Below are positions 1-62,130 of a stretch of DNA of 62,130 nucleotides, in pieces. Source of the DNA: Treponema sp. (GTDB lineage Bacteria > Spirochaetota > Spirochaetia > Treponematales > Breznakiellaceae). Every line of letters begins with the position of its first letter. The stretch's first letter is position 1. Position numbers and translations under genes: made by a program. The stretch is taken from contig JAIRUQ010000028.1 in NCBI GenBank assembly GCA_031254315.1, positions 1 through 62,130 on the forward strand, read 5' to 3'. The notes beneath the pieces were generated by a model that searched no databases, was not told the DNA's origin, and worked only from the letters and a program-made list of their open reading frames with translations.

Positions 1-2
1 AT

Positions 3-120
3 GTGACTCAATGGGACTTGAACAAAGTGGCAAGATTCATTAATAATAGACCTATGAAGCTCTTAGGCTTCAAAACACCTTGTCAGGTTTTCGTTGCACT
101 TACGGCTTGAATTCGGGCAT
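3..120 (+). mobile_element. IS30-family transposase C-terminus and IS right end (partial)
   Basis: A reading frame entering from the left edge ends at 108-110 and encodes a peptide with WDLNKVARFINNRP followed by LGFKTPCQVF and VALTA. This is the usual C-terminus of IS30-family DDE transposases. The IS end is expected within a few bases of the stop. The sequence GTTGCACTTACGGCTTGAATTCGGGC (written here only as a landmark at about 94-119) has the look of an IS30-type terminal inverted repeat, so I place the boundary near 118-120. The rest of the element lies outside the window. Confidence 0.7.
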
Positions 121-280
121 CCTTTAACTTAGCTATTCCAGCATTAGTTATTTTAGTACTATCAATTCCCAATTGTGTAAAAGCATCTTGAATTGAATTT
201 GCATCATTGACACAATTTTGCAATACATTTTGAGGGTCAACATAACTCGTCATACCTATTATAAATACTTTAGAACGCAT
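83..280 (-). pseudogene. Caspase-like (peptidase C14) N-terminal fragment cut by the IS30 element
   Basis: The 65-aa frame starts at ATG 280 behind a good ribosome binding site (AGGGGGT, 5-6 nt upstream). Its first ~48 residues have the opening pattern of caspase/metacaspase domains: a buried beta strand KVFIIGMTSYVD, then LQNCVNDANSIQDAFTQLG, where the CVNDA-x(n)-L-x-x-LG helix is characteristic. The last ~13 residues read backwards through the IS30 end, so the domain stops before the catalytic His and Cys. It is therefore a truncated, presumably inactive gene. It was probably a stand-alone or effector-type caspase homologue at the edge of this locus. Confidence 0.55.
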
Positions 281-444
281 AATGACCCCCTATTAGTATT
301 ATATTGATAATTATTTTTTTTGTCAAGAATATTGAATAAACTATGGTTGTGTAATGCACTTTGAAGCTACCGCAATATACCAACTTTCAAACTTAGTGTA
401 CTTGTATCAATTTGGCGATGACCTATATTCTACTTTCCACCGCT

Positions 445-655
445 TTAGCATTATCGGACTGAGGGCATGCAGTGGCTTATACTCCCCCTCACTGGAGTTC
501 TTGCGTTCTTAAAACCGAATAGTACCCTTTTTATGCAGTCTTATAAGCTGTCTCCCTTCTATAAAAGAAGTGCCCAGAAAAAGTAGTCTTCACCAACTCG
601 AAATGGATAAAGTGAGTAAACCATGCCCTTTTTGCCTCTATTTCTGCGCTATTAT
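445..655. repeat. Degenerate ~200-bp direct repeat, copy 1
   Basis: This stretch matches 1540-1757 over most of its length, in the same orientation. Shared blocks include ATGCAGTGGCTTATAC, CCCCCTCACT, GTTCTTGCGTTCTTAAAACC, and TCTTTACCAA-like and AAATGG-x-TAAAG-like segments. On the minus strand both copies can be read as a short peptide with RAWF-x-x-F-x-HFE, but the frame is broken in each, so this is more likely an old repetitive element than a gene. The remainder of 281-831 shows nothing else I can support. Confidence 0.6.
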
Positions 656-831
656 GTCGTCCATATCCAGACATGGATTTCCAAATCTTACCATGTTATA
701 TGGAAATATCTACCCACCAATGGCTTAATAATCCAATGTTTTTATCTTTTTCAATAATTTAAATCAATTACATTTTTACTATTAAATAAGTATAATTACT
801 GATAAAAAACAAGAACCCTCGCACTTGCTGA

Positions 832-1173
832 CTACCCCATATTATGAAAAAACTGATACATAACACCAATAAAAGTTAAAACATTAATAAGATTGTTTAC
901 AGCTATTATACCTCTATTTCTGGTAGAGCTATGATCGATAAATTCTTCTTTCATCATATAAAATGGGAATGCCAGAATAATTATGAATCTTAATAACATA
1001 TAAATTAGCCACAATGATGTTATTTTATAACTCGGATCAAGTAATCTATAATTCTCACCTGAATTATTATATAGAATACCAAATAAATGATGTAGCGAAC
1101 CATAAATAAAGAAAAATCCTGTTATAACAGTATCGACTATGAAATACTTAAGACGACACCTGCGAGTTGACAA
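832..1173 (-). CDS. Small hypothetical membrane protein, possibly 5'-truncated
   Basis: The 113-aa frame has three hydrophobic segments (about residues 10-33, 52-72 and 88-106), suggesting a small integral membrane protein. I do not recognise a family. The only start available near the N-terminus is TTG at 1173. The frame stays open for another ~13 codons upstream, and those codons encode a further hydrophobic stretch (IPIIIFAIT) without ATG or GTG. Either it uses a weak start or, more likely in this scarred edge region, its 5' end was lost. It lies divergently from the small gene at 1212. Confidence 0.35.
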   Translation of the reverse strand: MSTRRCRLKYFIVDTVITGFFFIYGSLHHLFGILYNNSGENYRLLDPSYKITSLWLIYMLLRFIIILAFPFYMMKEEFIDHSSTRNRGIIAVNNLINVLTFIGVMYQFFHNMG

Positions 1174-1211
1174 TTTAAACGTAATTGCGAAGATGATAAT
1201 TGGTATAAACT

Positions 1212-1358
1212 ATGTCAGATAAAAAACCAACTGTACAGCCGCCAAAACCGCCTGTTGTTAAAGCTCCAACACCGGTAAAACCTACTTCCATGCCTGGAGG
1301 AACTGCTCCAAAAATGAGAATTCAAGATAGCGTAGATAGGAAGAAGCAAAAAAATTAA
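1212..1358 (+). CDS. Small proline/lysine-rich protein (48 aa)
   Basis: This ATG-to-TAA frame encodes MSDKKPTVQPPKPPVVKAP, then TPVKPTSMPGG, and ends in a charged RKKQKN tail. The composition (about 10 prolines in the first 32 residues, evenly spaced lysines) is deliberate-looking and unlike random translation of AT-rich DNA, so I keep it as a likely gene. No clear Shine-Dalgarno is visible. It sits just upstream of a relic of the LysM/hub junction (1391-1462), which suggests that it once preceded or was co-transferred with injection-system genes. Function unknown; a flexible linker or cargo-like tail peptide is possible. Confidence 0.4.
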   Translation: MSDKKPTVQPPKPPVVKAPTPVKPTSMPGGTAPKMRIQDSVDRKKQKN

Positions 1359-1390
1359 CAGTTCTTTAAACTGTAGAATACAGGAACCTA

Positions 1391-1462
1391 TCTCCTTAGA
1401 GGAACTGCCGTCTTTGTATTAACAGGTGGACAATCTGAGCGGACATACAAACATTTCTCATC
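1391..1462 (+). pseudogene. Relic of the LysM-protein 3' end and hub-gene 5' end
   Basis: The segment GGAACTGCCGTCTTTGTATT, then AACAGGTGGACAAT and CAAACATTT, aligns with the intact junction at 13375-13440, where the LysM protein ends in VELPPLY and the hub gene begins behind AGGCGGAGAATATGAGCG. The hub start codon is destroyed (CTGAGCGG) and nothing further of the hub is readable. A second relic of the same junction lies at 27971-28375. Confidence 0.55.
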
Positions 1463-1539
1463 CATGACTGGCTTAAGCCGTTCATAGGTTACCTTCCGCT
1501 GTTGCTGTACGATATTTTACAAAACGAGGTTTTTATCCC

Positions 1540-1757
1540 TTTCTCTCGCTTCAGCATCCTTGGTTTGTGGTATGCAGTGGCTTATACAGCCCCCTCACTG
1601 AGGTTCTTGCGTTCTTAAAACCGAATAGCCCCTTTTTATGTAGTTTTATACACTGTTTCCCTTATATAAAGAAGCACCAAGAAAAAGTGTCTTTACCAAT
1701 CTCAAAATGGTTAAAGCGAACAAACCACGCTCTTCTTGCTCCTACATATTCTGCTCT
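1540..1757. repeat. Degenerate ~200-bp direct repeat, copy 2
   Basis: Second copy of the element at 445-655, same orientation. The two copies bracket the 832-1462 segment. Forward-strand frames beginning at 1567 and 1736 are hydrophobic but low-complexity and overlap the repeat and the 3' end of the minus-strand gene at 1934, so I do not call them. Region 1463-1933 otherwise holds nothing I can support. Confidence 0.6.
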
Positions 1758-1933
1758 TCGCTGTATTAAGTGCTCTACAGATTACCTATGTTATGATGTA
1801 TTATTTTAATATGCTGATGATATGTTGTTGCTCTTTTTTATTATTACATATCGCTTATAGGTACGGCAAGAGCTTTTCGATAGCTTCGTTGTTATATGAC
1901 CTGAATACATATTTTTTAATAATATTTCAAACA

Positions 1934-2269
1934 TTATGTACCCATTATGTATATAAACATAAAAAAATACCCTACAATATAGTGAGAAAATATAAAAAAC
2001 AGTAAACCTATAATTAAAAATCCAAAACCCATTAGGTTTTTTCCTTCTTTAAAAGAAGAAATTGCTTTTATTGCTACGAGTATTCCTGTTATATATAGCC
2101 AACTGAGGGCTAAAAAGTAAAACAGATAGAAAGGAACAAAATGTTGACGTTGCGGAAATCCCCCTCTCTGAAGAGAAAGATGAGCTTTATAACCTTGGAT
2201 AATAAATAAGACAACAACAACTAATGTTAGTATTTTATGACATTTTTTTAAAAATAAATATATTTTCAT
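1934..2269 (-). CDS. Small hypothetical membrane protein (111 aa)
   Basis: I start this gene at the internal ATG at 2269, giving MKIYLFLKKCHKILTLVVVV, because the longer frame from 2407 would overlap 134 bases of the upstream 352-aa gene, whereas 2269 lies 5 bases after its stop. The protein has about three transmembrane helices (near residues 13-27, 45-65 and 78-105), a positively charged N-terminus and no catalytic motif. It is the last gene of the minus-strand operon hub, DUF4157, 352-aa protein, this. Small membrane proteins next to toxins are often immunity proteins. That is inference from position only. Confidence 0.6.
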   Translation of the reverse strand: MKIYLFLKKCHKILTLVVVVLFIIQGYKAHLSLQRGGFPQRQHFVPFYLFYFLALSWLYITGILVAIKAISSFKEGKNLMGFGFLIIGLLFFIFSHYIVGYFFMFIYIMGT

Positions 2270-2273
2270 AAAT

Positions 2274-3332
2274 TCAATAAACCCAATAGTGTTTATTCCC
2301 AAAAGCACCAATATTATAAAGATTGGTTGTACTTTCGGTATACCCTCTTGGAGGATTTCTTTCAAATGGCCACACATCGTATGTCCAATGTCCGCGCATA
2401 GGTGCATTTACATAATTAAATGTCCCTTTATCAGGGACATTATTTATATAAATACCTGGATGTCTAAATACTGCCTCACGTCCATCGCTATTTACAAACT
2501 TTGCATTTAATCTATTATAAACCCAGTTAATTTCAATGGTCCTTTTCACGATGGCTCTGTTCAATATAATCCTAATTCTTCTATCTGAAGCTGTACTTTG
2601 ATGATATACGGACACAATACTATTCTCTTCTCTCCATCCTGGCATTTTCATATCAAGCAACGTATAACGATCCTCACCATTTTCATTGACATTTAAGAAA
2701 TCACGAAGTTCTACATTCATAAAAGGTTCATCGATACTAAATAAACTGGGTAGATTCATAGAACGACGCCATCCTCTTAAAAGCGCGGCATATGCTCCTT
2801 TTACTCTTCCACCTCTTTCTTGTCCTTCATTATATAACCTTCTAATAAAGATCATTTGATCTATAGCTGACATCTGAGGAAATGGCACTGCCTCAGGATT
2901 TGCCCACCATCTTAAATGTTTCCCCGACAGATTCATGAAATTCGGTATAAGCTCCATGTTATTTGCAACGCTAGAATAATAAAAAGTAGGCCATTCCGCA
3001 ATAACTCCATACCCCGTTCCAATTTGAATGTCATGTGTATCTACATGTATAAAATCTGCAGTATTTTTCAGATAAAGTTCAAGCGTAGCAAGGTTGCTAT
3101 CCGACAACCCATTTATCATAATATCATTGTTGTCATTATTGCCAAAACGGTTACAGTAATTTTCCAGAGATGAAAGCATGCTTCTATAATTATTTGCATG
3201 ATTAGCATTTAAATAATTTCTATCTATATCAGAACTTAGTTCACGATACACACTTCTATTTGAATTATTGAATCTTATTATTCTATCAAGTAAAATACGT
3301 ACGTTTTCCCTTGTTTGCTCTCTTGTTCCCAT
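2274..3332 (-). CDS. Unknown 352-aa protein, candidate effector/partner of the DUF4157 protein
   Basis: This is a soluble-looking, Asn/Arg/Tyr-rich protein with no signal peptide or membrane segment. The N-terminal ~75 residues are helical and polar (TRENVRILLDRIIRFNNSNR). The C-terminal half is aromatic-rich, with WWANPEAVPFP, HWTYDVWPFERNPPRGY and a terminal HYWVY. I do not recognise a family or active site. It follows the DUF4157-type gene by 18 bases, and its N-terminus resembles the partial protein that follows the second DUF4157 gene at the other end of the locus (61973). The repeated pairing suggests a cargo/effector with DUF4157 as partner. That role is inferred. Confidence 0.7.
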   Translation of the reverse strand: MGTREQTRENVRILLDRIIRFNNSNRSVYRELSSDIDRNYLNANHANNYRSMLSSLENYCNRFGNNDNNDIMINGLSDSNLATLELYLKNTADFIHVDTHDIQIGTGYGVIAEWPTFYYSSVANNMELIPNFMNLSGKHLRWWANPEAVPFPQMSAIDQMIFIRRLYNEGQERGGRVKGAYAALLRGWRRSMNLPSLFSIDEPFMNVELRDFLNVNENGEDRYTLLDMKMPGWREENSIVSVYHQSTASDRRIRIILNRAIVKRTIEINWVYNRLNAKFVNSDGREAVFRHPGIYINNVPDKGTFNYVNAPMRGHWTYDVWPFERNPPRGYTESTTNLYNIGAFGNKHYWVY

Positions 3333-3350
3333 ATTTCCTCCTATTGCTAC

Positions 3351-4109
3351 CTAATAATAAAGTTTGAGCCTAAGCCTGAACTCTTCTTCAACTTCCTGCG
3401 CCAAAACTTCAAAAGGGGTCTTTGGAACATCTAAAGAAGAACTATCGCGGAAATCTCTGACAGCTACTAACAGCCGCAGATATTTTTCTTCGTCGAGAAG
3501 AATTCTTTGCTCATCAACCCATTGTAATATCTCTCTTACAGCTTTATCTATTATTTCCTTTCTTTGTTTTTGTGTTATCCTTATTTCTATACCTTTATAT
3601 TCTATAACCTCGACAGGTTCAGCCCAAATATCCCCGTATACATCAGTTTCCGCCTGTTCGGCTTCCTGTTCGGCTTTCTTCCTTTCATCAATACTATTTA
3701 TTTTTACATTGTTTTTGTTTTGGAGCACATGCACCATCTCGTGCAACAATATTTTGTCGGTTTCTATACTCCCTTCTTTATATGCTTCTTCCCGTATATA
3801 TACATTTTTGCCTTCGGTAAGGGCTAAAGCCGCAAACACACTCAGGATTCCTTGATTGTCACCGCCTCTATATAACATTACGTCAGGCAAATCAGAGTCG
3901 AGCTCCCTTTCAAGTTTGTTTTTAACCGTGGCTTCAAGGGGATGCTTTATTGCGGGTTTTTCTGTAATAAGAAAAGAACCTTCGCTGGCTCCCATTTTTC
4001 TAAGAGCTCGAGTTCTTCTGTCATAATGTGCGTTTACATAATAAAAAATTTGGGTATTAAGGCAGAGATCAATAAGATAATCCATATCTGATGGTGTAAT
4101 TGGTGGCAT
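3351..4109 (-). CDS. DUF4157-type (eCIS core) HExxH protein
   Basis: The 252-aa protein contains LLHEMVHVLQNK at about residues 121-132, a zinc-metallopeptidase HExxH motif (H123, E124, H127) in the HVxQ context typical of DUF4157, the domain that marks eCIS loci and many of their cargo proteins. Upstream of it is the usual short fold with YRGGDNQGILSVFAALALTEG and NVYIREEAYKEG. The C-terminus is helical (WVDEQRILLDEEKYLRLLVA) and is shared with the second DUF4157 protein at 61237 (YEQRLLMDEERYLRFLV), so the two are paralogues. No toxin domain is fused. It may be a processing or loading factor for the adjacent 352-aa protein; proteolytic activity is not shown by sequence alone. Confidence 0.85.
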   Translation of the reverse strand: MPPITPSDMDYLIDLCLNTQIFYYVNAHYDRRTRALRKMGASEGSFLITEKPAIKHPLEATVKNKLERELDSDLPDVMLYRGGDNQGILSVFAALALTEGKNVYIREEAYKEGSIETDKILLHEMVHVLQNKNNVKINSIDERKKAEQEAEQAETDVYGDIWAEPVEVIEYKGIEIRITQKQRKEIIDKAVREILQWVDEQRILLDEEKYLRLLVAVRDFRDSSSLDVPKTPFEVLAQEVEEEFRLRLKLYY

Positions 4110-4236
4110 AAATAAATTATATCAGATTTGAATATACTGTCAATATTTTTATTTTGAGAAATATTTATTTTATAATAGACAAACAGAGCCTTGTTTATCT
4201 CATTCCCGTACCGCTACTGACCATCTTCTTCACAAA

Positions 4237-5286
4237 CTAGTTGTCCAGCATATTTCGTTTTAAGTGAAACCCCGTTATATAACCGGACTCAAGGCTGAAA
4301 TCATGTATTACCGATTCCGCTATGTATTCGCCGCTGTATGCCTCCCCAACGTACTTCATCGTTACAGTAGCCCCCGCCGCAAGTTTCGCGTTACCCTCTC
4401 CACTGCCTTCAGCCCGCATATAGTTGAAACTCTGTTCCCTCATCAATCCAAGAGCTAATTCCCCTGCTTCATCCTCATCGGCAAGGCTGTGGTCAAACAC
4501 GTTATGTACCCAGTCTTTGCCGCTCTTAACCAGATCTGTCCAAGGGGAGTTTCCGCCTATTTTCTGCTCAACATCGCCAACACTCTTTGCTGTCTTGAAC
4601 CCTTTCGCCTTTGTTATGTCCCACCCGATAACCTGTATGCTTCCTGCCGCTTTTTCTATGTCTTCCTTTACTTGGAAATCAATCAGGCTTTTACCCAATT
4701 CATAGATAATCTCTTCCTGATGCATGGTCATGTGTTCTTTGACGAATACTTTGTCGCCGAAAGCGTAAATATCTTTTCCGTAACGTTTTGCAAGGTTTAA
4801 AATTAGTTTCCAGTCGGTTTGCGCACCGCCTTCCCAGTAAGGCTTTGACGGACCAAAAGAATCGCAATCCACCTGCAGGTCGTATTGTGAAAGAATGTCA
4901 TTTATCGCTTGGGAGGGGGTTTTATTTTCAAAGGTGCGTTTATGCTTTGCGTGATTGAGTTGTTGTAAAAGGGAGGAAGCAGTTACGATATAGAGTGAGG
5001 AACCGTGTTCAGAGTGGTAAATTTTCTGCGCTGTAATTTCACCTGAGAATACTTCGTTCATGTCATCTTTGTAGCCCAAGTGAACTGAGAGGCTGGCATT
5101 GAAGGAGAAAGTTTTGGCGTTTTCATCGCCCAAGTCTTGCCAGTCAAATACAATGGAACATTCGCTTATTTTGTTGAGTAGGTCGAATACTTTGACGGAA
5201 CGGAAAGCCCCTTCGCAGTCGGTGTTCAGGCGCACTCCGTCGACATAGATGATACAGACCGGCACTAATTTCTTGTTATCGGACAT
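4237..5286 (-). CDS. Baseplate hub protein paralogue (gpD/gp27, VgrG N-terminal type)
   Basis: This 349-aa protein aligns along its whole length with the core hub at 13412: both open with PVxIIYxDGxRLxTDxEGAxRS, contain HLGYKDD/HMGYKDD, carry a central KTPSQAINDIL/KAPSEVIQGLL segment and end in FHLKRNM/FSLKRNM. This is the phage late-control D / gp27 beta-barrel fold that forms the trimeric hub above the spike in contractile systems. The start is supported by AAGGCGG eight bases upstream, the same leader as the other hub copies. It heads a divergent minus-strand operon with DUF4157 and unknown proteins, so it may be a hub variant tied to that cargo. Confidence 0.85.
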   Translation of the reverse strand: MSDNKKLVPVCIIYVDGVRLNTDCEGAFRSVKVFDLLNKISECSIVFDWQDLGDENAKTFSFNASLSVHLGYKDDMNEVFSGEITAQKIYHSEHGSSLYIVTASSLLQQLNHAKHKRTFENKTPSQAINDILSQYDLQVDCDSFGPSKPYWEGGAQTDWKLILNLAKRYGKDIYAFGDKVFVKEHMTMHQEEIIYELGKSLIDFQVKEDIEKAAGSIQVIGWDITKAKGFKTAKSVGDVEQKIGGNSPWTDLVKSGKDWVHNVFDHSLADEDEAGELALGLMREQSFNYMRAEGSGEGNAKLAAGATVTMKYVGEAYSGEYIAESVIHDFSLESGYITGFHLKRNMLDN

Positions 5287-5377
5287 ATTACCGCCTTATA
5301 AGACGATAATATCATATTTCGGGGGAAATTGCAAGGGGGTGGTTTTTACAAAAACTTCTTGCTTTTTTTAATGAAAG
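5287..5377. promoter_or_regulatory. Divergent intergenic region between hub paralogue and core block 1
   Basis: This 91-bp AT-rich gap separates the minus-strand hub operon from the plus-strand core operon beginning at 5378, so promoters for both must lie here or further inside. I see no convincing -35/-10 pair. The hub-side ribosome binding site (AAGGCGG on the minus strand) is near 5292-5298. Confidence 0.4.
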
Positions 5378-6025
5378 ATGGTAATATTATTCATGTTTTC
5401 AAATTTTTATTGGGCAACGGTGACTGATAATGCCGACCCTGACGAGCTTAACCGGGTAAAAGTACTCAAAGAGGGAGAAGATGAAAGTGTAGCTGACTGG
5501 ATTCCGGTACTAACTCCCTATGGAAGCGGTGATACCGGGTTAAGTTTTCTACCCGATATAGATGACCAGGTTTTGGTTGTTACGTTGGGCACGGTAGATG
5601 TTCGCAAAGCGGTCATTGGAAGTGTTTGGTCTAACGAGGTGAATCCTCCTCAGAGCGGAGAAAATTCAACTGCGGATTTGAACGGCGACGGTGAAAACTC
5701 CCTGAGATTTTTTAGAAGCAGATCGGGGAATCAGTTAATTTTTGACGATACGAAAGACGCGGAAAAAATCCAGTTAATTTCAGCGGACGGAGAATCGCGG
5801 ATTGAGCTAAGCGTTGCAGACGAGTTAGTTTCCCTTAACACCGGTAAAGATATTTCGATGGGCGCTAAAGGCGCTATTGTGATTAAGGCGGAAGAAATCG
5901 ACATTTCCAGCGAAAAGCAACTTAACATAAGCGTCGATGAATTCCAGATTGACGCAAAGAAAGGTTTGGATATAAACACCGACAAGGACATGACCATTAA
6001 AGGATCGGGGATTTCTCTCAATTAG
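5378..6025 (+). CDS. Spike / baseplate assembly protein V (gp5 OB-fold type)
   Basis: Residues ~10-85 match the gpV/gp5 OB-fold at the base of contractile spikes: FYWATVTDNADPDELNRVKV, WIPVLTPYGSGDTGLSFLPD, DDQVLVVTLGTVDVRKAVIG. It is followed by a ~100-residue repetitive beta region (SLNTGKDISMGAKGAIVIKA and similar), the intertwined beta-helix needle. At 215 aa it is much shorter than the cassette spikes at 20786 and 38607 and has no PAAR tip, so it is probably the basic core spike. ATG 5393 (MFSNFYWATV) is an equally plausible start. It opens core block 1, with DUF2997 ten bases downstream. Confidence 0.85.
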   Translation: MVILFMFSNFYWATVTDNADPDELNRVKVLKEGEDESVADWIPVLTPYGSGDTGLSFLPDIDDQVLVVTLGTVDVRKAVIGSVWSNEVNPPQSGENSTADLNGDGENSLRFFRSRSGNQLIFDDTKDAEKIQLISADGESRIELSVADELVSLNTGKDISMGAKGAIVIKAEEIDISSEKQLNISVDEFQIDAKKGLDINTDKDMTIKGSGISLN

Positions 6026-6034
6026 GAGTATTGA

Positions 6035-6238
6035 ATGTCAAAGAAACAGGAATTAGATATACAGATTGCACATGACGGAACTGTAACTATCAATGTATTG
6101 GGCGTAAAAGGAAAATCCTGTCTTGATTTGACGCATGATCTTGAAGAAAGTCTTGGGGCGGTGATGGAGCGTGAAACAAAATCGTCTTTTTATGAGCAGG
6201 AAGATACGGAAGCTGTAAGGATTCGGGGAGAAAACTGA
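6035..6238 (+). CDS. DUF2997 small protein
   Basis: The 67-aa protein fits DUF2997: an alternating beta start (LDIQIAHDGTVTINVLGVKG), then KSCLDLTHDLEESLG, then a charged tail with SFYEQ. In the family as I know it the KGxxCLDxTxxLE segment is the signature, and members sit next to DUF1257 (Ycf35), a Ycf46-like AAA ATPase and a 4Fe-4S single-cluster protein. All three partners are in this window, at 56314, 36366 and 37908, but far apart. The function is unknown. The gene ends by overlapping the next start in ATGA, so it is translationally coupled to the chaperone-like gene. Confidence 0.8.
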   Translation: MSKKQELDIQIAHDGTVTINVLGVKGKSCLDLTHDLEESLGAVMERETKSSFYEQEDTEAVRIRGEN

Positions 6239-6636
6239 TGCAAAATGAGGGAGTGCCCTTTTTTCTTCCTTTGGGACTCTCATGGGAAGGGAAGATTTAT
6301 AGGAAGGGGCATATACGTCTTGCCACAACACTGGATGAATTGGAAATACAGGGCTCAGATGACGTAGGCATGAACACCCGGTACAGAGATATTATGCTTC
6401 TGACGCGTGTTATAGAAGACTTTGATACCTTAAAGCCGGTAACGGTGGATATGATAGAGAACCTTTATGAGGCTGATTTTCTATATCTTCAGTTGCTTTA
6501 TAAGGAGTTGAGCGGTGAAGCCGAAACGCGGATTACTTCTGTCTGCCCACAATGCGGCGCCCGTACGGTGATAAACCTTCCCCGCTTATATGAGGATATG
6601 AGCTTATATAAACAAAAGGAGGAGGGGCAGGAATAA
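6238..6636 (+). CDS. T4-type baseplate hub assembly chaperone-like protein with zinc-ribbon half
   Basis: The 132-aa protein has the composition and layout of phage/eCIS baseplate assembly chaperones: a PFFLPLGLSWEGKIY start, then GHIRLATTLDELEIQ, a helical middle around FLYLQLLYKEL, and a C-terminal CPQCG zinc-knuckle half (SVCPQCGARTVINLP). A second protein of the same general kind, also with a Cys-x-x-Cys ribbon, lies in core block 2 at 57842. The paired occurrence suggests that each core block keeps its own assembly factor. The assignment rests on pattern and position, not on a strong motif. Confidence 0.6.
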   Translation: MQNEGVPFFLPLGLSWEGKIYRKGHIRLATTLDELEIQGSDDVGMNTRYRDIMLLTRVIEDFDTLKPVTVDMIENLYEADFLYLQLLYKELSGEAETRITSVCPQCGARTVINLPRLYEDMSLYKQKEEGQE

Positions 6637-6651
6637 TTCCGCCTTAGCCCT

Positions 6652-7470
6652 ATGGCAGTTACCTTATCAAAAAGAACTGTAAAATCCCGTTATGTAGGTC
6701 TTGATATTTATCGGGCAAGAAAGAAAATAATGCGGGATTTCCCTCAGGTAGATGAAAAGAAGATAGATATCCATTATGTAGAATCGCTGTACCCGCGGTT
6801 TACCGTTCTAAAAAGCGCGTATAACGAGGACAGCGGGCTTATAGAGTTGGAAGCGGCATCGGGCAATCCTTTAAGGCATTTGCCTTCAAATTATCAGGGC
6901 AATGAATTCTTGCGTAGTTTTCTGATGATTTTTCAACATGTCATGAACGATACCACCATAACGTTGGATAATATGCATGAATATTTCAGACCGATGGAAA
7001 GCCCTGCAAATTTTCTTCCGGTTCTTGCCGATTGGCTGGGCATTCACTTAGATACTCTTGGAGGGGAAGACGAAGTCCGGCGTTTTTTACAATACGCTAT
7101 TCCGCTGTACCGTTACCGCGGAACCACTTTAGGTTTGCGTGCGCATTTAACAATAGTCTGCGGGGTTGTTCCTGAGATAACAGAAGGCGTTGCCCCTTAT
7201 TCGGCAATGATGATTGATACGGCTACGGAAACTGAGTCTAGTCTTATGGATTCCGATGACAGCAAGAATTCATTTATTATTCATTTTCCGGTTTTGAGAA
7301 ATAAGTTCCCGGAAACCTTGATACAACGTTTGTCGTTAATCGTACAGCGGGAAAAACCTGTTCATACAAGAGCCTATATAACATTTGAGACTGCAAAAAA
7401 GAAACAGAGGGTCATTACTGTTATTGATACGGATACGGTGATGGGTATGGATGGGGGTATTAACTTTTAA
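6652..7470 (+). CDS. Phage tail protein I-like baseplate protein (TIGR02242 type)
   Basis: The 272-aa protein contains the tail protein I signature: EFLRSFLMIFQHVMND, then an aromatic-rich linker with FRPMESPANFLPVLADWLG, then RRFLQYAIPLYRYRGTTLG leading to LRAHLTIVCGV. The RYRGTxxGLR segment is diagnostic of the eCIS/phage baseplate wedge protein family (Afp12-like neighbourhood). The C-terminus has beta strands ending in VHTRAYITFET. In the particle it should sit at the baseplate periphery. It precedes the 507-aa protein by 13 bases in an uninterrupted operon. Length is normal for the family. Confidence 0.85.
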   Translation: MAVTLSKRTVKSRYVGLDIYRARKKIMRDFPQVDEKKIDIHYVESLYPRFTVLKSAYNEDSGLIELEAASGNPLRHLPSNYQGNEFLRSFLMIFQHVMNDTTITLDNMHEYFRPMESPANFLPVLADWLGIHLDTLGGEDEVRRFLQYAIPLYRYRGTTLGLRAHLTIVCGVVPEITEGVAPYSAMMIDTATETESSLMDSDDSKNSFIIHFPVLRNKFPETLIQRLSLIVQREKPVHTRAYITFETAKKKQRVITVIDTDTVMGMDGGINF

Positions 7471-7483
7471 TAGGGTTTAACTT

Positions 7484-9007
7484 ATGGAAGAGAAACTTGA
7501 AGTCTTTAAAAGAGCCAATTTTTTCCCCGGATTGCAGGTAGGACCTGCTTATTGGAATGAGGTAGAAGACTATCATTTTACCAAAGAGCTTCTTTATAAC
7601 AAATTATTTCATGGGTTTGGAGTGGTCTCCGGTTTTTTGGATTCGCTACAGGTTCAGTCTGAAAAAACCAAAGGAGGGCTTATTACGCTACTTATTGCCC
7701 GCGGAGTTGCTCTGGACGGTTTTGGAAGACCGCTTTTTCTGTACGAACCCCAAGTCATGGTTCTTGATCCCAAGAAATTCAAGCTTCCGGCGACTGTATA
7801 TGTGATTGTAAAATATGAAGAACGTCTGGATGATTATTATCAAAACAAGGATAATCCCGATTTACAGGGGTATCAAAAGAGGTTTGAGACTGTAAAACTG
7901 GATATAGTAACTGAAATCCGTGAGCCGGATATGGAGATTGAGCTTGCCCGTATTCAGCTTGTTGAAGAAAGCGGCGGCGGCATACAGGAAATATTTAATA
8001 ACGATAATTTTACCGATCCCGGTGTCAACGCTCTTGATTACCGTTTTGTCCCGTATGCGTCACGGATGAAAAAAGGCGTCTCAACCTATCTGCTCAAATT
8101 TCTTGTTGAATTATTGGATTATACCCTGACGGTTGCCGCTTCAAGTTACGAAGTGCTTCCCCTGACCTCGTTACGGAACCTGCAGAATTCTGCAATGACA
8201 GCAAAGATGATTGTCCAATGCGCGGGCATTGCTTTTGAAGACGTAATTTACCTTGTTACGCCATTATTTGATTTTGACAATCAAATTCTTTTTGAAATCA
8301 GCGAGTATGAGCGTGAGCATGAGGACAAGGGGCGGATATATACTTCCAAAAACGCCTATGAAATAGCGCGTACCGCAATGTATGAGTTGGGGGATCGCAT
8401 AAAAAGTTATGACAACAGTTATGAAGGCATAGATTTAATTCTAAAATCCCACAGAGCGGTTATAGAGAATCTGAAACAGATACTAATTGCCAACGAAATA
8501 AGCGATGACGACATTAAGTACATCAGTTACTCCATGCCGCACATTCTGCTTTTTGGGGAAGACCGGTACACTTTGGTTGATACCGTCAATCTTGGTTCGA
8601 GGGAATCTGTTGAAAGCCATCAATTTGAACTTTTGGATTGTATCCATCCTTCTACTTCAACTGAAGCGTTCTACTATCCTGATGGAATACTTGTTCGTGA
8701 TACTGTAAAGCGTTGGGTTGGCGGTTCAATGCAGTTTCATCTTCGCAATATAATTAAGGGAAGGAAAACGCTTATTATTCGAAGAACGGATATTTTTCAG
8801 GGCAATTATTCTATTGAAGTCAGCATGGAAGGCACGGAGACAAAAATAATGGATGTTGACGGAATTGATACCAGACAGCGCTGGAGGAATTTATTTGTAA
8901 TCTACGAAGAAGGGGAGATAAAGGACAATACGAGTATTGTCAAATTCAGTATTGGAGAAAAGGGTCGTGATAATTCGGGAAGTATCTGGATATATCAGAT
9001 GCTGTAA
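7484..9007 (+). CDS. Conserved injection-system protein of unknown role (507 aa)
   Basis: The N-terminus FKRANFFPGLQVGPAYWNEV and then LYNKLFHGFGVVSGFLDSLQ is a recognisable conserved opening of proteins that follow tail protein I in eCIS-like loci, though no biochemical role is established to my knowledge. The first ~100 residues resemble a beta-rich domain (ITLLIARGVALDGFGRPLFL). The middle is helical, and the C-terminal 120 residues are beta-rich again. No signal peptide, membrane segment or catalytic motif is visible. The position suggests a baseplate-attached accessory or fibre-adaptor protein. It is followed by the FHA gene 26 bases later. Confidence 0.6.
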   Translation: MEEKLEVFKRANFFPGLQVGPAYWNEVEDYHFTKELLYNKLFHGFGVVSGFLDSLQVQSEKTKGGLITLLIARGVALDGFGRPLFLYEPQVMVLDPKKFKLPATVYVIVKYEERLDDYYQNKDNPDLQGYQKRFETVKLDIVTEIREPDMEIELARIQLVEESGGGIQEIFNNDNFTDPGVNALDYRFVPYASRMKKGVSTYLLKFLVELLDYTLTVAASSYEVLPLTSLRNLQNSAMTAKMIVQCAGIAFEDVIYLVTPLFDFDNQILFEISEYEREHEDKGRIYTSKNAYEIARTAMYELGDRIKSYDNSYEGIDLILKSHRAVIENLKQILIANEISDDDIKYISYSMPHILLFGEDRYTLVDTVNLGSRESVESHQFELLDCIHPSTSTEAFYYPDGILVRDTVKRWVGGSMQFHLRNIIKGRKTLIIRRTDIFQGNYSIEVSMEGTETKIMDVDGIDTRQRWRNLFVIYEEGEIKDNTSIVKFSIGEKGRDNSGSIWIYQML

Positions 9008-9033
9008 AAAAGCAGGCAATGTGAGGTATAGGA

Positions 9034-9402
9034 ATGGGTTTTAAATATTGCGATGAAGGGCACTGGATGGATCCCTCATGGAAGCGCTGTCCGGTATGTC
9101 TTGCGCCTCTTTCAGGCTGGTTGGTACATCTTAAAGAGAATAAGCCTTTTAAGGCATATTCAATACACGAAGGAAAATCTTTTATAGGAAGCGGTGCGGA
9201 TTGTGAAATTAGAATACTGAATATCGATTTAAGCCGACAACACGCATATTTAGTTATTGCCGATGGTATGTGTTCCATAGTGGATATGGGAAACAGCGGC
9301 TCAGCCCTTAAGGTGAACAACATTGATACGGTTAAAACAGCCCTCATTGACGGGGACATTATTGAGTTGGGGAATAGCGCTTTTAAAATAAAATTATTAT
9401 AG
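9034..9402 (+). CDS. FHA-domain protein with N-terminal zinc ribbon
   Basis: Residues 1-25 form a short ribbon (C6, C19, C22 with HWMDPSWKRCPVC). Residues ~45-120 form a forkhead-associated domain: SFIGSGADCEIRI, SRQHAYLVI and a later NSGSALKVNN, with the family Ser-Arg-x-His and Asn-Ser/Gly positions present. FHA domains bind phosphothreonine peptides and commonly regulate secretion machines. The gene sits directly before a vWA membrane protein (9 bases). The W-x-x-CPxC ribbon is echoed at the C-terminus of that neighbour, hinting at a physical pair. No kinase or phosphatase is encoded in the window, so the phospho-partner is unknown. Confidence 0.8.
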   Translation: MGFKYCDEGHWMDPSWKRCPVCLAPLSGWLVHLKENKPFKAYSIHEGKSFIGSGADCEIRILNIDLSRQHAYLVIADGMCSIVDMGNSGSALKVNNIDTVKTALIDGDIIELGNSAFKIKLL

Positions 9403-9411
9403 AGGGAAACC

Positions 9412-10578
9412 ATGAAAAATTTTTGGAAAAAACAGATATGTATATTTTTCACTTTGTTGTGTTTTGCCGTTCCAATACAAAATACTGCCGCCCAAGATAC
9501 AAAAGCTACTTTAACCGTAAAAATTGACCAGATCGTCTCGAATGATTTTCCCTATATGACCATTTACACGGTGGTTGAAAACAACAGGGGGGAAGTGGTA
9601 ACAGGGCTTTCTCCGGGATTATTCAGCTTCAGGATAGATTCGCTGGAAGAGAGGGGAAAAACATCGATAATTCCTTTTTCAATGAGGGAAGCGCCCATAG
9701 ATTACACCATCATCTTTTCCAATAACGGAATTATGGAAGGCGAGCCGCTGGATTTCCAAAAAAACGCCATTTTACAATTCATTGAGACAATGAAAGAAAC
9801 GGATCGTCTGTCGTTGTACACCATAGGGGAAGAAGCAAGTGTTGTTTTTGAGGAACTCAGGAAAGACGCTATTGATCCTTCGGTAATAAACGCGGTAGAC
9901 GTTACTTCTGTCCAGCCGAGGGTATACGATTCCATTATCAACGTTATGCGTAAGGTTCAGCGGAGGAATCTTGAACGGAAAATTGTAATCATCATATCTG
10001 ACGGACGGGATCAAAACAGCCGTTTTACAAAGGAACAGCTTAATACGGTTCTAAAAGAAGTTGAAGCGCCGGTTTATGCTTTAGGGATCAGAGTGCTCAA
10101 TACCCAGAGCTTAAGCAACTTAAATGAAATGGCGGAATTAACCGGCGGAACCTATCTGTATACTTCAAGGCTTTCCGATATTCCCGGTAATCTTAAAACT
10201 TTGTACGGTAAAATTACCCAGCCGTACGTCATCAATATTAAAGTGAAGAGTCTTAAGGCGGACGACCTTCACCATGTATTTGAAGTTTCTATAAATGAAC
10301 GGGATGCTTCAGGTAAAGGTCAAAAAACATTTGTCGCGGTAAAAGTTCCTGTTCCCCGGTGGGTAAGGTGGGTGATAGTAGCTGTGATACTGGTAGTAAT
10401 TGCCGCCTTGATTGTGTTTTATATAATACATAAAACAATAAAACGAAAGCGTATGGGAATAACCAAAAGGCGATGCCCTGAGTGTCATAACCGTATGAAA
10501 GATACATGGGACACATGCCCATTCTGCCGGTATATGCCGGATATCAAGAAAAAAAAGAAGCGGAAAAAAGATGGCTAA
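9412..10578 (+). CDS. Membrane-anchored vWA-domain protein with C-terminal zinc ribbon
   Basis: Order of parts: signal peptide (residues 1-27, KKQICIFFTLLCFAVPI), a beta-rich N-domain, a von Willebrand A domain at about 95-265 (VIIISDGRDQNS at ~192-203), one transmembrane helix at ~317-339, then a basic cytoplasmic tail with a ribbon C355/C358/C369/C372. The vWA fold is outside the cytoplasm and the ribbon inside. The first metal motif, normally DxSxS, reads IFSNNG, so the MIDAS site is degenerate. Such a protein is not a standard particle component. It suggests the system touches the inner membrane. It overlaps the sheath start by 8 bases, so it is translationally coupled to it. Confidence 0.8.
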   Translation: MKNFWKKQICIFFTLLCFAVPIQNTAAQDTKATLTVKIDQIVSNDFPYMTIYTVVENNRGEVVTGLSPGLFSFRIDSLEERGKTSIIPFSMREAPIDYTIIFSNNGIMEGEPLDFQKNAILQFIETMKETDRLSLYTIGEEASVVFEELRKDAIDPSVINAVDVTSVQPRVYDSIINVMRKVQRRNLERKIVIIISDGRDQNSRFTKEQLNTVLKEVEAPVYALGIRVLNTQSLSNLNEMAELTGGTYLYTSRLSDIPGNLKTLYGKITQPYVINIKVKSLKADDLHHVFEVSINERDASGKGQKTFVAVKVPVPRWVRWVIVAVILVVIAALIVFYIIHKTIKRKRMGITKRRCPECHNRMKDTWDTCPFCRYMPDIKKKKKRKKDG

Positions 10579-12316
10579 TATGCAGATACCGGGAATTTAT
10601 GTAAGTCCTCAGGAATACAGGCTTAATCCGCTACAAATCGACAAGAGGTGTGTGGCGGGTTTTGTGGGTATTGCCGAACGAGGACCTTTACACACGCCGG
10701 TAACTGTTTCAAGTTTTGACGAGTATATAAAAACATTTGGTTTATTTGATACTGCCGGTAATCTTCCGTTTTCGGTGTACAGTTTTTTTAAGTGCGGCGG
10801 AGCGGAATGCGTAATAGTACGGGTGGCGAATGAAAAGTGTGCGAAGCAGGCTCAGTTACAGATAAAGTGTAGCGGGGGCGGAAAGGTTTTGTTTGAAGCA
10901 TCGTCCAAAGGTTCTTGGGGAAATTATATTTCCGCCCATGTTTGGCACGAAAGTGATGAAATTGCCAAAGCAAGCGAAGTTGACGCTACGGATGGAAATT
11001 GGATAGCAAGCGATGAAGAAGATATAGCGGTCAATGATGTTTTGCAAATATCCCTTATGGGGCAAAAAGTTATTAGAGATGTTATTAAAAAAGACGGAAA
11101 CAAATTATTTTTTGACAAGCCGTTAAAGCTGTTGGGAAAGATCGAAAATCCCGCGCAGAATATAAAACTGGAAAAAGCCTATGTATCAGTATCGCTTTCC
11201 TGCAAAGACAGCCATGAGAATTTCTTGCATCTTTCCATGAACCCGTCATCAGAGCGGTATTTTGTTTCCTATATTAACGGACGATCCCGGCTCTGTACGG
11301 TACGCGCAAATGACGTACACGGTATTATTAAGCCAGTATATTCGGCGCTTGCTTCGGACGGCAGGGACGGCATTGCCGAAATGACCGCAGGGGATTTTAT
11401 CGGGCATTATAACGGACCGAACCAATTTCGCGGGCTTGGTGCGCTGGAAAGCAGAGACGACATTTCTCTTATTTCCGTTCCCGATGCGGCGTGGCTTTAT
11501 TCCCAGTCAGGGGCAAGCGATGCCGAACGGGAAAAAGCAGTGTTTGCGGTACACGGGGCGATGGTAACCCAAGCGGAACGTTTTCCCGGACGCTTTGCGG
11601 TATTAGATGTGCCTAACGGTCTTGACGGGATAAAAATTCTTTCTTGGGCGAAGCGTTTTGACAGTTCCTGCGCCGCGGCGTATTTCCCGCATATTGACAT
11701 AGTAGACCCCATGGATTCGACAGGAGCGAAAACCGTCCGTATTCCGCCTTCCGGGGCAATATGCGGTTCCATTGCGGTAACGGACAGCGAAAAAGGCATT
11801 TTCCATGCGCCGGCAAATACCCTTCTGAACGGCGCGGTCGCTCTGGCTAACCGGATCGAAGATTCCGAGTACGAGATGCTATACCCTGCGGGCGTTAATC
11901 TGCTAAAATATTTCCCAGGGAGGGGGATAAAAATCTGGGGGGCTAGAACTTTATCATCCGATCCGAATTGGCGGTATATCAACGTGCGGCGTACTTTTTC
12001 TTCAATTTGCCGCAGTCTAAAGATTGGAACACAATGGGCGGTATTTGAACCGAATGATAAAAAATTATGGAAGCGGGTCGTCCGTCAGGTTTCGGGGTTT
12101 CTCCTTGACCTGTGGATGCAGGGATATTTGGCTGGGAGTACCGCAGAGCAGGGATTTTATGTCCGTTGCGACGAGGAACTTAACCCGCCTGAGAATGTTG
12201 ACCAGGGGATTTTGACGTTTTCCGTGGGGCTTGCGATAACAAAGCCGACGGAATTTTTTCAAATTGCAATCACCGCGGAAAAAGACGGCGCGAGTGTATA
12301 TATTAAAGAGGATTGA
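10571..12316 (+). CDS. Contractile sheath protein, long form (581 aa)
   Basis: The N-terminus QIPGIYVSPQEYRLNPLQI followed by VAGFVGIAERGPLHTPVTV is the tail-sheath opening. The C-terminal third has the conserved sheath core: GRGIKIWGARTLSSDPNWRY, INVRRTFSSICRSL, WAVFEPNDKKLWKRV, FYVRCDEELNPPENVDQG. Between them is a ~200-residue insertion that the short sheath at 52932 lacks, probably a surface-exposed domain. Having one long and one short sheath is normal in eCIS, where the sheath near the baseplate differs from the bulk sheath. Which is which cannot be read from sequence. Confidence 0.95.
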   Translation: MANMQIPGIYVSPQEYRLNPLQIDKRCVAGFVGIAERGPLHTPVTVSSFDEYIKTFGLFDTAGNLPFSVYSFFKCGGAECVIVRVANEKCAKQAQLQIKCSGGGKVLFEASSKGSWGNYISAHVWHESDEIAKASEVDATDGNWIASDEEDIAVNDVLQISLMGQKVIRDVIKKDGNKLFFDKPLKLLGKIENPAQNIKLEKAYVSVSLSCKDSHENFLHLSMNPSSERYFVSYINGRSRLCTVRANDVHGIIKPVYSALASDGRDGIAEMTAGDFIGHYNGPNQFRGLGALESRDDISLISVPDAAWLYSQSGASDAEREKAVFAVHGAMVTQAERFPGRFAVLDVPNGLDGIKILSWAKRFDSSCAAAYFPHIDIVDPMDSTGAKTVRIPPSGAICGSIAVTDSEKGIFHAPANTLLNGAVALANRIEDSEYEMLYPAGVNLLKYFPGRGIKIWGARTLSSDPNWRYINVRRTFSSICRSLKIGTQWAVFEPNDKKLWKRVVRQVSGFLLDLWMQGYLAGSTAEQGFYVRCDEELNPPENVDQGILTFSVGLAITKPTEFFQIAITAEKDGASVYIKED

Positions 12317-12327
12317 GGAGGCAAACC

Positions 12328-12768
12328 ATGTCGGATGAACACAAACTTTCATCGTATTTGTTTTCGGTTGAAATCGACGGGATAGAGACCGCACGGTTTC
12401 AAAAATGCGAAGGACTTGAGGCGGAGACGTATGTCTACGAGATAGAAGAAGGAGGTTACAACACTTCGACTCATAAATTTTACGGGCGTACCCGGTATCC
12501 AAACCTGATATTGGAGAAAGGAATATCGGATAATAACGCCCTGTTTGACTGGTACAAGGAAACTGTATTGGAAGATCGCAAGATCGAGCGGAAGAACGGC
12601 TCTGTCATTCTCAAAGACACGGAGAATAACGAAGTGAAACGCTGGAATTTCTTCCGGGCGTTTCCATGCCGATGGATAGGACCGAGGCTGGAAACAAACT
12701 TAGGAAGCGACTATGCGCTTGAGCGTATAGAAATAGCCCATGAAGGGATCGTATTAGACAGTAACTAA
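12328..12768 (+). CDS. Inner tube protein 1 (gp19 type)
   Basis: I start at ATG 12328 (MSDEHKLSSYLFSVEI), which has GAGGAGG nine bases upstream and avoids overlapping the sheath. The 146-aa product has the tube-protein beta-barrel layout: FSVEIDGIETARFQKCEGLE, EGGYNTSTHKFYGRTRYPNL, then WYKETVLEDRKIERKNGSVI and WNFFRAFPCRWIGPRL. Hexameric rings of this protein stack to form the injected tube. It differs considerably from tube 2 at 54173 and is closer to the variant that lies next to LysM and hub genes, so it is likely the tube-initiator ring at the baseplate. Confidence 0.93.
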   Translation: MSDEHKLSSYLFSVEIDGIETARFQKCEGLEAETYVYEIEEGGYNTSTHKFYGRTRYPNLILEKGISDNNALFDWYKETVLEDRKIERKNGSVILKDTENNEVKRWNFFRAFPCRWIGPRLETNLGSDYALERIEIAHEGIVLDSN

Positions 12769-12778
12769 GGAGGAAAAT

Positions 12779-13399
12779 ATGGCATTGGAAAAAGCGATAA
12801 TAAGCAACATAGACACCGGAGAGGACATAGAGGTATTGTTCAACCCAAAAGAATACGTGATAGAAAAGAAGACACCGTGGACAGAGATGCAGGTATTCGG
12901 GCTTGACTCGCCCCCCGTACAGTTTACGATGGGCGAGAGGAAACGTTTGACGATGGAGCTGTTTTTCGACACCTCCGAGGAAAAGACAGACGTGCGCGAG
13001 CACACGGGAAAGATGGAAGAGCTTATGCTTGTAAACGCGCAGGAACACCGCCCGCCCGTGTTAAGATTCTCGTGGGGAAACTTAAGTTTCGACTGCGTAC
13101 TTGAAGACTTAGTGCAGAGGTACACGCTGTTCCGCGACGACGGCACACCTTTAAGGGCGATATTGAAAACGGTATTCAAGGAATACGCGACGGCGGCGAC
13201 GCAGTTGTCAACGACTAGAAGGGAGTCTGCTGATCACACCAAGCGGCTGGTGGTCAGGGAAGGGGAAAGCATATCGTCGATAGCGGCGAGGGAATACAAC
13301 GATCCCGGCAAATGGCGTGTGATAGCGCAGGCTAACGGGATAGAAGATCCAGAGAACATAAAGCCCGGCTCCCTTGTGGAACTGCCGCCATTGTATTAA
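12779..13399 (+). CDS. LysM-containing baseplate/tube-hub connector (Afp7/gp53-like)
   Basis: The 206-aa protein begins with a compact domain (EVLFNPKEYVIEKKTPWTE) known from eCIS tube-baseplate connectors and ends with a LysM repeat (VREGESISSIAAREYNDPGK through PGSLVELPPLY). LysM often binds glycan chains. In this family it is thought to be structural, at the baseplate centre. It lies between tube 1 and hub with normal spacing (10 and 12 bases). Its last ~25 codons recur as a relic at 27971-28045, and more faintly at 1391, showing that this junction has been copied around the locus. Confidence 0.88.
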   Translation: MALEKAIISNIDTGEDIEVLFNPKEYVIEKKTPWTEMQVFGLDSPPVQFTMGERKRLTMELFFDTSEEKTDVREHTGKMEELMLVNAQEHRPPVLRFSWGNLSFDCVLEDLVQRYTLFRDDGTPLRAILKTVFKEYATAATQLSTTRRESADHTKRLVVREGESISSIAAREYNDPGKWRVIAQANGIEDPENIKPGSLVELPPLY

Positions 13400-13411
13400 T
13401 AGGCGGAGAAT

Positions 13412-14461
13412 ATGAGCGAAAACAAACATTTAACGCCGGTATGGATAATCTACGCCGACGGCAGACGGCTGGACACGGATCACGAAGGAGCGCTTCGCAG
13501 TATAACGGTAACCGACAAACTAAACGGGGCGTCCGATTTCTCAATAATCTTTGACACGACGGAAGTGAAAGTGAGGGAGAAGGGAGTTTTGTCGTTCGGG
13601 AGCGAGGTGTCGATACACATGGGGTATAAAGACGACGTAGAGGAAGTGTTCTGCGGAGAAGTTTTGAGCTTTCGCGGGACATACGCCGAAGGAAAAAGCG
13701 AGCAGTTGGAAGTAAGCGGAAGCAACGCATTGCACAAATTGCATCACGGCTCACATTTCCGCGGATATGAAAACAAAGCGCCCTCCGAAGTGATACAGGG
13801 GCTTCTGGACAGCCATTCGCTTAAGGGCGAGGTAGACGAGTTCGGAACGCCGAGAGAGTTTCACTCGGAAGAGAACCAAAGCGACTACGAGTACCTGATG
13901 GAACAGGCTAAGGCTTACGGGAAACAGGTATACGCATACGGCACGACGGTATACGTGAAAGACGAAGTGGCTGTAAGCAACGACGAGATAATCTACGAAT
14001 GGGGAAAGAGCCTTAAAAAATTCGAAGCCGGGCAGGACATAAGTAATCTGATAAGCGGAGTAGATTACATCGGCTGGGATCACGAAAAAAACGAATCATT
14101 TACAGGGAAAGCGGGCTTGGAAGATTTACCCGTAAAGATAGGCGGGGACAGCGACTGGAGCAAGGTCAGCAAAGGAGCGGGAGAAAACTACGCTGAGGCG
14201 CAGGTAGACATGAACTGCAAGGACACCGAGGAAGCGAAACAGTTGGCATTGGGAAGACTGCAACAGAACTCGTACGGGTTTTATCACGCGCAAGGAAGCG
14301 GAGAAGGCAACTACAAGCTGAAAGCGGGGATGCGTGTAACGATAAAGATGACCGGCGAAGGATTTGAAGGTGAGTATATGGCTGACACGGTAACGCACAA
14401 GCTGGACAGACAAGAGGGCTACAGCACGCATTTCAGCCTGAAACGGAATATGACGGCGTAA
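13412..14461 (+). CDS. Baseplate hub protein (gpD/gp27 type), core copy
   Basis: The 349-aa hub matches the late-control D family: PVWIIYADGRRLDTDHEGAL, HMGYKDDVEEVFCGEV, KAPSEVIQGLLDSHS and a C-terminus with GSGEGNYKLKAGMRVTIKMT and FSLKRNM. It is the trimeric connector between tube and spike. The ribosome binding site GGCGGAG lies 7 bases upstream. In VgrG-type arrangements a spike gene should follow; here only the last ~90 bases of a spike gene remain (14466-14562) before the M23 gene, so the cassette-specific spike was deleted and this hub must pair with the spike at 5378 or with the cassette spikes. Confidence 0.92.
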   Translation: MSENKHLTPVWIIYADGRRLDTDHEGALRSITVTDKLNGASDFSIIFDTTEVKVREKGVLSFGSEVSIHMGYKDDVEEVFCGEVLSFRGTYAEGKSEQLEVSGSNALHKLHHGSHFRGYENKAPSEVIQGLLDSHSLKGEVDEFGTPREFHSEENQSDYEYLMEQAKAYGKQVYAYGTTVYVKDEVAVSNDEIIYEWGKSLKKFEAGQDISNLISGVDYIGWDHEKNESFTGKAGLEDLPVKIGGDSDWSKVSKGAGENYAEAQVDMNCKDTEEAKQLALGRLQQNSYGFYHAQGSGEGNYKLKAGMRVTIKMTGEGFEGEYMADTVTHKLDRQEGYSTHFSLKRNMTA

Positions 14462-14465
14462 GAGA

Positions 14466-14562
14466 AATTTTGCGCATTGATGTAGCAGACATGTTCCCTG
14501 TAGCCTGTAAGGCAGGGGAACATGTCTGCTGATAGTCAATATCATTTTGGACGGTGTTTCAG
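14466..14562 (+). pseudogene. 3'-end relic of a cassette spike gene
   Basis: Read as VADMFPVACKAGEHVC then stop, this aligns with the last codons of the spike at 20786 (SADMSPIACKAGEQYL), and the following GCTGATAGTCAATA is the same DNA as in that gene (22949-22962). The frame is broken after CKAGEHVC. The relic shows that cassette A once had a spike between hub and M23 genes and lost it by deletion. Confidence 0.7.
14484..14530. promoter_or_regulatory. Perfect 15-bp inverted repeat (hairpin) with nested stem
   Basis: Arms AGCAGACATGTTCCC (14484-14498) and GGGAACATGTCTGCT (14516-14530) are exactly complementary. The 17-nt loop contains a second stem, GCCT-GTA-AGGC. No T-run follows, so it is not a textbook intrinsic terminator. 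Placed between the hub stop and the M23 ribosome binding site, it could separate expression of particle genes from cassette genes, act as an mRNA stabiliser, or be a protein binding site. Confidence 0.65.
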
Positions 14563-14583
14563 ATTAAGGGCAAAGGAGAAATT

Positions 14584-17298
14584 ATGCCGAAATGGCCAAG
14601 AGAGTACAATTACCCAGAAGAAGTTATTACTAATAATGAAGTATACGGCACAGGCAGATATCCCGTAAGTCAAAGCAATCATTGGCACAGCGGTATACAC
14701 ATTAATTATTTATATGGAGCTAGCACCGAGTCGTGTAAGGTATACCCCTTTCTTAACGGGGAACTTGTTGCATATCGTATCTCAAAAAATTACAAAACGG
14801 TAGATCGTCCGAGTCCGGTTTCCCATTCCACACATGAGAAACTTTCCGGATGGGAGAAAGAATTGTATGAGCCAGATGATTCGGGATATAAGTTAAAATC
14901 TGACCTCTCAGAGGAAGACAAAAAAGAAAAATACAGCAACTTCTTTATATTGTTGAGACATTCTTTCAAGGCTAAGAAGCGGGGAAACGCAACCGAGGAT
15001 GAGATCAAATTTTTTACCTTGTATACTAATATCATTCCAATACCAGATCAAACACAAAACTATGGACTCTTAAATAGAATACCGAAGGAAATACCGTTTT
15101 ATTGCGAGTACCGTTTTAAGGTAAATACAAATACCGATATCAGTTATAAATATATAGAAAAGGAAGGCGTAAAACTATTTCCTAAAAGCCAGTGTACCTT
15201 TAGGGTAAAAGATTACGATACTTATCTTTGTAACTTTGATAACTTTAATGATGAGACAGTGTGGGTCGATATAAATAAAAGATATATAACTTCTTTTCCA
15301 TTGCGTCAGGAACCTTATATACCCATAGAAGCAGGTGTACCTATTTATAAACCGAATAATCTAAATGTGCCCCTTACTGCAACGCTAAAGAGTACGGCGC
15401 AGTTCACTGCTTATGTAGACCCATATAGTACATCAGAGGAAACACCTGTGGGAGGGTTTTACAGTGTTTATGTAGATAGGCGTGAGGTTGATGATAATGA
15501 GGGTGTGATAAAAGCAGACAACACACAAGTATTGGTACGGCAAACAGACCTTAAGGGGAGAGGTTATCTAATAAATAACGATTCATTCTTTACCGATAAT
15601 GATAATAATCCCGGTATAATAAAAGGTATAATGCTCTGTGACAAAAAAGACGGGAATGTCCGTGACATACTGGAGGAAGAGCATGAATTTGAGTTAGCGA
15701 AACCTGAAGAGTTGCTAAATTCCCCGAATGCTTCTCCACGATATTTCCAATTAAAATCCGAACCAAGCAATAACACACCACAGTACATTTTATATGAGCA
15801 ACATGGTAGGAATCCTATACTAGCAAAAGTAGACTGGAAAAACTCGTATGCCTTCGATGAAGTAGTAATACCATCCAACCCGCTTGAAAAAATTGTCGAG
15901 GATATGCTTTTAGGGTATGCCGATATGCCGCCGTCGTACAACAACGCTTATTATGATGCCGTATTATTCTTTAATGACATCAATTTCATGAAAGAGCAAT
16001 ATGAGCAAGTTGAACGGCATTTCATTTTTGACAGAATACTTTACAAGCGTATAGTCCATAACTCTAATAGGACAGAAAATGATGATCTTCTTTTTACAGA
16101 GGTGCAGTTTTACGGACCGCATATATTAAAGGCAACAGGGAATAAATTAAGGGCACGAAACAACCTTGTCTACGTTGAGTTTCTTTACCGAAGTGAAAAG
16201 TATTATCTTACAGAAGCAACGGCAAACCAGTATAAGGTAAATATGCTTGAATGGGGAAAATTCTTTAGAATACTTGGCAAAGAGGCGCGAGATATAAATG
16301 AGGTAATCGATGGGCTTCAATTTATTAAGGATAACTACGATTGGGGTGCTGATAATAGAAATGTCGGGGCTATGATGAGGGATAGCACCCTAAACTGGTG
16401 GGATGAGAGAACTGAAACTGTGAATATAAAATCAATTAAGCGGAGCACTGTCTGCGGGCATCCGCTTGAGTGGGATAACGAAATCTATTTAGAAAACGAT
16501 AGTGTAAGACTGGAAATAAAAATTGACTATGGGACTGGTTTTTCCCTAGATGAACTGAAATATTTTAAGGACAAAGTGGAGGCAGTAGACATTTGGGGAG
16601 GGCTTAAGGACAAGCGGATAGAGGGGCTTAATACAGCAGAAAACAATTTCTGGTTTGCGCATCCTGTGTATTTTATCAAACACATTGATAGTGCCGACCT
16701 GCTGGATAGAACATTTAATCCGTATCTTGGAACACATGATCAAAAGCAACCTTATTTTTCATTTACGTTTATATGCGAGGACAACCCAGGGTTTGCGCCG
16801 TATATTGGGAAAAATAGTGGTGCTACTAACTATGACGGTTATGCGTTCTTGACAAATACATTTAATACTGCCCATAATGGTATTGATTTTTATGCTCCAT
16901 GGCTTGGTAAAGTCCCTATACACAGTTTCATATATGGGCAGATAGTCCACCATGGTAATCAAGGAGATAAAGATTTTGGGGTTTATTTAATTATTCGAAG
17001 TATGGCAAATAAAAATCACTTCTATCTGCTTGGGCATTTACACGAAGACCTTCCCCTTCCAGATGGATCGTATATCACACCTGGGGAGACTGTGGCGTAT
17101 GCTTCAAATACAGGAAATTGTTGGACAGGAGGGCATCCGGTAGATCAACAAGAAAGAATTGATGGAAAGGGTACCCATTTGCATTTGCAACTAATTATAG
17201 CTGAAAAAATTGGTGACATAATAAGCAATGGCAACCCTTATAACATCAGGGATAGAACTTATAACCCATTTATTCATAGGATAAAGCATTCTTTATAA
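14584..17298 (+). CDS. Giant cassette protein A with C-terminal M23 (lysostaphin-type) peptidase domain
   Basis: I start at ATG 14584 (MPKWPREYNYPEE) because AAAGGAG precedes it by 6 bases. The 904-aa product has an N-terminal M23-like segment with WHSGIHI (about 34-40), a long middle without known domains, the module WFAHPVYFIKH then LLDRTFNPY near 690-720, and an M23 core with H764-x3-D768, GHLH at 817-820 and HLH at 865-867. These match the zinc ligands of M23 endopeptidases, which cut peptidoglycan cross-links. No signal peptide is present, so export would have to be through the particle or by other means. Paralogues are at 23047 and 40819, plus a relic at 30570. It could be a wall-piercing cargo. 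Confidence 0.75.
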   Translation: MPKWPREYNYPEEVITNNEVYGTGRYPVSQSNHWHSGIHINYLYGASTESCKVYPFLNGELVAYRISKNYKTVDRPSPVSHSTHEKLSGWEKELYEPDDSGYKLKSDLSEEDKKEKYSNFFILLRHSFKAKKRGNATEDEIKFFTLYTNIIPIPDQTQNYGLLNRIPKEIPFYCEYRFKVNTNTDISYKYIEKEGVKLFPKSQCTFRVKDYDTYLCNFDNFNDETVWVDINKRYITSFPLRQEPYIPIEAGVPIYKPNNLNVPLTATLKSTAQFTAYVDPYSTSEETPVGGFYSVYVDRREVDDNEGVIKADNTQVLVRQTDLKGRGYLINNDSFFTDNDNNPGIIKGIMLCDKKDGNVRDILEEEHEFELAKPEELLNSPNASPRYFQLKSEPSNNTPQYILYEQHGRNPILAKVDWKNSYAFDEVVIPSNPLEKIVEDMLLGYADMPPSYNNAYYDAVLFFNDINFMKEQYEQVERHFIFDRILYKRIVHNSNRTENDDLLFTEVQFYGPHILKATGNKLRARNNLVYVEFLYRSEKYYLTEATANQYKVNMLEWGKFFRILGKEARDINEVIDGLQFIKDNYDWGADNRNVGAMMRDSTLNWWDERTETVNIKSIKRSTVCGHPLEWDNEIYLENDSVRLEIKIDYGTGFSLDELKYFKDKVEAVDIWGGLKDKRIEGLNTAENNFWFAHPVYFIKHIDSADLLDRTFNPYLGTHDQKQPYFSFTFICEDNPGFAPYIGKNSGATNYDGYAFLTNTFNTAHNGIDFYAPWLGKVPIHSFIYGQIVHHGNQGDKDFGVYLIIRSMANKNHFYLLGHLHEDLPLPDGSYITPGETVAYASNTGNCWTGGHPVDQQERIDGKGTHLHLQLIIAEKIGDIISNGNPYNIRDRTYNPFIHRIKHSL

Positions 17299-17331
17299 TA
17301 GAATGTTTAATATATTAAGGAGGACAAAAGG

Positions 17332-18363
17332 ATGAAAAAACAAATAATCACTATTATTTTGTTGTTGTCTCTCGTAGTAGTTTCTTTTTGCCAAGATAAT
17401 TACTATGCGAATAGGGATGAGGTATTATATGAAGATTACAGTCCTATGTATGGACAGGTTGGAATGATTAATGAGGGAGACCCCGTTTTTATTGTAGAAG
17501 GCGGCATTGAGCGTGATGTCAGTCCTTCTGGAGATATCGTTTATAGAATAATATTGCAAACAGAAGATGGAAAGGTAGGGTGGCTTGCCCTTGATGCTGT
17601 TTCTGTTGTTGATTCTAAGATTTTACCTAATGAAATAACCAACAGTGAATGGACACTCAGCTATTACCTTGATGTTTTGAATAGCGGAAATCGGGAAACC
17701 CTGTTTACATATGAACCATTCTGGCGTGATAATTATTATAAATATAAGGATATGAACGCCATGTATCCCGGAGATGAAAAAATCTGGTATGAAAGTGCAG
17801 AATATCCTACTGTTTTTGATTTTAAGACTATTTATAACGTAATACGTGATCTTTCTAATGGAAATTTTTATGAATTAATTAATGGGAAAATATCTGAGAG
17901 TAACGGAATGTTTTCTTGTACGATTGTTTGTACTCACAAACGGGTTTCGCTTGGAGGAACAGGTTTAGAAAGACATTTCCCCTTAAATGAGAAAGGCACT
18001 ATGGCATTAAGACTTGACGGCGACTATTTGGATGTTTATATAAATGATAATAAGATGTTTACGCTGATTAAACTTAGTGAAGATATGAGAACTCAATATA
18101 GAAGCCTCATGAGTAATAATACCTGTGATTTAACCCGTATTGTCTGGCCACGCCGTGCAAATGGTAGTATGGATTATCCGCCTCCCGCCAATCATGCTGT
18201 TGACTCCTCTTCTCTGGATGCCAACATTACCACTACCGATGGGCTTACTCAAGGTAACAAAGGTTTACAGCCCCTGCCGTTGTGGGCATTAGTTGCGATT
18301 ATCAGTGGGGCGGTTGTGGTGGCTGGCGGCGTGGTGCTGTTTATTGTAAAGCGAAAAAAGTAA
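17332..18363 (+). CDS. Exported SH3-like protein with C-terminal membrane anchor (cassette A)
   Basis: Parts in order: signal peptide (KKQIITIILLLSLVVVSFCQ, residues 2-21), an SH3b-like domain at ~25-95 (YGQVGMINEGDPVFIVEGG, GKVGWLALDAVSVVD), an uncharacterised middle with ALRLDGDYLDVYINDNK, then one transmembrane helix at the very end (PLPLWALVAIISGAVVVAGG) with a basic KRKK tail. The product should therefore sit on the outer face of the inner membrane. The C-terminal 110 residues are shared with the genes at 26731 and 44878, but the N-terminal halves are unrelated. It follows the M23 gene by 33 bases behind AAGGAGG. It could be an immunity or docking protein for the M23 product (inference). 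Confidence 0.75.
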   Translation: MKKQIITIILLLSLVVVSFCQDNYYANRDEVLYEDYSPMYGQVGMINEGDPVFIVEGGIERDVSPSGDIVYRIILQTEDGKVGWLALDAVSVVDSKILPNEITNSEWTLSYYLDVLNSGNRETLFTYEPFWRDNYYKYKDMNAMYPGDEKIWYESAEYPTVFDFKTIYNVIRDLSNGNFYELINGKISESNGMFSCTIVCTHKRVSLGGTGLERHFPLNEKGTMALRLDGDYLDVYINDNKMFTLIKLSEDMRTQYRSLMSNNTCDLTRIVWPRRANGSMDYPPPANHAVDSSSLDANITTTDGLTQGNKGLQPLPLWALVAIISGAVVVAGGVVLFIVKRKK

Positions 18364-18440
18364 CGGTAAGCGTATGAACCAGAAGAGGGGGTAGCGTATT
18401 CCGCACCTAGGTTAGATTTAACGTGAATCATTGCGTCCTA

Positions 18441-18469
18441 TTGACAAAAATTTAAGGAAAACATAAGTT
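18441..18469 (+). promoter_or_regulatory. Predicted promoter of small-gene array, gene 1
   Basis: TTGACA at 18441-18446 and TAAGTT at 18464-18469 with a 17-bp spacer, 36 bases upstream of the ATG at 18505. The -10 is weak, but the -35 is perfect, and genes 3 and 4 of the array have the same arrangement. Confidence 0.55.
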
Positions 18470-18504
18470 GTAATTACAGACAAAAATAATTATGAGGAGA
18501 GTAC

Positions 18505-18945
18505 ATGGATATTCAATCGAAGCCTTTGTTAGCGCGTGTTAATGAATTAAAAAATGAAGATTTACCTTTCTTGAATACTTTAGAAAAGATTTTTGCTGAA
18601 TATGGTAGTTCAATACCGGCAAAACTGGAAGAAAAATTAAGGATTTGCAATAGTTATGATGATATAAAGAAAGCAATCGAAGAGTACAGTGAAGACAACG
18701 ATAATGACAATAAAAAAGGTAAAAAGACAAATACAACTCCTCGAATACAGACAAAAAAAGCTGTAAAAGTTAAAAAACCAACGCAGACAAAAAAAGTTGT
18801 AACAACGAAGAAACCAGCAAATACTAAAAAGGCTGTAACAGCTAAGAAACTAATACAGGCTAAAAAACCTGTAAAAGTTAAGAAGCCAACACAGACTAAA
18901 AAGACTGTAAAAACTAAGAAAGTGACAAAAAGTAAAGCAAGGTAA
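18505..18945 (+). CDS. Small-array protein 1: helical domain plus histone-like KKP/TKK tail
   Basis: The 146-aa protein has two parts. Residues 1-~62 are helical, with GSSIPAKLEEKLRICNSYDD, matching a pattern in array genes 3 and 4 (glycine-x-x-LP/IP-x-x-L, C-x-N/S-x-x-x-I, then a charged helix). Residues ~68-146 are an extremely basic repeat of KKP, TKK and VK units (VKVKKPTQTKKVVTTKKP), like the C-terminal tails of bacterial H1-type histones. It may bind DNA or another polyanion. It starts behind GAGGAG and its stop is followed 15 bases later by the first palindromic repeat. I know no family for the N-domain. Confidence 0.65.
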   Translation: MDIQSKPLLARVNELKNEDLPFLNTLEKIFAEYGSSIPAKLEEKLRICNSYDDIKKAIEEYSEDNDNDNKKGKKTNTTPRIQTKKAVKVKKPTQTKKVVTTKKPANTKKAVTAKKLIQAKKPVKVKKPTQTKKTVKTKKVTKSKAR

Positions 18946-18961
18946 TAGAAAACCATATTTG

Positions 18962-19026
18962 GTTGTTCCCGAAACGGCGTAGCCGTTTCGGGGGAGAGCG
19001 GTAACAGCTACCGTTACAATAACAAT
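18962..19026. repeat. Palindromic array repeat, unit 1
   Basis: CCCGAAACGGC (18968-18978), GTA, GCCGTTTCGGG (18982-18992) is a perfect 11-bp stem. It is followed by a second shorter hairpin region, GCGGTAACAGCTACCG. The same ~60-bp unit follows each of the four small genes (18962, 19326, 19812, 20209). No T-run follows, so it is not a standard terminator. Confidence 0.85.
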
Positions 19027-19038
19027 GGAGAAAATAGA

Positions 19039-19308
19039 ATGGACTTAGCACACTATATTATCGAATTGAAGAAGTCGCTGACGCAGATTAAAGAAAATAA
19101 AAATAATGTTGAGGCGGTTATGGAAGTTATACAATCTTTACCAAAAATCCTCCTTGAAAAAATCCCTGGACTACAAGAAGCTATTAACAATAAAAATATA
19201 GAAGAGATTATTAATATATTAACGAGATATATTTTAGTATTAGATAAAAAAAATGAAGTAAAAAGGGATGATAATACACAAGAACAAACCACATCATACC
19301 ATAGATAA
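19039..19308 (+). CDS. Small-array protein 2 (89 aa, helical)
   Basis: This is an all-helical, lysine/glutamate-rich protein (YIIELKKSLTQIKENKNNVE, LLEKIPGLQEAINNKNIEEI) with a polar tail. It shares the size, the helix spacing and the closing ...I-x-x-x-I-x-x-L/I-x-x-Y-I segment with array proteins 3 and 4, but sequence identity is low. It starts behind GGAGAAAAT. It has no clear promoter of its own and is followed by repeat unit 2. Function unknown. Confidence 0.6.
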   Translation: MDLAHYIIELKKSLTQIKENKNNVEAVMEVIQSLPKILLEKIPGLQEAINNKNIEEIINILTRYILVLDKKNEVKRDDNTQEQTTSYHR

Positions 19309-19325
19309 TTATGTAAAATATGTCT

Positions 19326-19392
19326 GTTTGTTCACGAAACGGCGTAGCCGTTTCGGGGAGATAGCGGTAACAGCTACCGTAACATTAACAAG
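19326..19392. repeat. Palindromic array repeat, unit 2
   Basis: CGAAACGGC (19335-19343), GTA, GCCGTTTCG (19347-19355), followed by AGCGGTAACAGCTACCG-TAACA exactly as in unit 1. It is the closest of the other three to unit 1. Confidence 0.85.
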
Positions 19393-19446
19393 AAAGCCTA
19401 AAAATATAATAGAGTTAGAATTCTAAAATATTTATAATCAAAAATG

Positions 19447-19475
19447 TTGACAAAAGAATGCATAAATATTATATT
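19447..19475 (+). promoter_or_regulatory. Predicted promoter of small-array gene 3
   Basis: TTGACA (19447-19452), 17-bp spacer, TATATT (19470-19475); about 46 bases before the ATG. This is a near-consensus sigma-70 promoter. Confidence 0.7.
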
Positions 19476-19520
19476 TACAGAGTGTAAAGTCAAACATAAG
19501 AATTAAACAAGAGGTGAATT

Positions 19521-19781
19521 ATGAATAAAATTGTTGATCAGTTAAGTGCTTTATTAAGTATTGCCAAAGCTCTTAATAAACTGGGTATTTCTGTTTTAGA
19601 TGTTGTAAAAGAAATATTTGAGATTAACGGAGAAATGTTACCCCAAGAATTAACTATTGCTAGTAAAAATTGTGCTAATTTTGAACAAATTATTATAGTT
19701 ATTGAGGATTATATTAAAAAGTTTAAAGAAATATATAATAAAAATACAGAAGAGACAAAAAAGAATAACCAAGAAAACTAA
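19521..19781 (+). CDS. Small-array protein 3 (86 aa, helical)
   Basis: Helical throughout: an amphipathic N-terminus (IVDQLSALLSIAKALNKLGI), then VVKEIFEINGEMLPQELTIA, then CANFEQIIIVIEDYIKKFKE and an Asn/Lys tail. The GEMLPQEL...C-x-N/S-x-(D/E)-x-I-I...IE pattern aligns with array protein 4 (GIPIALKI, CASIDDIIMLLENEI) and array protein 1 (SIPAKLEE, CNSYDDIKKAIEEY). It starts behind GAGGTGAATT, carries its own promoter and is followed by repeat unit 3. There is no recognisable family. An adaptor, chaperone or small cargo is possible. Confidence 0.6.
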   Translation: MNKIVDQLSALLSIAKALNKLGISVLDVVKEIFEINGEMLPQELTIASKNCANFEQIIIVIEDYIKKFKEIYNKNTEETKKNNQEN

Positions 19782-19811
19782 AGTTAAAGAAAAATAATAA
19801 AAAACTTTGCC

Positions 19812-19872
19812 TGTTTGTTCCCGAAACAGCGGTAGCCGTTTCGAAGGATAACTATAACGACTACAATTACAT
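19812..19872. repeat. Palindromic array repeat, unit 3 (diverged)
   Basis: CCCGAAAC at 19820-19827, then AGCGGTAGCC, then GTTTCG at 19838-19843. The outer stem is kept while the inner part has an extra base, and the second half (GGATAACTATAACGACTACAA) is only loosely similar to units 1-2. Confidence 0.75.
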
Positions 19873-19903
19873 GAAAAAAGGGTTAATTTCTAGCATGAAA
19901 GTA

Positions 19904-19932
19904 TTGACATCAAAGACCCACTTTCCTATGGT
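19904..19932 (+). promoter_or_regulatory. Predicted promoter of small-array gene 4
   Basis: TTGACA (19904-19909), 17-bp spacer, TATGGT (19927-19932). It lies 30 bases upstream of the ATG at 19962, which is preceded by AAGGAGATATG. Confidence 0.65.
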
Positions 19933-19961
19933 ATATATAGATTTTAAAAAGGAGATATGAT

Positions 19962-20186
19962 ATGACAATTGCTTTCTTAGAAAAACTTATAGAGATATTT
20001 AAGACGATTAAAAAATCAGGGAAGAATTATAAGAATCAAATAGAAGAAATTCTCAATAATAATACCAATGGAATCCCAATAGCATTGAAAATTAAGATAA
20101 GCAAGTGTGCAAGTATTGATGATATAATAATGCTTCTTGAAAATGAGATAAATATAATAAAAAACAAAAAGTCAAGAAAACCATAA
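19962..20186 (+). CDS. Small-array protein 4 (74 aa, helical)
   Basis: The shortest member: TIAFLEKLIEIFKTIKKSG, then QIEEILNNNTNGIPIALKIK, ISKCASIDDIIMLLENEINI and a basic NKKSRKP end. It lines up with array protein 3 over the C-terminal two thirds, including the single cysteine. The ribosome binding site AAGGAG is 8 bases upstream. It is followed by repeat unit 4, which abuts a umuC relic, so the array ends here. It looks like the minimal form of the shared domain without an extra tail. Confidence 0.6.
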   Translation: MTIAFLEKLIEIFKTIKKSGKNYKNQIEEILNNNTNGIPIALKIKISKCASIDDIIMLLENEINIIKNKKSRKP

Positions 20187-20208
20187 AGATAGTAATAGCT
20201 TATGTCAT

Positions 20209-20251
20209 ATTTGTTCCCGAAACGGCGTAGCCGTTTCGTGGGATAGCGGTT
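20209..20251. repeat. Palindromic array repeat, unit 4 (truncated)
   Basis: CGAAACGGC (20218-20226), GTA, GCCGTTTCG (20230-20238), then GGGATAGCGGT, where the similarity to units 1-2 stops. The second hairpin is missing because the unit runs into the umuC relic. Confidence 0.8.
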
Positions 20252-20269
20252 TTCGGTGGCAGTATGGGG

Positions 20270-20563
20270 TTAGACTTTGGGGGCTTCGGCGAGGTTGGTG
20301 GTGTAACTGGGGAGATATGTGCGGCGCATTGTCCATGTGGGATTGAGGGTTTGGGCTTGTAAACCCGTCGCTAGTTTTAGAGTGCCTCTGCCGCATCGGG
20401 TGTTGATTTCGCCAAAGGTGCGCATTAGGGGGTCTTGTCGGGGACTGCGAGAGACGCTTTCAAATAAATCTAGTTGGGGGGCGTTCTCATTCTATAGGGC
20501 GTTAAGGGCGATCATTACTTTGCGGTATTTGTAGTGGGGTGGTATATCCAATTTAAGAGGGTG
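20270..20563 (-). pseudogene. umuC (DNA polymerase V catalytic subunit) C-terminal relic
   Basis: Minus-strand translation gives PQLDLFESVSRSP, DPLMRTFGEINTRCGRGTLK and then WTMRRTYLPSYTTNLAEAPK before the stop at 20270-20272. This is the UmuC C-terminus (DLF, INxRxGRGTLxLA, W-x-MRRxxLSPxYTT). A TAG interrupts the frame upstream of PQLDLF, and no polymerase domain remains. The base composition is visibly richer in GC than the flanking small genes, so it is probably imported or left from an earlier gene order. The rest of 20564-20718 shows nothing. Confidence 0.7.
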
Positions 20564-20718
20564 GTGGCTTTTATCTTGTTTATGGCTTGTAGACCGTTCA
20601 ATTTCTGTATTATTTATTGTGAGTACGCCAATATCACTATAGCCCCTATAAACATAGGATATGGGGCAATTTTAGTATCACTTTTGAGTACCCGATGAAA
20701 TAATCCTTTGTTTTTTTC

Positions 20719-20747
20719 TTGACGGCTACAGAGAAGCAGAATATACT
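20719..20747 (+). promoter_or_regulatory. Promoter of spike cassette B
   Basis: TTGACG (20719-20724), 17-bp spacer, TATACT (20742-20747). The block from TTGAC to AGCAGAATATACTACTAT is conserved with cassette C (38543-38571), although the DNA upstream of both is unrelated, which supports it as the functional promoter. Confidence 0.8.
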
Positions 20748-20785
20748 ACTATATAGATTATAACATTCCACAAGCAGGTAAACAG

Positions 20786-22650
20786 ATGATATTCAACCTA
20801 AACGAAGAGATAGACAGACTCCGCCGAGAGCACCCCGAAGTAAGAGCCGGACGCGACTGGACGCCGCACTATCTTGAAATGCAAGAGTCCGACAGAGGCT
20901 TTCCCCGTTACGGGACAGTGGTAGACAACAAAGACCCCAAGTGCATGGGGCGAATAAGAGTAGCCGCCGATACGATAGCTCCCGGAGTAATAACCCCTTG
21001 GATACCCGTAATAGCGTTAGGAGCGACAAAGAACACCGGCTGGTGGCAGTTACCCGACATAGGGACACAAGTCCTGATGGCGTTCGTAGGCAAAGGACAC
21101 TCAAGACCCGTAGTATTAGGCTGTATATACGATCGCAAACACCTCCCCCCGAAACACAGTACAGAAAAGAAAAGCGACAGCAAACTATACCAGACAAAAG
21201 CGCACCGCATGGAGTTCATAGATGAAGAAGGCAAAGAAAGCATAATACTCAGTAGTGCGAAAGGACAGATGAGAGTAGTGTTAAGTAAAGACAAAGGAAT
21301 AGAGATAGTAAACGAGCTTGGAGACATAAAGATAAATTGCCGGAAGCTGAAGATAGAAGGCGGCAAAGGAATAAACATAGAAGGAAAGAAAAGCGTAAGC
21401 ATACACAGCGACGAGAAAGCGGGAATAAAAGCGAAGAAGGGAATACAGGTAGAATGCGGGAAAGAAGTAAAGCTAAAAGGGAACAACATAAAGCTGGAAG
21501 CGAGCAAGGGAATAACGACTGAAGGGAAACAGCTTGCGGCGGAAGGAGACAAAGTAACAGGCTTTGACGTACACCAGATGGTAGTGCCTTCCGGGAACGG
21601 GACAGCCGTAGTGCCTTTACCGCACCCGTTTCTGGGAAAGTTAGCTGACAAGCTGTCAAAGGACGTGAAGATAAAAGGGCACAACGCGGCGGTAAAAGGA
21701 AGCGTAGCGAAGCACGATGATCCCGTGCACAACCAGCTACCCGGAACGATAAAGTTCCAGCAGAACCCTAAGAAGGAAGGAGAAGTAACAGGGGGTACTG
21801 GAAGTAAAGTAAAAATAAACGGCAAGGAAGTTGCGGTAATAGGGAGTACGGTAACGACATGCAACGATATAGGAGCGAGGGAGAACAGCGTAATAATAGC
21901 ACCGGGTATGAGCATGCCTATGCCCGTGATAATAAACCCTAAGAACACTGAGGAGTACAATCTCCAAAGGGAGAAAGAGCAGACAAAGAGCCCTGAGTTT
22001 ACGAACGCGAAGTGGGTAAAGACGAGCGTTAAGGAAGGGGAAAAAGCAGAACTGAGTGCGCAGGTAAAGGACATAGCCGACGGTAACATGGTAACGTTTC
22101 AGGTATGGAAGGAGGGGCAGAATCCGGCGGCAAGCATAGCGCAGGGGCAGACAACGGCGACAGTGGAAGGCGGGACGGCTAAGGGAGAATGGGCGTACGT
22201 TCCGCATGGGAAAGACGAGATACCGCCTGATAATGATCCCAAGTATTTTTTTACAGCGCACAGCGCGTGGTGTCCGATGAAACAAAGCGGCAACATGACT
22301 GTGGAGCTACAAAGACCTGAGTTAAAAGAAGCTAAATGGTTTGATAAAGACGAGGCAGAGACGGACAATGGGCTTGTAGGAGAGAAGTTGAAACTGAGCG
22401 TAAGCTGTAACGCCGACACGGCAGAGGGGGCAGGAGTAACGTTCAAGGTATACGATGAGGGAGCTGATCCAAAAAGGGACAAACCCGTGTATGAGGCTGG
22501 TGGAGAGAACATTAACGGGAAGGCAGAAGCTGAGTGGGAGTATCATTACGAGCACGACCCTGAGAACCCGCTTAAGGAGAAGCCCAAATATTTCTTTACG
22601 GTGAACAGCCCAAGGTGCAAGGAAGTAAAGAGTGAGAATGTGGAGATAGG
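20786..22650 (+). repeat. Long near-identical repeat with 38607-40470
   Basis: The 5' ~1.86 kb of the two cassette spike genes is nearly identical at DNA level, with scattered mostly synonymous changes, and the similarity stops abruptly inside the Ig-like/tail boundary. Recent duplication or ongoing gene conversion is the simple explanation. As direct repeats ~18 kb apart, they could recombine and delete or exchange everything between them. Confidence 0.9.
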
Positions 22651-22990
22651 GATGGTAATAGACATACCCGTATGCAATGAATTTGGAGAATGTTTTGCGG
22701 AACTGGAATACACCCTTACAGGGGTAGACGGGACAGAGGAGAATGGCAAAACGACCGGTGACGGGAGAATACAGAGCGAGACGCTGTTACCCGGGGATTA
22801 CGAGATCAGTTTTAACTGGGAAGAATATCGATGGCCTGATAGCGAGGTGGAAATAATCGAGTTGCAGGATGTGCAGGAACAATACGAGGTACAGCACGTC
22901 AATAGCGCAGATATGTCTCCAATAGCCTGCAAGGCAGGGGAACAGTATTTGCTGATAGTCAATAGTATTACAGACGATGTTTCACTTTAG
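20786..22990 (+). CDS. PAAR-tipped spike protein, cassette B (734 aa)
   Basis: Order of parts: N-terminal ~30 aa leader; gp5/VgrG OB-fold at ~30-120 (GFPRYGTVVDNKDPKCMGRI, DIGTQVLMAFVGKGHSRPVV); a repetitive beta-helix needle at ~125-250 (KGINIEGKKSVSIHSDEKAG); a PAAR-like tip at ~255-370 (DVHQMVVPSGNGTAVVP, GSTVTTCNDIG); two Ig-like repeats at ~395-510 and ~515-620; and a variable tail with a LLPGDYEISF motif of SpaA/CNA-B-like folds. The first ~620 residues are almost identical to the cassette C spike, while the tails differ completely. An extra tail after PAAR usually carries or recruits a specific cargo, here perhaps the M23 protein encoded next. Confidence 0.92.
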   Translation: MIFNLNEEIDRLRREHPEVRAGRDWTPHYLEMQESDRGFPRYGTVVDNKDPKCMGRIRVAADTIAPGVITPWIPVIALGATKNTGWWQLPDIGTQVLMAFVGKGHSRPVVLGCIYDRKHLPPKHSTEKKSDSKLYQTKAHRMEFIDEEGKESIILSSAKGQMRVVLSKDKGIEIVNELGDIKINCRKLKIEGGKGINIEGKKSVSIHSDEKAGIKAKKGIQVECGKEVKLKGNNIKLEASKGITTEGKQLAAEGDKVTGFDVHQMVVPSGNGTAVVPLPHPFLGKLADKLSKDVKIKGHNAAVKGSVAKHDDPVHNQLPGTIKFQQNPKKEGEVTGGTGSKVKINGKEVAVIGSTVTTCNDIGARENSVIIAPGMSMPMPVIINPKNTEEYNLQREKEQTKSPEFTNAKWVKTSVKEGEKAELSAQVKDIADGNMVTFQVWKEGQNPAASIAQGQTTATVEGGTAKGEWAYVPHGKDEIPPDNDPKYFFTAHSAWCPMKQSGNMTVELQRPELKEAKWFDKDEAETDNGLVGEKLKLSVSCNADTAEGAGVTFKVYDEGADPKRDKPVYEAGGENINGKAEAEWEYHYEHDPENPLKEKPKYFFTVNSPRCKEVKSENVEIGMVIDIPVCNEFGECFAELEYTLTGVDGTEENGKTTGDGRIQSETLLPGDYEISFNWEEYRWPDSEVEIIELQDVQEQYEVQHVNSADMSPIACKAGEQYLLIVNSITDDVSL

Positions 22991-23046
22991 AAATATGGAA
23001 CAAAGATAATGTTATAATATTAGGTATTAAGGAGATATGTTAGATA

Positions 23047-26000
23047 ATGTTATTTCGTTTGCCAGAAGGTTGGAGAAACGCAGAAGACGCATACAATAAA
23101 ATAGAAGCCCGAGGCGGTACAGAATATCCAAGAGGCGGACAATACCCCATCGGTGTAAACGGTTGCTGGCACAGCGGCGTACATATCCATGATAATCAAA
23201 CAAATAATTCTGTTAGTCCGCTGGTAAAGGGAACTATTGTGGCGTGCCGCCTTACCGATTCGTTTGCCGCCATACCGCGGCTTATAAATATTACGAATGA
23301 AGAAAGGGAAAGTCTGAGCATCCTTGAACAGTTTTTGTATAAAAGAAACAACGGGGGGAAAACATATACGTTAAAGTATAGACAGTTTGATGATAATAAG
23401 ATGAATGAACTGGAAGAAGAGGTCAGACATGTACTGGGAGAAGCTTATAAGCCTGGTAGTATAAGGAACTGGTTTAAAGAAGAAGGCCGCGTCTACGAAC
23501 CAATAGAAAAAGTGAGTACTGAATATGTTTTACTGAGACATGAAGTAAATTTTCTCGAGCACAATGTTCCAGGAGAAACCATAAATTTTTTTACTCTGTA
23601 TATGGGTATATTCACACATATTACCGAACTTAAACAATACTATGAAGACTTTCATGAAGTAAGGGCAAGCGCTCCCGTAATTGTCAGAATACCGGTATTT
23701 CAAAAATGGAAATTCCGCCTAAATTATGGAAGAACACCACCGATAAAGCGTTGTAAAAAATACAACACTTTTAAGGTTTTTGAATACAGTACCTGTTCTT
23801 TTGAATTGCACGATAATGATATAACACAATATAACTGTACATTTACCAATGACAAAGAGAAGGAAGGAGCAAAACAAGTAGGAGTTGATTCTATAGAGCC
23901 AACAAGCGCACAGGAGTATAAAACAAACAAAGACAGAGTTCAAGCATTCAAAATACCTCAAAGCGGGACGATCCCAAGTATAAACACGGCGATCATAAGA
24001 ATAAACCGTAATTTTCTTTTAGTCAAGCCATGGGAAAATAATAACGACTTCTATAAAGTTATTGTATATAACTCAGATTGTCATAGTTATAATTCTGATC
24101 TATGCGGATGGGTTTGTAACATGACAGAAGGACAGAAGGATACTCTGGATCCTCTGGGGTCAGACCAACTTGTTTATACTTTTGGCCAGTGCAGAGAGAT
24201 GCCTTCTGACCATTTTTTTATAACAAGAGAGGTTTATAATAATAAAGCTAGATGGTGGGATGTTACCATACATGATATAGTGTCATGGACATGGGGACAG
24301 TTAATTGTTATTAAAAAACAGGCTTCAGAAACTCGCTATTCTTTTTATTATAGGGAAAGAGAAATAGAACAAATGTCGGTTGACGATTTATATTTTCATA
24401 TGCTGTCTAATAAAAAAATTAATAATACATTATTTGAACGTGATATAACATTCAATGTTCTTCGTATTTACGAATGGAAACCCGTTGAGAACTTTGGTCC
24501 AAGGGATTATGCGGATGCTTGACCTAGCTTTGTAAACAGAAGAGAAAACATTGCAATTCCGCCTGAATTTGTAATCGGTAATGAAAAATTTTCCTTTTGT
24601 CGTTTTTTGTATCCCGAAGGAAGAGGTGAGCATAATGCCCTAATACACAAAAATTATTTAACGCCAACCAATGGCTCAGGTTATATAAAGCTCGGAGCTA
24701 CTTTTCTTACTGACAGTATAGAAGGTTGTATCCTGTATGAGACTTATAAGGGAACCCATCCGGGAAACGCAAAGGACTATCTTGGAGTACAAGAAGATCA
24801 AGATGAAATATCTAATGAAGAACAAGGAAATAAAAAATCCAAACAATTTGAAATGACCAACCCATATTCCCTGCTTAAAAACTTTGCAGGCAATATGGAT
24901 TATGGGATAATGTACAATGACAGTAATAACGTTCCCATCTACGGTTCTTTATTCATTGACAGCGGCGTAACAGTAGAAGCAAAAATAGAGTATAAAGATG
25001 CGTTTAAAAACAGGGATGACATAATAACGCCGTCTGGCGAGAAAGTAGACCTGAGCGACATTCTTGGGTATCCTGCTTCCATTCCCAGGGAAAGTGAGCC
25101 TTTTTATGATCTTGTCCTTTTTTTTACCAATAATAATTTTCTTACAGAACAGAGGTGGAATGAACATCCTAAGACGGAATGCTATATAAAACCGGAAAAT
25201 TTTTCATTACTGTATGATATAGGAGAGGGCTATCGTAGCAGACTGCGCGAAATTGACCGTACTGTAGATTGTACAAGGTACGAATTAACTCTTAATGCGA
25301 GAGATGTCCCTAACGTCTTAGCCGAAATAATATGCGATGATGATCTTAAACTGGAAATGGAGATCGGGAGACCAATCAGTAAGATAACCTTGCGTGTTTC
25401 TGGAAGAGAAAATAGCTATTATTATGGGTTTAACATAGGCAGTAAAATCTACTACATAAGCGGGAATGCCGAAGTACCTGATGGCGTTGAAAAAAGAAAT
25501 TACCTAAATTGGGAGCGATTCTTTACCATTATGGGGGAAAGCGGTACGGTCAATAGTATTCTATGCAACCACGACCTGATAGTACGAGCAATAATGAATG
25601 GAAGCTTAAGCTTTGAGGATCTGCTGAGAGTATATCTGCTCAGCGACTTTGAAGGCAAGAAAAAGAGAAAAAAACTGCGTACTCTTGTCTGTGAACACCA
25701 TTTAGAGTGGAACAAGGCATTGTACAATAACGATTATTTTAGAAGGAAAAGGATTTTTGGAGAACGGCGGCTCCATCTGAATGCTGTGATGGGAAAGCTG
25801 GATTTGTGGACAAACCCCAGAGAAGGAGAAACTAATATAGCTGAACTACCCAAAGGACAAGTATGGTTTGCGCATCCTGTATATTTTATCAATCACCTTG
25901 ACAGAGCCGGATTACTGGACAGGACGTTTAATCCGTACTTTGGGAAAGAATTTCCAGAGGTCCGTCAATGGTCTTCTGGAGGGATAATATGCGAACAATT

Positions 26001-26604
26001 TATTTTCCAGGGAAAAGTGTATGACAATCCCGGTTTTGCTCCCCGTTGGGAAGTCCACAGCGAAAGGTTTGAGGGTGATGTCTTTGATGGATACGCTGTG
26101 CCAACAGGATTTTTTAACCAAGAGTACTATAACACCAGAACAAAAAAGACATATAAACATGAAGGCGTAGATTTTAGGGGTAGTCGCCCTGAAAGTGAGA
26201 TAATTTCCTTTATTTATGGCAAAGTTATTAATGCCGGCTGGCTCAATAAAAGTAATAATACTCCATCTGGATATGGAAGAGTTCTTATAGTTGCCAATAC
26301 ACGAGGTACAGGTATTTACCTGCTTGCACATTTAAGCGGTTTTGCAAACGGTGTTCAAAAAGGCTCAATTATTGAACCACATGATGTGGTAGCTTATCCC
26401 GGTAGAAGCGGCTATGGTGAAGAAACCACATGGGCTCCACACCTTCATGTTAGCTATTATCATGTGCCATATTTTGCAAGTAAAGATAGAAATGGTGATG
26501 AAAATGAATATGTTGTAGAGAGAGGTGATAAATTAGTATTAGGGAGTGAATTATCTGATGACAATTGGAGGAACCCTTTCAAACATGATGAAAAACGACA
26601 ATAA
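23047..26604 (+). pseudogene. Giant M23 cassette protein B, interrupted by an in-frame TGA
   Basis: Two open frames (23047-24522 and 24523-26604) are in the same phase and together match the intact 1310-aa paralogue at 40819. The only interruption is TGA at 24520-24522, after ENFGPRDYADA; the paralogue reads NFGTGDYAYAQ there. The N-half has CWHSGVHIH and LVKGTIVACRL; the C-half has VWFAHPVYFINHLDRAGLLD, then an M23 core with HEGVD, LAHLS and HLHVS. At 1185 codons it is shorter than paralogue C, mainly in the middle. Either it is a nonsense-mutated pseudogene, or the two halves are made separately; a start at 24607 has only a weak ribosome binding site. Confidence 0.75.
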
Positions 26605-26734
26605 AATAACGACTCTCTCTTTTTTAGGCATCCTAATTTCCGGTATTTTGTTTGCACAAGAATCATTAACCTGTGTTGCCCAAAAAGACAGTCTGTCTTA
26701 TACTTGGAGAAGTACAAGAGGATATATTTTATGA
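26585..26734 (+). CDS. Tiny secreted peptide overlapping the M23 3' end (cassette B, 49 aa)
   Basis: ATG 26585 begins inside the last codons of the M23 frame. The peptide NKITTLSFLGILISGILFAQ is a signal peptide with a Q-E/S cleavage site, followed by only ~25 residues (CVAQKDSLSYTWRS). Its sequence mimics the first 40 residues of the next gene (26731: RITTLFSLGILISGILSAQ), so it arose by duplication of that leader. The stop overlaps the next ATG in ATGA. GGAGG lies 13 bases upstream. Cassette C has an equivalent at 44732, which argues against chance. It may be a translational-coupling leader or a real small secreted peptide. Confidence 0.5.
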   Translation: MMKNDNKITTLSFLGILISGILFAQESLTCVAQKDSLSYTWRSTRGYIL

Positions 26735-27855
26735 AAGCTAACAACAGAATAACAACTTTATTTTCTTTAGGCATTCTGATTTCAGGTATTTTGTCTGCGC
26801 AGGAATCATTAACTTATGTTGCCGAAAGAGCTACTACGGCTCATAATTGGGGAAGTAGAGAAACTATTGAAATCCATGCGGGCGTTCATATTACTGCGAA
26901 TGGAATAGTTGGTCACTTTCAAACATTCCGAGATTCAGGTGAATACCATCTATTGATATTTTATGATGAATCAAATATTGAATATAGGACTCTTGCCAGA
27001 GACTTTCGTCCAATAAATACCGAAGATACTTTTGGTAATGATATATTTATTGATTATCCTATGGATCATGAAGCTACAACAGGTAATCAATCATTTGGAC
27101 ATTTTATAGGTATTGGCGACGTTAACGAGATGTGGGTTCCAGCTTATTATTGTGATGTTTTGATGGAGGAAAACCGTAACAAGCTTATTGAAATACATCC
27201 AGGTTTGAAATCCTTAAACAATGATACGTTCCAACCATTTTATTGGTATGAAACCACCCAAGCGGACATTCAGAATGGAAGGACAATGTTTTACAATGCC
27301 GTTATAAAATTAGGCAGAGAAACTCATTTTGCCGTAAAAAATATTATTAAAACAGGGTATGGTTACAGAGTAGATTGTATTGAATCAACTCTTGAAGGTA
27401 GACATTCTTACAGCAGTTTCACGGAAAGCCAATTTTGGAGTAGGTATAAACCGGGAGACGCAATGACGTTATATTTGTACCTTGACGGTGATTACTTGGA
27501 TATTTATGTTGATGGCAGAGATATACTCTTGGGAAGATTTGTAAAAGTAAGGCGTGAGTTTATCAGGCAATATCAAAGCCTTATAAAAACAAACACTTGT
27601 GATTTATCAAGAGTGCAGTTGCCCCGTCGCGCGGACGGCAGTACAGACTACTCTCTTCCCGCCCCTAGTACCATTGAGGAAGCGCCTCCTCTGAATACCG
27701 ATAATGCCGCCGCCGAAATAAGCCAAACGGACGAATTTATTCAAAGCGGCAAATCTTCACAATCACTTCCATTGTGGGTGTTAATTGCTATTATAGGCGG
27801 TGTGGTTGTGCTGGCTGGCGGCGTAGTGCTGTTTATCGTGAAGTGGATAAGGTAA
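26731..27855 (+). CDS. Exported protein with C-terminal membrane anchor, cassette B
   Basis: I start at ATG 26731 (MKANNRITTLFSLGI) behind AGAGGATAT. The 374-aa protein has a signal peptide (to ~SAQ at residue 22), an extracytoplasmic domain with ANGIVGHF, YRTLARDFRPINTED and GDVNEMWVPAYYCDVL, a second part shared with cassette A (LYLYLDGDYLDIYVDGR, TNTCDLSRVQLPRRADGS), and a terminal transmembrane helix (SLPLWVLIAIIGGVVVLAGG) with a short basic tail. It is about 80% similar to the cassette C copy. Its N-half differs from cassette A, so the N-half seems matched to the M23 variant next to it. It may be a docking, receptor or immunity partner. Confidence 0.75.
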   Translation: MKANNRITTLFSLGILISGILSAQESLTYVAERATTAHNWGSRETIEIHAGVHITANGIVGHFQTFRDSGEYHLLIFYDESNIEYRTLARDFRPINTEDTFGNDIFIDYPMDHEATTGNQSFGHFIGIGDVNEMWVPAYYCDVLMEENRNKLIEIHPGLKSLNNDTFQPFYWYETTQADIQNGRTMFYNAVIKLGRETHFAVKNIIKTGYGYRVDCIESTLEGRHSYSSFTESQFWSRYKPGDAMTLYLYLDGDYLDIYVDGRDILLGRFVKVRREFIRQYQSLIKTNTCDLSRVQLPRRADGSTDYSLPAPSTIEEAPPLNTDNAAAEISQTDEFIQSGKSSQSLPLWVLIAIIGGVVVLAGGVVLFIVKWIR

Positions 27856-27970
27856 TGGGGCGCCCAAAAAACCAGAAGAGGAGCTAGGGGGAACCGAAAA
27901 AACAATAAAAACGCCCCACATAATATATGTGTTTCCCTTCATAAATATAAAAATCTAACTTATGCAAAAC

Positions 27971-28375
27971 ATGCAGGCGAACGGGATAGAATATCCCGAG
28001 AACATAAAGCCCGGCTCCCTTGTGGAACTGCCGCCATTATATTAACAGGCGGAGAATATGAGTGAAAGCAAACATTTAACGCCGGTATGGATAATCTACG
28101 CAGACGGCAGGCGGCTTGACACGGAGTACGAAGGGGCGCTACGCAGTATAACGGTAACCGACAAATTAAACGGGGCGTCCGAGTTCTCGATAATCTTTGA
28201 CACGACTGAAGTAAAAGTGCGTGAAATAGGGCTATTGTCGTTCGGTAGCGAGATGTTGATACACATGGGATATAAGGACGACATAATTGAGAACCCCAAA
28301 AAAGTTCATAAACCGCTAAGATCGGGGCTTGGCGTTTGTTTCGATTTTTACAAACCAGCCGTTTCTAGCTATTAA
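27971..28375 (+). pseudogene. Relic of LysM 3' end plus truncated hub gene
   Basis: At 27971-28045 the last 24 codons of the LysM protein are kept in frame (QANGIEYPENIKPGSLVELP). They are followed by the hub leader AGGCGGAGAATATG and a hub N-terminus at 28058-28290 (PVWIIYADGRRLDTEYEGAL, HMGYKDDI) that is almost identical to 13412. At about 28285 the hub sequence ends abruptly and a foreign ~115-bp repeat takes over, giving a 105-aa truncated frame. The product would lack the rest of the gp27 fold and cannot be a hub. Confidence 0.85.
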
Positions 28376-28400
28376 AATTCCGTTAGAAAGGTGCTGGGGA
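28285..28400. repeat. ~115-bp dispersed repeat, copy 1 (at hub breakpoint)
   Basis: Similar (roughly two thirds identical by eye) to 47158-47275: shared blocks are ACCCCAAAAAAG/ACCCAAAAAAG, GATTTTTACAAA, CGTTTC, AAAATTCCG and AAAGG-x-G-GG. It begins exactly where the hub relic stops. It may be a non-autonomous mobile element or recombination scar. No transposase is encoded. Confidence 0.5.
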
Positions 28401-28455
28401 GAGGATTTTGCGGAATAATTGTCTGTGAAAAATTGAGTATTATTAAATATTAGCC

Positions 28456-28484
28456 TTGACGAGCAGATAGAATTATGCTTAAAT
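28456..28484 (+). promoter_or_regulatory. Promoter of the dCTP-deaminase-fold gene, cassette B
   Basis: TTGACG (28456-28461), 17-bp spacer, TTAAAT (28479-28484), inside a ~55-bp block (AGCCTTGACGAGCAG...TTAAATTTTATAT) conserved upstream of both copies of the gene. The upstream flanks are unrelated, so the conservation starts at the promoter. Confidence 0.7.
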
Positions 28485-28504
28485 TTTATATCGCGGAGGG
28501 GTAT

Positions 28505-29350
28505 ATGGAGATTCTTACCGAAGATGAACTTTTATCAGCAGTAGATAATATAACTTTTATTGAGGATGGCAGGAAAGAATCCTGTGAAGGTATTAAATAT
28601 GACTTCACACTTCACAAAATGGCTCTGACTGCGGGATTAGGGTTGCCCTGTGATATTGAACAATCCAAAGAAAATGCAGTAATAAAACCTGGTGAAATCG
28701 CCTTTGTAATGACAGAAGAAGCTTTAAATCTGCCCAGTAATATTTATTGCCAGTTAAGCACTAAGCGCAAATTAAGCTTGGAAGGTATCGTTCTTTTAGG
28801 CGGGTTAATAATAGACCCTAACTACAAGGGGAAATTAATCTTCGGCTTATGTAATTTATCTTCCCGAAATTATCCTCTTTTACCGGGGAAAAAATTAGTA
28901 GCTGGGGTATTTTACAGAGTTAATAAAGAATCAGATAAAGTACCCAAGCCCATCAACGATTTCCCCGAAGACCTTAGCAAAATATTGGTTAATACCAAGC
29001 CGAATTCCATAAGCGCCATTAGTAGCACCATTGAAGAGTTAAAGGCGGAAATACAAAACATTAGAACCCAACTCACACATGATGATCGTTGGAAGAAAGA
29101 ATTCCAAGCCGGCTTAACGGATATACAACTGCTTGTAAAGGAAATGGGTCAAAAGCTTGGCACAGAGATTGAAACAAGACAAAAAGAAACCCATGAATTG
29201 GGAAGAGAACAAGCCGAATTGATTAAAATGGTTACCCCAATGGCAGAAGATCAGAGAAAATATAAGAATGTCAAGAACATAGTGCTGAGTATAGTATCAG
29301 CCATTATAGGTGTGATTGGTACTCTTCTTGTCGCACACTTTATAAACTGA
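28505..29350 (+). CDS. dCTP-deaminase/dUTPase-fold domain fused to coiled coil and C-terminal TM helix, cassette B
   Basis: I start at ATG 28505 (MEILTEDELLSAV) behind GGAGGGG, which matches the start of the cassette C copy. Residues ~1-160 resemble the dCTP deaminase / dUTPase trimeric beta fold: IKPGEIAFVMTEEALNLP, IYCQLSTKRKLSLEGI, IIDPNYKGKLIFGL, NYPLLPGKKLVAGVFY. Residues ~180-255 are a coiled coil and ~262-285 a single transmembrane helix near the C-terminus. The catalytic Glu and nucleotide-binding residues of true deaminases are not obvious, so it may be a structural or regulatory use of the fold. Membrane-anchored trimers with the domain in the cytoplasm would fit. It has its own promoter. 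Confidence 0.7.
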   Translation: MEILTEDELLSAVDNITFIEDGRKESCEGIKYDFTLHKMALTAGLGLPCDIEQSKENAVIKPGEIAFVMTEEALNLPSNIYCQLSTKRKLSLEGIVLLGGLIIDPNYKGKLIFGLCNLSSRNYPLLPGKKLVAGVFYRVNKESDKVPKPINDFPEDLSKILVNTKPNSISAISSTIEELKAEIQNIRTQLTHDDRWKKEFQAGLTDIQLLVKEMGQKLGTEIETRQKETHELGREQAELIKMVTPMAEDQRKYKNVKNIVLSIVSAIIGVIGTLLVAHFIN

Positions 29351-29412
29351 TTGAATAAGAGTTTGGTATAATCATGTTCGTTACGAAAAATAATATTCTT
29401 GAAATATTAAAG

Positions 29413-30204
29413 TTATTTCCATCTTGAGATAGCAATCGTTTGAAATTCTTCTACTTTCCATTTTTTGGATTCTTTCACCATAACAACATCACACCATATA
29501 TGATGTCCAACTATTTTTCCAGCAAATGTCTCGGGAAATTTTATTTTCTTTGGTTTCAGACCCAGTTCCTTAGCAATTAATATAGGAAAACGCCAATCTT
29601 TTTCAATTATTGATTGAATCGTCATTTTTTGTATATATGCACAAATTTTTTTCTTTATGTCAACAGCTTGACTTGTCTCAAATCTAAAATTAATAATTGA
29701 GTATACTTCATTAATTATTTCATTCGTTATTGCTGGAAAAATTTTAATCTCTGTATTTAAATAAGATTTAATATTTTTTACTTCATTATCACTAATTAAA
29801 TCATTAAATTCGACTAATGCCCAAAAGTTAGCTCTGTCAATATTTTCACTTATTGGAATAATATATTCCACCTTATACCTGTGGGTTAATAAATACTCAC
29901 ATTCAAAAGAATATATGTTATTAGAAAATAGATTTTTTCGTTTTTTAGAGAGCATTTCATCCCAAATAATATTAATATTCTTTTCCTCAATGTGTTTTAA
30001 ATGTTGTAAAAATATACGAACATATGATAATCTTTTAATAAATTTTTGTTGTGTTCCTTCTGATTTTTGATCTCGAATTATTTTTTTTTCATCTGGAGAA
30101 TAATAGGTTCTTATTGCATAAAATAAACTTAGTATGGAAATCCCAAAAACGATTACATTAAATATTGAAATTGCGTAAATATTACTAAAAATGATGTCCC
30201 TCAT
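29413..30204 (-). CDS. Unknown membrane-anchored protein (263 aa)
   Basis: I start at ATG 30204 (MRDIIFSNIYAISIFNVIVF), where AAGGAG sits 5 bases upstream; the longer frame extends through an unrelated relic. One N-terminal transmembrane segment (~5-30) is followed by a charged, mostly helical soluble part (FIKRLSYVRIFLQHLKHIEE) and a C-terminal region with FPETFAGKIVGHHIWCDVVM and KWKVEEFQTIAISRW. No family recognised. It is AT-rich and transcribed opposite to its neighbours, alone between cassette B and the defence genes, so it is probably an insertion rather than part of the injection system. Confidence 0.6.
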   Translation of the reverse strand: MRDIIFSNIYAISIFNVIVFGISILSLFYAIRTYYSPDEKKIIRDQKSEGTQQKFIKRLSYVRIFLQHLKHIEEKNINIIWDEMLSKKRKNLFSNNIYSFECEYLLTHRYKVEYIIPISENIDRANFWALVEFNDLISDNEVKNIKSYLNTEIKIFPAITNEIINEVYSIINFRFETSQAVDIKKKICAYIQKMTIQSIIEKDWRFPILIAKELGLKPKKIKFPETFAGKIVGHHIWCDVVMVKESKKWKVEEFQTIAISRWK

Positions 30205-30289
30205 AATTCTCCTTATTATTAGGGTTAGTATAAAGTATTTAATAAAATATATCAATATACATTCCTTGAATAATATGATTTTAAATATA

Positions 30290-30472
30290 TTTGAGCTAAA
30301 ATTGGTGACAGGTATCAATTTTGAAAAAATTGATAAACGGAATAAAGCAAAAGGACAGGCGATATAGGCAACAAAAGAGTTTATCCATTTCTTTAAAATA
30401 GCACAGGGTTCTAAGACTAAATTAGAAACCCATCTGCTACTCTGCGTAGGAACCTGATATTTTAGCAATACG
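30290..30472 (+). pseudogene. Four-helix-bundle (23S rRNA intervening sequence-type) protein relic
   Basis: Forward translation at about 30337-30450 reads NKAKGQAI, stop, ATKEFIHFFKIAQGSKTK, LETHLLLCVG. This is the core of four-helix-bundle/IVP proteins (EFIxFLxIAxGSxxELETxLxxA). It has an internal stop, and both ends are lost. It lies on the strand opposite to the start of the 263-aa gene. Confidence 0.5.
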
Positions 30473-30569
30473 GATATTTAAAATACAATGATTTTATTTC
30501 AGAAAACAGGAAAAATGCTGACGGTACTTATTAGTTTGTAGTAATACTGTTATTTCAATAACACACAAA

Positions 30570-30995
30570 AGAAAGATACTCTGCGCAGACTAGTCTGTCA
30601 ACACCTGTTTGAGTGGAACAAAGCCCTGTACGATGATGGATTTGTGGAAAGCCTGAAACAGAATTTCTCAATGTCCGGGGAATGTCTGACCAATTTGGTA
30701 GACAAAATGGAAAGACAAGACCTGTGGGCAAACTCCAAAGAAGGAGAAACCACTATAGCTGAATTGCCAAAAGAACAAGTATGGTTTGCCCATCCTGTGT
30801 ATTCTATATAATCATCTTGATAAAGTCGGGTCACTGGACAGAATGTTTAATCCGTATCTTGGGGAAGGTCATAAGACAAAAGAAGTTGTAATATTTGGAT
30901 GCCCTGATAATCCATGTTTAGACCTCTTAGAACGCTCAGGGGGCATTTGGGTCGGATTTCTAACCAATAAAAAGAAAGAATTATACTACCAATAA
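30570..30995 (+). pseudogene. Fragment of a giant M23 cassette protein
   Basis: This matches the region before the M23 core of the paralogue at 40819: RRLVCQHLFEWNKALYDDGF, LTNLVDKMERQDLWA, QVWFAHPVY. A one-base insertion near 30806 shifts the frame, after which LDRMFNPYLGEGHKTKE and GCPDNP continue in a second frame and resemble cassette A (LLDRTFNPYLGTHDQKQ). Both ends are truncated. It is evidence for at least one further cassette that once stood here. Confidence 0.8.
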
Positions 30996-31065
30996 TCCGC
31001 AATCTCCCTATCCAATTCTTTTTCAATATGCTATGATCAGACATACTAAGAGTGAGAAGGAATAA

Positions 31066-33825
31066 ATGTTTGATAAACGTCTTATACACATGATAAATAG
31101 AGGAAGATGTTTTATCCTTATAGGCTCAGGACCATCTTGTGAGTTGGGTTACCCATCGTGGGAAAAACTTGCTAAATTGACCTATGAGAAAATCAAACAG
31201 ATGGATAAAATTTCAGATATCAATTCGTATGAAAAATATCTAAAAAAACACCAATATCCTGAACTATTTAGCCTAGCGGAACATGATCTTGGCGGCGACC
31301 GTATTGCCCTTATTAATTTGATTAAACCACTGTTACAACCAACCGTTAAGAACCACGGTGTCCTTTATGAATTAATCAGCAAGTGGCCTTTTGCCTGTTA
31401 TCTAACTACTAACTATGATGACGAGATTGCAACTCATCTTTCAAAGTTAAAAGAGCATTATACTGTCGTGCGAAACCGTAAGGAAGATTTCTCGTATTTA
31501 CGTGATGGGGCCAGTTATATAATCCAAAAGCTTCATTCTGATTTGAATCACCCGGATGAAGTCATTCTAACATCGAATGATTATAAACGACTTTTTGCAG
31601 AAAGTTCTGGTGAGTATTTCCGTGTTAAACTACGCCAGGCTTTTGAAATGTTTGATGTCTTTATAGTAGGTCATAGCCTATCTGATCCTAATATTGAATA
31701 TGTGTTACAAATTGCAAAGGAAACCGCAAGCCCACAACACCCTATCTTTATGGTAGCTGCGGATTTTTCTAAGGCAGATGAACAGGAATACTTTAAAATG
31801 TATAATATCGTTCTTGTTCCATATTCAAACAATGATAAGACTCATTCAGAATTGCGACAGATGTTCAAGAGCGCTGATAGATTTATTGTGCCAAGATATC
31901 GTCACAGAGAAAGACCAGAAATACCAGTGGTACCGAAAGAAGAGGCTGAAGCGGCTATCGCTTTATTCCTTTATAGGCATCTTCAAGGTGTAGAGGCAAT
32001 TGATTATATTTGTCCGCTTATACTTTCAGGACTCTTTTCAGCAGGTGAAAAAGGTATTTCAAAGGGAAACATAATTTCCTTACATACATTGAAAATCATA
32101 AAGCAAGCACAAACAAATACACAAGAAGCTATTATAGAAGCTATTGAACATCTTAAGCAACAGAGCATGGTGGAGGATATTAATGGATATATTAAAATAA
32201 CCACTGTTGGATGTGAAAAAGTTTTAGAGTATCAATCGATTCGTGAAACAGAAAAAGACCAAGCGTATGGTCAATTCCATATTGTTCTCAGGAATAATTA
32301 TGAAAAATTAACAAATACACAATTTGAGACTTGCCGGAACTTAGCCGAAGAGGCGATAATGACAAGTTTTTCAAATCGCGGATTGACTATATCAAATCAG
32401 ATTTATTCTGGTCGATCGGCAGGTCCTGGAGAACTGTCAGATGTGTTTGGGTATGTCTCAGATAAAGCTGTCATAGTAAGTGATATGGAACTACGTGCTA
32501 CGTTTATGGAAGCGATGTACCAGTTTCTTATTGAACCAAATCCTCCGCAAAGGAAGTATCTTGCTTCTGTATCACAAGGGTACTTTTTATATCATCTTCT
32601 TGGAATTGATCCAAGTTGTCGCCAGATGAGACGAGATGTTTTCAAAAAAACATTTTGGATTTGCGATTCAAGTATTATCCTTCCTCTCGTTGCTATCGGG
32701 TGCCATAACCATGAATACGCAGTTGAGCTTTTCAAAATGCTTTCTGATGCGAACGCATTATTTTTCACAACAAAAAACCTGCTTCAAGAGGCATGGGATC
32801 ATTTCGATTGGGCTGAACAATTTATGAAAAATAATGACGCAGAATCCCCGGAATTTCTACGTGCTGCATTGGTCAAAGGTACTTATAAACAAAATCTCTT
32901 CCTTGATGGATATGTGCGGCTAAGTGCCGATGGAATAGTTGGTTCATTCAATGATTATCTCGATATTATCTTCCCAAATGGGAAAATTTCTCTATCTTCA
33001 TTTACTAATATTATCACTAAAGCTGGTATGCGTTTTGTTAACATTTCGGATATAAAAGGTTTTTCGCAAGATGATTGGGGAGAGATTGAGAAAGCCAAAT
33101 CAAACATCCAGAGTGAACGTGAGAAACGAGGATTGTACCGCTCCGCTCTTCAAGTTGAATCTGAAGCAGAAGTTTGGATTCTTGTAAAGAATCTTATGAA
33201 TAAGAAATATCAGTTTTGTGATCTGGATAACCTTGAAAGAGTTTATTTTGTTTCACAGAGCCGAATTATGGATTATGTATTTCAACCGGAAAATATTACA
33301 ACATGGGCACCTGATGCTTTGTATAGATACTTATCTGCTTTACCGGGGAATGAACTGAATTCTGACTTACTTCAACAATCTATGCTCCAAGAGTATTATT
33401 ATGCAGGAATTTCGTTTATTGACAATGATCGATATTGTAGATTTTTTGGTTCTCATATTGATTCTGCTAAGTTGTCATTTGAGAGGGAGAAGATAAAATA
33501 CACTAATGAATTGAAAGAAGCATATACAAAAAATATTGATGATGACTTCGCAAAAACACCCGATTTGGAGAAACCGTTCTTTGTTGCACAAATGGGTTGG
33601 CGATTGGCTGAAGAAGCCAAAAAACGTGAAGAATCGGCAAGAAGGGATGCCTTTGAAGCAGAGGCAAAGGCTAAGAAACTAGAGTCTGAAAAGAATAAAG
33701 CATGGAAAACTAGGGATAAAGAAAGACAGGAACAAGAATTAGCAGAATTGCGAAATATGCAGGATCTAAAGCATATGCGTAAACGGCAGAGACAAGCCAA
33801 AAAACGAAAAAAGAAAAAGAAATAG
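31066..33825 (+). CDS. SIR2-like NADase-domain protein, probable anti-phage defence (919 aa)
   Basis: The N-terminal ~270 residues form a SIR2-like Rossmann domain: FILIGSGPSCELGYPSWEKL (~17-36), CYLTTNYDDE (~111-120), IQKLHSDL (~153-160) and VGHSLSDPNI (~201-210), the nucleotide-binding and catalytic-type motifs of SIR2 domains in defence proteins that deplete NAD+. The rest has no clear domain except a winged-helix-like stretch around 300-400 and a strongly charged coiled-coil C-terminus (RREDAFEAEAKAKKLESEK-like, ~855-919) ending in KRKKKKK. It starts behind AAGGA. It stands alone, without partner gene. It could be a defence gene using the locus as a safe site, or a toxin-like factor. The first is more likely. 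Confidence 0.75.
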   Translation: MFDKRLIHMINRGRCFILIGSGPSCELGYPSWEKLAKLTYEKIKQMDKISDINSYEKYLKKHQYPELFSLAEHDLGGDRIALINLIKPLLQPTVKNHGVLYELISKWPFACYLTTNYDDEIATHLSKLKEHYTVVRNRKEDFSYLRDGASYIIQKLHSDLNHPDEVILTSNDYKRLFAESSGEYFRVKLRQAFEMFDVFIVGHSLSDPNIEYVLQIAKETASPQHPIFMVAADFSKADEQEYFKMYNIVLVPYSNNDKTHSELRQMFKSADRFIVPRYRHRERPEIPVVPKEEAEAAIALFLYRHLQGVEAIDYICPLILSGLFSAGEKGISKGNIISLHTLKIIKQAQTNTQEAIIEAIEHLKQQSMVEDINGYIKITTVGCEKVLEYQSIRETEKDQAYGQFHIVLRNNYEKLTNTQFETCRNLAEEAIMTSFSNRGLTISNQIYSGRSAGPGELSDVFGYVSDKAVIVSDMELRATFMEAMYQFLIEPNPPQRKYLASVSQGYFLYHLLGIDPSCRQMRRDVFKKTFWICDSSIILPLVAIGCHNHEYAVELFKMLSDANALFFTTKNLLQEAWDHFDWAEQFMKNNDAESPEFLRAALVKGTYKQNLFLDGYVRLSADGIVGSFNDYLDIIFPNGKISLSSFTNIITKAGMRFVNISDIKGFSQDDWGEIEKAKSNIQSEREKRGLYRSALQVESEAEVWILVKNLMNKKYQFCDLDNLERVYFVSQSRIMDYVFQPENITTWAPDALYRYLSALPGNELNSDLLQQSMLQEYYYAGISFIDNDRYCRFFGSHIDSAKLSFEREKIKYTNELKEAYTKNIDDDFAKTPDLEKPFFVAQMGWRLAEEAKKREESARRDAFEAEAKAKKLESEKNKAWKTRDKERQEQELAELRNMQDLKHMRKRQRQAKKRKKKKK

Positions 33826-33959
33826 TATGCTAGATGTCGGATTTAGAAAATTGGAGCACTAGAAAGATTTCGGTATGTCTCGTTAGTCTCCAATCACTCA
33901 AAATACTTAAAGAATAAATTCAAAAATGTTTCAATAATCCCCAGACAATACGCAATGGG

Positions 33960-34046
33960 AAGTCCCCTCCCCCATGGGAATCATATCCGACAGAGAGGGA
34001 TCGACTCCCTCTGGTTCCAGAGTAGCCGGGTAAGACCGGAAATCAT
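33960..34046 (+). ncRNA. Cluster of short hairpins upstream of the TcmP gene (possible structured RNA)
   Basis: Within ~85 bases there are TCCC-CCAT-GGGA (near 33968-33979), AGAGGGA-TCGAC-TCCCTCT (33994-34012), CTCTGG-TT-CCAGAG (34009-34022) and CCGG-GTAAGA-CCGG (about 34027-34040). The second and third overlap and exclude one another, as in attenuators. This local GC-rich block in an AT-rich gap suggests a structured leader or small RNA. No known RNA family is recognised. Confidence 0.35.
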
Positions 34047-34094
34047 TAATCTTTCACTTTTAATTCTATATGCCGATAATACTAGTATAATACC

Positions 34095-35246
34095 ATGCCC
34101 AAAGATATAAACAGTGAAGAATATGACGCTGGAACTAAATTAAAACTTGACATTTTATCGGATTATGTTGATGAATGGCTTCAAGTTGTCATTAACAATT
34201 TTCCCGGAACGATCTATCTTTACGATTTTTTTGCAGGATCGGGTACTGATTCCGAAGGGTCTCCCGGTAGTCCGATTATAATGCTAAATAACCTAATAAA
34301 AAATTGTTCCAAAATAACTAATAAAAACAAGAAAATAGAGATTGTCTTTAATGACATAGACAAGAGTAAAATAGAAAAGTTAAAAACAAAATGCCAAAGT
34401 CTTATTGAGGAATGTGCAAAAAGTAAACATTGTCATCTTGATTCAAAAAATCATTGTCCAAATCTAACCTTGAATTTTCATTCTATAGATTTCAAGATAC
34501 TGTTTTACGATGAATGTGAAAAGATACATAGAATTAGTAATCCTTATTGTTTTATGTTTATCGATCAATATGGTATTAAAGGAGTTAATATTGATGTCTT
34601 TAAAAAACTATCTTCCCTTGTCCGTACAGATGTTTTATTTTTTACCGCAACCGCACACGCAGTGCGTTTTTCAAAAAATACAGATTTCAAGAAATATCTC
34701 TCTTTTGATGATGATTTTGAATGGGCTGAAAAAACACATAGAGAACTTTGCAATCATTATGCATCGTTTATACCTGCCGAATCCAGTTTTCATGTAGCGC
34801 CATTTTCTATCAAAAAAAATGATACTGGGATGATATACGGATTGATATTCGGCTCAAATCATTTGTATGGCATAGAAAAATTCCTAAGTGTAGCATGGAA
34901 GAAAGATAAGCATACAGGTGAAGCAAACTATGATATTGACGATGATGATATCAGACCTGATGACCTAACTCTTTTTGATGACCTCTATAAACCGAAAAAG
35001 TTGGATCGGTTCAAAAAGAATTTAATGGAACATTTGTATGATGAAAGGACTAACAAAGAAATCTATGAATTTACTGTGTTAAACGGATTTCTTCCAACGC
35101 ATACAAACCAAATATTAAAAGATATGGAAAAAGATAAAAAACTAATTATTCGTACTGTTGATGAGAATGCCCGAAAGGGAGCTTATTATATTAACCATAA
35201 TGATGATGAAAGGATAAGGATTAAATATGAATACCACAAAGATTGA
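34095..35246 (+). CDS. tcmP: Three-Cys-motif partner protein TcmP
   Basis: The 383-aa protein has the hallmarks of the TcmP family (TIGR04474): an early IYLYDFFAGSGTDSEGSPGS, then EIVFNDIDKSKIEKL and CFMFIDQYGIKGVNIDVF, a methyltransferase-like Rossmann core. The C-terminal 100 residues look like a winged helix (IYEFTVLNGFLPTHTNQILK). TcmP is by definition encoded beside a DUF5131/Gp37-Gp68 three-Cys protein, and exactly that gene overlaps its end by 20 bases. The pair's biochemical role is unresolved to my knowledge. It is often found in mobile or phage-rich regions, which fits this interval next to a SIR2 protein. Confidence 0.8.
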   Translation: MPKDINSEEYDAGTKLKLDILSDYVDEWLQVVINNFPGTIYLYDFFAGSGTDSEGSPGSPIIMLNNLIKNCSKITNKNKKIEIVFNDIDKSKIEKLKTKCQSLIEECAKSKHCHLDSKNHCPNLTLNFHSIDFKILFYDECEKIHRISNPYCFMFIDQYGIKGVNIDVFKKLSSLVRTDVLFFTATAHAVRFSKNTDFKKYLSFDDDFEWAEKTHRELCNHYASFIPAESSFHVAPFSIKKNDTGMIYGLIFGSNHLYGIEKFLSVAWKKDKHTGEANYDIDDDDIRPDDLTLFDDLYKPKKLDRFKKNLMEHLYDERTNKEIYEFTVLNGFLPTHTNQILKDMEKDKKLIIRTVDENARKGAYYINHNDDERIRIKYEYHKD

Positions 35247-35943
35247 GTGGACAGATTCCACTTGGAACCCAGTAACAGGCTGTACCAAAGTATCCGCCGG
35301 TTGCGCACACTGCTACGCAGAGAGGATGGCAAGCCGATTGAAAGCTATGAACATTCAAAAGTACAAGAATGGGTTTTCTTTGTCATTGCATCCGGAAAGC
35401 CTTGACGAACCTTATTCATGGAAGAAACCCCGAATGGTGTTTGTAAATTCAATGAGTGATTTATTCCATAAGGATATTGATTTAAGCTATTTAAAAAAAG
35501 TGTTTAATGTCATGAATGAAAACCCCCAACATTGTTTTCAGGTTTTAACAAAACGGGGAGATGTTCTTGAAAAATATCACTCCATACTGAAATGGACTCC
35601 CAATATATGGATGGGTGTTACGATCGAATCAAAAGACCATATAGGGCGCATAAAGCAGTTGGCAAAAACCGATGCCGTCGTAAAATTTCTTTCTTGCGAA
35701 CCATTATTGACCCCACTTGGTAGACTGTCACTGTCCAAAATAGACTGGGTTATTGTTGGGGGGGAGTCCGGACCGGGCGCACGCCCAATGAAAAAAGAAT
35801 GGGTTGAAGATATACACCGCCAGTGCCTTGATGCCAAAGTGCCCTTTTTCTTTAAGCAGTGGGGCGGTACTCGGAAAAAGCTAGCTGGAAGATTGTTGAA
35901 TGGTAGGGTTTATTCACAAATGCCAAAAAAATTGAATGGCTAG
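35227..35943 (+). CDS. DUF5131 / phage Gp37-Gp68-type three-Cys protein
   Basis: The 238-aa protein starts IEWTDSTWNPVTGCTKVSAG and has C19, C26 and C29 in a C-x6-C-x-x-C arrangement (CAHCYAERMA), the three-Cys motif that ligates an Fe-S cluster in this radical-SAM-like family. Further family marks are VFVNSMSDLFHKDI, FQVLTKR, WMGVTIES, FLSCEPLLTPLG, WVIVGGESGPGARPM and FFFKQWGG near the end. It is complete and partnered with TcmP by a 20-base overlap, so translation is coupled. Confidence 0.88.
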   Translation: MNTTKIEWTDSTWNPVTGCTKVSAGCAHCYAERMASRLKAMNIQKYKNGFSLSLHPESLDEPYSWKKPRMVFVNSMSDLFHKDIDLSYLKKVFNVMNENPQHCFQVLTKRGDVLEKYHSILKWTPNIWMGVTIESKDHIGRIKQLAKTDAVVKFLSCEPLLTPLGRLSLSKIDWVIVGGESGPGARPMKKEWVEDIHRQCLDAKVPFFFKQWGGTRKKLAGRLLNGRVYSQMPKKLNG

Positions 35944-36365
35944 AGGAAGATCAAGCATTCGCATTGAGACTGTAAAATTTTTGACTTGTTAACAAAGTGA
36001 TTTTTGATAAATTGCTTTCCAAAAGTCTTGGAAAACAGAAATCTTATTGGTAAATTTTAACATAAAATAGGCTTTTAGACAACTTTTATCATAAAAAAAT
36101 CATTGTTTTTTATGCTCCAATTTCAAGCTCAAATTCATGCCTTTACCCTTCATTTCCCCGGACATAATTACAACCGTCATCTGAACCTTCCCTATGATGG
36201 CAATCCTTAAAGAAAACACTATTGAATTTATCCCCCAATTACAGGTTACTTATAATAGCTCAGAGAACCCACAGATACACCTGCTTCTCTTCTCTTGACA
36301 AGCGGAATTAACAGTGTAACACTGAATCTATCACGATGACGTTATCAAATATGGAGGACTAAATT
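35944..36365 (+). promoter_or_regulatory. Intergenic region with putative promoter of the AAA/4Fe-4S operon
   Basis: An AT-rich 420-bp gap. TTGACA at 36295-36300 followed by TAACAC at 36317-36322 (16-bp spacer) is a plausible promoter for the ATPase operon, and GGAGG at 36353-36357 is its ribosome binding site. A 33-codon frame at about 36201-36302 (MAILKENTIEFIPQLQVTY) is too short to judge. Nothing else is recognised. Confidence 0.45.
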
Positions 36366-37898
36366 ATGAGCGAGATACAGGACAGCGGAGACAAGATAGA
36401 AATACTCATTCGAGCACGCTATCCATTAATCTATGTGGTGTCCTTCGAGGAAGGGCGGGTAGGCAAGCGGCTGGAGTCCATAGCGGAGGAAAGGAAGAAA
36501 CAGCTTTTCAACTGGACAATCACCAATGGTCTGGAACTGCCCGACGGCTCTTGGATAACGGAGTTAAAAGACCCGATCAAGGTTTTGGAATATATACTGC
36601 AAAGCGATACCAACGCTTTGTTTGTGCTACACGATTATCACCATTATTTGAATGATCCTGTTGTGGTGCGTAAACAACGGGATTTAGCCCATGCCTTAAA
36701 AATAACGAGGAAGAACATCATTTTCCTCTCCCCGGTGCTGAAAGTTCCTACAGAACTGGAAAAAGAAATTGCGGTAATAGACTACAGACTGCCCGGCAAA
36801 GAAGAACTGACGGAGATAATCAAGCGGATAACACAGAGCCTTGACGATGCCGGGAAGTTGGAAGTTTTGAAATCCGCTGAAAAGCTGGAAAAGATAGCGG
36901 AGGCGGCTCTTGGGCTTACCGCCGAGGAAGCTGAAAACGTCTTTGCCAAGAGCCTTGTGGAAAAAGGGCAGTTTGACATAACGATAGTGCTGTCCGAGAA
37001 GGAGCAGATAATCCGAAAATCGGGAGTATTGGAATATTACCATGCCAACGAAAAGATGCAGGAAGTAGGCGGTCTTGAGGAACTAAAAAACTGGCTTGTA
37101 AAACGCGGAAAAGCGTTTACGCCCAAAGCGCGCGAGTTTGGTCTACCTGAGCCGCGCGGAATACTGTTGCTTGGTATTCCAGGATGCGGAAAAAGCCTTA
37201 CGGCGAAGGCAATAGCGGGGATGTGGCAATTACCGCTTTTGAAACTGGACGTGGGAAAAGTTTTTTCCAGCTATGTAGGTAGTAGCGAAGAGAACGTGCG
37301 GAGAGCTATACAGACTGCGGAGTCGATAGCGCCGTGCATACTGTGGCTTGACGAAATGGAAAAAGGGTTTTCGGGTCTAGGCTCTTCCGGGATGACCGAT
37401 GGCGGGACAACGGCGCGGGTATTCGGAACATTTTTGACATGGCTGCAGGAAAAAAAGAGCGCGGTATTTGTAGTGGCAACGAGCAACAACGTAAGCCAAC
37501 TCCCACCTGAACTGTTGCGCAAAGGGCGTTTTGACGAGATATTCTATGTGGACTTGCCGACCAAAGAAGAACGCAAGGAGATATTGAAAATACATCTTGA
37601 GAAGCGGAAACGAGGACAGGAAGGTTTTGACATTGAAAAAATTGGGCGGGAAACACACGGGTTTTCCGGCTCCGAGATAGAAGAGGTTATAGTGTCCGGG
37701 CTGTATGATGCATTCAACCGTGACGAGGAATTGAAGCAGGAACATCTTGAGCAGGTGATAAAGACGATGATACCACTGTCTCAAACTATGGAAGAGCAGA
37801 TTCGGGGAATACGGGACTGGGCGAAACTGAGAGCACGGCGTGCGAGTAACGTCCACTGGGAAGAAGAAGGCGGAGCGATACGGCAGTTGGAGATGTAG
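36366..37898 (+). CDS. Ycf46-like AAA+ ATPase (510 aa)
   Basis: Residues ~1-215 form an N-terminal domain of the Ycf46 kind, a degenerate AAA-like fold (RYPLIYVVSFEEGRVGKRLE, DTNALFVLHDYHHYL, EIAVIDYRLPGKEEL). Residues ~230-490 are a canonical AAA+ module: VGGLEELKNWL, Walker A GIPGCGKS (270-277), Walker B CILWLDE (324-330), sensor-1 ATSNN (371-375), arginine finger in LRKGRFDE (384-391). The family, named from chloroplast genomes, is known from cyanobacteria and scattered bacteria. eCIS loci normally encode a different AAA ATPase (Afp15 type); here this protein appears to fill that position. It is followed by the 4Fe-4S gene 9 bases later. Confidence 0.85.
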   Translation: MSEIQDSGDKIEILIRARYPLIYVVSFEEGRVGKRLESIAEERKKQLFNWTITNGLELPDGSWITELKDPIKVLEYILQSDTNALFVLHDYHHYLNDPVVVRKQRDLAHALKITRKNIIFLSPVLKVPTELEKEIAVIDYRLPGKEELTEIIKRITQSLDDAGKLEVLKSAEKLEKIAEAALGLTAEEAENVFAKSLVEKGQFDITIVLSEKEQIIRKSGVLEYYHANEKMQEVGGLEELKNWLVKRGKAFTPKAREFGLPEPRGILLLGIPGCGKSLTAKAIAGMWQLPLLKLDVGKVFSSYVGSSEENVRRAIQTAESIAPCILWLDEMEKGFSGLGSSGMTDGGTTARVFGTFLTWLQEKKSAVFVVATSNNVSQLPPELLRKGRFDEIFYVDLPTKEERKEILKIHLEKRKRGQEGFDIEKIGRETHGFSGSEIEEVIVSGLYDAFNRDEELKQEHLEQVIKTMIPLSQTMEEQIRGIRDWAKLRARRASNVHWEEEGGAIRQLEM

Positions 37899-37907
37899 AG
37901 GGAAAAG

Positions 37908-38507
37908 GTGAGAATACACCGAACGCTTGCTGTATCGCGGGCTAACGGACCAGGCATCAGGTTTGTGCTGTGGGTTCAGGGGTGTTCCCGCAGGTGTCCC
38001 GATTGCTTTAATCCTAACACTCATGATCCAAACGGCGGCTATGAAACAGCAGTTTCAGAAATAATCAAACAGATAACATTGAATGAAGTTGAGGGCATTA
38101 CGGTGTCAGGCGGGGAGCCTTTTGAACAGGCGGAAGAACTGCTGGCATTGCTGGAAGAAACCGGCAAGATCGGACTGCATCGGTTAGTATACACCGGATA
38201 TACCTGTGAGACGCTACAATCGCGGGAATGTTGTGTAACCCGAAAATGCCTTGCGGAAATAGATATGCTTATTGACGGAGCTTATGAAAAAGATTTACCG
38301 CCGTATATGCCATGGACAGGTTCGGGGAACCAGAGGGTGATACAATTAGAGGGCGGAAAGATACGGAAGATTTACGAAAAAAACGAAATTGACCCTGCCG
38401 CAAACGCCGGTGGTGAGATAGTAATTGACCGAAACGGCGGTATCTTGGCGACCGGAATAATTGATAGTAGAATTTTTTCAGAAACTAAAGTTTCCGAACA
38501 ACTCTAA
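37908..38507 (+). CDS. 4Fe-4S single-cluster / NrdG-like radical SAM protein
   Basis: GTG start at 37908 behind GAGGGAAAAG. The 199-aa protein carries C26-x3-C30-x2-C33 (QGCSRRCPDCFNP), the radical-SAM cluster motif, followed by ITVSGGEPFEQAEELLALLE, the GGEP glycine motif that binds SAM, and VYTGYTCETL. Length and layout match NrdG-type activases, but no anaerobic ribonucleotide reductase is present. In other genomes as I recall, such short proteins sit beside Ycf46-like ATPases, DUF2997 and DUF1257. It may modify a particle component or the ATPase. A relic of its last codons lies in front of core block 2 (48866). Confidence 0.85.
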   Translation: MRIHRTLAVSRANGPGIRFVLWVQGCSRRCPDCFNPNTHDPNGGYETAVSEIIKQITLNEVEGITVSGGEPFEQAEELLALLEETGKIGLHRLVYTGYTCETLQSRECCVTRKCLAEIDMLIDGAYEKDLPPYMPWTGSGNQRVIQLEGGKIRKIYEKNEIDPAANAGGEIVIDRNGGILATGIIDSRIFSETKVSEQL

Positions 38508-38542
38508 TGACAAAAAAGATTGAAAATACCAATAAATTTTTC

Positions 38543-38571
38543 TTGACAGCTACAGAGAAGCAGAATATACT
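38543..38571 (+). promoter_or_regulatory. Promoter of spike cassette C
   Basis: TTGACA (38543-38548), 17-bp spacer, TATACT (38566-38571): consensus-quality and nearly identical to the cassette B promoter, starting about 35 bases after the end of the 4Fe-4S gene. Confidence 0.85.
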
Positions 38572-38606
38572 ACTATAAGTATAATATTATACAAGCAGGT
38601 AAACAG

Positions 38607-40670
38607 ATGATATTCAACCTAAACGAAGAGATAGACAGACTCCGCCGAGAGCACCCCGAAGTGAGAGCGGGACGCGACTGGACACCACACTATCTTGAAA
38701 TGCAAGAGACCGACAGAGGTTTCCCCCGTTACGGGACAGTGGTAGACAACAAAGACCCCAAGTGCATGGGACGAATAAGAGTAGCCGCCGACACAATAGC
38801 TCCCGGAGTAATAACCCCTTGGATACCCGTAATAGCGCTGGGAGCTACAAAGAACACCGGCTGGTGGCAGTTACCCGACATAGGAACGCAAGTCCTGATG
38901 GCGTTCGTAGGCAAAGGACACTCAAGACCCGTGGTATTAGGCTGTATATACGACAGAAAACACCTCCCCCCGAAACACAGTACAGAAAAGAAAAGCGACA
39001 GCAAACTATACCAGACAAAAGCGCACCGCATGGAGTTCATAGACGAAGAAGGCAAGGAAAGCATAATACTCAGCAGTGCGAAAGGACAGATGAGAGTAGT
39101 GTTAAGTAAAGACAAAGGAATAGAGATAGTAAACGAACTGGGAGACATAAAGATAAATTGCCGGAAGCTAAAGATAGAAGGCGGAAAAGGAATAAACATA
39201 GAAGGAAAGAAAAGCGTAAGCATACACAGTGACGACAAAGCGGGAATAAAAGCGAAAAGCGGAATACAGATAGAATGCGGGAAAGAAGTAAAACTGAAAG
39301 GGAACAACATAAAGCTTGAAGCGAGCAAGGGAATAACGACGGAAGGGAAACAACTAGCGGCGGAAGGCGACAAAGTAACAGGCTTTGACGTACACCAGAT
39401 GGTAGTGCCTTCCGGGAACGGGACAGCCGTAGTGCCTTTACCGCACCCGTTTCTTGGCAAACTCGCAGACAAACTGTCAAAGGACGTGAAGATAAAAGGA
39501 CACAACGCGGCGGTGAAAGGGAGCGTAGCGAAGCACGATGATCCCGTACACAACCAGCTTCCTGGAACGATAAAGTTTCAGCAAAACCCTAAGAAGGAAG
39601 GGGAAGTAACAGGGGGGACGGGAAGTAAAGTAAAAATAAACGGCAAGGAAGCGGCGGTAATAGGGAGTACGGTAACGACATGCAACGATATAGGAGCGAG
39701 GGAGAACAGCGTAATAATAGCGCCCGGGATGAGCATGCCGATGCCCGTGATAATAAACCCGAAGAACACGGAAGAGTACAATCTCCAAAGGGAGAAAGAG
39801 CAGACAAAGAGCCCTGAGTTTACGAACGCGAAGTGGGTAAAGACGAGCGTTAAGGAAGGAGAGAAAGCAGAACTGAGTGCGCAGGTAAAGGACATAGCCG
39901 ACGGTAACATGGTAACGTTTCAGGTATGGAAGGAGGGGCAGAATCCGGCGGCAAGCATAGCGCAAGGGCAGACAACGGCTACCGTGGAAGGCGGGACCGC
40001 AAAGGGGGAATGGGCGTACACTCCGCCTAGAAGTGAGGAGATACCGCCTGATAATGATCCTAAGTATTTTTTTACTGCGCACAGCGCGTGGTGTCCGATG
40101 AAACAAAGCGGCAACATGACAGTGGAGCTAAAGCGACCTGAGATCAAAGAGGCTAAATGGCTTGACAGTGACGAGGCAGAGACGGACAAGGGGCTTGTAG
40201 GAGATGCGTTAAAACTGAGCGTAAGCTGTAACGCCGACACGGCAGAGGGGGCAGGAGTAACGTTCAAGGTATACGATGAGGGAGCTGATCCTAAGAGAGA
40301 CAAGCCCGTGTATGAGGCTGGTGGAAAGAACGTTAACGGGAAGGCAGAAGCTGAGTGGGAGTATCATTACGAGCACGACCCTGAGAACCCGCTTAAGGAA
40401 AAGCCCAAGTATTTCTTTACGGTGAACAGTCCTAGGTGCAAGGAAGTAAAGAGCGGGACTGTGGAGATAAGCGCCATGATAGACGTAGTTGTACAGGACG
40501 AAATAACACAGGAGATCATTAAAGACGCCCCATGCGAGCTATTCCGAGACGGCGAAACCTTCCAAGAGGTAACGACAGATGACGATGGGAAGATAACGCT
40601 TGAGGACTTGGTTCCCGGCAATTATAGTATTATGCCTAAGCGGAAAGAGGAGGAAGACGATGGAGAATGA
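38607..40670 (+). CDS. PAAR-tipped spike protein, cassette C (687 aa)
   Basis: Same architecture as the cassette B spike and nearly identical to it up to residue ~620: OB-fold, beta-helix needle, PAAR-like tip (DVHQMVVPSGNGTAVVP), two Ig-like repeats. The tail is different: MIDVVVQDEITQEIIKDAPC, then DGKITLEDLVPGNYSI and a strongly acidic/basic end (KRKEEEDDGE). The DGxIxxxxLxPGxYxI pattern is a CNA-B/SpaA-like domain, also present but unrelated in detail in B. It overlaps the next 49-aa frame by 11 bases, and a giant M23 gene follows. The two spikes probably share the particle socket and differ in payload. Confidence 0.92.
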   Translation: MIFNLNEEIDRLRREHPEVRAGRDWTPHYLEMQETDRGFPRYGTVVDNKDPKCMGRIRVAADTIAPGVITPWIPVIALGATKNTGWWQLPDIGTQVLMAFVGKGHSRPVVLGCIYDRKHLPPKHSTEKKSDSKLYQTKAHRMEFIDEEGKESIILSSAKGQMRVVLSKDKGIEIVNELGDIKINCRKLKIEGGKGINIEGKKSVSIHSDDKAGIKAKSGIQIECGKEVKLKGNNIKLEASKGITTEGKQLAAEGDKVTGFDVHQMVVPSGNGTAVVPLPHPFLGKLADKLSKDVKIKGHNAAVKGSVAKHDDPVHNQLPGTIKFQQNPKKEGEVTGGTGSKVKINGKEAAVIGSTVTTCNDIGARENSVIIAPGMSMPMPVIINPKNTEEYNLQREKEQTKSPEFTNAKWVKTSVKEGEKAELSAQVKDIADGNMVTFQVWKEGQNPAASIAQGQTTATVEGGTAKGEWAYTPPRSEEIPPDNDPKYFFTAHSAWCPMKQSGNMTVELKRPEIKEAKWLDSDEAETDKGLVGDALKLSVSCNADTAEGAGVTFKVYDEGADPKRDKPVYEAGGKNVNGKAEAEWEYHYEHDPENPLKEKPKYFFTVNSPRCKEVKSGTVEISAMIDVVVQDEITQEIIKDAPCELFRDGETFQEVTTDDDGKITLEDLVPGNYSIMPKRKEEEDDGE

Positions 40671-40809
40671 CGATATGCCGCCCGAAGAACCGGAAAAGCA
40701 GATAATCAGGTATACGCCCGATGATCTTGACGAGACAAAATTTAATCTGATACCGGGAAAAGAAGTATTAATGCTGTTTTCCGAAGAAAAATATGATCCG
40801 TCATTGTAA
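40660..40809 (+). CDS. Small acidic protein between spike and M23 gene (49 aa)
   Basis: ATG 40660 lies inside the spike's last codons and has AGAGGAGGAAGAC just upstream. The peptide ENDDMPPEEPEKQIIRYTPD, then DLDETKFNLIPGKEVLMLF, is acidic and proline-rich, a plausible adaptor or chaperone for loading the following M23 protein (9 bases downstream). Cassettes A and B lack it: B has a longer spike tail in the corresponding place. Confidence 0.55.
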   Translation: MENDDMPPEEPEKQIIRYTPDDLDETKFNLIPGKEVLMLFSEEKYDPSL

Positions 40810-40818
40810 GGGGGGGAA

Positions 40819-43800
40819 ATGACTTTTACATTGCCCGAAGGCTGGGATAAGGTTGAAGCCGCTTATAGTAGTATAGAAGGTCGTAAAGGCGGACAATATC
40901 CCATAGGGCTAAACCGTTGCTGGCACAGCGGCGTACACAGCCATGGGTACAAACCTGTTAGTCCAATGATAAAAGGGAAAATTGTAGCATGCCGCCTTAC
41001 CGACTCGTTTGCGGTTATACCACGTTTGGGAGTTATTTCGAAAATTGAATGGGAAGGCTTGAACAGACTTGAACAGTTTTTTTATGAAAAAAAGGATGAG
41101 GAAGAAATATATACGTTAAAGTATGAGCAACTTGGTAATGATGAGATAAATCAACTGGAAGAAAAGATCAGGACTGAACTGAGGGGAAATTATGAGGATG
41201 ATAGCATAAAGAGATGGCTTAGAGAAGAAGGCGGTGTCTACGAACCAATAGAAAAAGTGAGTACCGAATATGTATTGGTAAAGCACGAAGTAAGCTTACC
41301 AGAGTATAAAGAGCGGAATGAAAAGCTCAACTTTTTTACTTTGTATATGGGAATATTCACACATGTCGCCGAACTTGAACAGTATTATAAAGACTTTTGT
41401 GAAGTAAGGGAACCGATAACTGATAAGATACCGGTATTTCAAAAATGGAAGTTCAGGTTGAATTATAGTGGAAGCGTGCCAGAAAAACTTTATAAAAAAT
41501 ACGATACATTCAATGTTTTTGAATACAGTACTTTTTCTTTTAAATTGTGCGATGATAATATAAGGCAATATAACTGTACATTTACCAATGACAAAAGGGA
41601 TGGAGGACTAGAAAAATTATGGGTTGATGATATAGAACCAACAAGCGTACAAAAGTATAAAACAAACAAAGACAGGGTTCAAGCGTTCAAAATACCTCAA
41701 AACGGTACGGGCTTAGGTATAAATACGGCAACCGTAAAAATTAACAGGAAGTTTCTTTTTGTCGAGCCATGGGATAATACCTACTATAAAGTTATTGTAG
41801 ATAAGTCAGATTGTGATAGTTATAATTCTAATTTATGCGGTTGGGTTCGTAACATGACAAATGGGCAGAAGACCGCTCTGGAGCCCATGGGGTCAAACCA
41901 ACTTGTTTATACCATAACCCGGCGCGAAGAGATACCTTCCAACTATTTATTTATGACAAGAGGGGATTATCATAAAGCGAGATGGGGGAATATCTCCGTA
42001 CAGAATATGCAGGATAGTGCACAGGCAGAGCTGATAGTTATTAAAAATCGGACTTCTGAAACCAGCTATTCTTTTTATTACATAGAAAGAAAACTGGGAC
42101 AAATAACAGTTGACGATTCAGATTTTCGCAGTCTGACCAAGGGAGGTACCGGTAACAGTTCTTTCAGACATTTAATAAGAGCAGGTGATATCAGTATTTA
42201 CGAATGGAGAAATGTTGCGAACTTTGGAACGGGAGATTATGCGTATGCTCAGACTAACAATACAACCGGAGGAATCAACACCGCACTGCCGCCCTTTGTA
42301 ATCAGAAATGAAAATATTTCCTTCTGCCGTTTTTCATATCCGAGCCCAGAGGAAGCAAAGCATCATAATGCCCTGATACTCAAAAGTGATTTATCGCCGA
42401 GCGAGGGTTTCGGTTATATAAAGCCTGGAGCCGGTATTTTTGAAAATAAGAAAATAAATGGTTGTATTTTGTATGAAACCTATGTTGCAGGACAAACCCC
42501 CGGAAACGCAATGGAATGTCTTGGAGAACAAGAAGCAGGAGGGAAAAAAGTATCGGAGGTATTTGAATCGGACGCTCCTTATGTACTGCTTAGAGGTTCT
42601 CGAGACAACAGAATTTATCAAGTAAACTACAAGGGAAACAAGGGCTATGTGTACATTGACGGCGGCATAACTATAGAAGCAAAAATAGAATATGAAGATG
42701 TGTTTAAAGACAGAGATAACATAATAAAGCCTGACAAGGAAGTAGGGCAGTCCGATATTCTGGGATATCCCGCCCCCATACCCAGAGAAAGAGACCCATT
42801 TTGCGATATTGCCCTGTTTTTTACAGGTAATGACAATGAGTTTTTTTCAGACCGGCATTGGGCAGATTGTCCTAAAACCCAATCTTTTATAAAACCGCTG
42901 AATTTCAATGGTTTGTATAGTAATGGAAGTACAGCAACTTCAAAAAAGTATTATTTTTCCGCTGAAACGGTATTTGCTTATATCAAAGAAGAAGAAGCGT
43001 ACAAGCTTCAATTGAAAAGCGTACATATTCATATAAACAAAAGTTGTCTTGACGGGACACCCGAAGACAATAAAAAGATAAAAATTAAATCAATACCGGA
43101 TGATGGACAGGGGCAATACTGTTATTTCAATGAAACGCAGATATGGGAAAACATAGAGAAAAACTCGCTGGAAGTCAGGGAATTTGCGAAATACTTTAAT
43201 TCTATAAGACCATTATTGCGAGAAAGGGAATTAACCTGCATTAGTGCTGATATTAAAAAACATCATCCCCAGTACCCCCTCCTTGAAATTGACCTGAGCG
43301 ATATTCCTAACACTGCCCCCCTAATACTGTATACAAAAATCAACGAAAACGGGAACTATTTAGATTTGACAGGCAACACAGCAACTGTTAAAAGTAGTGT
43401 AACTAACCCCAGCAACGCATTAACTTTGTATGAAGAAAATCCGTCTGATGTCTACATGCTGGTTGATCTTAACCTGGACAAAAATAGAGGACTCAAGCCG
43501 GAGCGTGAAATTGGGAACTTCATCAGGAAGGTTCAGCCGAATGATTCGGGCATACCGCCAGAGACATATTATGAATTCAAGATAGACCAAAAAAGCTATT
43601 ATGTGCCTGAAAGAGACGGCAAACCGTCAGGACTTGAGCCAAAAAACTATCTTGATTTTCCGCAGTTTTTCAGCATATTGGAGGGCTCCGAATCCGATGA
43701 CAACATAGTATGCGACTATACAAAAATAGTTGAAAAAATAACGGACAAAGAGCTTGATTTTAAGGAGCTGATGGATTTGTACAGGAGCAGTACAGATGAA

Positions 43801-44751
43801 AACCTTGAAAGGAGGGAGAAGCTACACAGACTGGTCTGCCAACACCCCTTTGAGTGGAACAAAGCCCTGTACGATGATGGATTTGTGAATAGACTGAAGC
43901 AGAATTTTTCACTGACGGGGGAACGTCTGACCAATTTGGTAGACAAAATGGAAAAGCAAGACCTGTGGGCAAACCCCAAAGAAGGAGAAGCTACTATAGA
44001 TGAACTGCCCAAAGGACAAGTATGGTTTGCGCATCCTGTGTATTTTATCAACCATCTTGACAAAGCCGGGTTATTGGACAGAACGTTTAATCCGTATGAA
44101 AACAAAGAATTTACAAGTGTCCGTCAATGGACTATTGAGAGAATATGCGAACGATTTATTTTCCCCGGTAAAGTATATGACAATCCCGGTTTTGCTCCCC
44201 GTTGGGAAGCACACAACGATGGTTTTGAAGGGAATGTCTTTGATGGATACGCTGTACCAACAGGATTTTTTAACCAACAGTACTACAACACCACTAAGAA
44301 AGAGACATATCGACATGAAGGCGTAGATTTTAGAGGGTCTTCGGGAAAAGAAGTAGTTTCCTTTATTTATGGCAAAGTTATTAATGCCGGCTGGCTCGGT
44401 GGTGGAAATGATACTTACGGAAGAGTTCTTATAGTTGCCAATACACGGGATGAAGGTATTTATATGCTTGCACATTTAAGTAGAATTGCAAACGGTATTC
44501 AAAGAGGCTCAATTATTGAGCCTAATGACGTGGTAGCCTATGTCGGTGGAAGTGGGAATGATTATCAAGAAAATAGATGGGTTTCACACCTTCATATTAG
44601 TTATTATTGTGGGACATATGATGTAATTAAAGATAGCGAGGGTGGTGAAAATCAATATGTTGTAGAGAACAATAGAAAATTAGTATTACGCGACGAACTA
44701 TTTCCTGAAAAAAGGAGGAACCCTTTCAAGCATGATGAAGTACTACGATAG
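40819..44751 (+). CDS. Giant M23-peptidase cassette protein C (1310 aa)
   Basis: Intact reference copy of the family. N-terminus: TFTLPEGWDKVEAAYSSIEG then RCWHSGVHSHGY and MIKGKIVACRLTDSFAVIPR, a degenerate M23-like or lectin-like module. The middle ~900 residues show no known domain. Near 1060-1095 is QVWFAHPVYFINHLDKAGLL, then a C-terminal M23 core with HEGVD (H1166, D1170), YMLAHLS and HLH (1257-1259), the zinc ligands of lysostaphin-type endopeptidases. No signal peptide. Such a size with a terminal peptidase recalls wall-degrading cargo or tail-tip proteins; here one copy accompanies each spike. It may help the tube cross peptidoglycan, or be an effector. Confidence 0.78.
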   Translation: MTFTLPEGWDKVEAAYSSIEGRKGGQYPIGLNRCWHSGVHSHGYKPVSPMIKGKIVACRLTDSFAVIPRLGVISKIEWEGLNRLEQFFYEKKDEEEIYTLKYEQLGNDEINQLEEKIRTELRGNYEDDSIKRWLREEGGVYEPIEKVSTEYVLVKHEVSLPEYKERNEKLNFFTLYMGIFTHVAELEQYYKDFCEVREPITDKIPVFQKWKFRLNYSGSVPEKLYKKYDTFNVFEYSTFSFKLCDDNIRQYNCTFTNDKRDGGLEKLWVDDIEPTSVQKYKTNKDRVQAFKIPQNGTGLGINTATVKINRKFLFVEPWDNTYYKVIVDKSDCDSYNSNLCGWVRNMTNGQKTALEPMGSNQLVYTITRREEIPSNYLFMTRGDYHKARWGNISVQNMQDSAQAELIVIKNRTSETSYSFYYIERKLGQITVDDSDFRSLTKGGTGNSSFRHLIRAGDISIYEWRNVANFGTGDYAYAQTNNTTGGINTALPPFVIRNENISFCRFSYPSPEEAKHHNALILKSDLSPSEGFGYIKPGAGIFENKKINGCILYETYVAGQTPGNAMECLGEQEAGGKKVSEVFESDAPYVLLRGSRDNRIYQVNYKGNKGYVYIDGGITIEAKIEYEDVFKDRDNIIKPDKEVGQSDILGYPAPIPRERDPFCDIALFFTGNDNEFFSDRHWADCPKTQSFIKPLNFNGLYSNGSTATSKKYYFSAETVFAYIKEEEAYKLQLKSVHIHINKSCLDGTPEDNKKIKIKSIPDDGQGQYCYFNETQIWENIEKNSLEVREFAKYFNSIRPLLRERELTCISADIKKHHPQYPLLEIDLSDIPNTAPLILYTKINENGNYLDLTGNTATVKSSVTNPSNALTLYEENPSDVYMLVDLNLDKNRGLKPEREIGNFIRKVQPNDSGIPPETYYEFKIDQKSYYVPERDGKPSGLEPKNYLDFPQFFSILEGSESDDNIVCDYTKIVEKITDKELDFKELMDLYRSSTDENLERREKLHRLVCQHPFEWNKALYDDGFVNRLKQNFSLTGERLTNLVDKMEKQDLWANPKEGEATIDELPKGQVWFAHPVYFINHLDKAGLLDRTFNPYENKEFTSVRQWTIERICERFIFPGKVYDNPGFAPRWEAHNDGFEGNVFDGYAVPTGFFNQQYYNTTKKETYRHEGVDFRGSSGKEVVSFIYGKVINAGWLGGGNDTYGRVLIVANTRDEGIYMLAHLSRIANGIQRGSIIEPNDVVAYVGGSGNDYQENRWVSHLHISYYCGTYDVIKDSEGGENQYVVENNRKLVLRDELFPEKRRNPFKHDEVLR

Positions 44752-44863
44752 AATAGCAATTTTATCTTTTTTTGGTATTCTGACTTTGAGTATTTTATTT
44801 GCACAACAATCGGTAACTTATGCTACCCAAAAAGATATTATAGCTTATAATTGGAGAAGTTAA
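44732..44863 (+). CDS. Tiny secreted peptide overlapping the M23 3' end (cassette C, 43 aa)
   Basis: ATG 44732 starts inside the M23 frame, with GGAGG 13 bases upstream. The peptide YYDRIAILSFFGILTLSILF is a signal peptide, then AQ|QSVTYATQKDIIAYNWRS and stop. It is the counterpart of 26585 in cassette B and a diverged duplicate of the leader of the gene at 44878. Its stop overlaps the TAAGGAGG that serves as the next ribosome binding site, so it may simply couple translation, but its preservation in both cassettes with many substitutions and no frameshift suggests selection. Confidence 0.55.
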   Translation: MMKYYDRIAILSFFGILTLSILFAQQSVTYATQKDIIAYNWRS

Positions 44864-44877
44864 GGAGGATATATTTT

Positions 44878-46005
44878 ATGAAAAATAACAGAAGAATAAC
44901 AATTTTATCTTTTTTAGGCATTATGATTTCCGGTATTTTGTTTGCACAGGAGTCATTAACCTATGTTGCCGAAAGTGATACTACGGCTTATAATTGGGGA
45001 GGTGATAAAACTATTGTTTCTCATATCGGCGATCGTATTACTATAAATGGAAAAGTTGCTCACAATGTATTGTCCAGAGACTTAAATGGATACCATCTAT
45101 TAATCTTTTATCAAGAATCAGATATTGAATATAGGGTTCTTGCCAAAGATTTTCTTCCATTAAACACAGAGGATACTTTTAGTAACGATATATTTATTGA
45201 TTATCCTATGGATCATGAGGGTTCAGAAGACAGACAAGTAATAGGACCAGCCATAGATATTGGCGATGTTAACGAGATGTGGGTTCCAGCTTATTATTGT
45301 GATGTTTTGATTGGGAAAAGACGTAACAGACTTATTGAAATACATCGAGGTGTGAATTCCTTAAATGATACTCCAAATGGACAGCCAATTTATTGGTATG
45401 ACAGTACCCAAGCGGATATACAGAATGGAAGGGCAATGTTTTATAATGCCGTTATAAAGTTAGGAGTACGTACTCATTTTGCGGTAAAAAATATTATAAA
45501 GACAGAGTATGGTTACAGAGTAGATTGTATTGAAACAATTTTTGATGGCAGATCTTCTTACAGTAGTTTCACGGGAAGCGAATTTTGGAACAGGTATAAA
45601 CCGGGAGACGCAATGACGTTATATCTGTATCTTGATGGCGATTATTTGGACATTTGGGTTGACGGCAGAAGTATCTTCTTGGGAAGATTTGTAAAAGTAG
45701 GGCGTGAGTTTATCAGGCAGTATCAAAGCCTTATAAAAACAAACACTTGTGATTTATCAAGAGTGCAGTTGCCCCGTCGTGCGGACGGCAGTACGGATTA
45801 CTCTCTTCCCGCCCCTAGTCTCATTGAGGAAGCCCCTCCTCTGAATACCGATAATGCCGCCGCTGGAGTAAACCAAGCAGACGATTTTATTCAAAGCGGC
45901 AAATCTTCACAATCACTTCCATTGTGGGCGTTAATTGCTATTATCGGTGGTGCGGTTGTGTTGGCTGGCGGCATAGTGCTGTTTATTGTGAAGCGAAAAA
46001 AGTAA
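44878..46005 (+). CDS. Exported protein with C-terminal membrane anchor, cassette C
   Basis: Start at ATG 44878 (MKNNRRITILSFLGI) behind GGAGG. The 375-aa protein is a close paralogue of 26731: signal peptide to ~LFAQ, the extracytoplasmic block GDVNEMWVPAYYCDVLI, a second block (YLYLDGDYLDIWVDGR, TNTCDLSRVQLPRRADGS) shared with all three cassettes, and a terminal helix SLPLWALIAIIGGAVVLAGG with KRKK. The membrane-proximal half and the 3' flank (ACCAGAAGAGGAGGTAGCG) are conserved in all cassettes, while the distal half tracks the cassette type. It likely acts on the outer face of the inner membrane. Confidence 0.75.
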   Translation: MKNNRRITILSFLGIMISGILFAQESLTYVAESDTTAYNWGGDKTIVSHIGDRITINGKVAHNVLSRDLNGYHLLIFYQESDIEYRVLAKDFLPLNTEDTFSNDIFIDYPMDHEGSEDRQVIGPAIDIGDVNEMWVPAYYCDVLIGKRRNRLIEIHRGVNSLNDTPNGQPIYWYDSTQADIQNGRAMFYNAVIKLGVRTHFAVKNIIKTEYGYRVDCIETIFDGRSSYSSFTGSEFWNRYKPGDAMTLYLYLDGDYLDIWVDGRSIFLGRFVKVGREFIRQYQSLIKTNTCDLSRVQLPRRADGSTDYSLPAPSLIEEAPPLNTDNAAAGVNQADDFIQSGKSSQSLPLWALIAIIGGAVVLAGGIVLFIVKRKK

Positions 46006-46127
46006 CGGAAAGCATATGAACCAGAAGAGGAGGTAGCGTAATCCAGCACTCCCTCATATATAACTCAGAAAACGCACATATAGTTCCTGTTTATCATTAG
46101 AACTGGCTCAGTTTACTTAAAGAAGCC

Positions 46128-46156
46128 TTGACGAGCAGGTAGAATTATGCTTAAAT
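46128..46156 (+). promoter_or_regulatory. Promoter of the dCTP-deaminase-fold gene, cassette C
   Basis: TTGACG (46128-46133), 17-bp spacer, TTAAAT (46151-46156), conserved with 28456-28484. The ribosome binding site GAGGAGGGG precedes ATG 46179. Confidence 0.7.
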
Positions 46157-46178
46157 TTTATATTGCGAGGAGGGGTAT

Positions 46179-47066
46179 ATGGAAATTCTTACCGAAAATG
46201 AACTTTTATCGGCAGTAGAGAATAGGACTTTTATTGAGAATGGTAGAAAAGAATCCTGTGAAGGCATTAAATATGATTTCACACTTAGCAAAATGGCTCT
46301 GACTGTAGAACGGGGGCGACCTCGTGATATAGAACAAACTACAGAAAACGCAGATATAAAGCCCGGTGAAATTGCCTTTGTAATGACAGAAGAATCTTTG
46401 AATCTGCCCGGTAATATTTATTGCCAGTTAAGTACCAAGCGTAAATTAAGCTTGGATGGCATAATTATTTTAGGCGAGTTAATCATAGCCCCTAACTACA
46501 AAGGGAAATTACTTTTTGGTTTATATAATTTATCTTCACGTGATTACCCTCTTTTAACGGGGAAAAAATTGGTAGCGGGGGTCTTTTACAAACTTGATAA
46601 AAAATCTGATAAAATACCTGAGCCTATCAATGATTTTCCTGCTGACCTTATTAGAGCAGTAATTGACACCAAGCCAAACTCTATAAGCGCTGTCATTACC
46701 ACAATTAGCAATATAAAAAAAGCCCTTGATGAACTAAGAACAGAGATGCAGGAAATAAAGAAAAATCTTAATCGTGATACTCAATGGGAAACGGATTTTC
46801 AAGGCAAATGGATAAATATAACGGATCTTGTAATGAAAATTGGTGAAAAGCTTGACTCGGAGATAGAGGCAAGGAGAAAAGAAAATACAGATTTAAAGAA
46901 TGAAAGTCTGGAATTAAGAAGCGAACATATTAAGTTGAAAGATATGGTTATGCCTCTGTCCAAGATGGAAAAACGCTCTCAGTTTATCAAAGGCTCCTTG
47001 ATAACCTTGGCAATAACTGTTGTAGCCGGAGTTATTGTCTTTCTTATTACGTACTTTATCAAGTGA
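46179..47066 (+). CDS. dCTP-deaminase/dUTPase-fold domain fused to coiled coil and C-terminal TM helix, cassette C
   Basis: The 295-aa paralogue of 28505. Fold marks: IKPGEIAFVMTEESLNLP, IYCQLSTKRKLSLDGI, IIAPNYKGKLLFGL, GKKLVAGVFYKL. Note IAPNYKG where cassette B has IDPNYKG, so the Asp of the dCTP-deaminase-type motif is not conserved, arguing against enzyme activity. A coiled coil follows (~185-262, with the extra segment SLELRSEHIKLKDM) and then one transmembrane helix (~268-292). It ends cassette C. Confidence 0.7.
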   Translation: MEILTENELLSAVENRTFIENGRKESCEGIKYDFTLSKMALTVERGRPRDIEQTTENADIKPGEIAFVMTEESLNLPGNIYCQLSTKRKLSLDGIIILGELIIAPNYKGKLLFGLYNLSSRDYPLLTGKKLVAGVFYKLDKKSDKIPEPINDFPADLIRAVIDTKPNSISAVITTISNIKKALDELRTEMQEIKKNLNRDTQWETDFQGKWINITDLVMKIGEKLDSEIEARRKENTDLKNESLELRSEHIKLKDMVMPLSKMEKRSQFIKGSLITLAITVVAGVIVFLITYFIK

Positions 47067-47474
47067 TAGAGTTGGTATTATACGAGATTTACCCCATTGC
47101 CGGAAATATATTATTTTAAGCCCCAATATTCCAAGTTAAATTTTAGGTATGAAAATCAGTATTGAAAAACCCAAAAAAGCCCCGTAAACTGTCCGTATTA
47201 GGGTTTTTTGGCGATTTTTACAAATTAATCGTTTCAAACCGCGAAAATTCCGCTTAAAAGGGGTGTTTTTTAAGGGGGTTAAGAAGGCTTTTTTTGAAAA
47301 AGTTAACTAAGAGGGGGATTGAGATGAAAAAATAAAGGAAATTAAGTTTATTATATTGTTGACAGTTTGGATAAAGAGGTATAAATTTAAAATATGAGCT
47401 TTTTTATAGGTTGTAGCTTTAAGATGGTGTCTTTTTATTATCTAAGTAGGAGTGATTGTTAAAGGTTTTATATT
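47067..47474. repeat. Intergenic region containing ~115-bp dispersed repeat, copy 2
   Basis: The repeat lies at about 47158-47275 and resembles 28285-28400. Here its left part is also an inverted repeat, AAAAACCC (47163-47170) with GGGTTTTT downstream, ending in a T-run, so it could serve as a terminator for the upstream gene. The rest (47276-47474) is AT-rich and holds nothing I recognise. Confidence 0.45.
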
Positions 47475-47906
47475 ATGGAAGCAAGAGATTTTATCTATCA
47501 TTTTACTGATATTTTATTTTCAGAAATAGTAAAAGAGACTATTCTTATAGAAAATTGGGAAGAATCTGATTTTGACTATCGGTATACTGAATTTGCTGAT
47601 ATTTTTAAAAAAATGAAAGAGAGTTGTTTGGATTCCGTACGTTCTGATGACGAAATTTTCTTAATGTTAAGGAATTCCAGAAAGACGGCAATAAAGAATT
47701 TCAATGAAGAAATGAGGAAAAACTTTATTGAAGAATTTAAGAGGGATGGGACAAATCCTGCTGTATTTGATCAAATGCTTTCAGCCGATATATTAAAGGA
47801 GGATGCCGTAAATGCTCAAAGCTTGGAATTATTTCGGCAGTTTGAAGCGAAAACATTCACTAAAAAACCAAAAAAACGGGGTATAACATGGGACAAGAGA
47901 CAATAA
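47475..47906 (+). CDS. Hypothetical protein (143 aa)
   Basis: A charged, helical, cytoplasmic protein (RDFIYHFTDILFSEIVKET, RKTAIKNFNEEMRKNFIEEF) ending in KPKKRGITWDKRQ. No family recognised and no strong ribosome binding site. First of three short genes (47475, 47888, 48066), each overlapping the next, between cassette C and core block 2; probably one unit of unrelated cargo, such as a small toxin/antitoxin-like set, but there is no motif evidence. Confidence 0.55.
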   Translation: MEARDFIYHFTDILFSEIVKETILIENWEESDFDYRYTEFADIFKKMKESCLDSVRSDDEIFLMLRNSRKTAIKNFNEEMRKNFIEEFKRDGTNPAVFDQMLSADILKEDAVNAQSLELFRQFEAKTFTKKPKKRGITWDKRQ

Positions 47907-48115
47907 GATCGCATCTCTTAAAACTGTACAATGTCGTTTCGGGGTCTTCCTTAACATGTGAGGAAATCGTCCAAAACAGAAAGCTAAATACTGGTATTTC
48001 ATTAATGCATCATACTGAACTAAGCGGTTTAGTCGCCTCGGGTTCTCGTGTATCTGTTGAGAAATATGGAACTTTGGGAGATAAACTTGACTACGGAACA
48101 ACAAGAACTACTTGA
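47888..48115 (+). CDS. Hypothetical protein (75 aa)
   Basis: Starts inside the previous gene (19-base overlap) with GQETIRSHLLKLYNVVSGSS, then EEIVQNRKLNTGISLMHH. The C-terminal part (GTLGDKLDYGTTRTT) is overlapped by the next gene. It could be a winged-helix-like regulator (helix, turn, TGISLMHHTEL), but this is weak. Confidence 0.4.
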   Translation: MGQETIRSHLLKLYNVVSGSSLTCEEIVQNRKLNTGISLMHHTELSGLVASGSRVSVEKYGTLGDKLDYGTTRTT

Positions 48116-48647
48116 TAAGACAGCGTCCGCTCTTTTTGTATATGTAGACAATATTTTCCTTATAAAAGGTGTATTCGACACAATCGGTCATGGTTTGGGT
48201 ATTGCTTCTCCATACCTAAACTTCAGAGATGCATTGTTTCATTACAATAAGATGTACGATGCTACAAAGAGCAACGATTATATGACCGTATTACAACAAG
48301 AGGCTTGTATAGATGAACATCTAAATAGGGGTATAAAAGATTTTTCTATTAACTTGTGTTCTAATTATTTTGTGCCGGTTATTCACAGTATGATGCTGAA
48401 TAAAGCACGGTGTATTACTGATGATGTTTTCCAGAGTTTAAGGCAAATATACCACGAATTTAAAAATATTGTAGCTGAAATACGGCTTGGCGGACAGGCT
48501 CTTTTGCATTTCGACAGCGCAGATGTAAATTGGCTTCCAAGAATAATAGATGTGGTACAAGAATTTAATAATTTGCTGGGAGGAAAAAACACTCAGCTTA
48601 GGGCATTATATATAAATACTATAAATGAATTATCCAAAGATGAATGA
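48066..48647 (+). CDS. Hypothetical helical protein (193 aa)
   Basis: I use ATG 48066 (MELWEINLTTEQQELLDKT). The product is all-helical and soluble (YVDNIFLIKGVFDTIGHGLG, FRDALFHYNKMYDATKSND, VFQSLRQIYHEFKNIVAEIR), without known motifs. The start lies 50 bases inside the previous frame, so translation is likely coupled. Function unknown. Confidence 0.55.
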   Translation: MELWEINLTTEQQELLDKTASALFVYVDNIFLIKGVFDTIGHGLGIASPYLNFRDALFHYNKMYDATKSNDYMTVLQQEACIDEHLNRGIKDFSINLCSNYFVPVIHSMMLNKARCITDDVFQSLRQIYHEFKNIVAEIRLGGQALLHFDSADVNWLPRIIDVVQEFNNLLGGKNTQLRALYINTINELSKDE

Positions 48648-48915
48648 TTATTATTTTATTTTTCTGTCGATGAAGTCTGGGCAACCACGTTTTGCAATGA
48701 GATATAGTGGCTTAAGAAACAAATGGCTCAGTAAATGGGCGTTTTTTCGCATGAATGGACGGTAGCCCAATGGGATATGTTTCCCGGCTATAACCGAGGA
48801 CTGCCGGAAACAGCGCAAGGGGTAATGCCTTAGCTTAAAACTTTTAGAATATCCCTGTTTTTTCACTTGACGACCGGAATAATCGACAGTAGAGTATAAG
48901 AAGGGCATAGAGCGA
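48648..48915 (+). pseudogene. Intergenic scar with 3' relic of the 4Fe-4S gene
   Basis: At 48867-48900 the sequence reads LTTGIIDSRV then TAA, matching the last codons of the 4Fe-4S protein at 37908 (ILATGIIDSRIF) with only a few base changes (GACCGGAATAAT-CGACAGTAGAG). Nothing of the rest of that gene remains. The upstream part (48650-48866) is unrecognised, and a minus-strand frame through it looks like noise. The relic suggests the 4Fe-4S gene once lay directly upstream of core block 2. Confidence 0.55.
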
Positions 48916-49335
48916 ATGAGCCGGAATATACTCGGTAAAGGTTGGGCGTTTCCCATTTCTCCCGATGTCAAAGGAAATATTAAATTTTCTCAATATGAAA
49001 AGAGTATAGAGGAATCCATCAGGATAATCCTGAATACTACCCCAGGTGAGCGGTTAATGCATCCTGATTTTGGGTGTATGATTAATGAGATGGTATTTGC
49101 CCCTAACCGTCCACAGTCCATTACCCAGGCGGAACACTATGTGCGTGAAGCGATAATACGGTGGGAGCCTAGGGTAATCTTGAAGGAAGTCAGAGGCGAC
49201 CCTGATCCTGACAATGAGACGGTGGTTAATATTAAAATCCATTATGAGGTACGGTCGGTTAATACATTTTTTAACATGGTGTACCCATTTTATTTAGAGC
49301 GAGGCGAAATTGATTCCAAAAAGCAACTTGGATGA
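48916..49335 (+). CDS. Baseplate wedge protein gp25/gpW type
   Basis: The 139-aa protein matches the GPW/gp25 family: GKGWAFPISPDVKGNIKFSQ, then SIRIILNTTPGERLMHPDFG, where GERxMxPxFG is the family signature. The later part alternates beta strands (VVNIKIHYEVRSVNTFFNMV). In contractile particles it nucleates sheath polymerisation at the baseplate. It opens core block 2 and overlaps the next gene by 26 bases. Length is typical. Confidence 0.95.
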   Translation: MSRNILGKGWAFPISPDVKGNIKFSQYEKSIEESIRIILNTTPGERLMHPDFGCMINEMVFAPNRPQSITQAEHYVREAIIRWEPRVILKEVRGDPDPDNETVVNIKIHYEVRSVNTFFNMVYPFYLERGEIDSKKQLG

Positions 49336-52318
49336 CCGGACTTTTGACGATATAGTCGCTGAGGCTATTCGTTTAATTCCCCGGTACTGTCCTGATTGGA
49401 CCAACCATAACACGACCGATCCCGGTATTACTCTGGTAGAGTTATTTGCATGGATGACGGAAATGACTTTATACCGTCTTAATCAAGTTCCGGAAAAGAT
49501 ATATATGTCGCTTCTTGAACTCATGGGGCTTTCCCTAATTCCTCCCCAAAGCGCACGGGCGGTTATCCGCTTTTTCCCGGTAGAAGGCTACAAAAAGTCA
49601 ATCATGGTTAAGGGCGGAACTCAGATAGCGGCTATTGTCGGGAATGACGATGCCCGTATATTTGAAACCGAGCAGGATGTTTCCGTCAATAACGCGAGGC
49701 TTGAAGCCTGCATAAACCGCACAGGTGAAAAATGGATCGATTATTGCGAGAACAGTGAACTAAAGCAGTTCAAGCTTTTTGAAACAGGTAACTATGTTGA
49801 ACATAATCTTTACCTTGTTTCGCCTTCTTTTGCCTATCTTGATTCGGAACACACGATACAGATTTCTTTTGTTACGGGAACGGAAATTACATCGGTAAAA
49901 GATGAACTTATCAATTTTCTCTATTGGGAGTATTGGGATGGGCGTTCATGGATACATATCTCCCCTCAAAGGGCATTTGAGAAAAAACGGAAGAAAGACA
50001 ATGTTATTTACTTTTCAGGACCGATCCCTATTGAGGCTTGTTCTGTAAACGGCAAGGAAGGTTTTTATCTACGTGCGTCGTTGTCGCGTGTACCGGAACG
50101 TCAAAGCGCCTTACAGATACAGGATATTGAACTTCAAACCCATTTTGGAGGTTCCGGTTTTATGCCTGATTTGTGTGTAACGAATCCGGGACAGCAATAT
50201 CTGCCGGTTGATATAAACAACACCTTCAGAATTTTTTCGGAAAATCCGTCTTATAACGAAGCTTTTTATCTTGCCGCCGACAATGTTTTTTCCCGTCCGG
50301 GCAATAAAGTAACTCTTGTTTTTACTTTTAGCGAAATTTATGTGACTGGAAATGAAAATGAGGACGTACGGTTTTCCTATGAATATTGGGATGGGGACGG
50401 TTGGAAAAAACTTGGTGAAAGCCCTCGCTCTGCTTCTGAGGCAAATCCACACGGGTTTAAGGACGGAACATTTGCCTTCAAGCAATCAGGAGAAGTTCAG
50501 TTTACCGTTCCCAAGGGTTTTATGCCGGTCATTGTCAATAACGAGGAGCATTATTGGCTGAGGATACGGCTTGTTACCAAAGATTTTTCTCTCGGCGGAA
50601 ATTATGTCCAAAATGAAGGCGGTAATTGGATATGGCAATTTTATTCAAAAGTACATTCGCCGCTGTTTAGCAAAATACGGATAACTTATAATATGGGTGT
50701 TCAGCGTCCTCTTGAGTTGTTTTCTCATAGCAATTTTATCTGGAATGACCTTGGTCCTGTTCTTAGGGAACACGAAGGAGAGGATGAGAAAACAAGTTTT
50801 GCTATTTTTGATATTTTTCAGGATGTATTGCCCGCATTATACTTGGGTTTTTCCGCTCCCTTTTCAAAAGGGAACGCCTCAATTTATGTAAAGATAAATG
50901 ACGATCGTTCTCCAAGACCCAAGGCGGAGCGGTTTTCTTTTTTTAATGTCGGCTTACTGCCTCGACCTTCCGAAAAACGCCTGATCGATTTGCTTTGGGA
51001 GTATTGGGACGGAGAAAAATGGTCGGAGTTATCTGTCAATGATTATTCCGATTCGTTTCATGAATCAGGGTTTATAGAATTTGTAACCCCTGCGGACATG
51101 ACAGTAAAGAATGAATTTTCAAAAAACCTCTATTGGCTTCGTTTGCGGCTTTTATCGGGCGGTTTTGAGACCCAGCCGGCGATAATGGCTATTTTCAGCA
51201 ATGCGGTTTACGCTAGGAATAAAACCAGTTATCAGAATGAAATAGCTGGTTCAGGGACAGGCGCTCCTGCCCAGACTGTTTCGCCTGCCCACGGACCTAT
51301 CTTGCCCGGCATAGAGGTTTATGTTGATGAAGGATCAATTCCTCCGTCCAACGAACTGGATATGATGACAGCCGAAGGAATAAAAGAACCTTATCAGATA
51401 GACGGCGAATCTGTTTGGGTTCGTTATAAAGAGGTTGATAATTTTTACAGTTCAACGCCGTTTTCCCGGCATTTTGTAGTGGATTACAGGGAACAAAGAA
51501 TCCATTTTGGAGATGGTCAGAGGGGTATTAATCCGCCCCGGCGTAAGTTTAATATCCGCATCGGATCATACGGTACCGGCGGAGGGGCGGCAGGCAATGT
51601 GGCGGCAGGAACCCTGCGGACGCTTACTCAAAGTATTGCTTTTATAGCCGGTTGTGATAATCCTTTTCCCGCCGAGGGTGGCGCGGACATGGAGACTGTA
51701 AATAATCTTAAATCCAGAGCGGCAGGAGTATTTAAAAGCCTCCAAAGGGCGGTTACCGCCGAAGATTTTCATTGGCTTTCACGGGAAGCGTCCGCATCTG
51801 TTGGCAGGGCATGGTGTCTGAAAGATAAGAATAAACAGGGAGAAATTGTCATAATTATTATTCCGGTAATACCGTCAGGTGAAACTGTAGCCTTTAAATT
51901 GATTCCTTCACGGGAATTATTACGTAGGGTTACCTCATATCTGGATGAAAGGAAACTGGTTGGAACGAAAATCCGTGTACAAGGACCTGTTTACCGTAGT
52001 TTTAGCGTCAGGCTAACGTTGGTATTTCGCAGTGATATATTGGATATTGAACGCTTGAAAAAGACAATAGAGACCACTTTGCGCTCTTTTTGCCACGCCC
52101 TAACCGGTGGGGATGGCTCAGGATGGGAATTCGGAAAAACCGTTACCACAGGCGCGGTTTTAAAGCAGTTAGAAAAAGTTCAAGGAATCCTTTCTGTTGA
52201 TGAAGTCCGGCTTTACGATGTGGATACCGGAATAACTGTGGAAAAACTGGTTGTCAAAAACGATGAAATCCCTTATTTGGATGAGGTGCAAATTGAAAAC
52301 CGGAGAGTGGCAGAGTGA
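49310..52318 (+). CDS. Baseplate assembly protein J-like (gp6 type, 1002 aa)
   Basis: TTG start at 49310 within the gp25 gene, behind GCGAGG. The N-terminus RTFDDIVAEAIRLIPRYCPD and then TTDPGITLVELFAWMTEMTL is the opening of large eCIS baseplate J proteins (TIGR02243). The middle contains several repeats of the EYWDGxxWxxL kind (YWEYWDGRSWIHI, YEYWDGDGWKKLGE, WEYWDGEKWSEL), and the C-terminal part has the J core: FGDGQRGINPPRRKFNIRIG, YGTGGGAAGNVAAGTL, AVTAEDFHWLSREASASVGR. Dimers of this protein form the baseplate wedge ring. Full length, no interruption. Confidence 0.95.
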   Translation: MIPKSNLDDRTFDDIVAEAIRLIPRYCPDWTNHNTTDPGITLVELFAWMTEMTLYRLNQVPEKIYMSLLELMGLSLIPPQSARAVIRFFPVEGYKKSIMVKGGTQIAAIVGNDDARIFETEQDVSVNNARLEACINRTGEKWIDYCENSELKQFKLFETGNYVEHNLYLVSPSFAYLDSEHTIQISFVTGTEITSVKDELINFLYWEYWDGRSWIHISPQRAFEKKRKKDNVIYFSGPIPIEACSVNGKEGFYLRASLSRVPERQSALQIQDIELQTHFGGSGFMPDLCVTNPGQQYLPVDINNTFRIFSENPSYNEAFYLAADNVFSRPGNKVTLVFTFSEIYVTGNENEDVRFSYEYWDGDGWKKLGESPRSASEANPHGFKDGTFAFKQSGEVQFTVPKGFMPVIVNNEEHYWLRIRLVTKDFSLGGNYVQNEGGNWIWQFYSKVHSPLFSKIRITYNMGVQRPLELFSHSNFIWNDLGPVLREHEGEDEKTSFAIFDIFQDVLPALYLGFSAPFSKGNASIYVKINDDRSPRPKAERFSFFNVGLLPRPSEKRLIDLLWEYWDGEKWSELSVNDYSDSFHESGFIEFVTPADMTVKNEFSKNLYWLRLRLLSGGFETQPAIMAIFSNAVYARNKTSYQNEIAGSGTGAPAQTVSPAHGPILPGIEVYVDEGSIPPSNELDMMTAEGIKEPYQIDGESVWVRYKEVDNFYSSTPFSRHFVVDYREQRIHFGDGQRGINPPRRKFNIRIGSYGTGGGAAGNVAAGTLRTLTQSIAFIAGCDNPFPAEGGADMETVNNLKSRAAGVFKSLQRAVTAEDFHWLSREASASVGRAWCLKDKNKQGEIVIIIIPVIPSGETVAFKLIPSRELLRRVTSYLDERKLVGTKIRVQGPVYRSFSVRLTLVFRSDILDIERLKKTIETTLRSFCHALTGGDGSGWEFGKTVTTGAVLKQLEKVQGILSVDEVRLYDVDTGITVEKLVVKNDEIPYLDEVQIENRRVAE

Positions 52319-52863
52319 ATCAATCGGCTATATTAATGGCGGCTTATGAGGCGACATACAAGAATTTATCGGAACTGGGCGAAAAGAACGAGTTATTTAA
52401 GGTTAGTAACGGCTCTATGGAGTCGCCAAAAGACGGGCAACAGACGATTGTGTATTTAGGCGTTTCTGATCTATGCCAGCTCTACTCTGATAAAAACGGT
52501 CAAAAAGTAGAAATGGATGAAATAATTTTTGAAGTTCCGGCACGAGTTGGTTGCATATTCTCCCTGACAATTACTTCAGATGCTTATCCTTCGCTTCTTG
52601 AGACAGCAGGACAGATCATACAGTATTTCAAGGATAATAATACTATTCTATTGGAAGATTATAAATGGCATGGAGAAAATGAAGGTAAAATCTTCATAGA
52701 ACCCGTTACCCGCAAGTCGGAACCACAGTGTAAGCCCCCTCCCCATGATTTTCCTGTAATTAGTCTGGAATATATGCTGGAAGTTGGTATTAATTCGCTG
52801 AAAGGTACACCATTCAAGAGAGTCGAGAAAAAGATAATTAAGGGCAACATTATTGATCAATAA
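52315..52863 (+). CDS. Pvc16/DUF4255-type tube-terminator protein
   Basis: GTG start overlapping the J stop in GTGA. The 182-aa protein has the Pvc16 N-domain layout: an N-terminal helix (SAILMAAYEATYKNLSEL), then a beta fold with QTIVYLGVSDLCQLYSDKNG, an aromatic-hydrophobic strand VGCIFSLTITSDAYPSLLET and a helix AGQIIQYFKDNN, ending with ISLEYMLEVGI. In characterised eCIS this type of protein caps the distal end of tube and sheath. It is rather divergent here, so the assignment rests on pattern and on the position between J and sheath. Confidence 0.65.
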   Translation: MNQSAILMAAYEATYKNLSELGEKNELFKVSNGSMESPKDGQQTIVYLGVSDLCQLYSDKNGQKVEMDEIIFEVPARVGCIFSLTITSDAYPSLLETAGQIIQYFKDNNTILLEDYKWHGENEGKIFIEPVTRKSEPQCKPPPHDFPVISLEYMLEVGINSLKGTPFKRVEKKIIKGNIIDQ

Positions 52864-52931
52864 TTTCAATTTTTTTAAATTTCAGCTTGATTAATTTTTT
52901 GAAGTATGATATTCTATTTAGGTAGGGGGCT

Positions 52932-54140
52932 ATGAAAATGCCAAATTATCAAACGCCAGGCGTTTATGTTGAAGAAGTTGAAAGCGGTTCAAAACCCATT
53001 GAAGCGGGATCCACCAATATTGTGGGTTTCCTTGGCGTAGCTGAAAAAGGTCCGGTTAATGAAGCAGTATTGGTAACAAACTGGACTCAATATACAAAAA
53101 TATTCGGCGGTATGCACACTGAAGGCTGGTTAGGGCATGGTGTTTATCAGTTTTTTCAAAACGGCGGAACAAAAGCATATATCAACAACTTGAAAGAGCT
53201 CCCTCAGAAACCGGAAAAGGACGAGAAAGCTGAAAAAGCGGACGAAACTTTAAAAGAACCTGTGAAGATTGAAAACCCCAAAGATATTGCAAAGCTTATT
53301 ATTGGCAATGATGAAGGAGTGGGTAAAAAATCGGGGCTTTATCTATTTGATACGGTTCCTGAAATTGCATTGGTCTGCGCTCCAGGTGTAACTGAGCCTG
53401 CGGCTCAAGACGCTATTCTAACCCACTGTGAAAAAAACCGCTTTCGTTTTGCGATACTTGATTCCCCTGAAGAATTGGAAAAGGGTATTGATACGATGCC
53501 CATGCCGCGAGATTCTATTATGGGCGCATATTACTTTCCTTGGATCGAAATGTATGATACGGCGGCGGATCAAAATGTATATGCCCCGCCGTCCGGAGGC
53601 ATGGCAGGTGTGTACAGCAGGGTTGATTCTACTCGCGGTGTGCATAAAGCGCCGGCTAACGAGATTTTTAGAACAGCTTTAGGTCTAAAGTACGGTCTGA
53701 CTGATGCGGAGCAGGAACTTTTAAATCCTAAAGGAATAAATTGTATACGTGAATTTGCGGGGAGGGGTATTCGTGTTTGGGGCGCCCGAACCATAAGCTC
53801 CAATCCCGAATGGCGCTATATAAATGTCCGGCGCTTGTTTTGCATGGTTGAGCAAGCCATACAGAACGGGACTAACTGGGTTGTTTTTGAACCTAACACA
53901 AGAGATTTATGGAAAAAAATAACCAGAAACATTACCTCTTTTTTGTTGAATATTTGGCGTGGCGGCGCTTTGTTTGGCGACACGCCGGAAGAAGCTTTTT
54001 ATGTACGGTGCGATGATGAACTAAATCCACCGGAGAGTATTGATGCCGGGTATGTGGTGGTAGAATTGGGAATTGCCCCGGCAAAACCAGCGGAATTCGT
54101 AGTCTTTAGGGTCTCTCAAAAGACCTTGGGCGAAGAATAA
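52932..54140 (+). CDS. Contractile sheath protein, short form (402 aa)
   Basis: Opens YQTPGVYVEEVESGSKPIEA, then TNIVGFLGVAEKGPVNEAV, and closes with the sheath core FAGRGIRVWGARTISSNPEW, YINVRRLFCMVEQAI, WVVFEPNTRDLWKKI and FYVRCDDELNPPESIDAG. A Lys/Glu-rich linker (KDEKAEKADETLKEPVKIEN) replaces the long insertion of sheath 1. Compact and likely the bulk sheath subunit forming most of the contractile cylinder. GGTAGGGGG precedes the start. It is followed by tube 2 after 32 bases, as expected. Confidence 0.95.
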   Translation: MKMPNYQTPGVYVEEVESGSKPIEAGSTNIVGFLGVAEKGPVNEAVLVTNWTQYTKIFGGMHTEGWLGHGVYQFFQNGGTKAYINNLKELPQKPEKDEKAEKADETLKEPVKIENPKDIAKLIIGNDEGVGKKSGLYLFDTVPEIALVCAPGVTEPAAQDAILTHCEKNRFRFAILDSPEELEKGIDTMPMPRDSIMGAYYFPWIEMYDTAADQNVYAPPSGGMAGVYSRVDSTRGVHKAPANEIFRTALGLKYGLTDAEQELLNPKGINCIREFAGRGIRVWGARTISSNPEWRYINVRRLFCMVEQAIQNGTNWVVFEPNTRDLWKKITRNITSFLLNIWRGGALFGDTPEEAFYVRCDDELNPPESIDAGYVVVELGIAPAKPAEFVVFRVSQKTLGEE

Positions 54141-54172
54141 ATTTTTTATGGCTGCGGCCTAAGGAGTGATGT

Positions 54173-54601
54173 ATGGCAGATTATACCCCGACTACCAAAA
54201 CGTATTTTAAGGTTGAGGTTGATGGCGTCGATTTTGGAAACTTTGTATCGGTTTCCGGTCTTGGCGCGAACGCCGAGGTTTCCGATGACATGGGTGGTAT
54301 GGATAAAACCCCTCGTAAAGTTGTTGGAAAAGTAAAGTATGATACGATAAAATTGGTTCGTAATGCTGACCCTCGTGACAAGGTGCTCAAAGAGTGGTGG
54401 AAAACCGTTGAGCGGGGCAATCCGGAACAAAAATCCGTATCTATAGTTTTTATGGATCGATCCGGTGTTTCTGAAATGCAACGCCGGAACTTGTTCAATG
54501 CGGTTCCTTGCGGATGGACTATCTCTGATTTGAGTAGTACTGATAATGGCGTTATTACCGAGACTATTTCATTGGTTTACGAAAACGCCGAGTGGGCATA
54601 A
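54173..54601 (+). CDS. Inner tube protein 2 (gp19 type)
   Basis: The 142-aa protein begins TYFKVEVDGVDFGNFVSVSG, then MDKTPRKVVGKVKYDTIKLV, LKEWWKTVERGN and closes with NLFNAVPCGWTISDLSSTDN, TETISLVYENAEWA, the tube beta-barrel layout of phage gp19/Hcp-like proteins. It is next to the short sheath, so it is probably the main tube subunit. The ribosome binding site is AAGGAGTGATGT. It differs considerably from tube 1 at 12328. Confidence 0.95.
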   Translation: MADYTPTTKTYFKVEVDGVDFGNFVSVSGLGANAEVSDDMGGMDKTPRKVVGKVKYDTIKLVRNADPRDKVLKEWWKTVERGNPEQKSVSIVFMDRSGVSEMQRRNLFNAVPCGWTISDLSSTDNGVITETISLVYENAEWA

Positions 54602-54618
54602 ACCCGATTAAGTTTGAC

Positions 54619-55872
54619 ATGGCTTCGACAAGAAAAACTATAACAATTTTTTTATTGACGCTTTTTTTCTTGTCGAAGCCGGTTACTCTTTTTGCGACCG
54701 GCATGTTGCAGAAGCCGCCCGAAGCGAAAGCTGTTTCGGAAATTCAGGAGCGGTACAACGCATTGACAGCGCCCGGTATAATTATGTTACCAATAACCGG
54801 GGCATCGGCAGTAGCCCATGATTTTCTTGTTGAACTTGAGAATGAATTAAATAAACAATTAGTAATAGATGGAAAGCTTAAACCCGTAAAAATGCAAAAT
54901 TGGTTGTTAGCGACATTTACGAACAAGGCAGATAATCCTTTTGCAATAATAAATGCCATTAGGGCGGAACAATATAATCTTCCATTACAGTATATTGGAA
55001 AACCCGTTGTCTTTAGGGATGGTAGCCAGTACTACTTCGCCTTATATGTATATCCATTGGCAACATACTATCCATTAATTATCTTTCGTCAATTGGCTTC
55101 TTTGAATACGGTAGATGATATGATTGCATCCTGTATTGAGGAATTGCATGTGCGGCTGTCACAGCCGGTTTCACGAGACAGCCGTAAGCGTGTTGTTATG
55201 GATGATTTCAAACTGGAGTTTTTTAGGCTGGCGGAACATTCAAGCGGAGAATTTGATTTTATTGCCGCTCCGTTTATTGAGAAACGAGATACGACATTGA
55301 GGGAAGGCGATGATTTTTTCAGCCGGGCTATGGGATATATATTGGCATCAACAAATTTATTTCAAATATTTCAGGTAGGGGACTTCAAAGAATACAGTAA
55401 TGCGGTTATCAGTGCCAATTCAACTCTGGTAGATTACCGGATACAAGGGCGAATACAATTCACCGAACAAGTATGTGTTCTGTATGTAGATGTTTTTGAT
55501 GTACGCTCCGGTGTTGGAATAATTTCTTTACGGCATCCGTTGTTATCGTACTCATTTGTCGAGGTATGGAACGCATACCGGCAGATTTCTGTGCAAATTA
55601 TTGCAAAGTTATTTAATCAGGAGAGTTACGGCGTAATTTCAACGCTTACCTCGCCTGGTCGGGGTTTTTTTGCAAATAATATGTTTGTAGGATGGGGTAC
55701 ATTGGAAAACTTTGTTCTTGTGCAGGGATCGCATATTATTTCTACCGGATCATCCTACCGAATATCAGACGCAAGAAATACAGTAAACTCCTATTATATT
55801 ATTCTGGATAATCAAAGTACAGTGTATACCGATAGAGAAGGTAGGCGTATATGGAATCTATTAAACAAATGA
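54619..55872 (+). CDS. Exported protein of unknown function in core block 2 (417 aa)
   Basis: I choose ATG 54619 (MASTRKTITIFLLTLFFLS), which gives a clean signal peptide; an upstream GTG at 54592 overlapping the tube stop is possible. The mature part is a mixed alpha/beta periplasmic or surface domain: FIAAPFIEKRDTTLREGDDF, VDYRIQGRIQFTEQVCVLYV and a C-terminal VLVQGSHIISTGSSYRISD. No family recognised; the hints of periplasmic binding/CsgG-like repeats (DYRIQGRIQ, RSGVGIISLRHPL) are not strong enough to name. It and the lipoprotein that follows put envelope proteins inside the core operon. Confidence 0.65.
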   Translation: MASTRKTITIFLLTLFFLSKPVTLFATGMLQKPPEAKAVSEIQERYNALTAPGIIMLPITGASAVAHDFLVELENELNKQLVIDGKLKPVKMQNWLLATFTNKADNPFAIINAIRAEQYNLPLQYIGKPVVFRDGSQYYFALYVYPLATYYPLIIFRQLASLNTVDDMIASCIEELHVRLSQPVSRDSRKRVVMDDFKLEFFRLAEHSSGEFDFIAAPFIEKRDTTLREGDDFFSRAMGYILASTNLFQIFQVGDFKEYSNAVISANSTLVDYRIQGRIQFTEQVCVLYVDVFDVRSGVGIISLRHPLLSYSFVEVWNAYRQISVQIIAKLFNQESYGVISTLTSPGRGFFANNMFVGWGTLENFVLVQGSHIISTGSSYRISDARNTVNSYYIILDNQSTVYTDREGRRIWNLLNK

Positions 55873-56297
55873 TACGAATTCGAAGTATCATAATCATATC
55901 GGCATTTCTTTTAATGATTTTTTCATGCAAAACCTCAAATGATCAGCTTGTTTTGCAGGAGATAACACCTATTCCCCGATCGGTTGCCCGTCAGGTTGTT
56001 ACAGAGTATGAACCTGTATATTCGACTTTGCGGATAATTGAAGTTTCCGAGGTAAACGGAGTTCAAAAATATTTCTTGGTTAGGCTGGGAACAGACAGGA
56101 CCGGTATCAGTGTAGGAGTTACAGGTGAGATTGGCGAGGATGCAACATTTCAGCGTGTTATTGGTAGTTTTAAGATTATTGAACTGCATAGTGGTTTCTT
56201 TAGATGTGAAGTAACGGAACTGGCGTATCGTATTGGAGCTAACGCTCATGCGAGGGTGCAAATCGGGGAAAAAGTAAAAGACGCATCCTCTCCGTAA
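55869..56297 (+). CDS. Lipoprotein (142 aa)
   Basis: I start at ATG 55869, whose ATGA overlaps the upstream stop. The signal sequence SIIIISAFLLMIFSC ends in a spirochaete-style lipobox with Cys ~21 (IFSC|KTSND), so the protein should be lipid-anchored. The mature part is beta-rich (RIIEVSEVNGVQKYFLVRLG, FRCEVTELAYRIGANAHARV) and resembles a small OB/SH3-like barrel. It likely works with the preceding exported protein. Its role in an injection locus is unknown; anchoring or releasing particles at the envelope is one possibility. Confidence 0.7.
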   Translation: MIRIRSIIIISAFLLMIFSCKTSNDQLVLQEITPIPRSVARQVVTEYEPVYSTLRIIEVSEVNGVQKYFLVRLGTDRTGISVGVTGEIGEDATFQRVIGSFKIIELHSGFFRCEVTELAYRIGANAHARVQIGEKVKDASSP

Positions 56298-56313
56298 GAT
56301 ATAAGGAGTTTTC

Positions 56314-56721
56314 ATGTCCCATATAGCAAAGATTGATACAAAAATCAAGGATTTGGCATATCTAAAAAAGGCATTGGAGACCCTTAATATTCAATTTGTG
56401 GAAGCCAAGGAAGGGGAAACGCTGACTCTGAAAGGATACGGAAAAAACGAGGTGATTACCGGCTGTATAATGGAAATAAAGACCGGAAGTTCATACAGTA
56501 TCGGTATACGAAAAAAAGAAAAAGGGTATGAAGTTGCCGCCGACTGGTGGGCAATAGAAACATTTACCGGGCAAAAACAGGAAGATATAATGAACAGGAT
56601 AACAAAGCAATATGCTTACGAAACTATTATGGACAAAATTAAAGGCATGGGCTACAGCGTTATTCAAGAAGAGCAGGATGTCAAAGAAAACCTGCGCATT
56701 ACTGTTAGACGATGGGATTAA
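56314..56721 (+). CDS. DUF1257 / Ycf35-like protein
   Basis: The 135-aa protein opens SHIAKIDTKIKDLAYLKKAL, then LTLKGYGKNEVITGCIMEIK, SYSIGIRKKEKGYEVAADWW, and ends TRITKQYAYETIM-like, LRITVRRWD. The MSHxxxIxTxIKDxxxLxxAL start, the central GY and the ADWW segment are the DUF1257/Ycf35 signature. In the usual neighbourhood as I recall, it accompanies DUF2997, a Ycf46-like ATPase and a 4Fe-4S protein, all present here but 19-50 kb away. Full length, with AAGGAG ribosome binding site. Biochemical role unknown. Confidence 0.85.
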   Translation: MSHIAKIDTKIKDLAYLKKALETLNIQFVEAKEGETLTLKGYGKNEVITGCIMEIKTGSSYSIGIRKKEKGYEVAADWWAIETFTGQKQEDIMNRITKQYAYETIMDKIKGMGYSVIQEEQDVKENLRITVRRWD

Positions 56722-56733
56722 TGAGGTTTACTA

Positions 56734-57441
56734 GTGAGTTTTTATGGCAGATCAAACCGCGTTCTCGTTGAGCAAACTCTGGAAAAGGGGGCGATAGTTG
56801 ACTGCCAAATTGCGGAATGTGATCTGTCCAATCTGCCGGTTAAAGGCGTTCAATGGGAACACGCCGACATTCGCGATCTCCATGCCAACGACATTATTTT
56901 TCAAAATACGCGCTTGGGGAAAAGCAATTTTTTCCGTTCCAGTTTTATGCGGGCTTCTTTTGACAAAGTTATTTTAGATTTAATGATATTTGACGGTTTG
57001 ACATTAATCAAAAGCCGTTGGTGTGATACATGGGCGACGGACACCGTAATGAAAAACCTATGCCTGCAACGTTCTGTTTTTTCCGGAGCACGTTTTGTTA
57101 CTTCTTCCCTACTGGATTTTGAAGCGCTGGATATGCGGGTGGATAATTGTATATTTGCCCATAGTATGTTCGGCGTCAATTACGGGAGTGGAATGAACGG
57201 TTTTTCCGGCGCCGTTATTAGCAATTGTATATTTTACCATTGCCGCTTTGAAGGGTATCCTCTAAGGGGCGCAAAAATAGTTTCCTGCGTTTTTGTTTAT
57301 TGCTCCGGCGAAATTGGCGATGAGATTGAATGTTCCAATGTTACGGGTATCGGGTTAAGAGGTAAAGCACGTTACAAGCCGTTGCAAAAAATGAATGATG
57401 CGCGCCGTTTGCTGGAACGCTGTACGCAAGGAGGAGCATGA
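56734..57441 (+). CDS. Pentapeptide-repeat-like protein
   Basis: GTG start at 56734 behind GAGGTTTACTA. The 235-aa protein shows the A(D/N)LxX-style five-residue periodicity of right-handed quadrilateral beta helices: CDLSNLPVKGVQWEHADIRD, RLGKSNFFRSSFMRASFDKV, LQRSVFSGARFVTSSLLDFE, CRFEGYPLRGAKIVSCVF. It is degenerate in the middle. These folds act as scaffolds or DNA mimics. In an injection operon a structural or chaperone-like role is likely. It overlaps the next start by 4 bases. Confidence 0.7.
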   Translation: MSFYGRSNRVLVEQTLEKGAIVDCQIAECDLSNLPVKGVQWEHADIRDLHANDIIFQNTRLGKSNFFRSSFMRASFDKVILDLMIFDGLTLIKSRWCDTWATDTVMKNLCLQRSVFSGARFVTSSLLDFEALDMRVDNCIFAHSMFGVNYGSGMNGFSGAVISNCIFYHCRFEGYPLRGAKIVSCVFVYCSGEIGDEIECSNVTGIGLRGKARYKPLQKMNDARRLLERCTQGGA

Positions 57442-57830
57442 TGGCAGGCATGAAAATTGAAGAGATCAGGTCTGCCCTCGAAGAAGCGTCGCAAGAAACG
57501 CTTGCCGATGCTCTGGCAATAGTTTTGACAGAGGGCAAAAGCCCTTCGCAGGCAATAGCGGGAATGGATAAACCGGAACTGGCAAATTTTGCTCAGGCGG
57601 TCATGTATCTAAAGAAGAACTACGATTTTGAGGAATTGGGTTATTTAACCACAGAAGCCGACTTGGTGTATGTGAATGCCGGAGACAGGCGTATTCTTTT
57701 AACGGACAGAATGAACACGCTGTCCGGTAGTGAAGGGAATTCTCCCGGTAGCCAGATAAAGGAGACCGGAGATCATGAGAAAACTAACCCATCCTCAGCG
57801 GGCGGGCGGTTTTCTAATCTTGAAATATAA
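57438..57830 (+). CDS. Hypothetical protein (130 aa)
   Basis: The ATG at 57438 (or 57441) is behind AAGGAGGAGC and overlaps the upstream stop. Short helical N-domain (KIEEIRSALEEASQETLADAL), a FAQAVMYLKKNYDFEELGYL stretch and a low-complexity C-terminus (SGSEGNSPGSQIKETGDHEK). No family recognised. The position between pentapeptide protein and chaperone suggests a small assembly factor of the baseplate operon. Confidence 0.6.
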   Translation: MMAGMKIEEIRSALEEASQETLADALAIVLTEGKSPSQAIAGMDKPELANFAQAVMYLKKNYDFEELGYLTTEADLVYVNAGDRRILLTDRMNTLSGSEGNSPGSQIKETGDHEKTNPSSAGGRFSNLEI

Positions 57831-57841
57831 GGGGTTGTTAT

Positions 57842-58213
57842 ATGACTATTCGGACATCGTTTAGATTTACATTGCCCAAAGGAACCGGAGTGAAAGTAGA
57901 ACCCGGGCGCAAAGTAAGCGGGAAGATGCGGCTTATCCAGATTAAGGATTTACTGATAATTGAACGGGATTCAGGGGTACAGAAGGGAAGCGGAGATTTT
58001 TATGTGGTTTTGTTAAGCAAGACCATAGAGGAACTTGGTCAGGAAAGCATGGTAACCCGTAAAACCATAGAAAAATTAAGCCCGGTAGATTTCGCATTTC
58101 TTGTGGATTTTATGCACGAGATAAACCACCAAGTGATAAAGCAGTTGCAGATAACCTGTAGCTCGTGCGGGCATAAATACAAAGGGGCGTTTGCACAACT
58201 GGGGGAAGCATAA
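57842..58213 (+). CDS. Baseplate hub assembly chaperone-like protein with zinc-ribbon end
   Basis: The 123-aa protein opens FRFTLPKGTGVKVEPGRKVS, then GKMRLIQIKDLLIIERD, a helix with IEKLSPVDFAFLVDFMHEIN and a C-terminal ITCSSCGHKYKGAF knuckle. This is the layout of T4-type baseplate hub assembly chaperones and of the block 1 relative at 6238. Its 0-frame ends at TAA 58211-58213. Immediately before the stop is GGGGGAA, followed 5 bases later by a strong stem, and the -1 frame continues into a DUF6760-like sequence, so a longer frameshift product is likely, as for tail assembly chaperones of phage lambda. Confidence 0.65.
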   Translation: MTIRTSFRFTLPKGTGVKVEPGRKVSGKMRLIQIKDLLIIERDSGVQKGSGDFYVVLLSKTIEELGQESMVTRKTIEKLSPVDFAFLVDFMHEINHQVIKQLQITCSSCGHKYKGAFAQLGEA

Positions 58214-58248
58214 GCCGCCTTCGGGAAGAAGTCTACCGGGAGGCGGCT
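58201..58248 (+). promoter_or_regulatory. Predicted -1 programmed frameshift signal
   Basis: Slippery run G-GGG-GAA at 58201-58207 in frame with CTG GGG GAA; spacer GCATA (58208-58212); stem AGCCGCCT (58213-58220) with AGGCGGCT (58241-58248), a perfect 8-bp GC-rich pair with a 20-nt loop. Slipping back one base at GGG re-pairs perfectly; the A-site GAA-to-GGA re-pairing has one mismatch, so efficiency is uncertain. The stem is not followed by T residues, so it is not a terminator. Confidence 0.6.
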
Positions 58249-58428
58249 GATCTGGCGTATTATTTTCACTGGCAAAGAGGGGATATTTTGGGAATGAATA
58301 TGAGGGAACGGCGGTTGTGGCTTTCCCAAATTAAGCGTATTCATTCTGAGCAGAAACGGGCAAGAGACCGGGAAGCGGCAGAGCAGGTAGAATATTATGC
58401 AAACCTGCGAGCACAGGAGGGACAATGA
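58208..58428 (+). CDS. DUF6760-like C-terminal extension read by -1 frameshift (~72 aa)
   Basis: In the -1 frame the protein continues SISRLREEVYREAADLAYYF, then HWQRGDILGMNMRERRLWLS, and a basic helical tail. The RLxEEVxxxAxxxAYxFHW-x(6)-L-x(3)-RRxW pattern is the core of the small DUF6760-type proteins found in phage-tail-like clusters. No ATG, GTG or TTG exists between the in-frame upstream stop (near 58170) and the conserved core; the first ATG is internal (58293). So frameshifting from 57842 is the best way to make it. Its stop overlaps the next ATG in ATGA (58425). Confidence 0.65.
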
Positions 58429-61235
58429 TAAAGGAACTATCGTGGTATTTAGAGAGCGGCAGGTTCAGCGGCGTGGCGGAAGAACTGGAAGGAAGCTTAA
58501 GAAAGTATGAAGAAGCGAAAAAGGCTGGAGGGGAGGGGGATAACTTAAACTCCCTCCGCGAGGACGCCCGCGCACTGTTCGAGGATCACAGCGTTCGCTC
58601 AGGGTTAAGGGGTGGAGAAGCCGCGTATATCAATATAGACGCAGAGTTTTTCATCGGCAATACGCTGGACGAAAACGCGATGAACAGTTTTATCAAGAAC
58701 ATAATAAAAGGGCATTGTTACCAGAAAGTAATGTGGACATATATGGGGACGACAGGGCTTTTTACGGCGATAAGCAAATCCGAGATGGCAAAAGCGGGGC
58801 TAAGGTATGAAGATTATCTGCCTCTGGAATATAAGAAGAACTGTCCCGCCCAAAAGCCGCTGGAGGAAACAGCCGGAAAGGACACGCAGATATTTTATCA
58901 GTACGGTGACGGCACGGTAAGTACGGAGTATGTACCCGAAAAGGCGAAACTTAAGTTTAACATGCTTGAAGATACCAGCGGGGTAGACTGGAAAGCAGGC
59001 TATGATCCCAATGGGGGTGTAAAGAAAGCCGGGTGGCACGGTGATTATGACCACAATGGAAACTGGGTCAGGGTAAATGAGCAAGGGTCAGGAAACCTGC
59101 CTGTAAACCATGACGGTATGGTAACGCTTGAGCTGATACGGGACGGGGACAGCGCAATATTGTACGATCCCGGAATGTTGCTTTTAGCGTCACCGTTGCT
59201 ACTGTATACGACCGAGAGCGGGGAGCCGTACGGAGAACTATCAATGGACAGGGAACGGACGGTCAAAGAAATAGACGAGTCCCTCAAAAAAATGGGAGTA
59301 ACGGGGATAAAAGCGGTAGGCGGCATAGAGGCTGACAAGCCCGAACTGCTTGCGGCTTACCGGGAGATATTGGGGTCCAATGCACTGCCGGAATTACAGG
59401 CGATGGAAGGTAAAAAAGCGCTGGCGGTAAGGGAAGCGCGTGAGCAGGATGCCGCCGCGTCCGTCGCGGAAGGCGCGGGCATAAAGCTGGAAAAGAAACT
59501 GCGCGTTGCCGGACGGCACGGCGGAAGTAGTGCGTCCGTTTTAGCCGCAGTCGCAGACGGGAGTGTTATGTCGCCGCTGTCGCCGAGAAAGACGACAGAC
59601 GGACTTGCGCTGGGTTTAAGCGAAGAAGAGACTGTCGAACTGAGCGCGGCGACGGTGAAAGCGGAGTATGAAGAATTATATGACGCGGCGTTAAGCAACA
59701 TGTACGCTTCATGGTCTTATTACGCTGGTGCGGCAAGCCGTCTTGGGTTTGCGGAACTGGTGCGCGGATATTTGGAAGGAACGGAGGGCGACAAGACTTC
59801 CGAGGCGATAACGGCACAGACTACGCTGGGAGAGATAATCAACGGAAGCGGGGAAGCGGAGAAGGACGGCGTTTCACTCTACTCAAGCGGCATACCGGGA
59901 GTATTCAGCGAGCCTGAGACGGTTGATTTTTGCGATGAAGCCGCAAAAGAGCGTTACGTACAGAGCCTTGAGCGCAAACGTATCCTGCCCAAAGGCGGCG
60001 CTGTTGCCGCGCTGTCCGCGCTGAAAGCCATGCCCGAAGGGAATACGGAGCAGAAAGCCGAATTGAACCGGAGACTGACTCGCGCATTTGGGGAGTACAA
60101 AGCGATATCGATGAGTACGGGAATGCCCATTGGAGAGATAATATCTGCGGCTAAGGGAGAGAACGCCTCGGCGATGGGAAGGAAGGTGTACTACGAACTA
60201 CCCGTTCCCGCGCTGATAACTTCTGCGGCAAAAGAGAACAGGCAGAAGCGGGAAGTGCGGCTTGAAGAAGCGGCTGACAACGGTAACGAAGTCATTGTAA
60301 TAGGGGGCGTAAACGGACCCGCGCTGGACGAAGTATTACTGACCCGCGAAACGTTGAAAAACGATTATGCGTTTAGTGAAGAAGAAGCGGACAAAGCCCA
60401 AAGCTTTCTGCACGGCATAAGGCTTCCGCTTGAAAACCCTGTAGTCCCGCCGTTTCTGCTGGAGACGATAAAGAGAGACAAGATAAACACAGCAGGAGCA
60501 TTGCGGAAAAGCATATTGCAATCGCTTTCCGGAAATGAAAACGTTTCATATAACCTCGCAGGCAGTGAGGGATTGCGGGCGTACGCTGAAAGCGGTCGCT
60601 CCAAAGTTTCCAAAAACGAAGTGCAGACGCTGTTGCAGGAAGAATTGAAAAAGAGCGCGTACAGAACAGCTCCTTCCGGTTCTGTGGAGAAGGTTAAAAT
60701 GAAATACCGCGACGGCGGCGCTATAGTGCCGTTTGTCCGTAACAGCCCCAAAGGATTTCCTGAAAGAATACATCTCGCAATGCCGGGCGGTCATGCATTG
60801 GGTGCGTATGAAGGCGGTACAGTAAGAATACCTTCTGCGGAAACGATGTATCATACGTTTGCGGAAGATAATGCTTTTGAACACACAACGGCAAGCGGTA
60901 GCTTTTCAACAGGAATACCCACAGAAGCAGACGTTGAAGACACGCCTTTAAGTGACGTGGCTGATTATCAGGTAACGGAAGGTTCAAAACCTGTCGTATC
61001 GTTTCCCAAGAAGACAGCCATGAACGCGGAACTTGAGCGGCTGAGGAAGATAGAGGCGAACTATGAGAAGGACAAGGCGTCTTTAGCCCGTCAAAAACAA
61101 CCGGTACTTGCCCGTAGCGAAAGCCATGATGTAGGACATGCCAGGGGCGCGTCAGAAATTAGACAACCCAAACAATTTCTTTGGGATTTATCCGACAAGG
61201 TTGTTGACAGACTGAAAAGAAAGGCAGGGTCGTAA
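58425..61235 (+). CDS. Large protein of unknown function (936 aa), candidate tape-measure or cargo
   Basis: Alanine/glutamate-rich, without signal peptide or clear membrane helices. The first ~290 residues look folded (YINIDAEFFIGNTLDENAMN, YDPNGGVKKAGWHGDYDHNG, an EF-hand-like DxxGNW stretch). The middle is helical and repetitive (VKEIDESLKKMGVTGIKAVG, LERKRILPKGGAVAALSALK), and the C-terminus is polar, ending in DKVVDRLKRKAGS. Size and position after the chaperone pair fit a tape-measure protein, whose length sets the tail length, but the N-terminal domain is unusual for that, so a cargo or toxin remains possible. Codon use is more GC-rich than the neighbours. Confidence 0.55.
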   Translation: MIKELSWYLESGRFSGVAEELEGSLRKYEEAKKAGGEGDNLNSLREDARALFEDHSVRSGLRGGEAAYINIDAEFFIGNTLDENAMNSFIKNIIKGHCYQKVMWTYMGTTGLFTAISKSEMAKAGLRYEDYLPLEYKKNCPAQKPLEETAGKDTQIFYQYGDGTVSTEYVPEKAKLKFNMLEDTSGVDWKAGYDPNGGVKKAGWHGDYDHNGNWVRVNEQGSGNLPVNHDGMVTLELIRDGDSAILYDPGMLLLASPLLLYTTESGEPYGELSMDRERTVKEIDESLKKMGVTGIKAVGGIEADKPELLAAYREILGSNALPELQAMEGKKALAVREAREQDAAASVAEGAGIKLEKKLRVAGRHGGSSASVLAAVADGSVMSPLSPRKTTDGLALGLSEEETVELSAATVKAEYEELYDAALSNMYASWSYYAGAASRLGFAELVRGYLEGTEGDKTSEAITAQTTLGEIINGSGEAEKDGVSLYSSGIPGVFSEPETVDFCDEAAKERYVQSLERKRILPKGGAVAALSALKAMPEGNTEQKAELNRRLTRAFGEYKAISMSTGMPIGEIISAAKGENASAMGRKVYYELPVPALITSAAKENRQKREVRLEEAADNGNEVIVIGGVNGPALDEVLLTRETLKNDYAFSEEEADKAQSFLHGIRLPLENPVVPPFLLETIKRDKINTAGALRKSILQSLSGNENVSYNLAGSEGLRAYAESGRSKVSKNEVQTLLQEELKKSAYRTAPSGSVEKVKMKYRDGGAIVPFVRNSPKGFPERIHLAMPGGHALGAYEGGTVRIPSAETMYHTFAEDNAFEHTTASGSFSTGIPTEADVEDTPLSDVADYQVTEGSKPVVSFPKKTAMNAELERLRKIEANYEKDKASLARQKQPVLARSESHDVGHARGASEIRQPKQFLWDLSDKVVDRLKRKAGS

Positions 61236-61236
61236 T

Positions 61237-61995
61237 ATGCCGCCTAATATACTACCTTCACTTCCTAATTATAAATTATCGATTCACAGTCTCCGGAACA
61301 CAATAAGTGATTTTGACACAGTTTATTCAATGATTGAAAATGCAATAACAGCAAATATTGTTATTGTTAACGGACGGCGAATGGGACCGTCATATTCTCG
61401 ACCAAGTGAACAATACACAGACTACCAAAGACGGGAAAGAAGTGTTGAACGCCCGTCAGAAAAAGACCGTGTATTCCCGCTTGAAACGGTAGAACTTCAG
61501 CGGTTTAATACTGCCCATGGTACGGATTTAAATGAGGCTATGATCCATACCGGAGCGTTTGCGGATGAATATGCTCGCTCGTTTAATGCGCTGGCATTGG
61601 CAATAGGATACGACATCTTTTTCAGAAACAATGCGTTTAATACCGGCAGTGAAGATGGCAGAAAAACGCTGGCGCATGAATTAACCCATGTGGCGCAGTA
61701 TGAGGAAGGGCGGATAAACAGCAATAATTCCGTAAAGGAGCTTGAAGCGGAGGCGGATGCCAGTGCAGGGCAGGAAGAATATGACGATGATCCGTATTTT
61801 ATGATTGAGATGGACAATAAAATATATAAGTTAAATAAGTCCGAGACAGACATGATGGCTGAACAATTAGCCGAGTACATAGAGCGCAAGGTTTATGAAC
61901 AGCGGCTATTAATGGATGAGGAACGTTATTTAAGATTTCTTGTGGAGTACAGAGAAATGCTGGAGGGAATGGATGGCATATTTGACACGCTCTGA
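61237..61995 (+). CDS. DUF4157-type (eCIS core) HExxH protein, second copy
   Basis: The 252-aa protein has TLAHELTHVAQYEEG at ~144-158, i.e. HELTH (H147, E148, H151) in the DUF4157 context, preceded by the domain's AMIHTGAFADEYARSFNALA and AIGYDIFFRNNAFNTGSEDG. The N-terminal ~90 residues (SYSRPSEQYTDYQRRERSVE) are a disordered, Arg/Ser-rich leader of the kind that precedes DUF4157 in eCIS cargo. The C-terminal helix YEQRLLMDEERYLRFLVEYR is shared with the copy at 3351. It overlaps the next gene by 23 bases. Confidence 0.88.
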   Translation: MPPNILPSLPNYKLSIHSLRNTISDFDTVYSMIENAITANIVIVNGRRMGPSYSRPSEQYTDYQRRERSVERPSEKDRVFPLETVELQRFNTAHGTDLNEAMIHTGAFADEYARSFNALALAIGYDIFFRNNAFNTGSEDGRKTLAHELTHVAQYEEGRINSNNSVKELEAEADASAGQEEYDDDPYFMIEMDNKIYKLNKSETDMMAEQLAEYIERKVYEQRLLMDEERYLRFLVEYREMLEGMDGIFDTL

Positions 61996-62130
61996 AGCAA
62001 CAGATAAGATCATCGGCGTATTAAAGGCATTTAATAATTTTTTGCAAAATAACAGGAATTATTTCCCTGAGAATGGAGACATATTGAGAAAAGCCGCTGA
62101 AAATAAAAGAATAGTAAACAACGAGACATT
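61973..62130 (+). CDS. Partner of the second DUF4157 protein (5' part, runs off the window)
   Basis: ATG 61973 lies inside the DUF4157 gene. The 52 visible codons read AYLTRSEATDKIIGVLKAFN then FLQNNRNYFPENGDILRKAA. This resembles the start of the 352-aa protein that follows the other DUF4157 gene (TRENVRILLDRIIRFNNSNR then SSDIDRNYLNANHANNY): the same helix, the same Asn/Tyr-rich segment and the same gene order. Full length unknown. Confidence 0.65.
   Translation, partial: MAYLTRSEATDKIIGVLKAFNNFLQNNRNYFPENGDILRKAAENKRIVNNET

Follow-up and report, generated by a model that had tools for sequence, protein, structure and literature searches.

Why a contractile injection system (eCIS) should carry a Ycf46-like ATPase, a 4Fe-4S radical SAM protein, a DUF2997 protein and a DUF1257 (Ycf35-type) protein is the question raised by one locus in a Treponema sp. 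genome. Here, the window refers to the whole stretch of DNA that was analysed, 62,130 nucleotides in length. Ycf46, DUF1257 and DUF2997 are found across cyanobacteria, plastids, plasmids and phages. In Synechocystis, ycf46 has reportedly been linked with CO2 uptake.

The literature searched gave no biochemical function for Ycf46, DUF1257 (Ycf35) or DUF2997. Among the matches listed, papers on Ycf46 and Ycf35 mostly concerned plastid genomes, judging by title, and none joined an eCIS with Ycf46, DUF1257 or DUF2997, an association that supplementary tables may hold. Papers pairing DUF1257 with DUF2997 likewise included none on eCIS by title. A search on contractile injection and radical SAM gave nothing relevant among the matches listed, only a Geobacter transcriptome paper containing both. 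For spirochaetes, contractile injection systems matched only an unrelated review of CRISPR clinical trials, while the matches listed for Treponema succinifaciens with tail terms included none naming the species. In the main text of the Geller 2021 eCIS survey, AAA is named as a core 'ATP supply' component and neither Spirochaet nor Treponema is mentioned; the main text of two other eCIS surveys contains no Spirochaet, Treponema or ATPase, and in all three cases supplementary tables may list the association.

An injection locus with four module genes

Sheath, tube, CIS_tube, gp25, baseplate J and spike genes all occur in a single locus (Pfam), which identifies it as an eCIS, and a Pfam scan of 30 window proteins, a subset of the window's open reading frames, found no head gene. 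An earlier note on this DNA had placed four module genes inside the eCIS locus. This is confirmed by Pfam profiles, complete open frames and the surrounding eCIS genes (Table 1), and the four families also share one locus in relatives. We take the AAA+ protein to be Ycf46, a label absent from the profile libraries used.

Table 1. Coordinates, strand and supporting evidence of the eCIS and module genes in the window
Feature	Position	Strand	Evidence
Spike (Phage_base_V)	5378..6025	+	Pfam 3e-14; DUF2997 gene directly downstream
DUF2997 protein	6035..6238	+	Pfam DUF2997 1.8e-15
Tail-assembly-chaperone-like protein	6238..6636	+	phrog_508 1.5e-5; match to annotated gene in Nostoc eCIS; synteny
Tail_P2_I baseplate protein	6652..7470	+	Pfam 1.1e-8
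Large conserved eCIS protein, weak CIS13 match	7484..9007	+	NCBIfam CIS13_fam 6.9e-7, far under cut-off; kept in relatives
FHA-domain protein	9034..9402	+	Pfam 1.3e-7
VWA-domain protein	9412..10578	+	Pfam VWA_3 5.7e-8
Sheath 1	10571..12316	+	Pfam 2.1e-13
Tube 1	12313..12768	+	Phage_T4_gp19 2.3e-34
CIS_tube/LysM protein	12779..13399	+	PF19266 3.4e-35
Hub (Phage_GPD)	13412..14461	+	Pfam 3.6e-8
Ycf46-like AAA+ ATPase	36366..37898	+	Pfam AAA 4e-30 plus lid
NrdG-like radical SAM protein	37908..38507	+	Fer4_12 2.5e-32; Radical_SAM 1.6e-5 (under its cut-off)
gp25 baseplate	48916..49335	+	Pfam 1.6e-26
Baseplate J	49310..52318	+	Pfam 4.8e-17
Sheath 2	52932..54140	+	Pfam 6e-16
Tube 2	54173..54601	+	Phage_T4_gp19 4.5e-24
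DUF1257 (Ycf35-type) protein	56314..56721	+	Pfam DUF1257 6.4e-14; model pLDDT 91
Pentapeptide-repeat protein and two small genes	56734..58213	+	Pfam Pentapeptide_4 9.9e-10; synteny

As the earlier note described, DUF2997 lies between the spike and chaperone-like genes, and DUF1257 lies inside the second core block; the genes for sheath 2 and tube 2 are on its 5' side. The chaperone-like protein matches a Nostoc eCIS gene annotated 'phage tail assembly protein', and its gene adjoins DUF2997 in every relative where both were seen; in several relatives, this pair is followed by the pentapeptide-repeat gene and the two small genes that here lie at 56734..58213. The module does not occupy four separate places as had been thought: the Ycf46 and radical SAM genes are adjacent (9 bp apart), leaving a scatter over three. 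Nor does this dispersal appear to be the original state. In most relatives the hub gene is followed by the radical SAM and Ycf46 genes, and because radical SAM, Ycf46 and DUF2997 are contiguous in three relatives, namely Alkalispirochaeta (G499), G477 and G512, the scatter is probably secondary.

Distribution and descent of the module

Within the spirochaetes, the module recurs in this eCIS lineage, as the gene order of relatives shows. All 15 spirochaete DUF1257 loci in the genome scan lie amid eCIS genes. Of 13 spirochaete genomes examined that have this eCIS type, 10 carry all four module genes within it, and in the remaining three the locus reaches contig ends; all four also occur in two further loci (L037 and L038) read as stretches only. 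In G024 and G157 the eCIS carries DUF1257 as its sole module gene, with no Ycf46, DUF2997 or CIS_tube, while G291 has no DUF2997, Ycf46 or radical SAM and is absent from the DUF1257 matches of the phylum scan. The incomplete module in these three is assumed to reflect broken assembly, although G024 is rated 99% complete.

Using tables that assume the same genome draws across scans (counts and listed handles agree) and whose genomes are not phylogenetically independent, DUF1257 was found in 8 of 241 genomes of the order and in all 6 with CIS_tube (Fisher 1.1e-10); of 392 phylum genomes, 7 carry both families, 2 have CIS_tube without DUF1257, 3 have DUF1257 without CIS_tube and 380 have neither (Fisher 1.6e-11). 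DUF2997 also occurs in 8 of the 241 genomes, including the same 6 with CIS_tube. The association does not extend to eCIS in general: only one of 60 plasmid records with a CIS_tube protein is among the 3 DUF1257 records. Ycf46 itself occurs in 26 of the 392 genomes of the phylum, just 7 of them with CIS_tube.

The families do form one neighbourhood elsewhere, as the earlier note stated. For instance, plasmid pPPM1a of Paenibacillus polymyxa has the order AAA-DUF1257-DUF2997-4Fe-4S, and 13 of 80 viral loci contain all four families. Since the phage and plasmid copies neighbour such genes as ParB, RecA-like and DUF3150 rather than recognised tail genes, the original job of the module was probably not tail assembly.

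In a Ycf46 tree that includes phage and plasmid copies, all 12 eCIS proteins fall on one side of a single branch (support 100). Distances also track those of the eCIS core, with Mantel r of 0.96 for Ycf46, 0.97 for DUF1257 and 0.86 for radical SAM (11 loci), and 0.95 for DUF2997 (10 loci), each with p 1e-4. Because the eCIS Ycf46 proteins form one clade and their divergence parallels that of the structural genes, the module was probably recruited by eCIS a single time and co-inherited thereafter.

The ATPase and the possible role of the module

The Ycf46-like protein shares 41-46% identity with three non-eCIS homologues in alignment. Across 96 homologues, every second half has a Walker A pattern and no first half does, and when the two halves of Ycf46 were aligned to each other, hhalign gave E 4e-6 with probability 87. 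By sequence, then, Ycf46 has tandem AAA halves, a degenerate AAA-like first half and a Walker-intact second domain. Pvc15 is reported to have tandem AAA domains with D2 as the sole bioactive ATPase (PMC11495950), with which the Ycf46 sequence agrees, its second domain being putatively active.

The earlier note had also put Ycf46 in the slot of the Afp15-type ATPase, a claim that survives as a vacancy and not as a position. With a single Roseomonas protein as query, deemed Afp15-type by its position in its locus, no full-length Afp15/Pvc15-type match was found in any of 8 module genomes tested (best 3.9e-19, all in the C-terminal AAA region). The spirochaete G411, whose eCIS has no module, gave two matches, 1.6e-76 (residues 86-680) and 2.5e-70 (C-terminal part), one within an eCIS locus and the other beside a DUF4157-type gene. 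This spirochaete injection-machine lineage thus seems to lack the loading ATPase used by other such machines. Members of the Afp15/Pvc15 family load cargo through a signal peptide. Ycf46 does not show full-length homology to this family, N domain included; its match to the Roseomonas protein covers 55-116 residues of the C-terminal AAA domain. As for position, neither Ycf46 nor an Afp15 match was found in the CIS_tube-bearing locus of G411 (40 kb covered) or in eCIS stretches from Nostoc and Haloferax plasmids, and therefore an ATPase need not adjoin an eCIS.

Taken together, we lean towards a spirochaete eCIS subtype that recruited, probably once, a four-gene module of phages and plasmids, which serves in the place of Afp15/Pvc15. 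Ycf46 would then take over the loading or assembly ATPase job, forming a ring whose second AAA domain may remodel cargo or a particle subunit, with DUF1257 and DUF2997 as candidate adaptor or cofactor proteins. The substrate of the radical SAM enzyme would be one of the module proteins, with the invariant Gly/Cys segment of DUF2997 as the likeliest site, and not bulk sheath or tube.

The locus has the conserved Walker A in D2 of Ycf46, GxxGxxC in DUF2997 and CX3CX2C in the radical SAM protein. G15, G26 and C29 of DUF2997 are invariant in 31/31 and 14/14 sequences (sets that overlap in part), and the radical SAM cluster cysteines and GGEP are invariant in 8/8 aligned, one plasmid copy having an insert between the second cysteine pair. 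Glycyl-radical proteins have a conserved radical Gly-Tyr motif, and DUF1257 was rejected as such a protein: G-W is present in G499, G512, G419 and L051, and the motif is absent in P-SSM2. A helix-grip, KA1 or Bcs1-middle-like fold is at most a candidate for DUF1257. A more specific and rather improbable proposal is that DUF2997 is a small carrier with a radical SAM-modified Gly/Cys segment, and that the modified DUF2997-DUF1257 pair licenses the Ycf46 ring for clients. If so, one radical-chemistry-controlled unfoldase would be common to phages, plasmids, cyanobacteria and spirochaete injection machines, its eCIS version loading or maturing the particle.

Alternatively, Ycf46 and its small partners may act as an assembly or quality-control chaperone of the baseplate or sheath instead of loading cargo. 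This is doubtful, although it draws on several neighbours: the chaperone-like gene beside DUF2997, Tail_P2_I beside DUF1257 in several relatives, and GrpE and Hsp70 accompanying a cyanobacterial plasmid copy. The locus also has a VWA gene, and in jumbo phages a MoxR-vWA pair has been proposed to act as chaperones in virion assembly (PMC7824862). However, similar structural genes occur in other eCIS without the module.

It is unlikely that the module merely hitch-hikes, co-inherited with the eCIS while retaining a phage or plasmid function in DNA or nucleotide handling or element conflict. The ParB and RecA-like phage neighbours and the plasmid-borne eCIS of Treponema succinifaciens are in keeping with this, but the module genes are set in among structural ones and are retained in the chromosomal locus of Breznakiella. 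Across the order, moreover, DUF1257 is confined to eCIS loci (8/8) and DUF2997 mostly to eCIS genomes (6/8). The radical SAM-type modification raised in the earlier note, here taken to affect sheath, tube or spike after presentation by Ycf46, is very unlikely. In its favour, CX3CX2C and GGEP are intact, and the genome has another NrdG-like gene elsewhere (G000:C32), so that a plain ribonucleotide-reductase role becomes less likely. Against it, similar enzymes travel with Ycf46 and DUF2997, mostly also DUF1257, on plasmids and in phage contigs that showed no eCIS gene, so a module member is the more likely substrate.

Recruitment in the place of Afp15/Pvc15 would suggest that the eCIS loading ATPase is replaceable, which bears on how these machines acquire protein cargo. 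It would also give long-mysterious proteins a testable job: with the module recurring in a particle gene cluster, one assay serves all four (is the particle made, and is cargo loaded?).

Comparison with known systems

Like eCIS with an Afp15/Pvc15 ATPase, this locus has sheath, tube, CIS_tube/LysM, gp25, baseplate J, spike and Tail_P2_I genes and a tandem-AAA ATPase within the locus. Here, however, the ATPase is of Ycf46 type, and three extra module genes and FHA and VWA genes are present.

The radical SAM protein resembles NrdG activases in its Fer4_12 domain, in a match over the whole NCBIfam NrdG model (2.1e-33) and in a conserved G-S-x-N-Q, a motif that NrdG shares. It differs in scoring 115.4 bits, below the curated equivalog cut-off of 126.1, and was rejected as NrdG proper; a scan of 30 window proteins gave no match to an NrdD-like family.

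With the free-standing Ycf46-DUF1257-DUF2997-4Fe-4S cluster of pPPM1a and phage contigs, the locus shares the four families and their conserved residues. No eCIS genes were seen around that cluster, whereas here the module is interleaved with a particle locus. The cyanobacterial DUF2997-ycf35-fed7 cluster (PMC4284462) similarly places DUF2997 beside DUF1257 and an iron-sulphur protein, but there a ferredoxin replaces the radical SAM protein and no eCIS is involved.

The module within the eCIS locus

Four genes had been reported as dispersed through one extracellular contractile injection system (eCIS) locus, encoding a Ycf46-like AAA+ protein, a 4Fe-4S protein (of the NrdG-like radical SAM type), DUF2997 and DUF1257. 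All four (here the module) are real, complete and located where the earlier note had placed them. The window spans its entire contig (62,130 bases; draft genome of 3.10 Mb, 127 contigs), and the module is surrounded by spike, Tail_P2_I, FHA, VWA, hub, gp25 and baseplate J genes, with two sheaths, two tubes and CIS_tube/LysM. DUF1257, Ycf46 and DUF2997 have one match each in this genome. A second NrdG-like gene, distinct from that of the module, lies elsewhere in it. The module is indeed split over the window, but in three places rather than four, because the Ycf46 and radical SAM genes are 9 bp apart.

This scatter is probably secondary, since Alkalispirochaeta (G499) and the genomes G477, G512 and G419 keep module genes adjacent. 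The first three share the order hub, radical SAM, Ycf46, DUF2997, chaperone-like, pentapeptide; in G499 and G477 one unmatched frame separates the hub from the radical SAM gene. In G419, Ycf46 adjoins DUF2997 on one contig, with radical SAM next to gp25 on the other. A second contig of Treponema lecithinolyticum groups DUF2997, hub, radical SAM and Ycf46. On plasmid pTRESU01, the four genes lie within one eCIS region; separately, the chromosome of the same Treponema succinifaciens genome (268620-277078) carries several additional tube genes along with a second CIS_tube gene, which is partial.

Module genes annotated on a spirochaete plasmid
Feature	Position	Replicon	Source
DUF1257	8218	plasmid pTRESU01, Treponema succinifaciens	annotation
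4Fe-4S	61913	plasmid pTRESU01, Treponema succinifaciens	annotation
AAA	62644	plasmid pTRESU01, Treponema succinifaciens	annotation
DUF2997	84866	plasmid pTRESU01, Treponema succinifaciens	annotation

Other genes were observed amid the eCIS parts of the window. A ThsA-like SIR2 protein (PADLOC 1.2e-22) and a PDC-M30A/B pair (2.3e-106, 1.3e-119) occupy 31066-35943, as if candidate anti-phage genes had been inserted into the locus. Two similar blocks (20786-28375 and 38607-46005) each encode a spike/PAAR protein, an M23-type peptidase (a label assigned by eye for 24607-26604) and a membrane-tailed protein, resembling repeated cargo-like units; a short hub-like frame lies at 28058-28375.

Occurrence and descent among spirochaetes

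Scanning 84,980 species with the eCIS DUF1257 alignment returned 16 loci: 15 from spirochaetes, including T. lecithinolyticum, Breznakiella homolactica and Alkalispirochaeta alkalica, and one from Sericytochromatia, where DUF1257 was the one match among the window proteins compared. eCIS genes flank DUF1257 in all 15 spirochaete loci. Three of the fetched stretches (L037, L038, L045) hold all four module genes; two (L049, L050) lack only DUF2997 and stop within or just past Ycf46. The remaining ten hold DUF1257 with or without DUF2997, many of them stopping before the place of the other module genes.

The proposed co-occurrence with eCIS is borne out among genomes of the order and of the phylum. 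Among 241 genomes of the order, all six with the eCIS marker CIS_tube carry both DUF1257 and DUF2997, each of which is found in eight genomes overall. Across 392 genomes of the phylum, CIS_tube and DUF1257 occur together in seven, CIS_tube alone in two, DUF1257 alone in three and neither in 380 (association tested by Fisher, assuming that the same genomes were drawn in both searches). The CIS_tube-only genomes are G291, with pieces of eCIS at contig ends, and G411, with a more distant eCIS. Two DUF1257-only genomes have an eCIS interrupted by a contig end (G024) or spread over two contigs (G419). The third, G303, combines Ycf46 and a radical SAM gene with a DUF2997-like frame missed by the Pfam model and, where a contig ends, a weakly matching DUF1257 fragment (1.5e-4). 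No window-type eCIS gene was found on its module contig and no sheath match in its genome, and its module is probably free-standing. Two other genomes of the order, neither of which gave a CIS_tube match, have weaker DUF2997 matches above the cut-off (G111, contigs C348 and C324; G044, C586); these are possibly free-standing modules as well.

All four genes occur in eCIS surroundings in ten genomes (G000, the window's own, G238, G055, G028, G154, G221, G499, G477, G512 and G419). In G024 and G157, DUF1257 accompanies a partial eCIS and radical SAM matches lie on other contigs; Ycf46, DUF2997 and CIS_tube were not found. DUF2997, Ycf46 and radical SAM were all not found in G291. For these three of 13 genomes, broken assembly is the sole explanation offered for an otherwise unexplained incomplete module.

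A tree of 96 Ycf46 proteins sets the 12 from eCIS apart across a single branch (support 100), amid copies from phages and plasmids; this quick-method tree has many long branches elsewhere and a root for drawing only. Pairwise distances track those averaged over five structural proteins of the eCIS across 11 loci for Ycf46 (r 0.96), DUF1257 (0.97) and radical SAM (0.86), and across ten for DUF2997 (0.95; each p 1e-4), which shows co-inheritance with eCIS rather than interaction. Ycf46 alone is more widely distributed than the eCIS module, reaching 26 of 392 phylum genomes at E 1e-80, seven of them with CIS_tube.

The module on plasmids and phages

The four families also form one neighbourhood elsewhere, as had been claimed: Paenibacillus polymyxa pPPM1a carries AAA, DUF1257, DUF2997 and 4Fe-4S in a row. 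This was among ten records inspected; in all, Ycf46 was matched in 668 plasmid and 56 phage records. Paenarthrobacter has AAA, hypothetical, DUF2997, hypothetical and 4Fe-4S; plasmids of Planktothrix, Bacillus paralicheniformis and Manganitrophus carry AAA, DUF1257 and DUF2997, as does Geminocystis (DUF1257, DUF2997, AAA). Pseudanabaena groups these three with GrpE and Hsp70; the plasmid run reads GrpE, Hsp70, DUF1257, an AAA_21/SMC-type ATPase, hypothetical, DUF2997, Ycf46-like and a WD40 protein. A Calditerrivibrio plasmid, satellite phage Javan368 and phage Catdawg have AAA without an annotated partner.

Of 194 matching viral loci, 80 were kept, some of them near-copies (own-alignment profiles, E up to 0.01). 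DUF1257 and/or DUF2997 lie near Ycf46 in 37, of which 15 also have the radical SAM gene and 13 all four families; Ycf46 stands alone in 43. Phage neighbours of the module include ParB, DUF3150, a RecA-like protein and a spanin; DnaB helicase is mostly beside Ycf46 alone (20/23 loci). In one phage group (L107, L108, L110, L111, L120), a ThiF/E1-like protein (8.2e-22 in L110) is encoded upstream of the module genes, in some loci with a weak JAB match below the cut-off (0.015 in L120), a possible phage ubiquitin-like pathway. Cyanophage P-SSM2 (3802-4381) has a DUF2997-like gene overlapping a DUF1257 gene near DNA polymerase gp43, both annotated hypothetical.

The ATPase, its putative partners and known systems

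The window's AAA protein (Pfam), which we take to be Ycf46, has a phrog_8638 match (2.4e-147) that spans residues 8-499 of its 510. Across the 96 proteins, the Walker A pattern is absent from every first half and present in every second half, and the first half aligns with its own second half (E 4e-6). In Pvc15, with domains N, D1 and D2, D2 is described as the sole bioactive ATPase, and payload loading as requiring each domain (PMC11495950).

The Afp15 query was one Roseomonas eCIS ATPase, deemed Afp15-type from its locus position; an eCIS stretch of Paenibacillus cellulosilyticus contains a protein matching it at 53%, and its match to Ycf46 is confined to the C-terminal AAA domain. The earlier suggestion that an Afp15 ATPase is missing agrees with searches of whole genomes: in eight of the ten with a complete module (G000, G238, G055, G499, G512, G028, G154 and G221) this query gave no strong match (best 3.9e-19, all in the C-terminal AAA region). 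G411, a spirochaete with an eCIS free of the module, has matches at 1.6e-76 and 2.5e-70, one within an eCIS locus (C10), the other (C20) beside a gene labelled DUF4157-type because window 61237-61995 matches proteins annotated as DUF4157. Its CIS_tube-bearing locus (C9) has no match in the 40 kb fetched.

G15, G26 and C29 of DUF2997 are kept in every aligned copy, and a moderate-confidence model predicts two strands, then a helix, with C29 near its start. The DUF1257 model (pLDDT 91) found no clear relative in structural comparison. The radical SAM protein conserves its cluster cysteines and GGEP.

What is established for the module in eCIS is its gene content, descent and sequence architecture. 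Every biochemical step is inferred: Ycf46 most likely does the job of Afp15/Pvc15 and would remodel either cargo or a subunit so that it can be loaded or assembled. DUF1257 and DUF2997 would be its partners, and the radical SAM enzyme may act on one of the two. Their union as an eCIS subtype was not found in the literature searched, supplementary tables apart. The eCIS itself is of a known kind and the module of a partly known one, a DUF2997-ycf35-fed7 cluster having already been described in cyanobacteria (PMC4284462).
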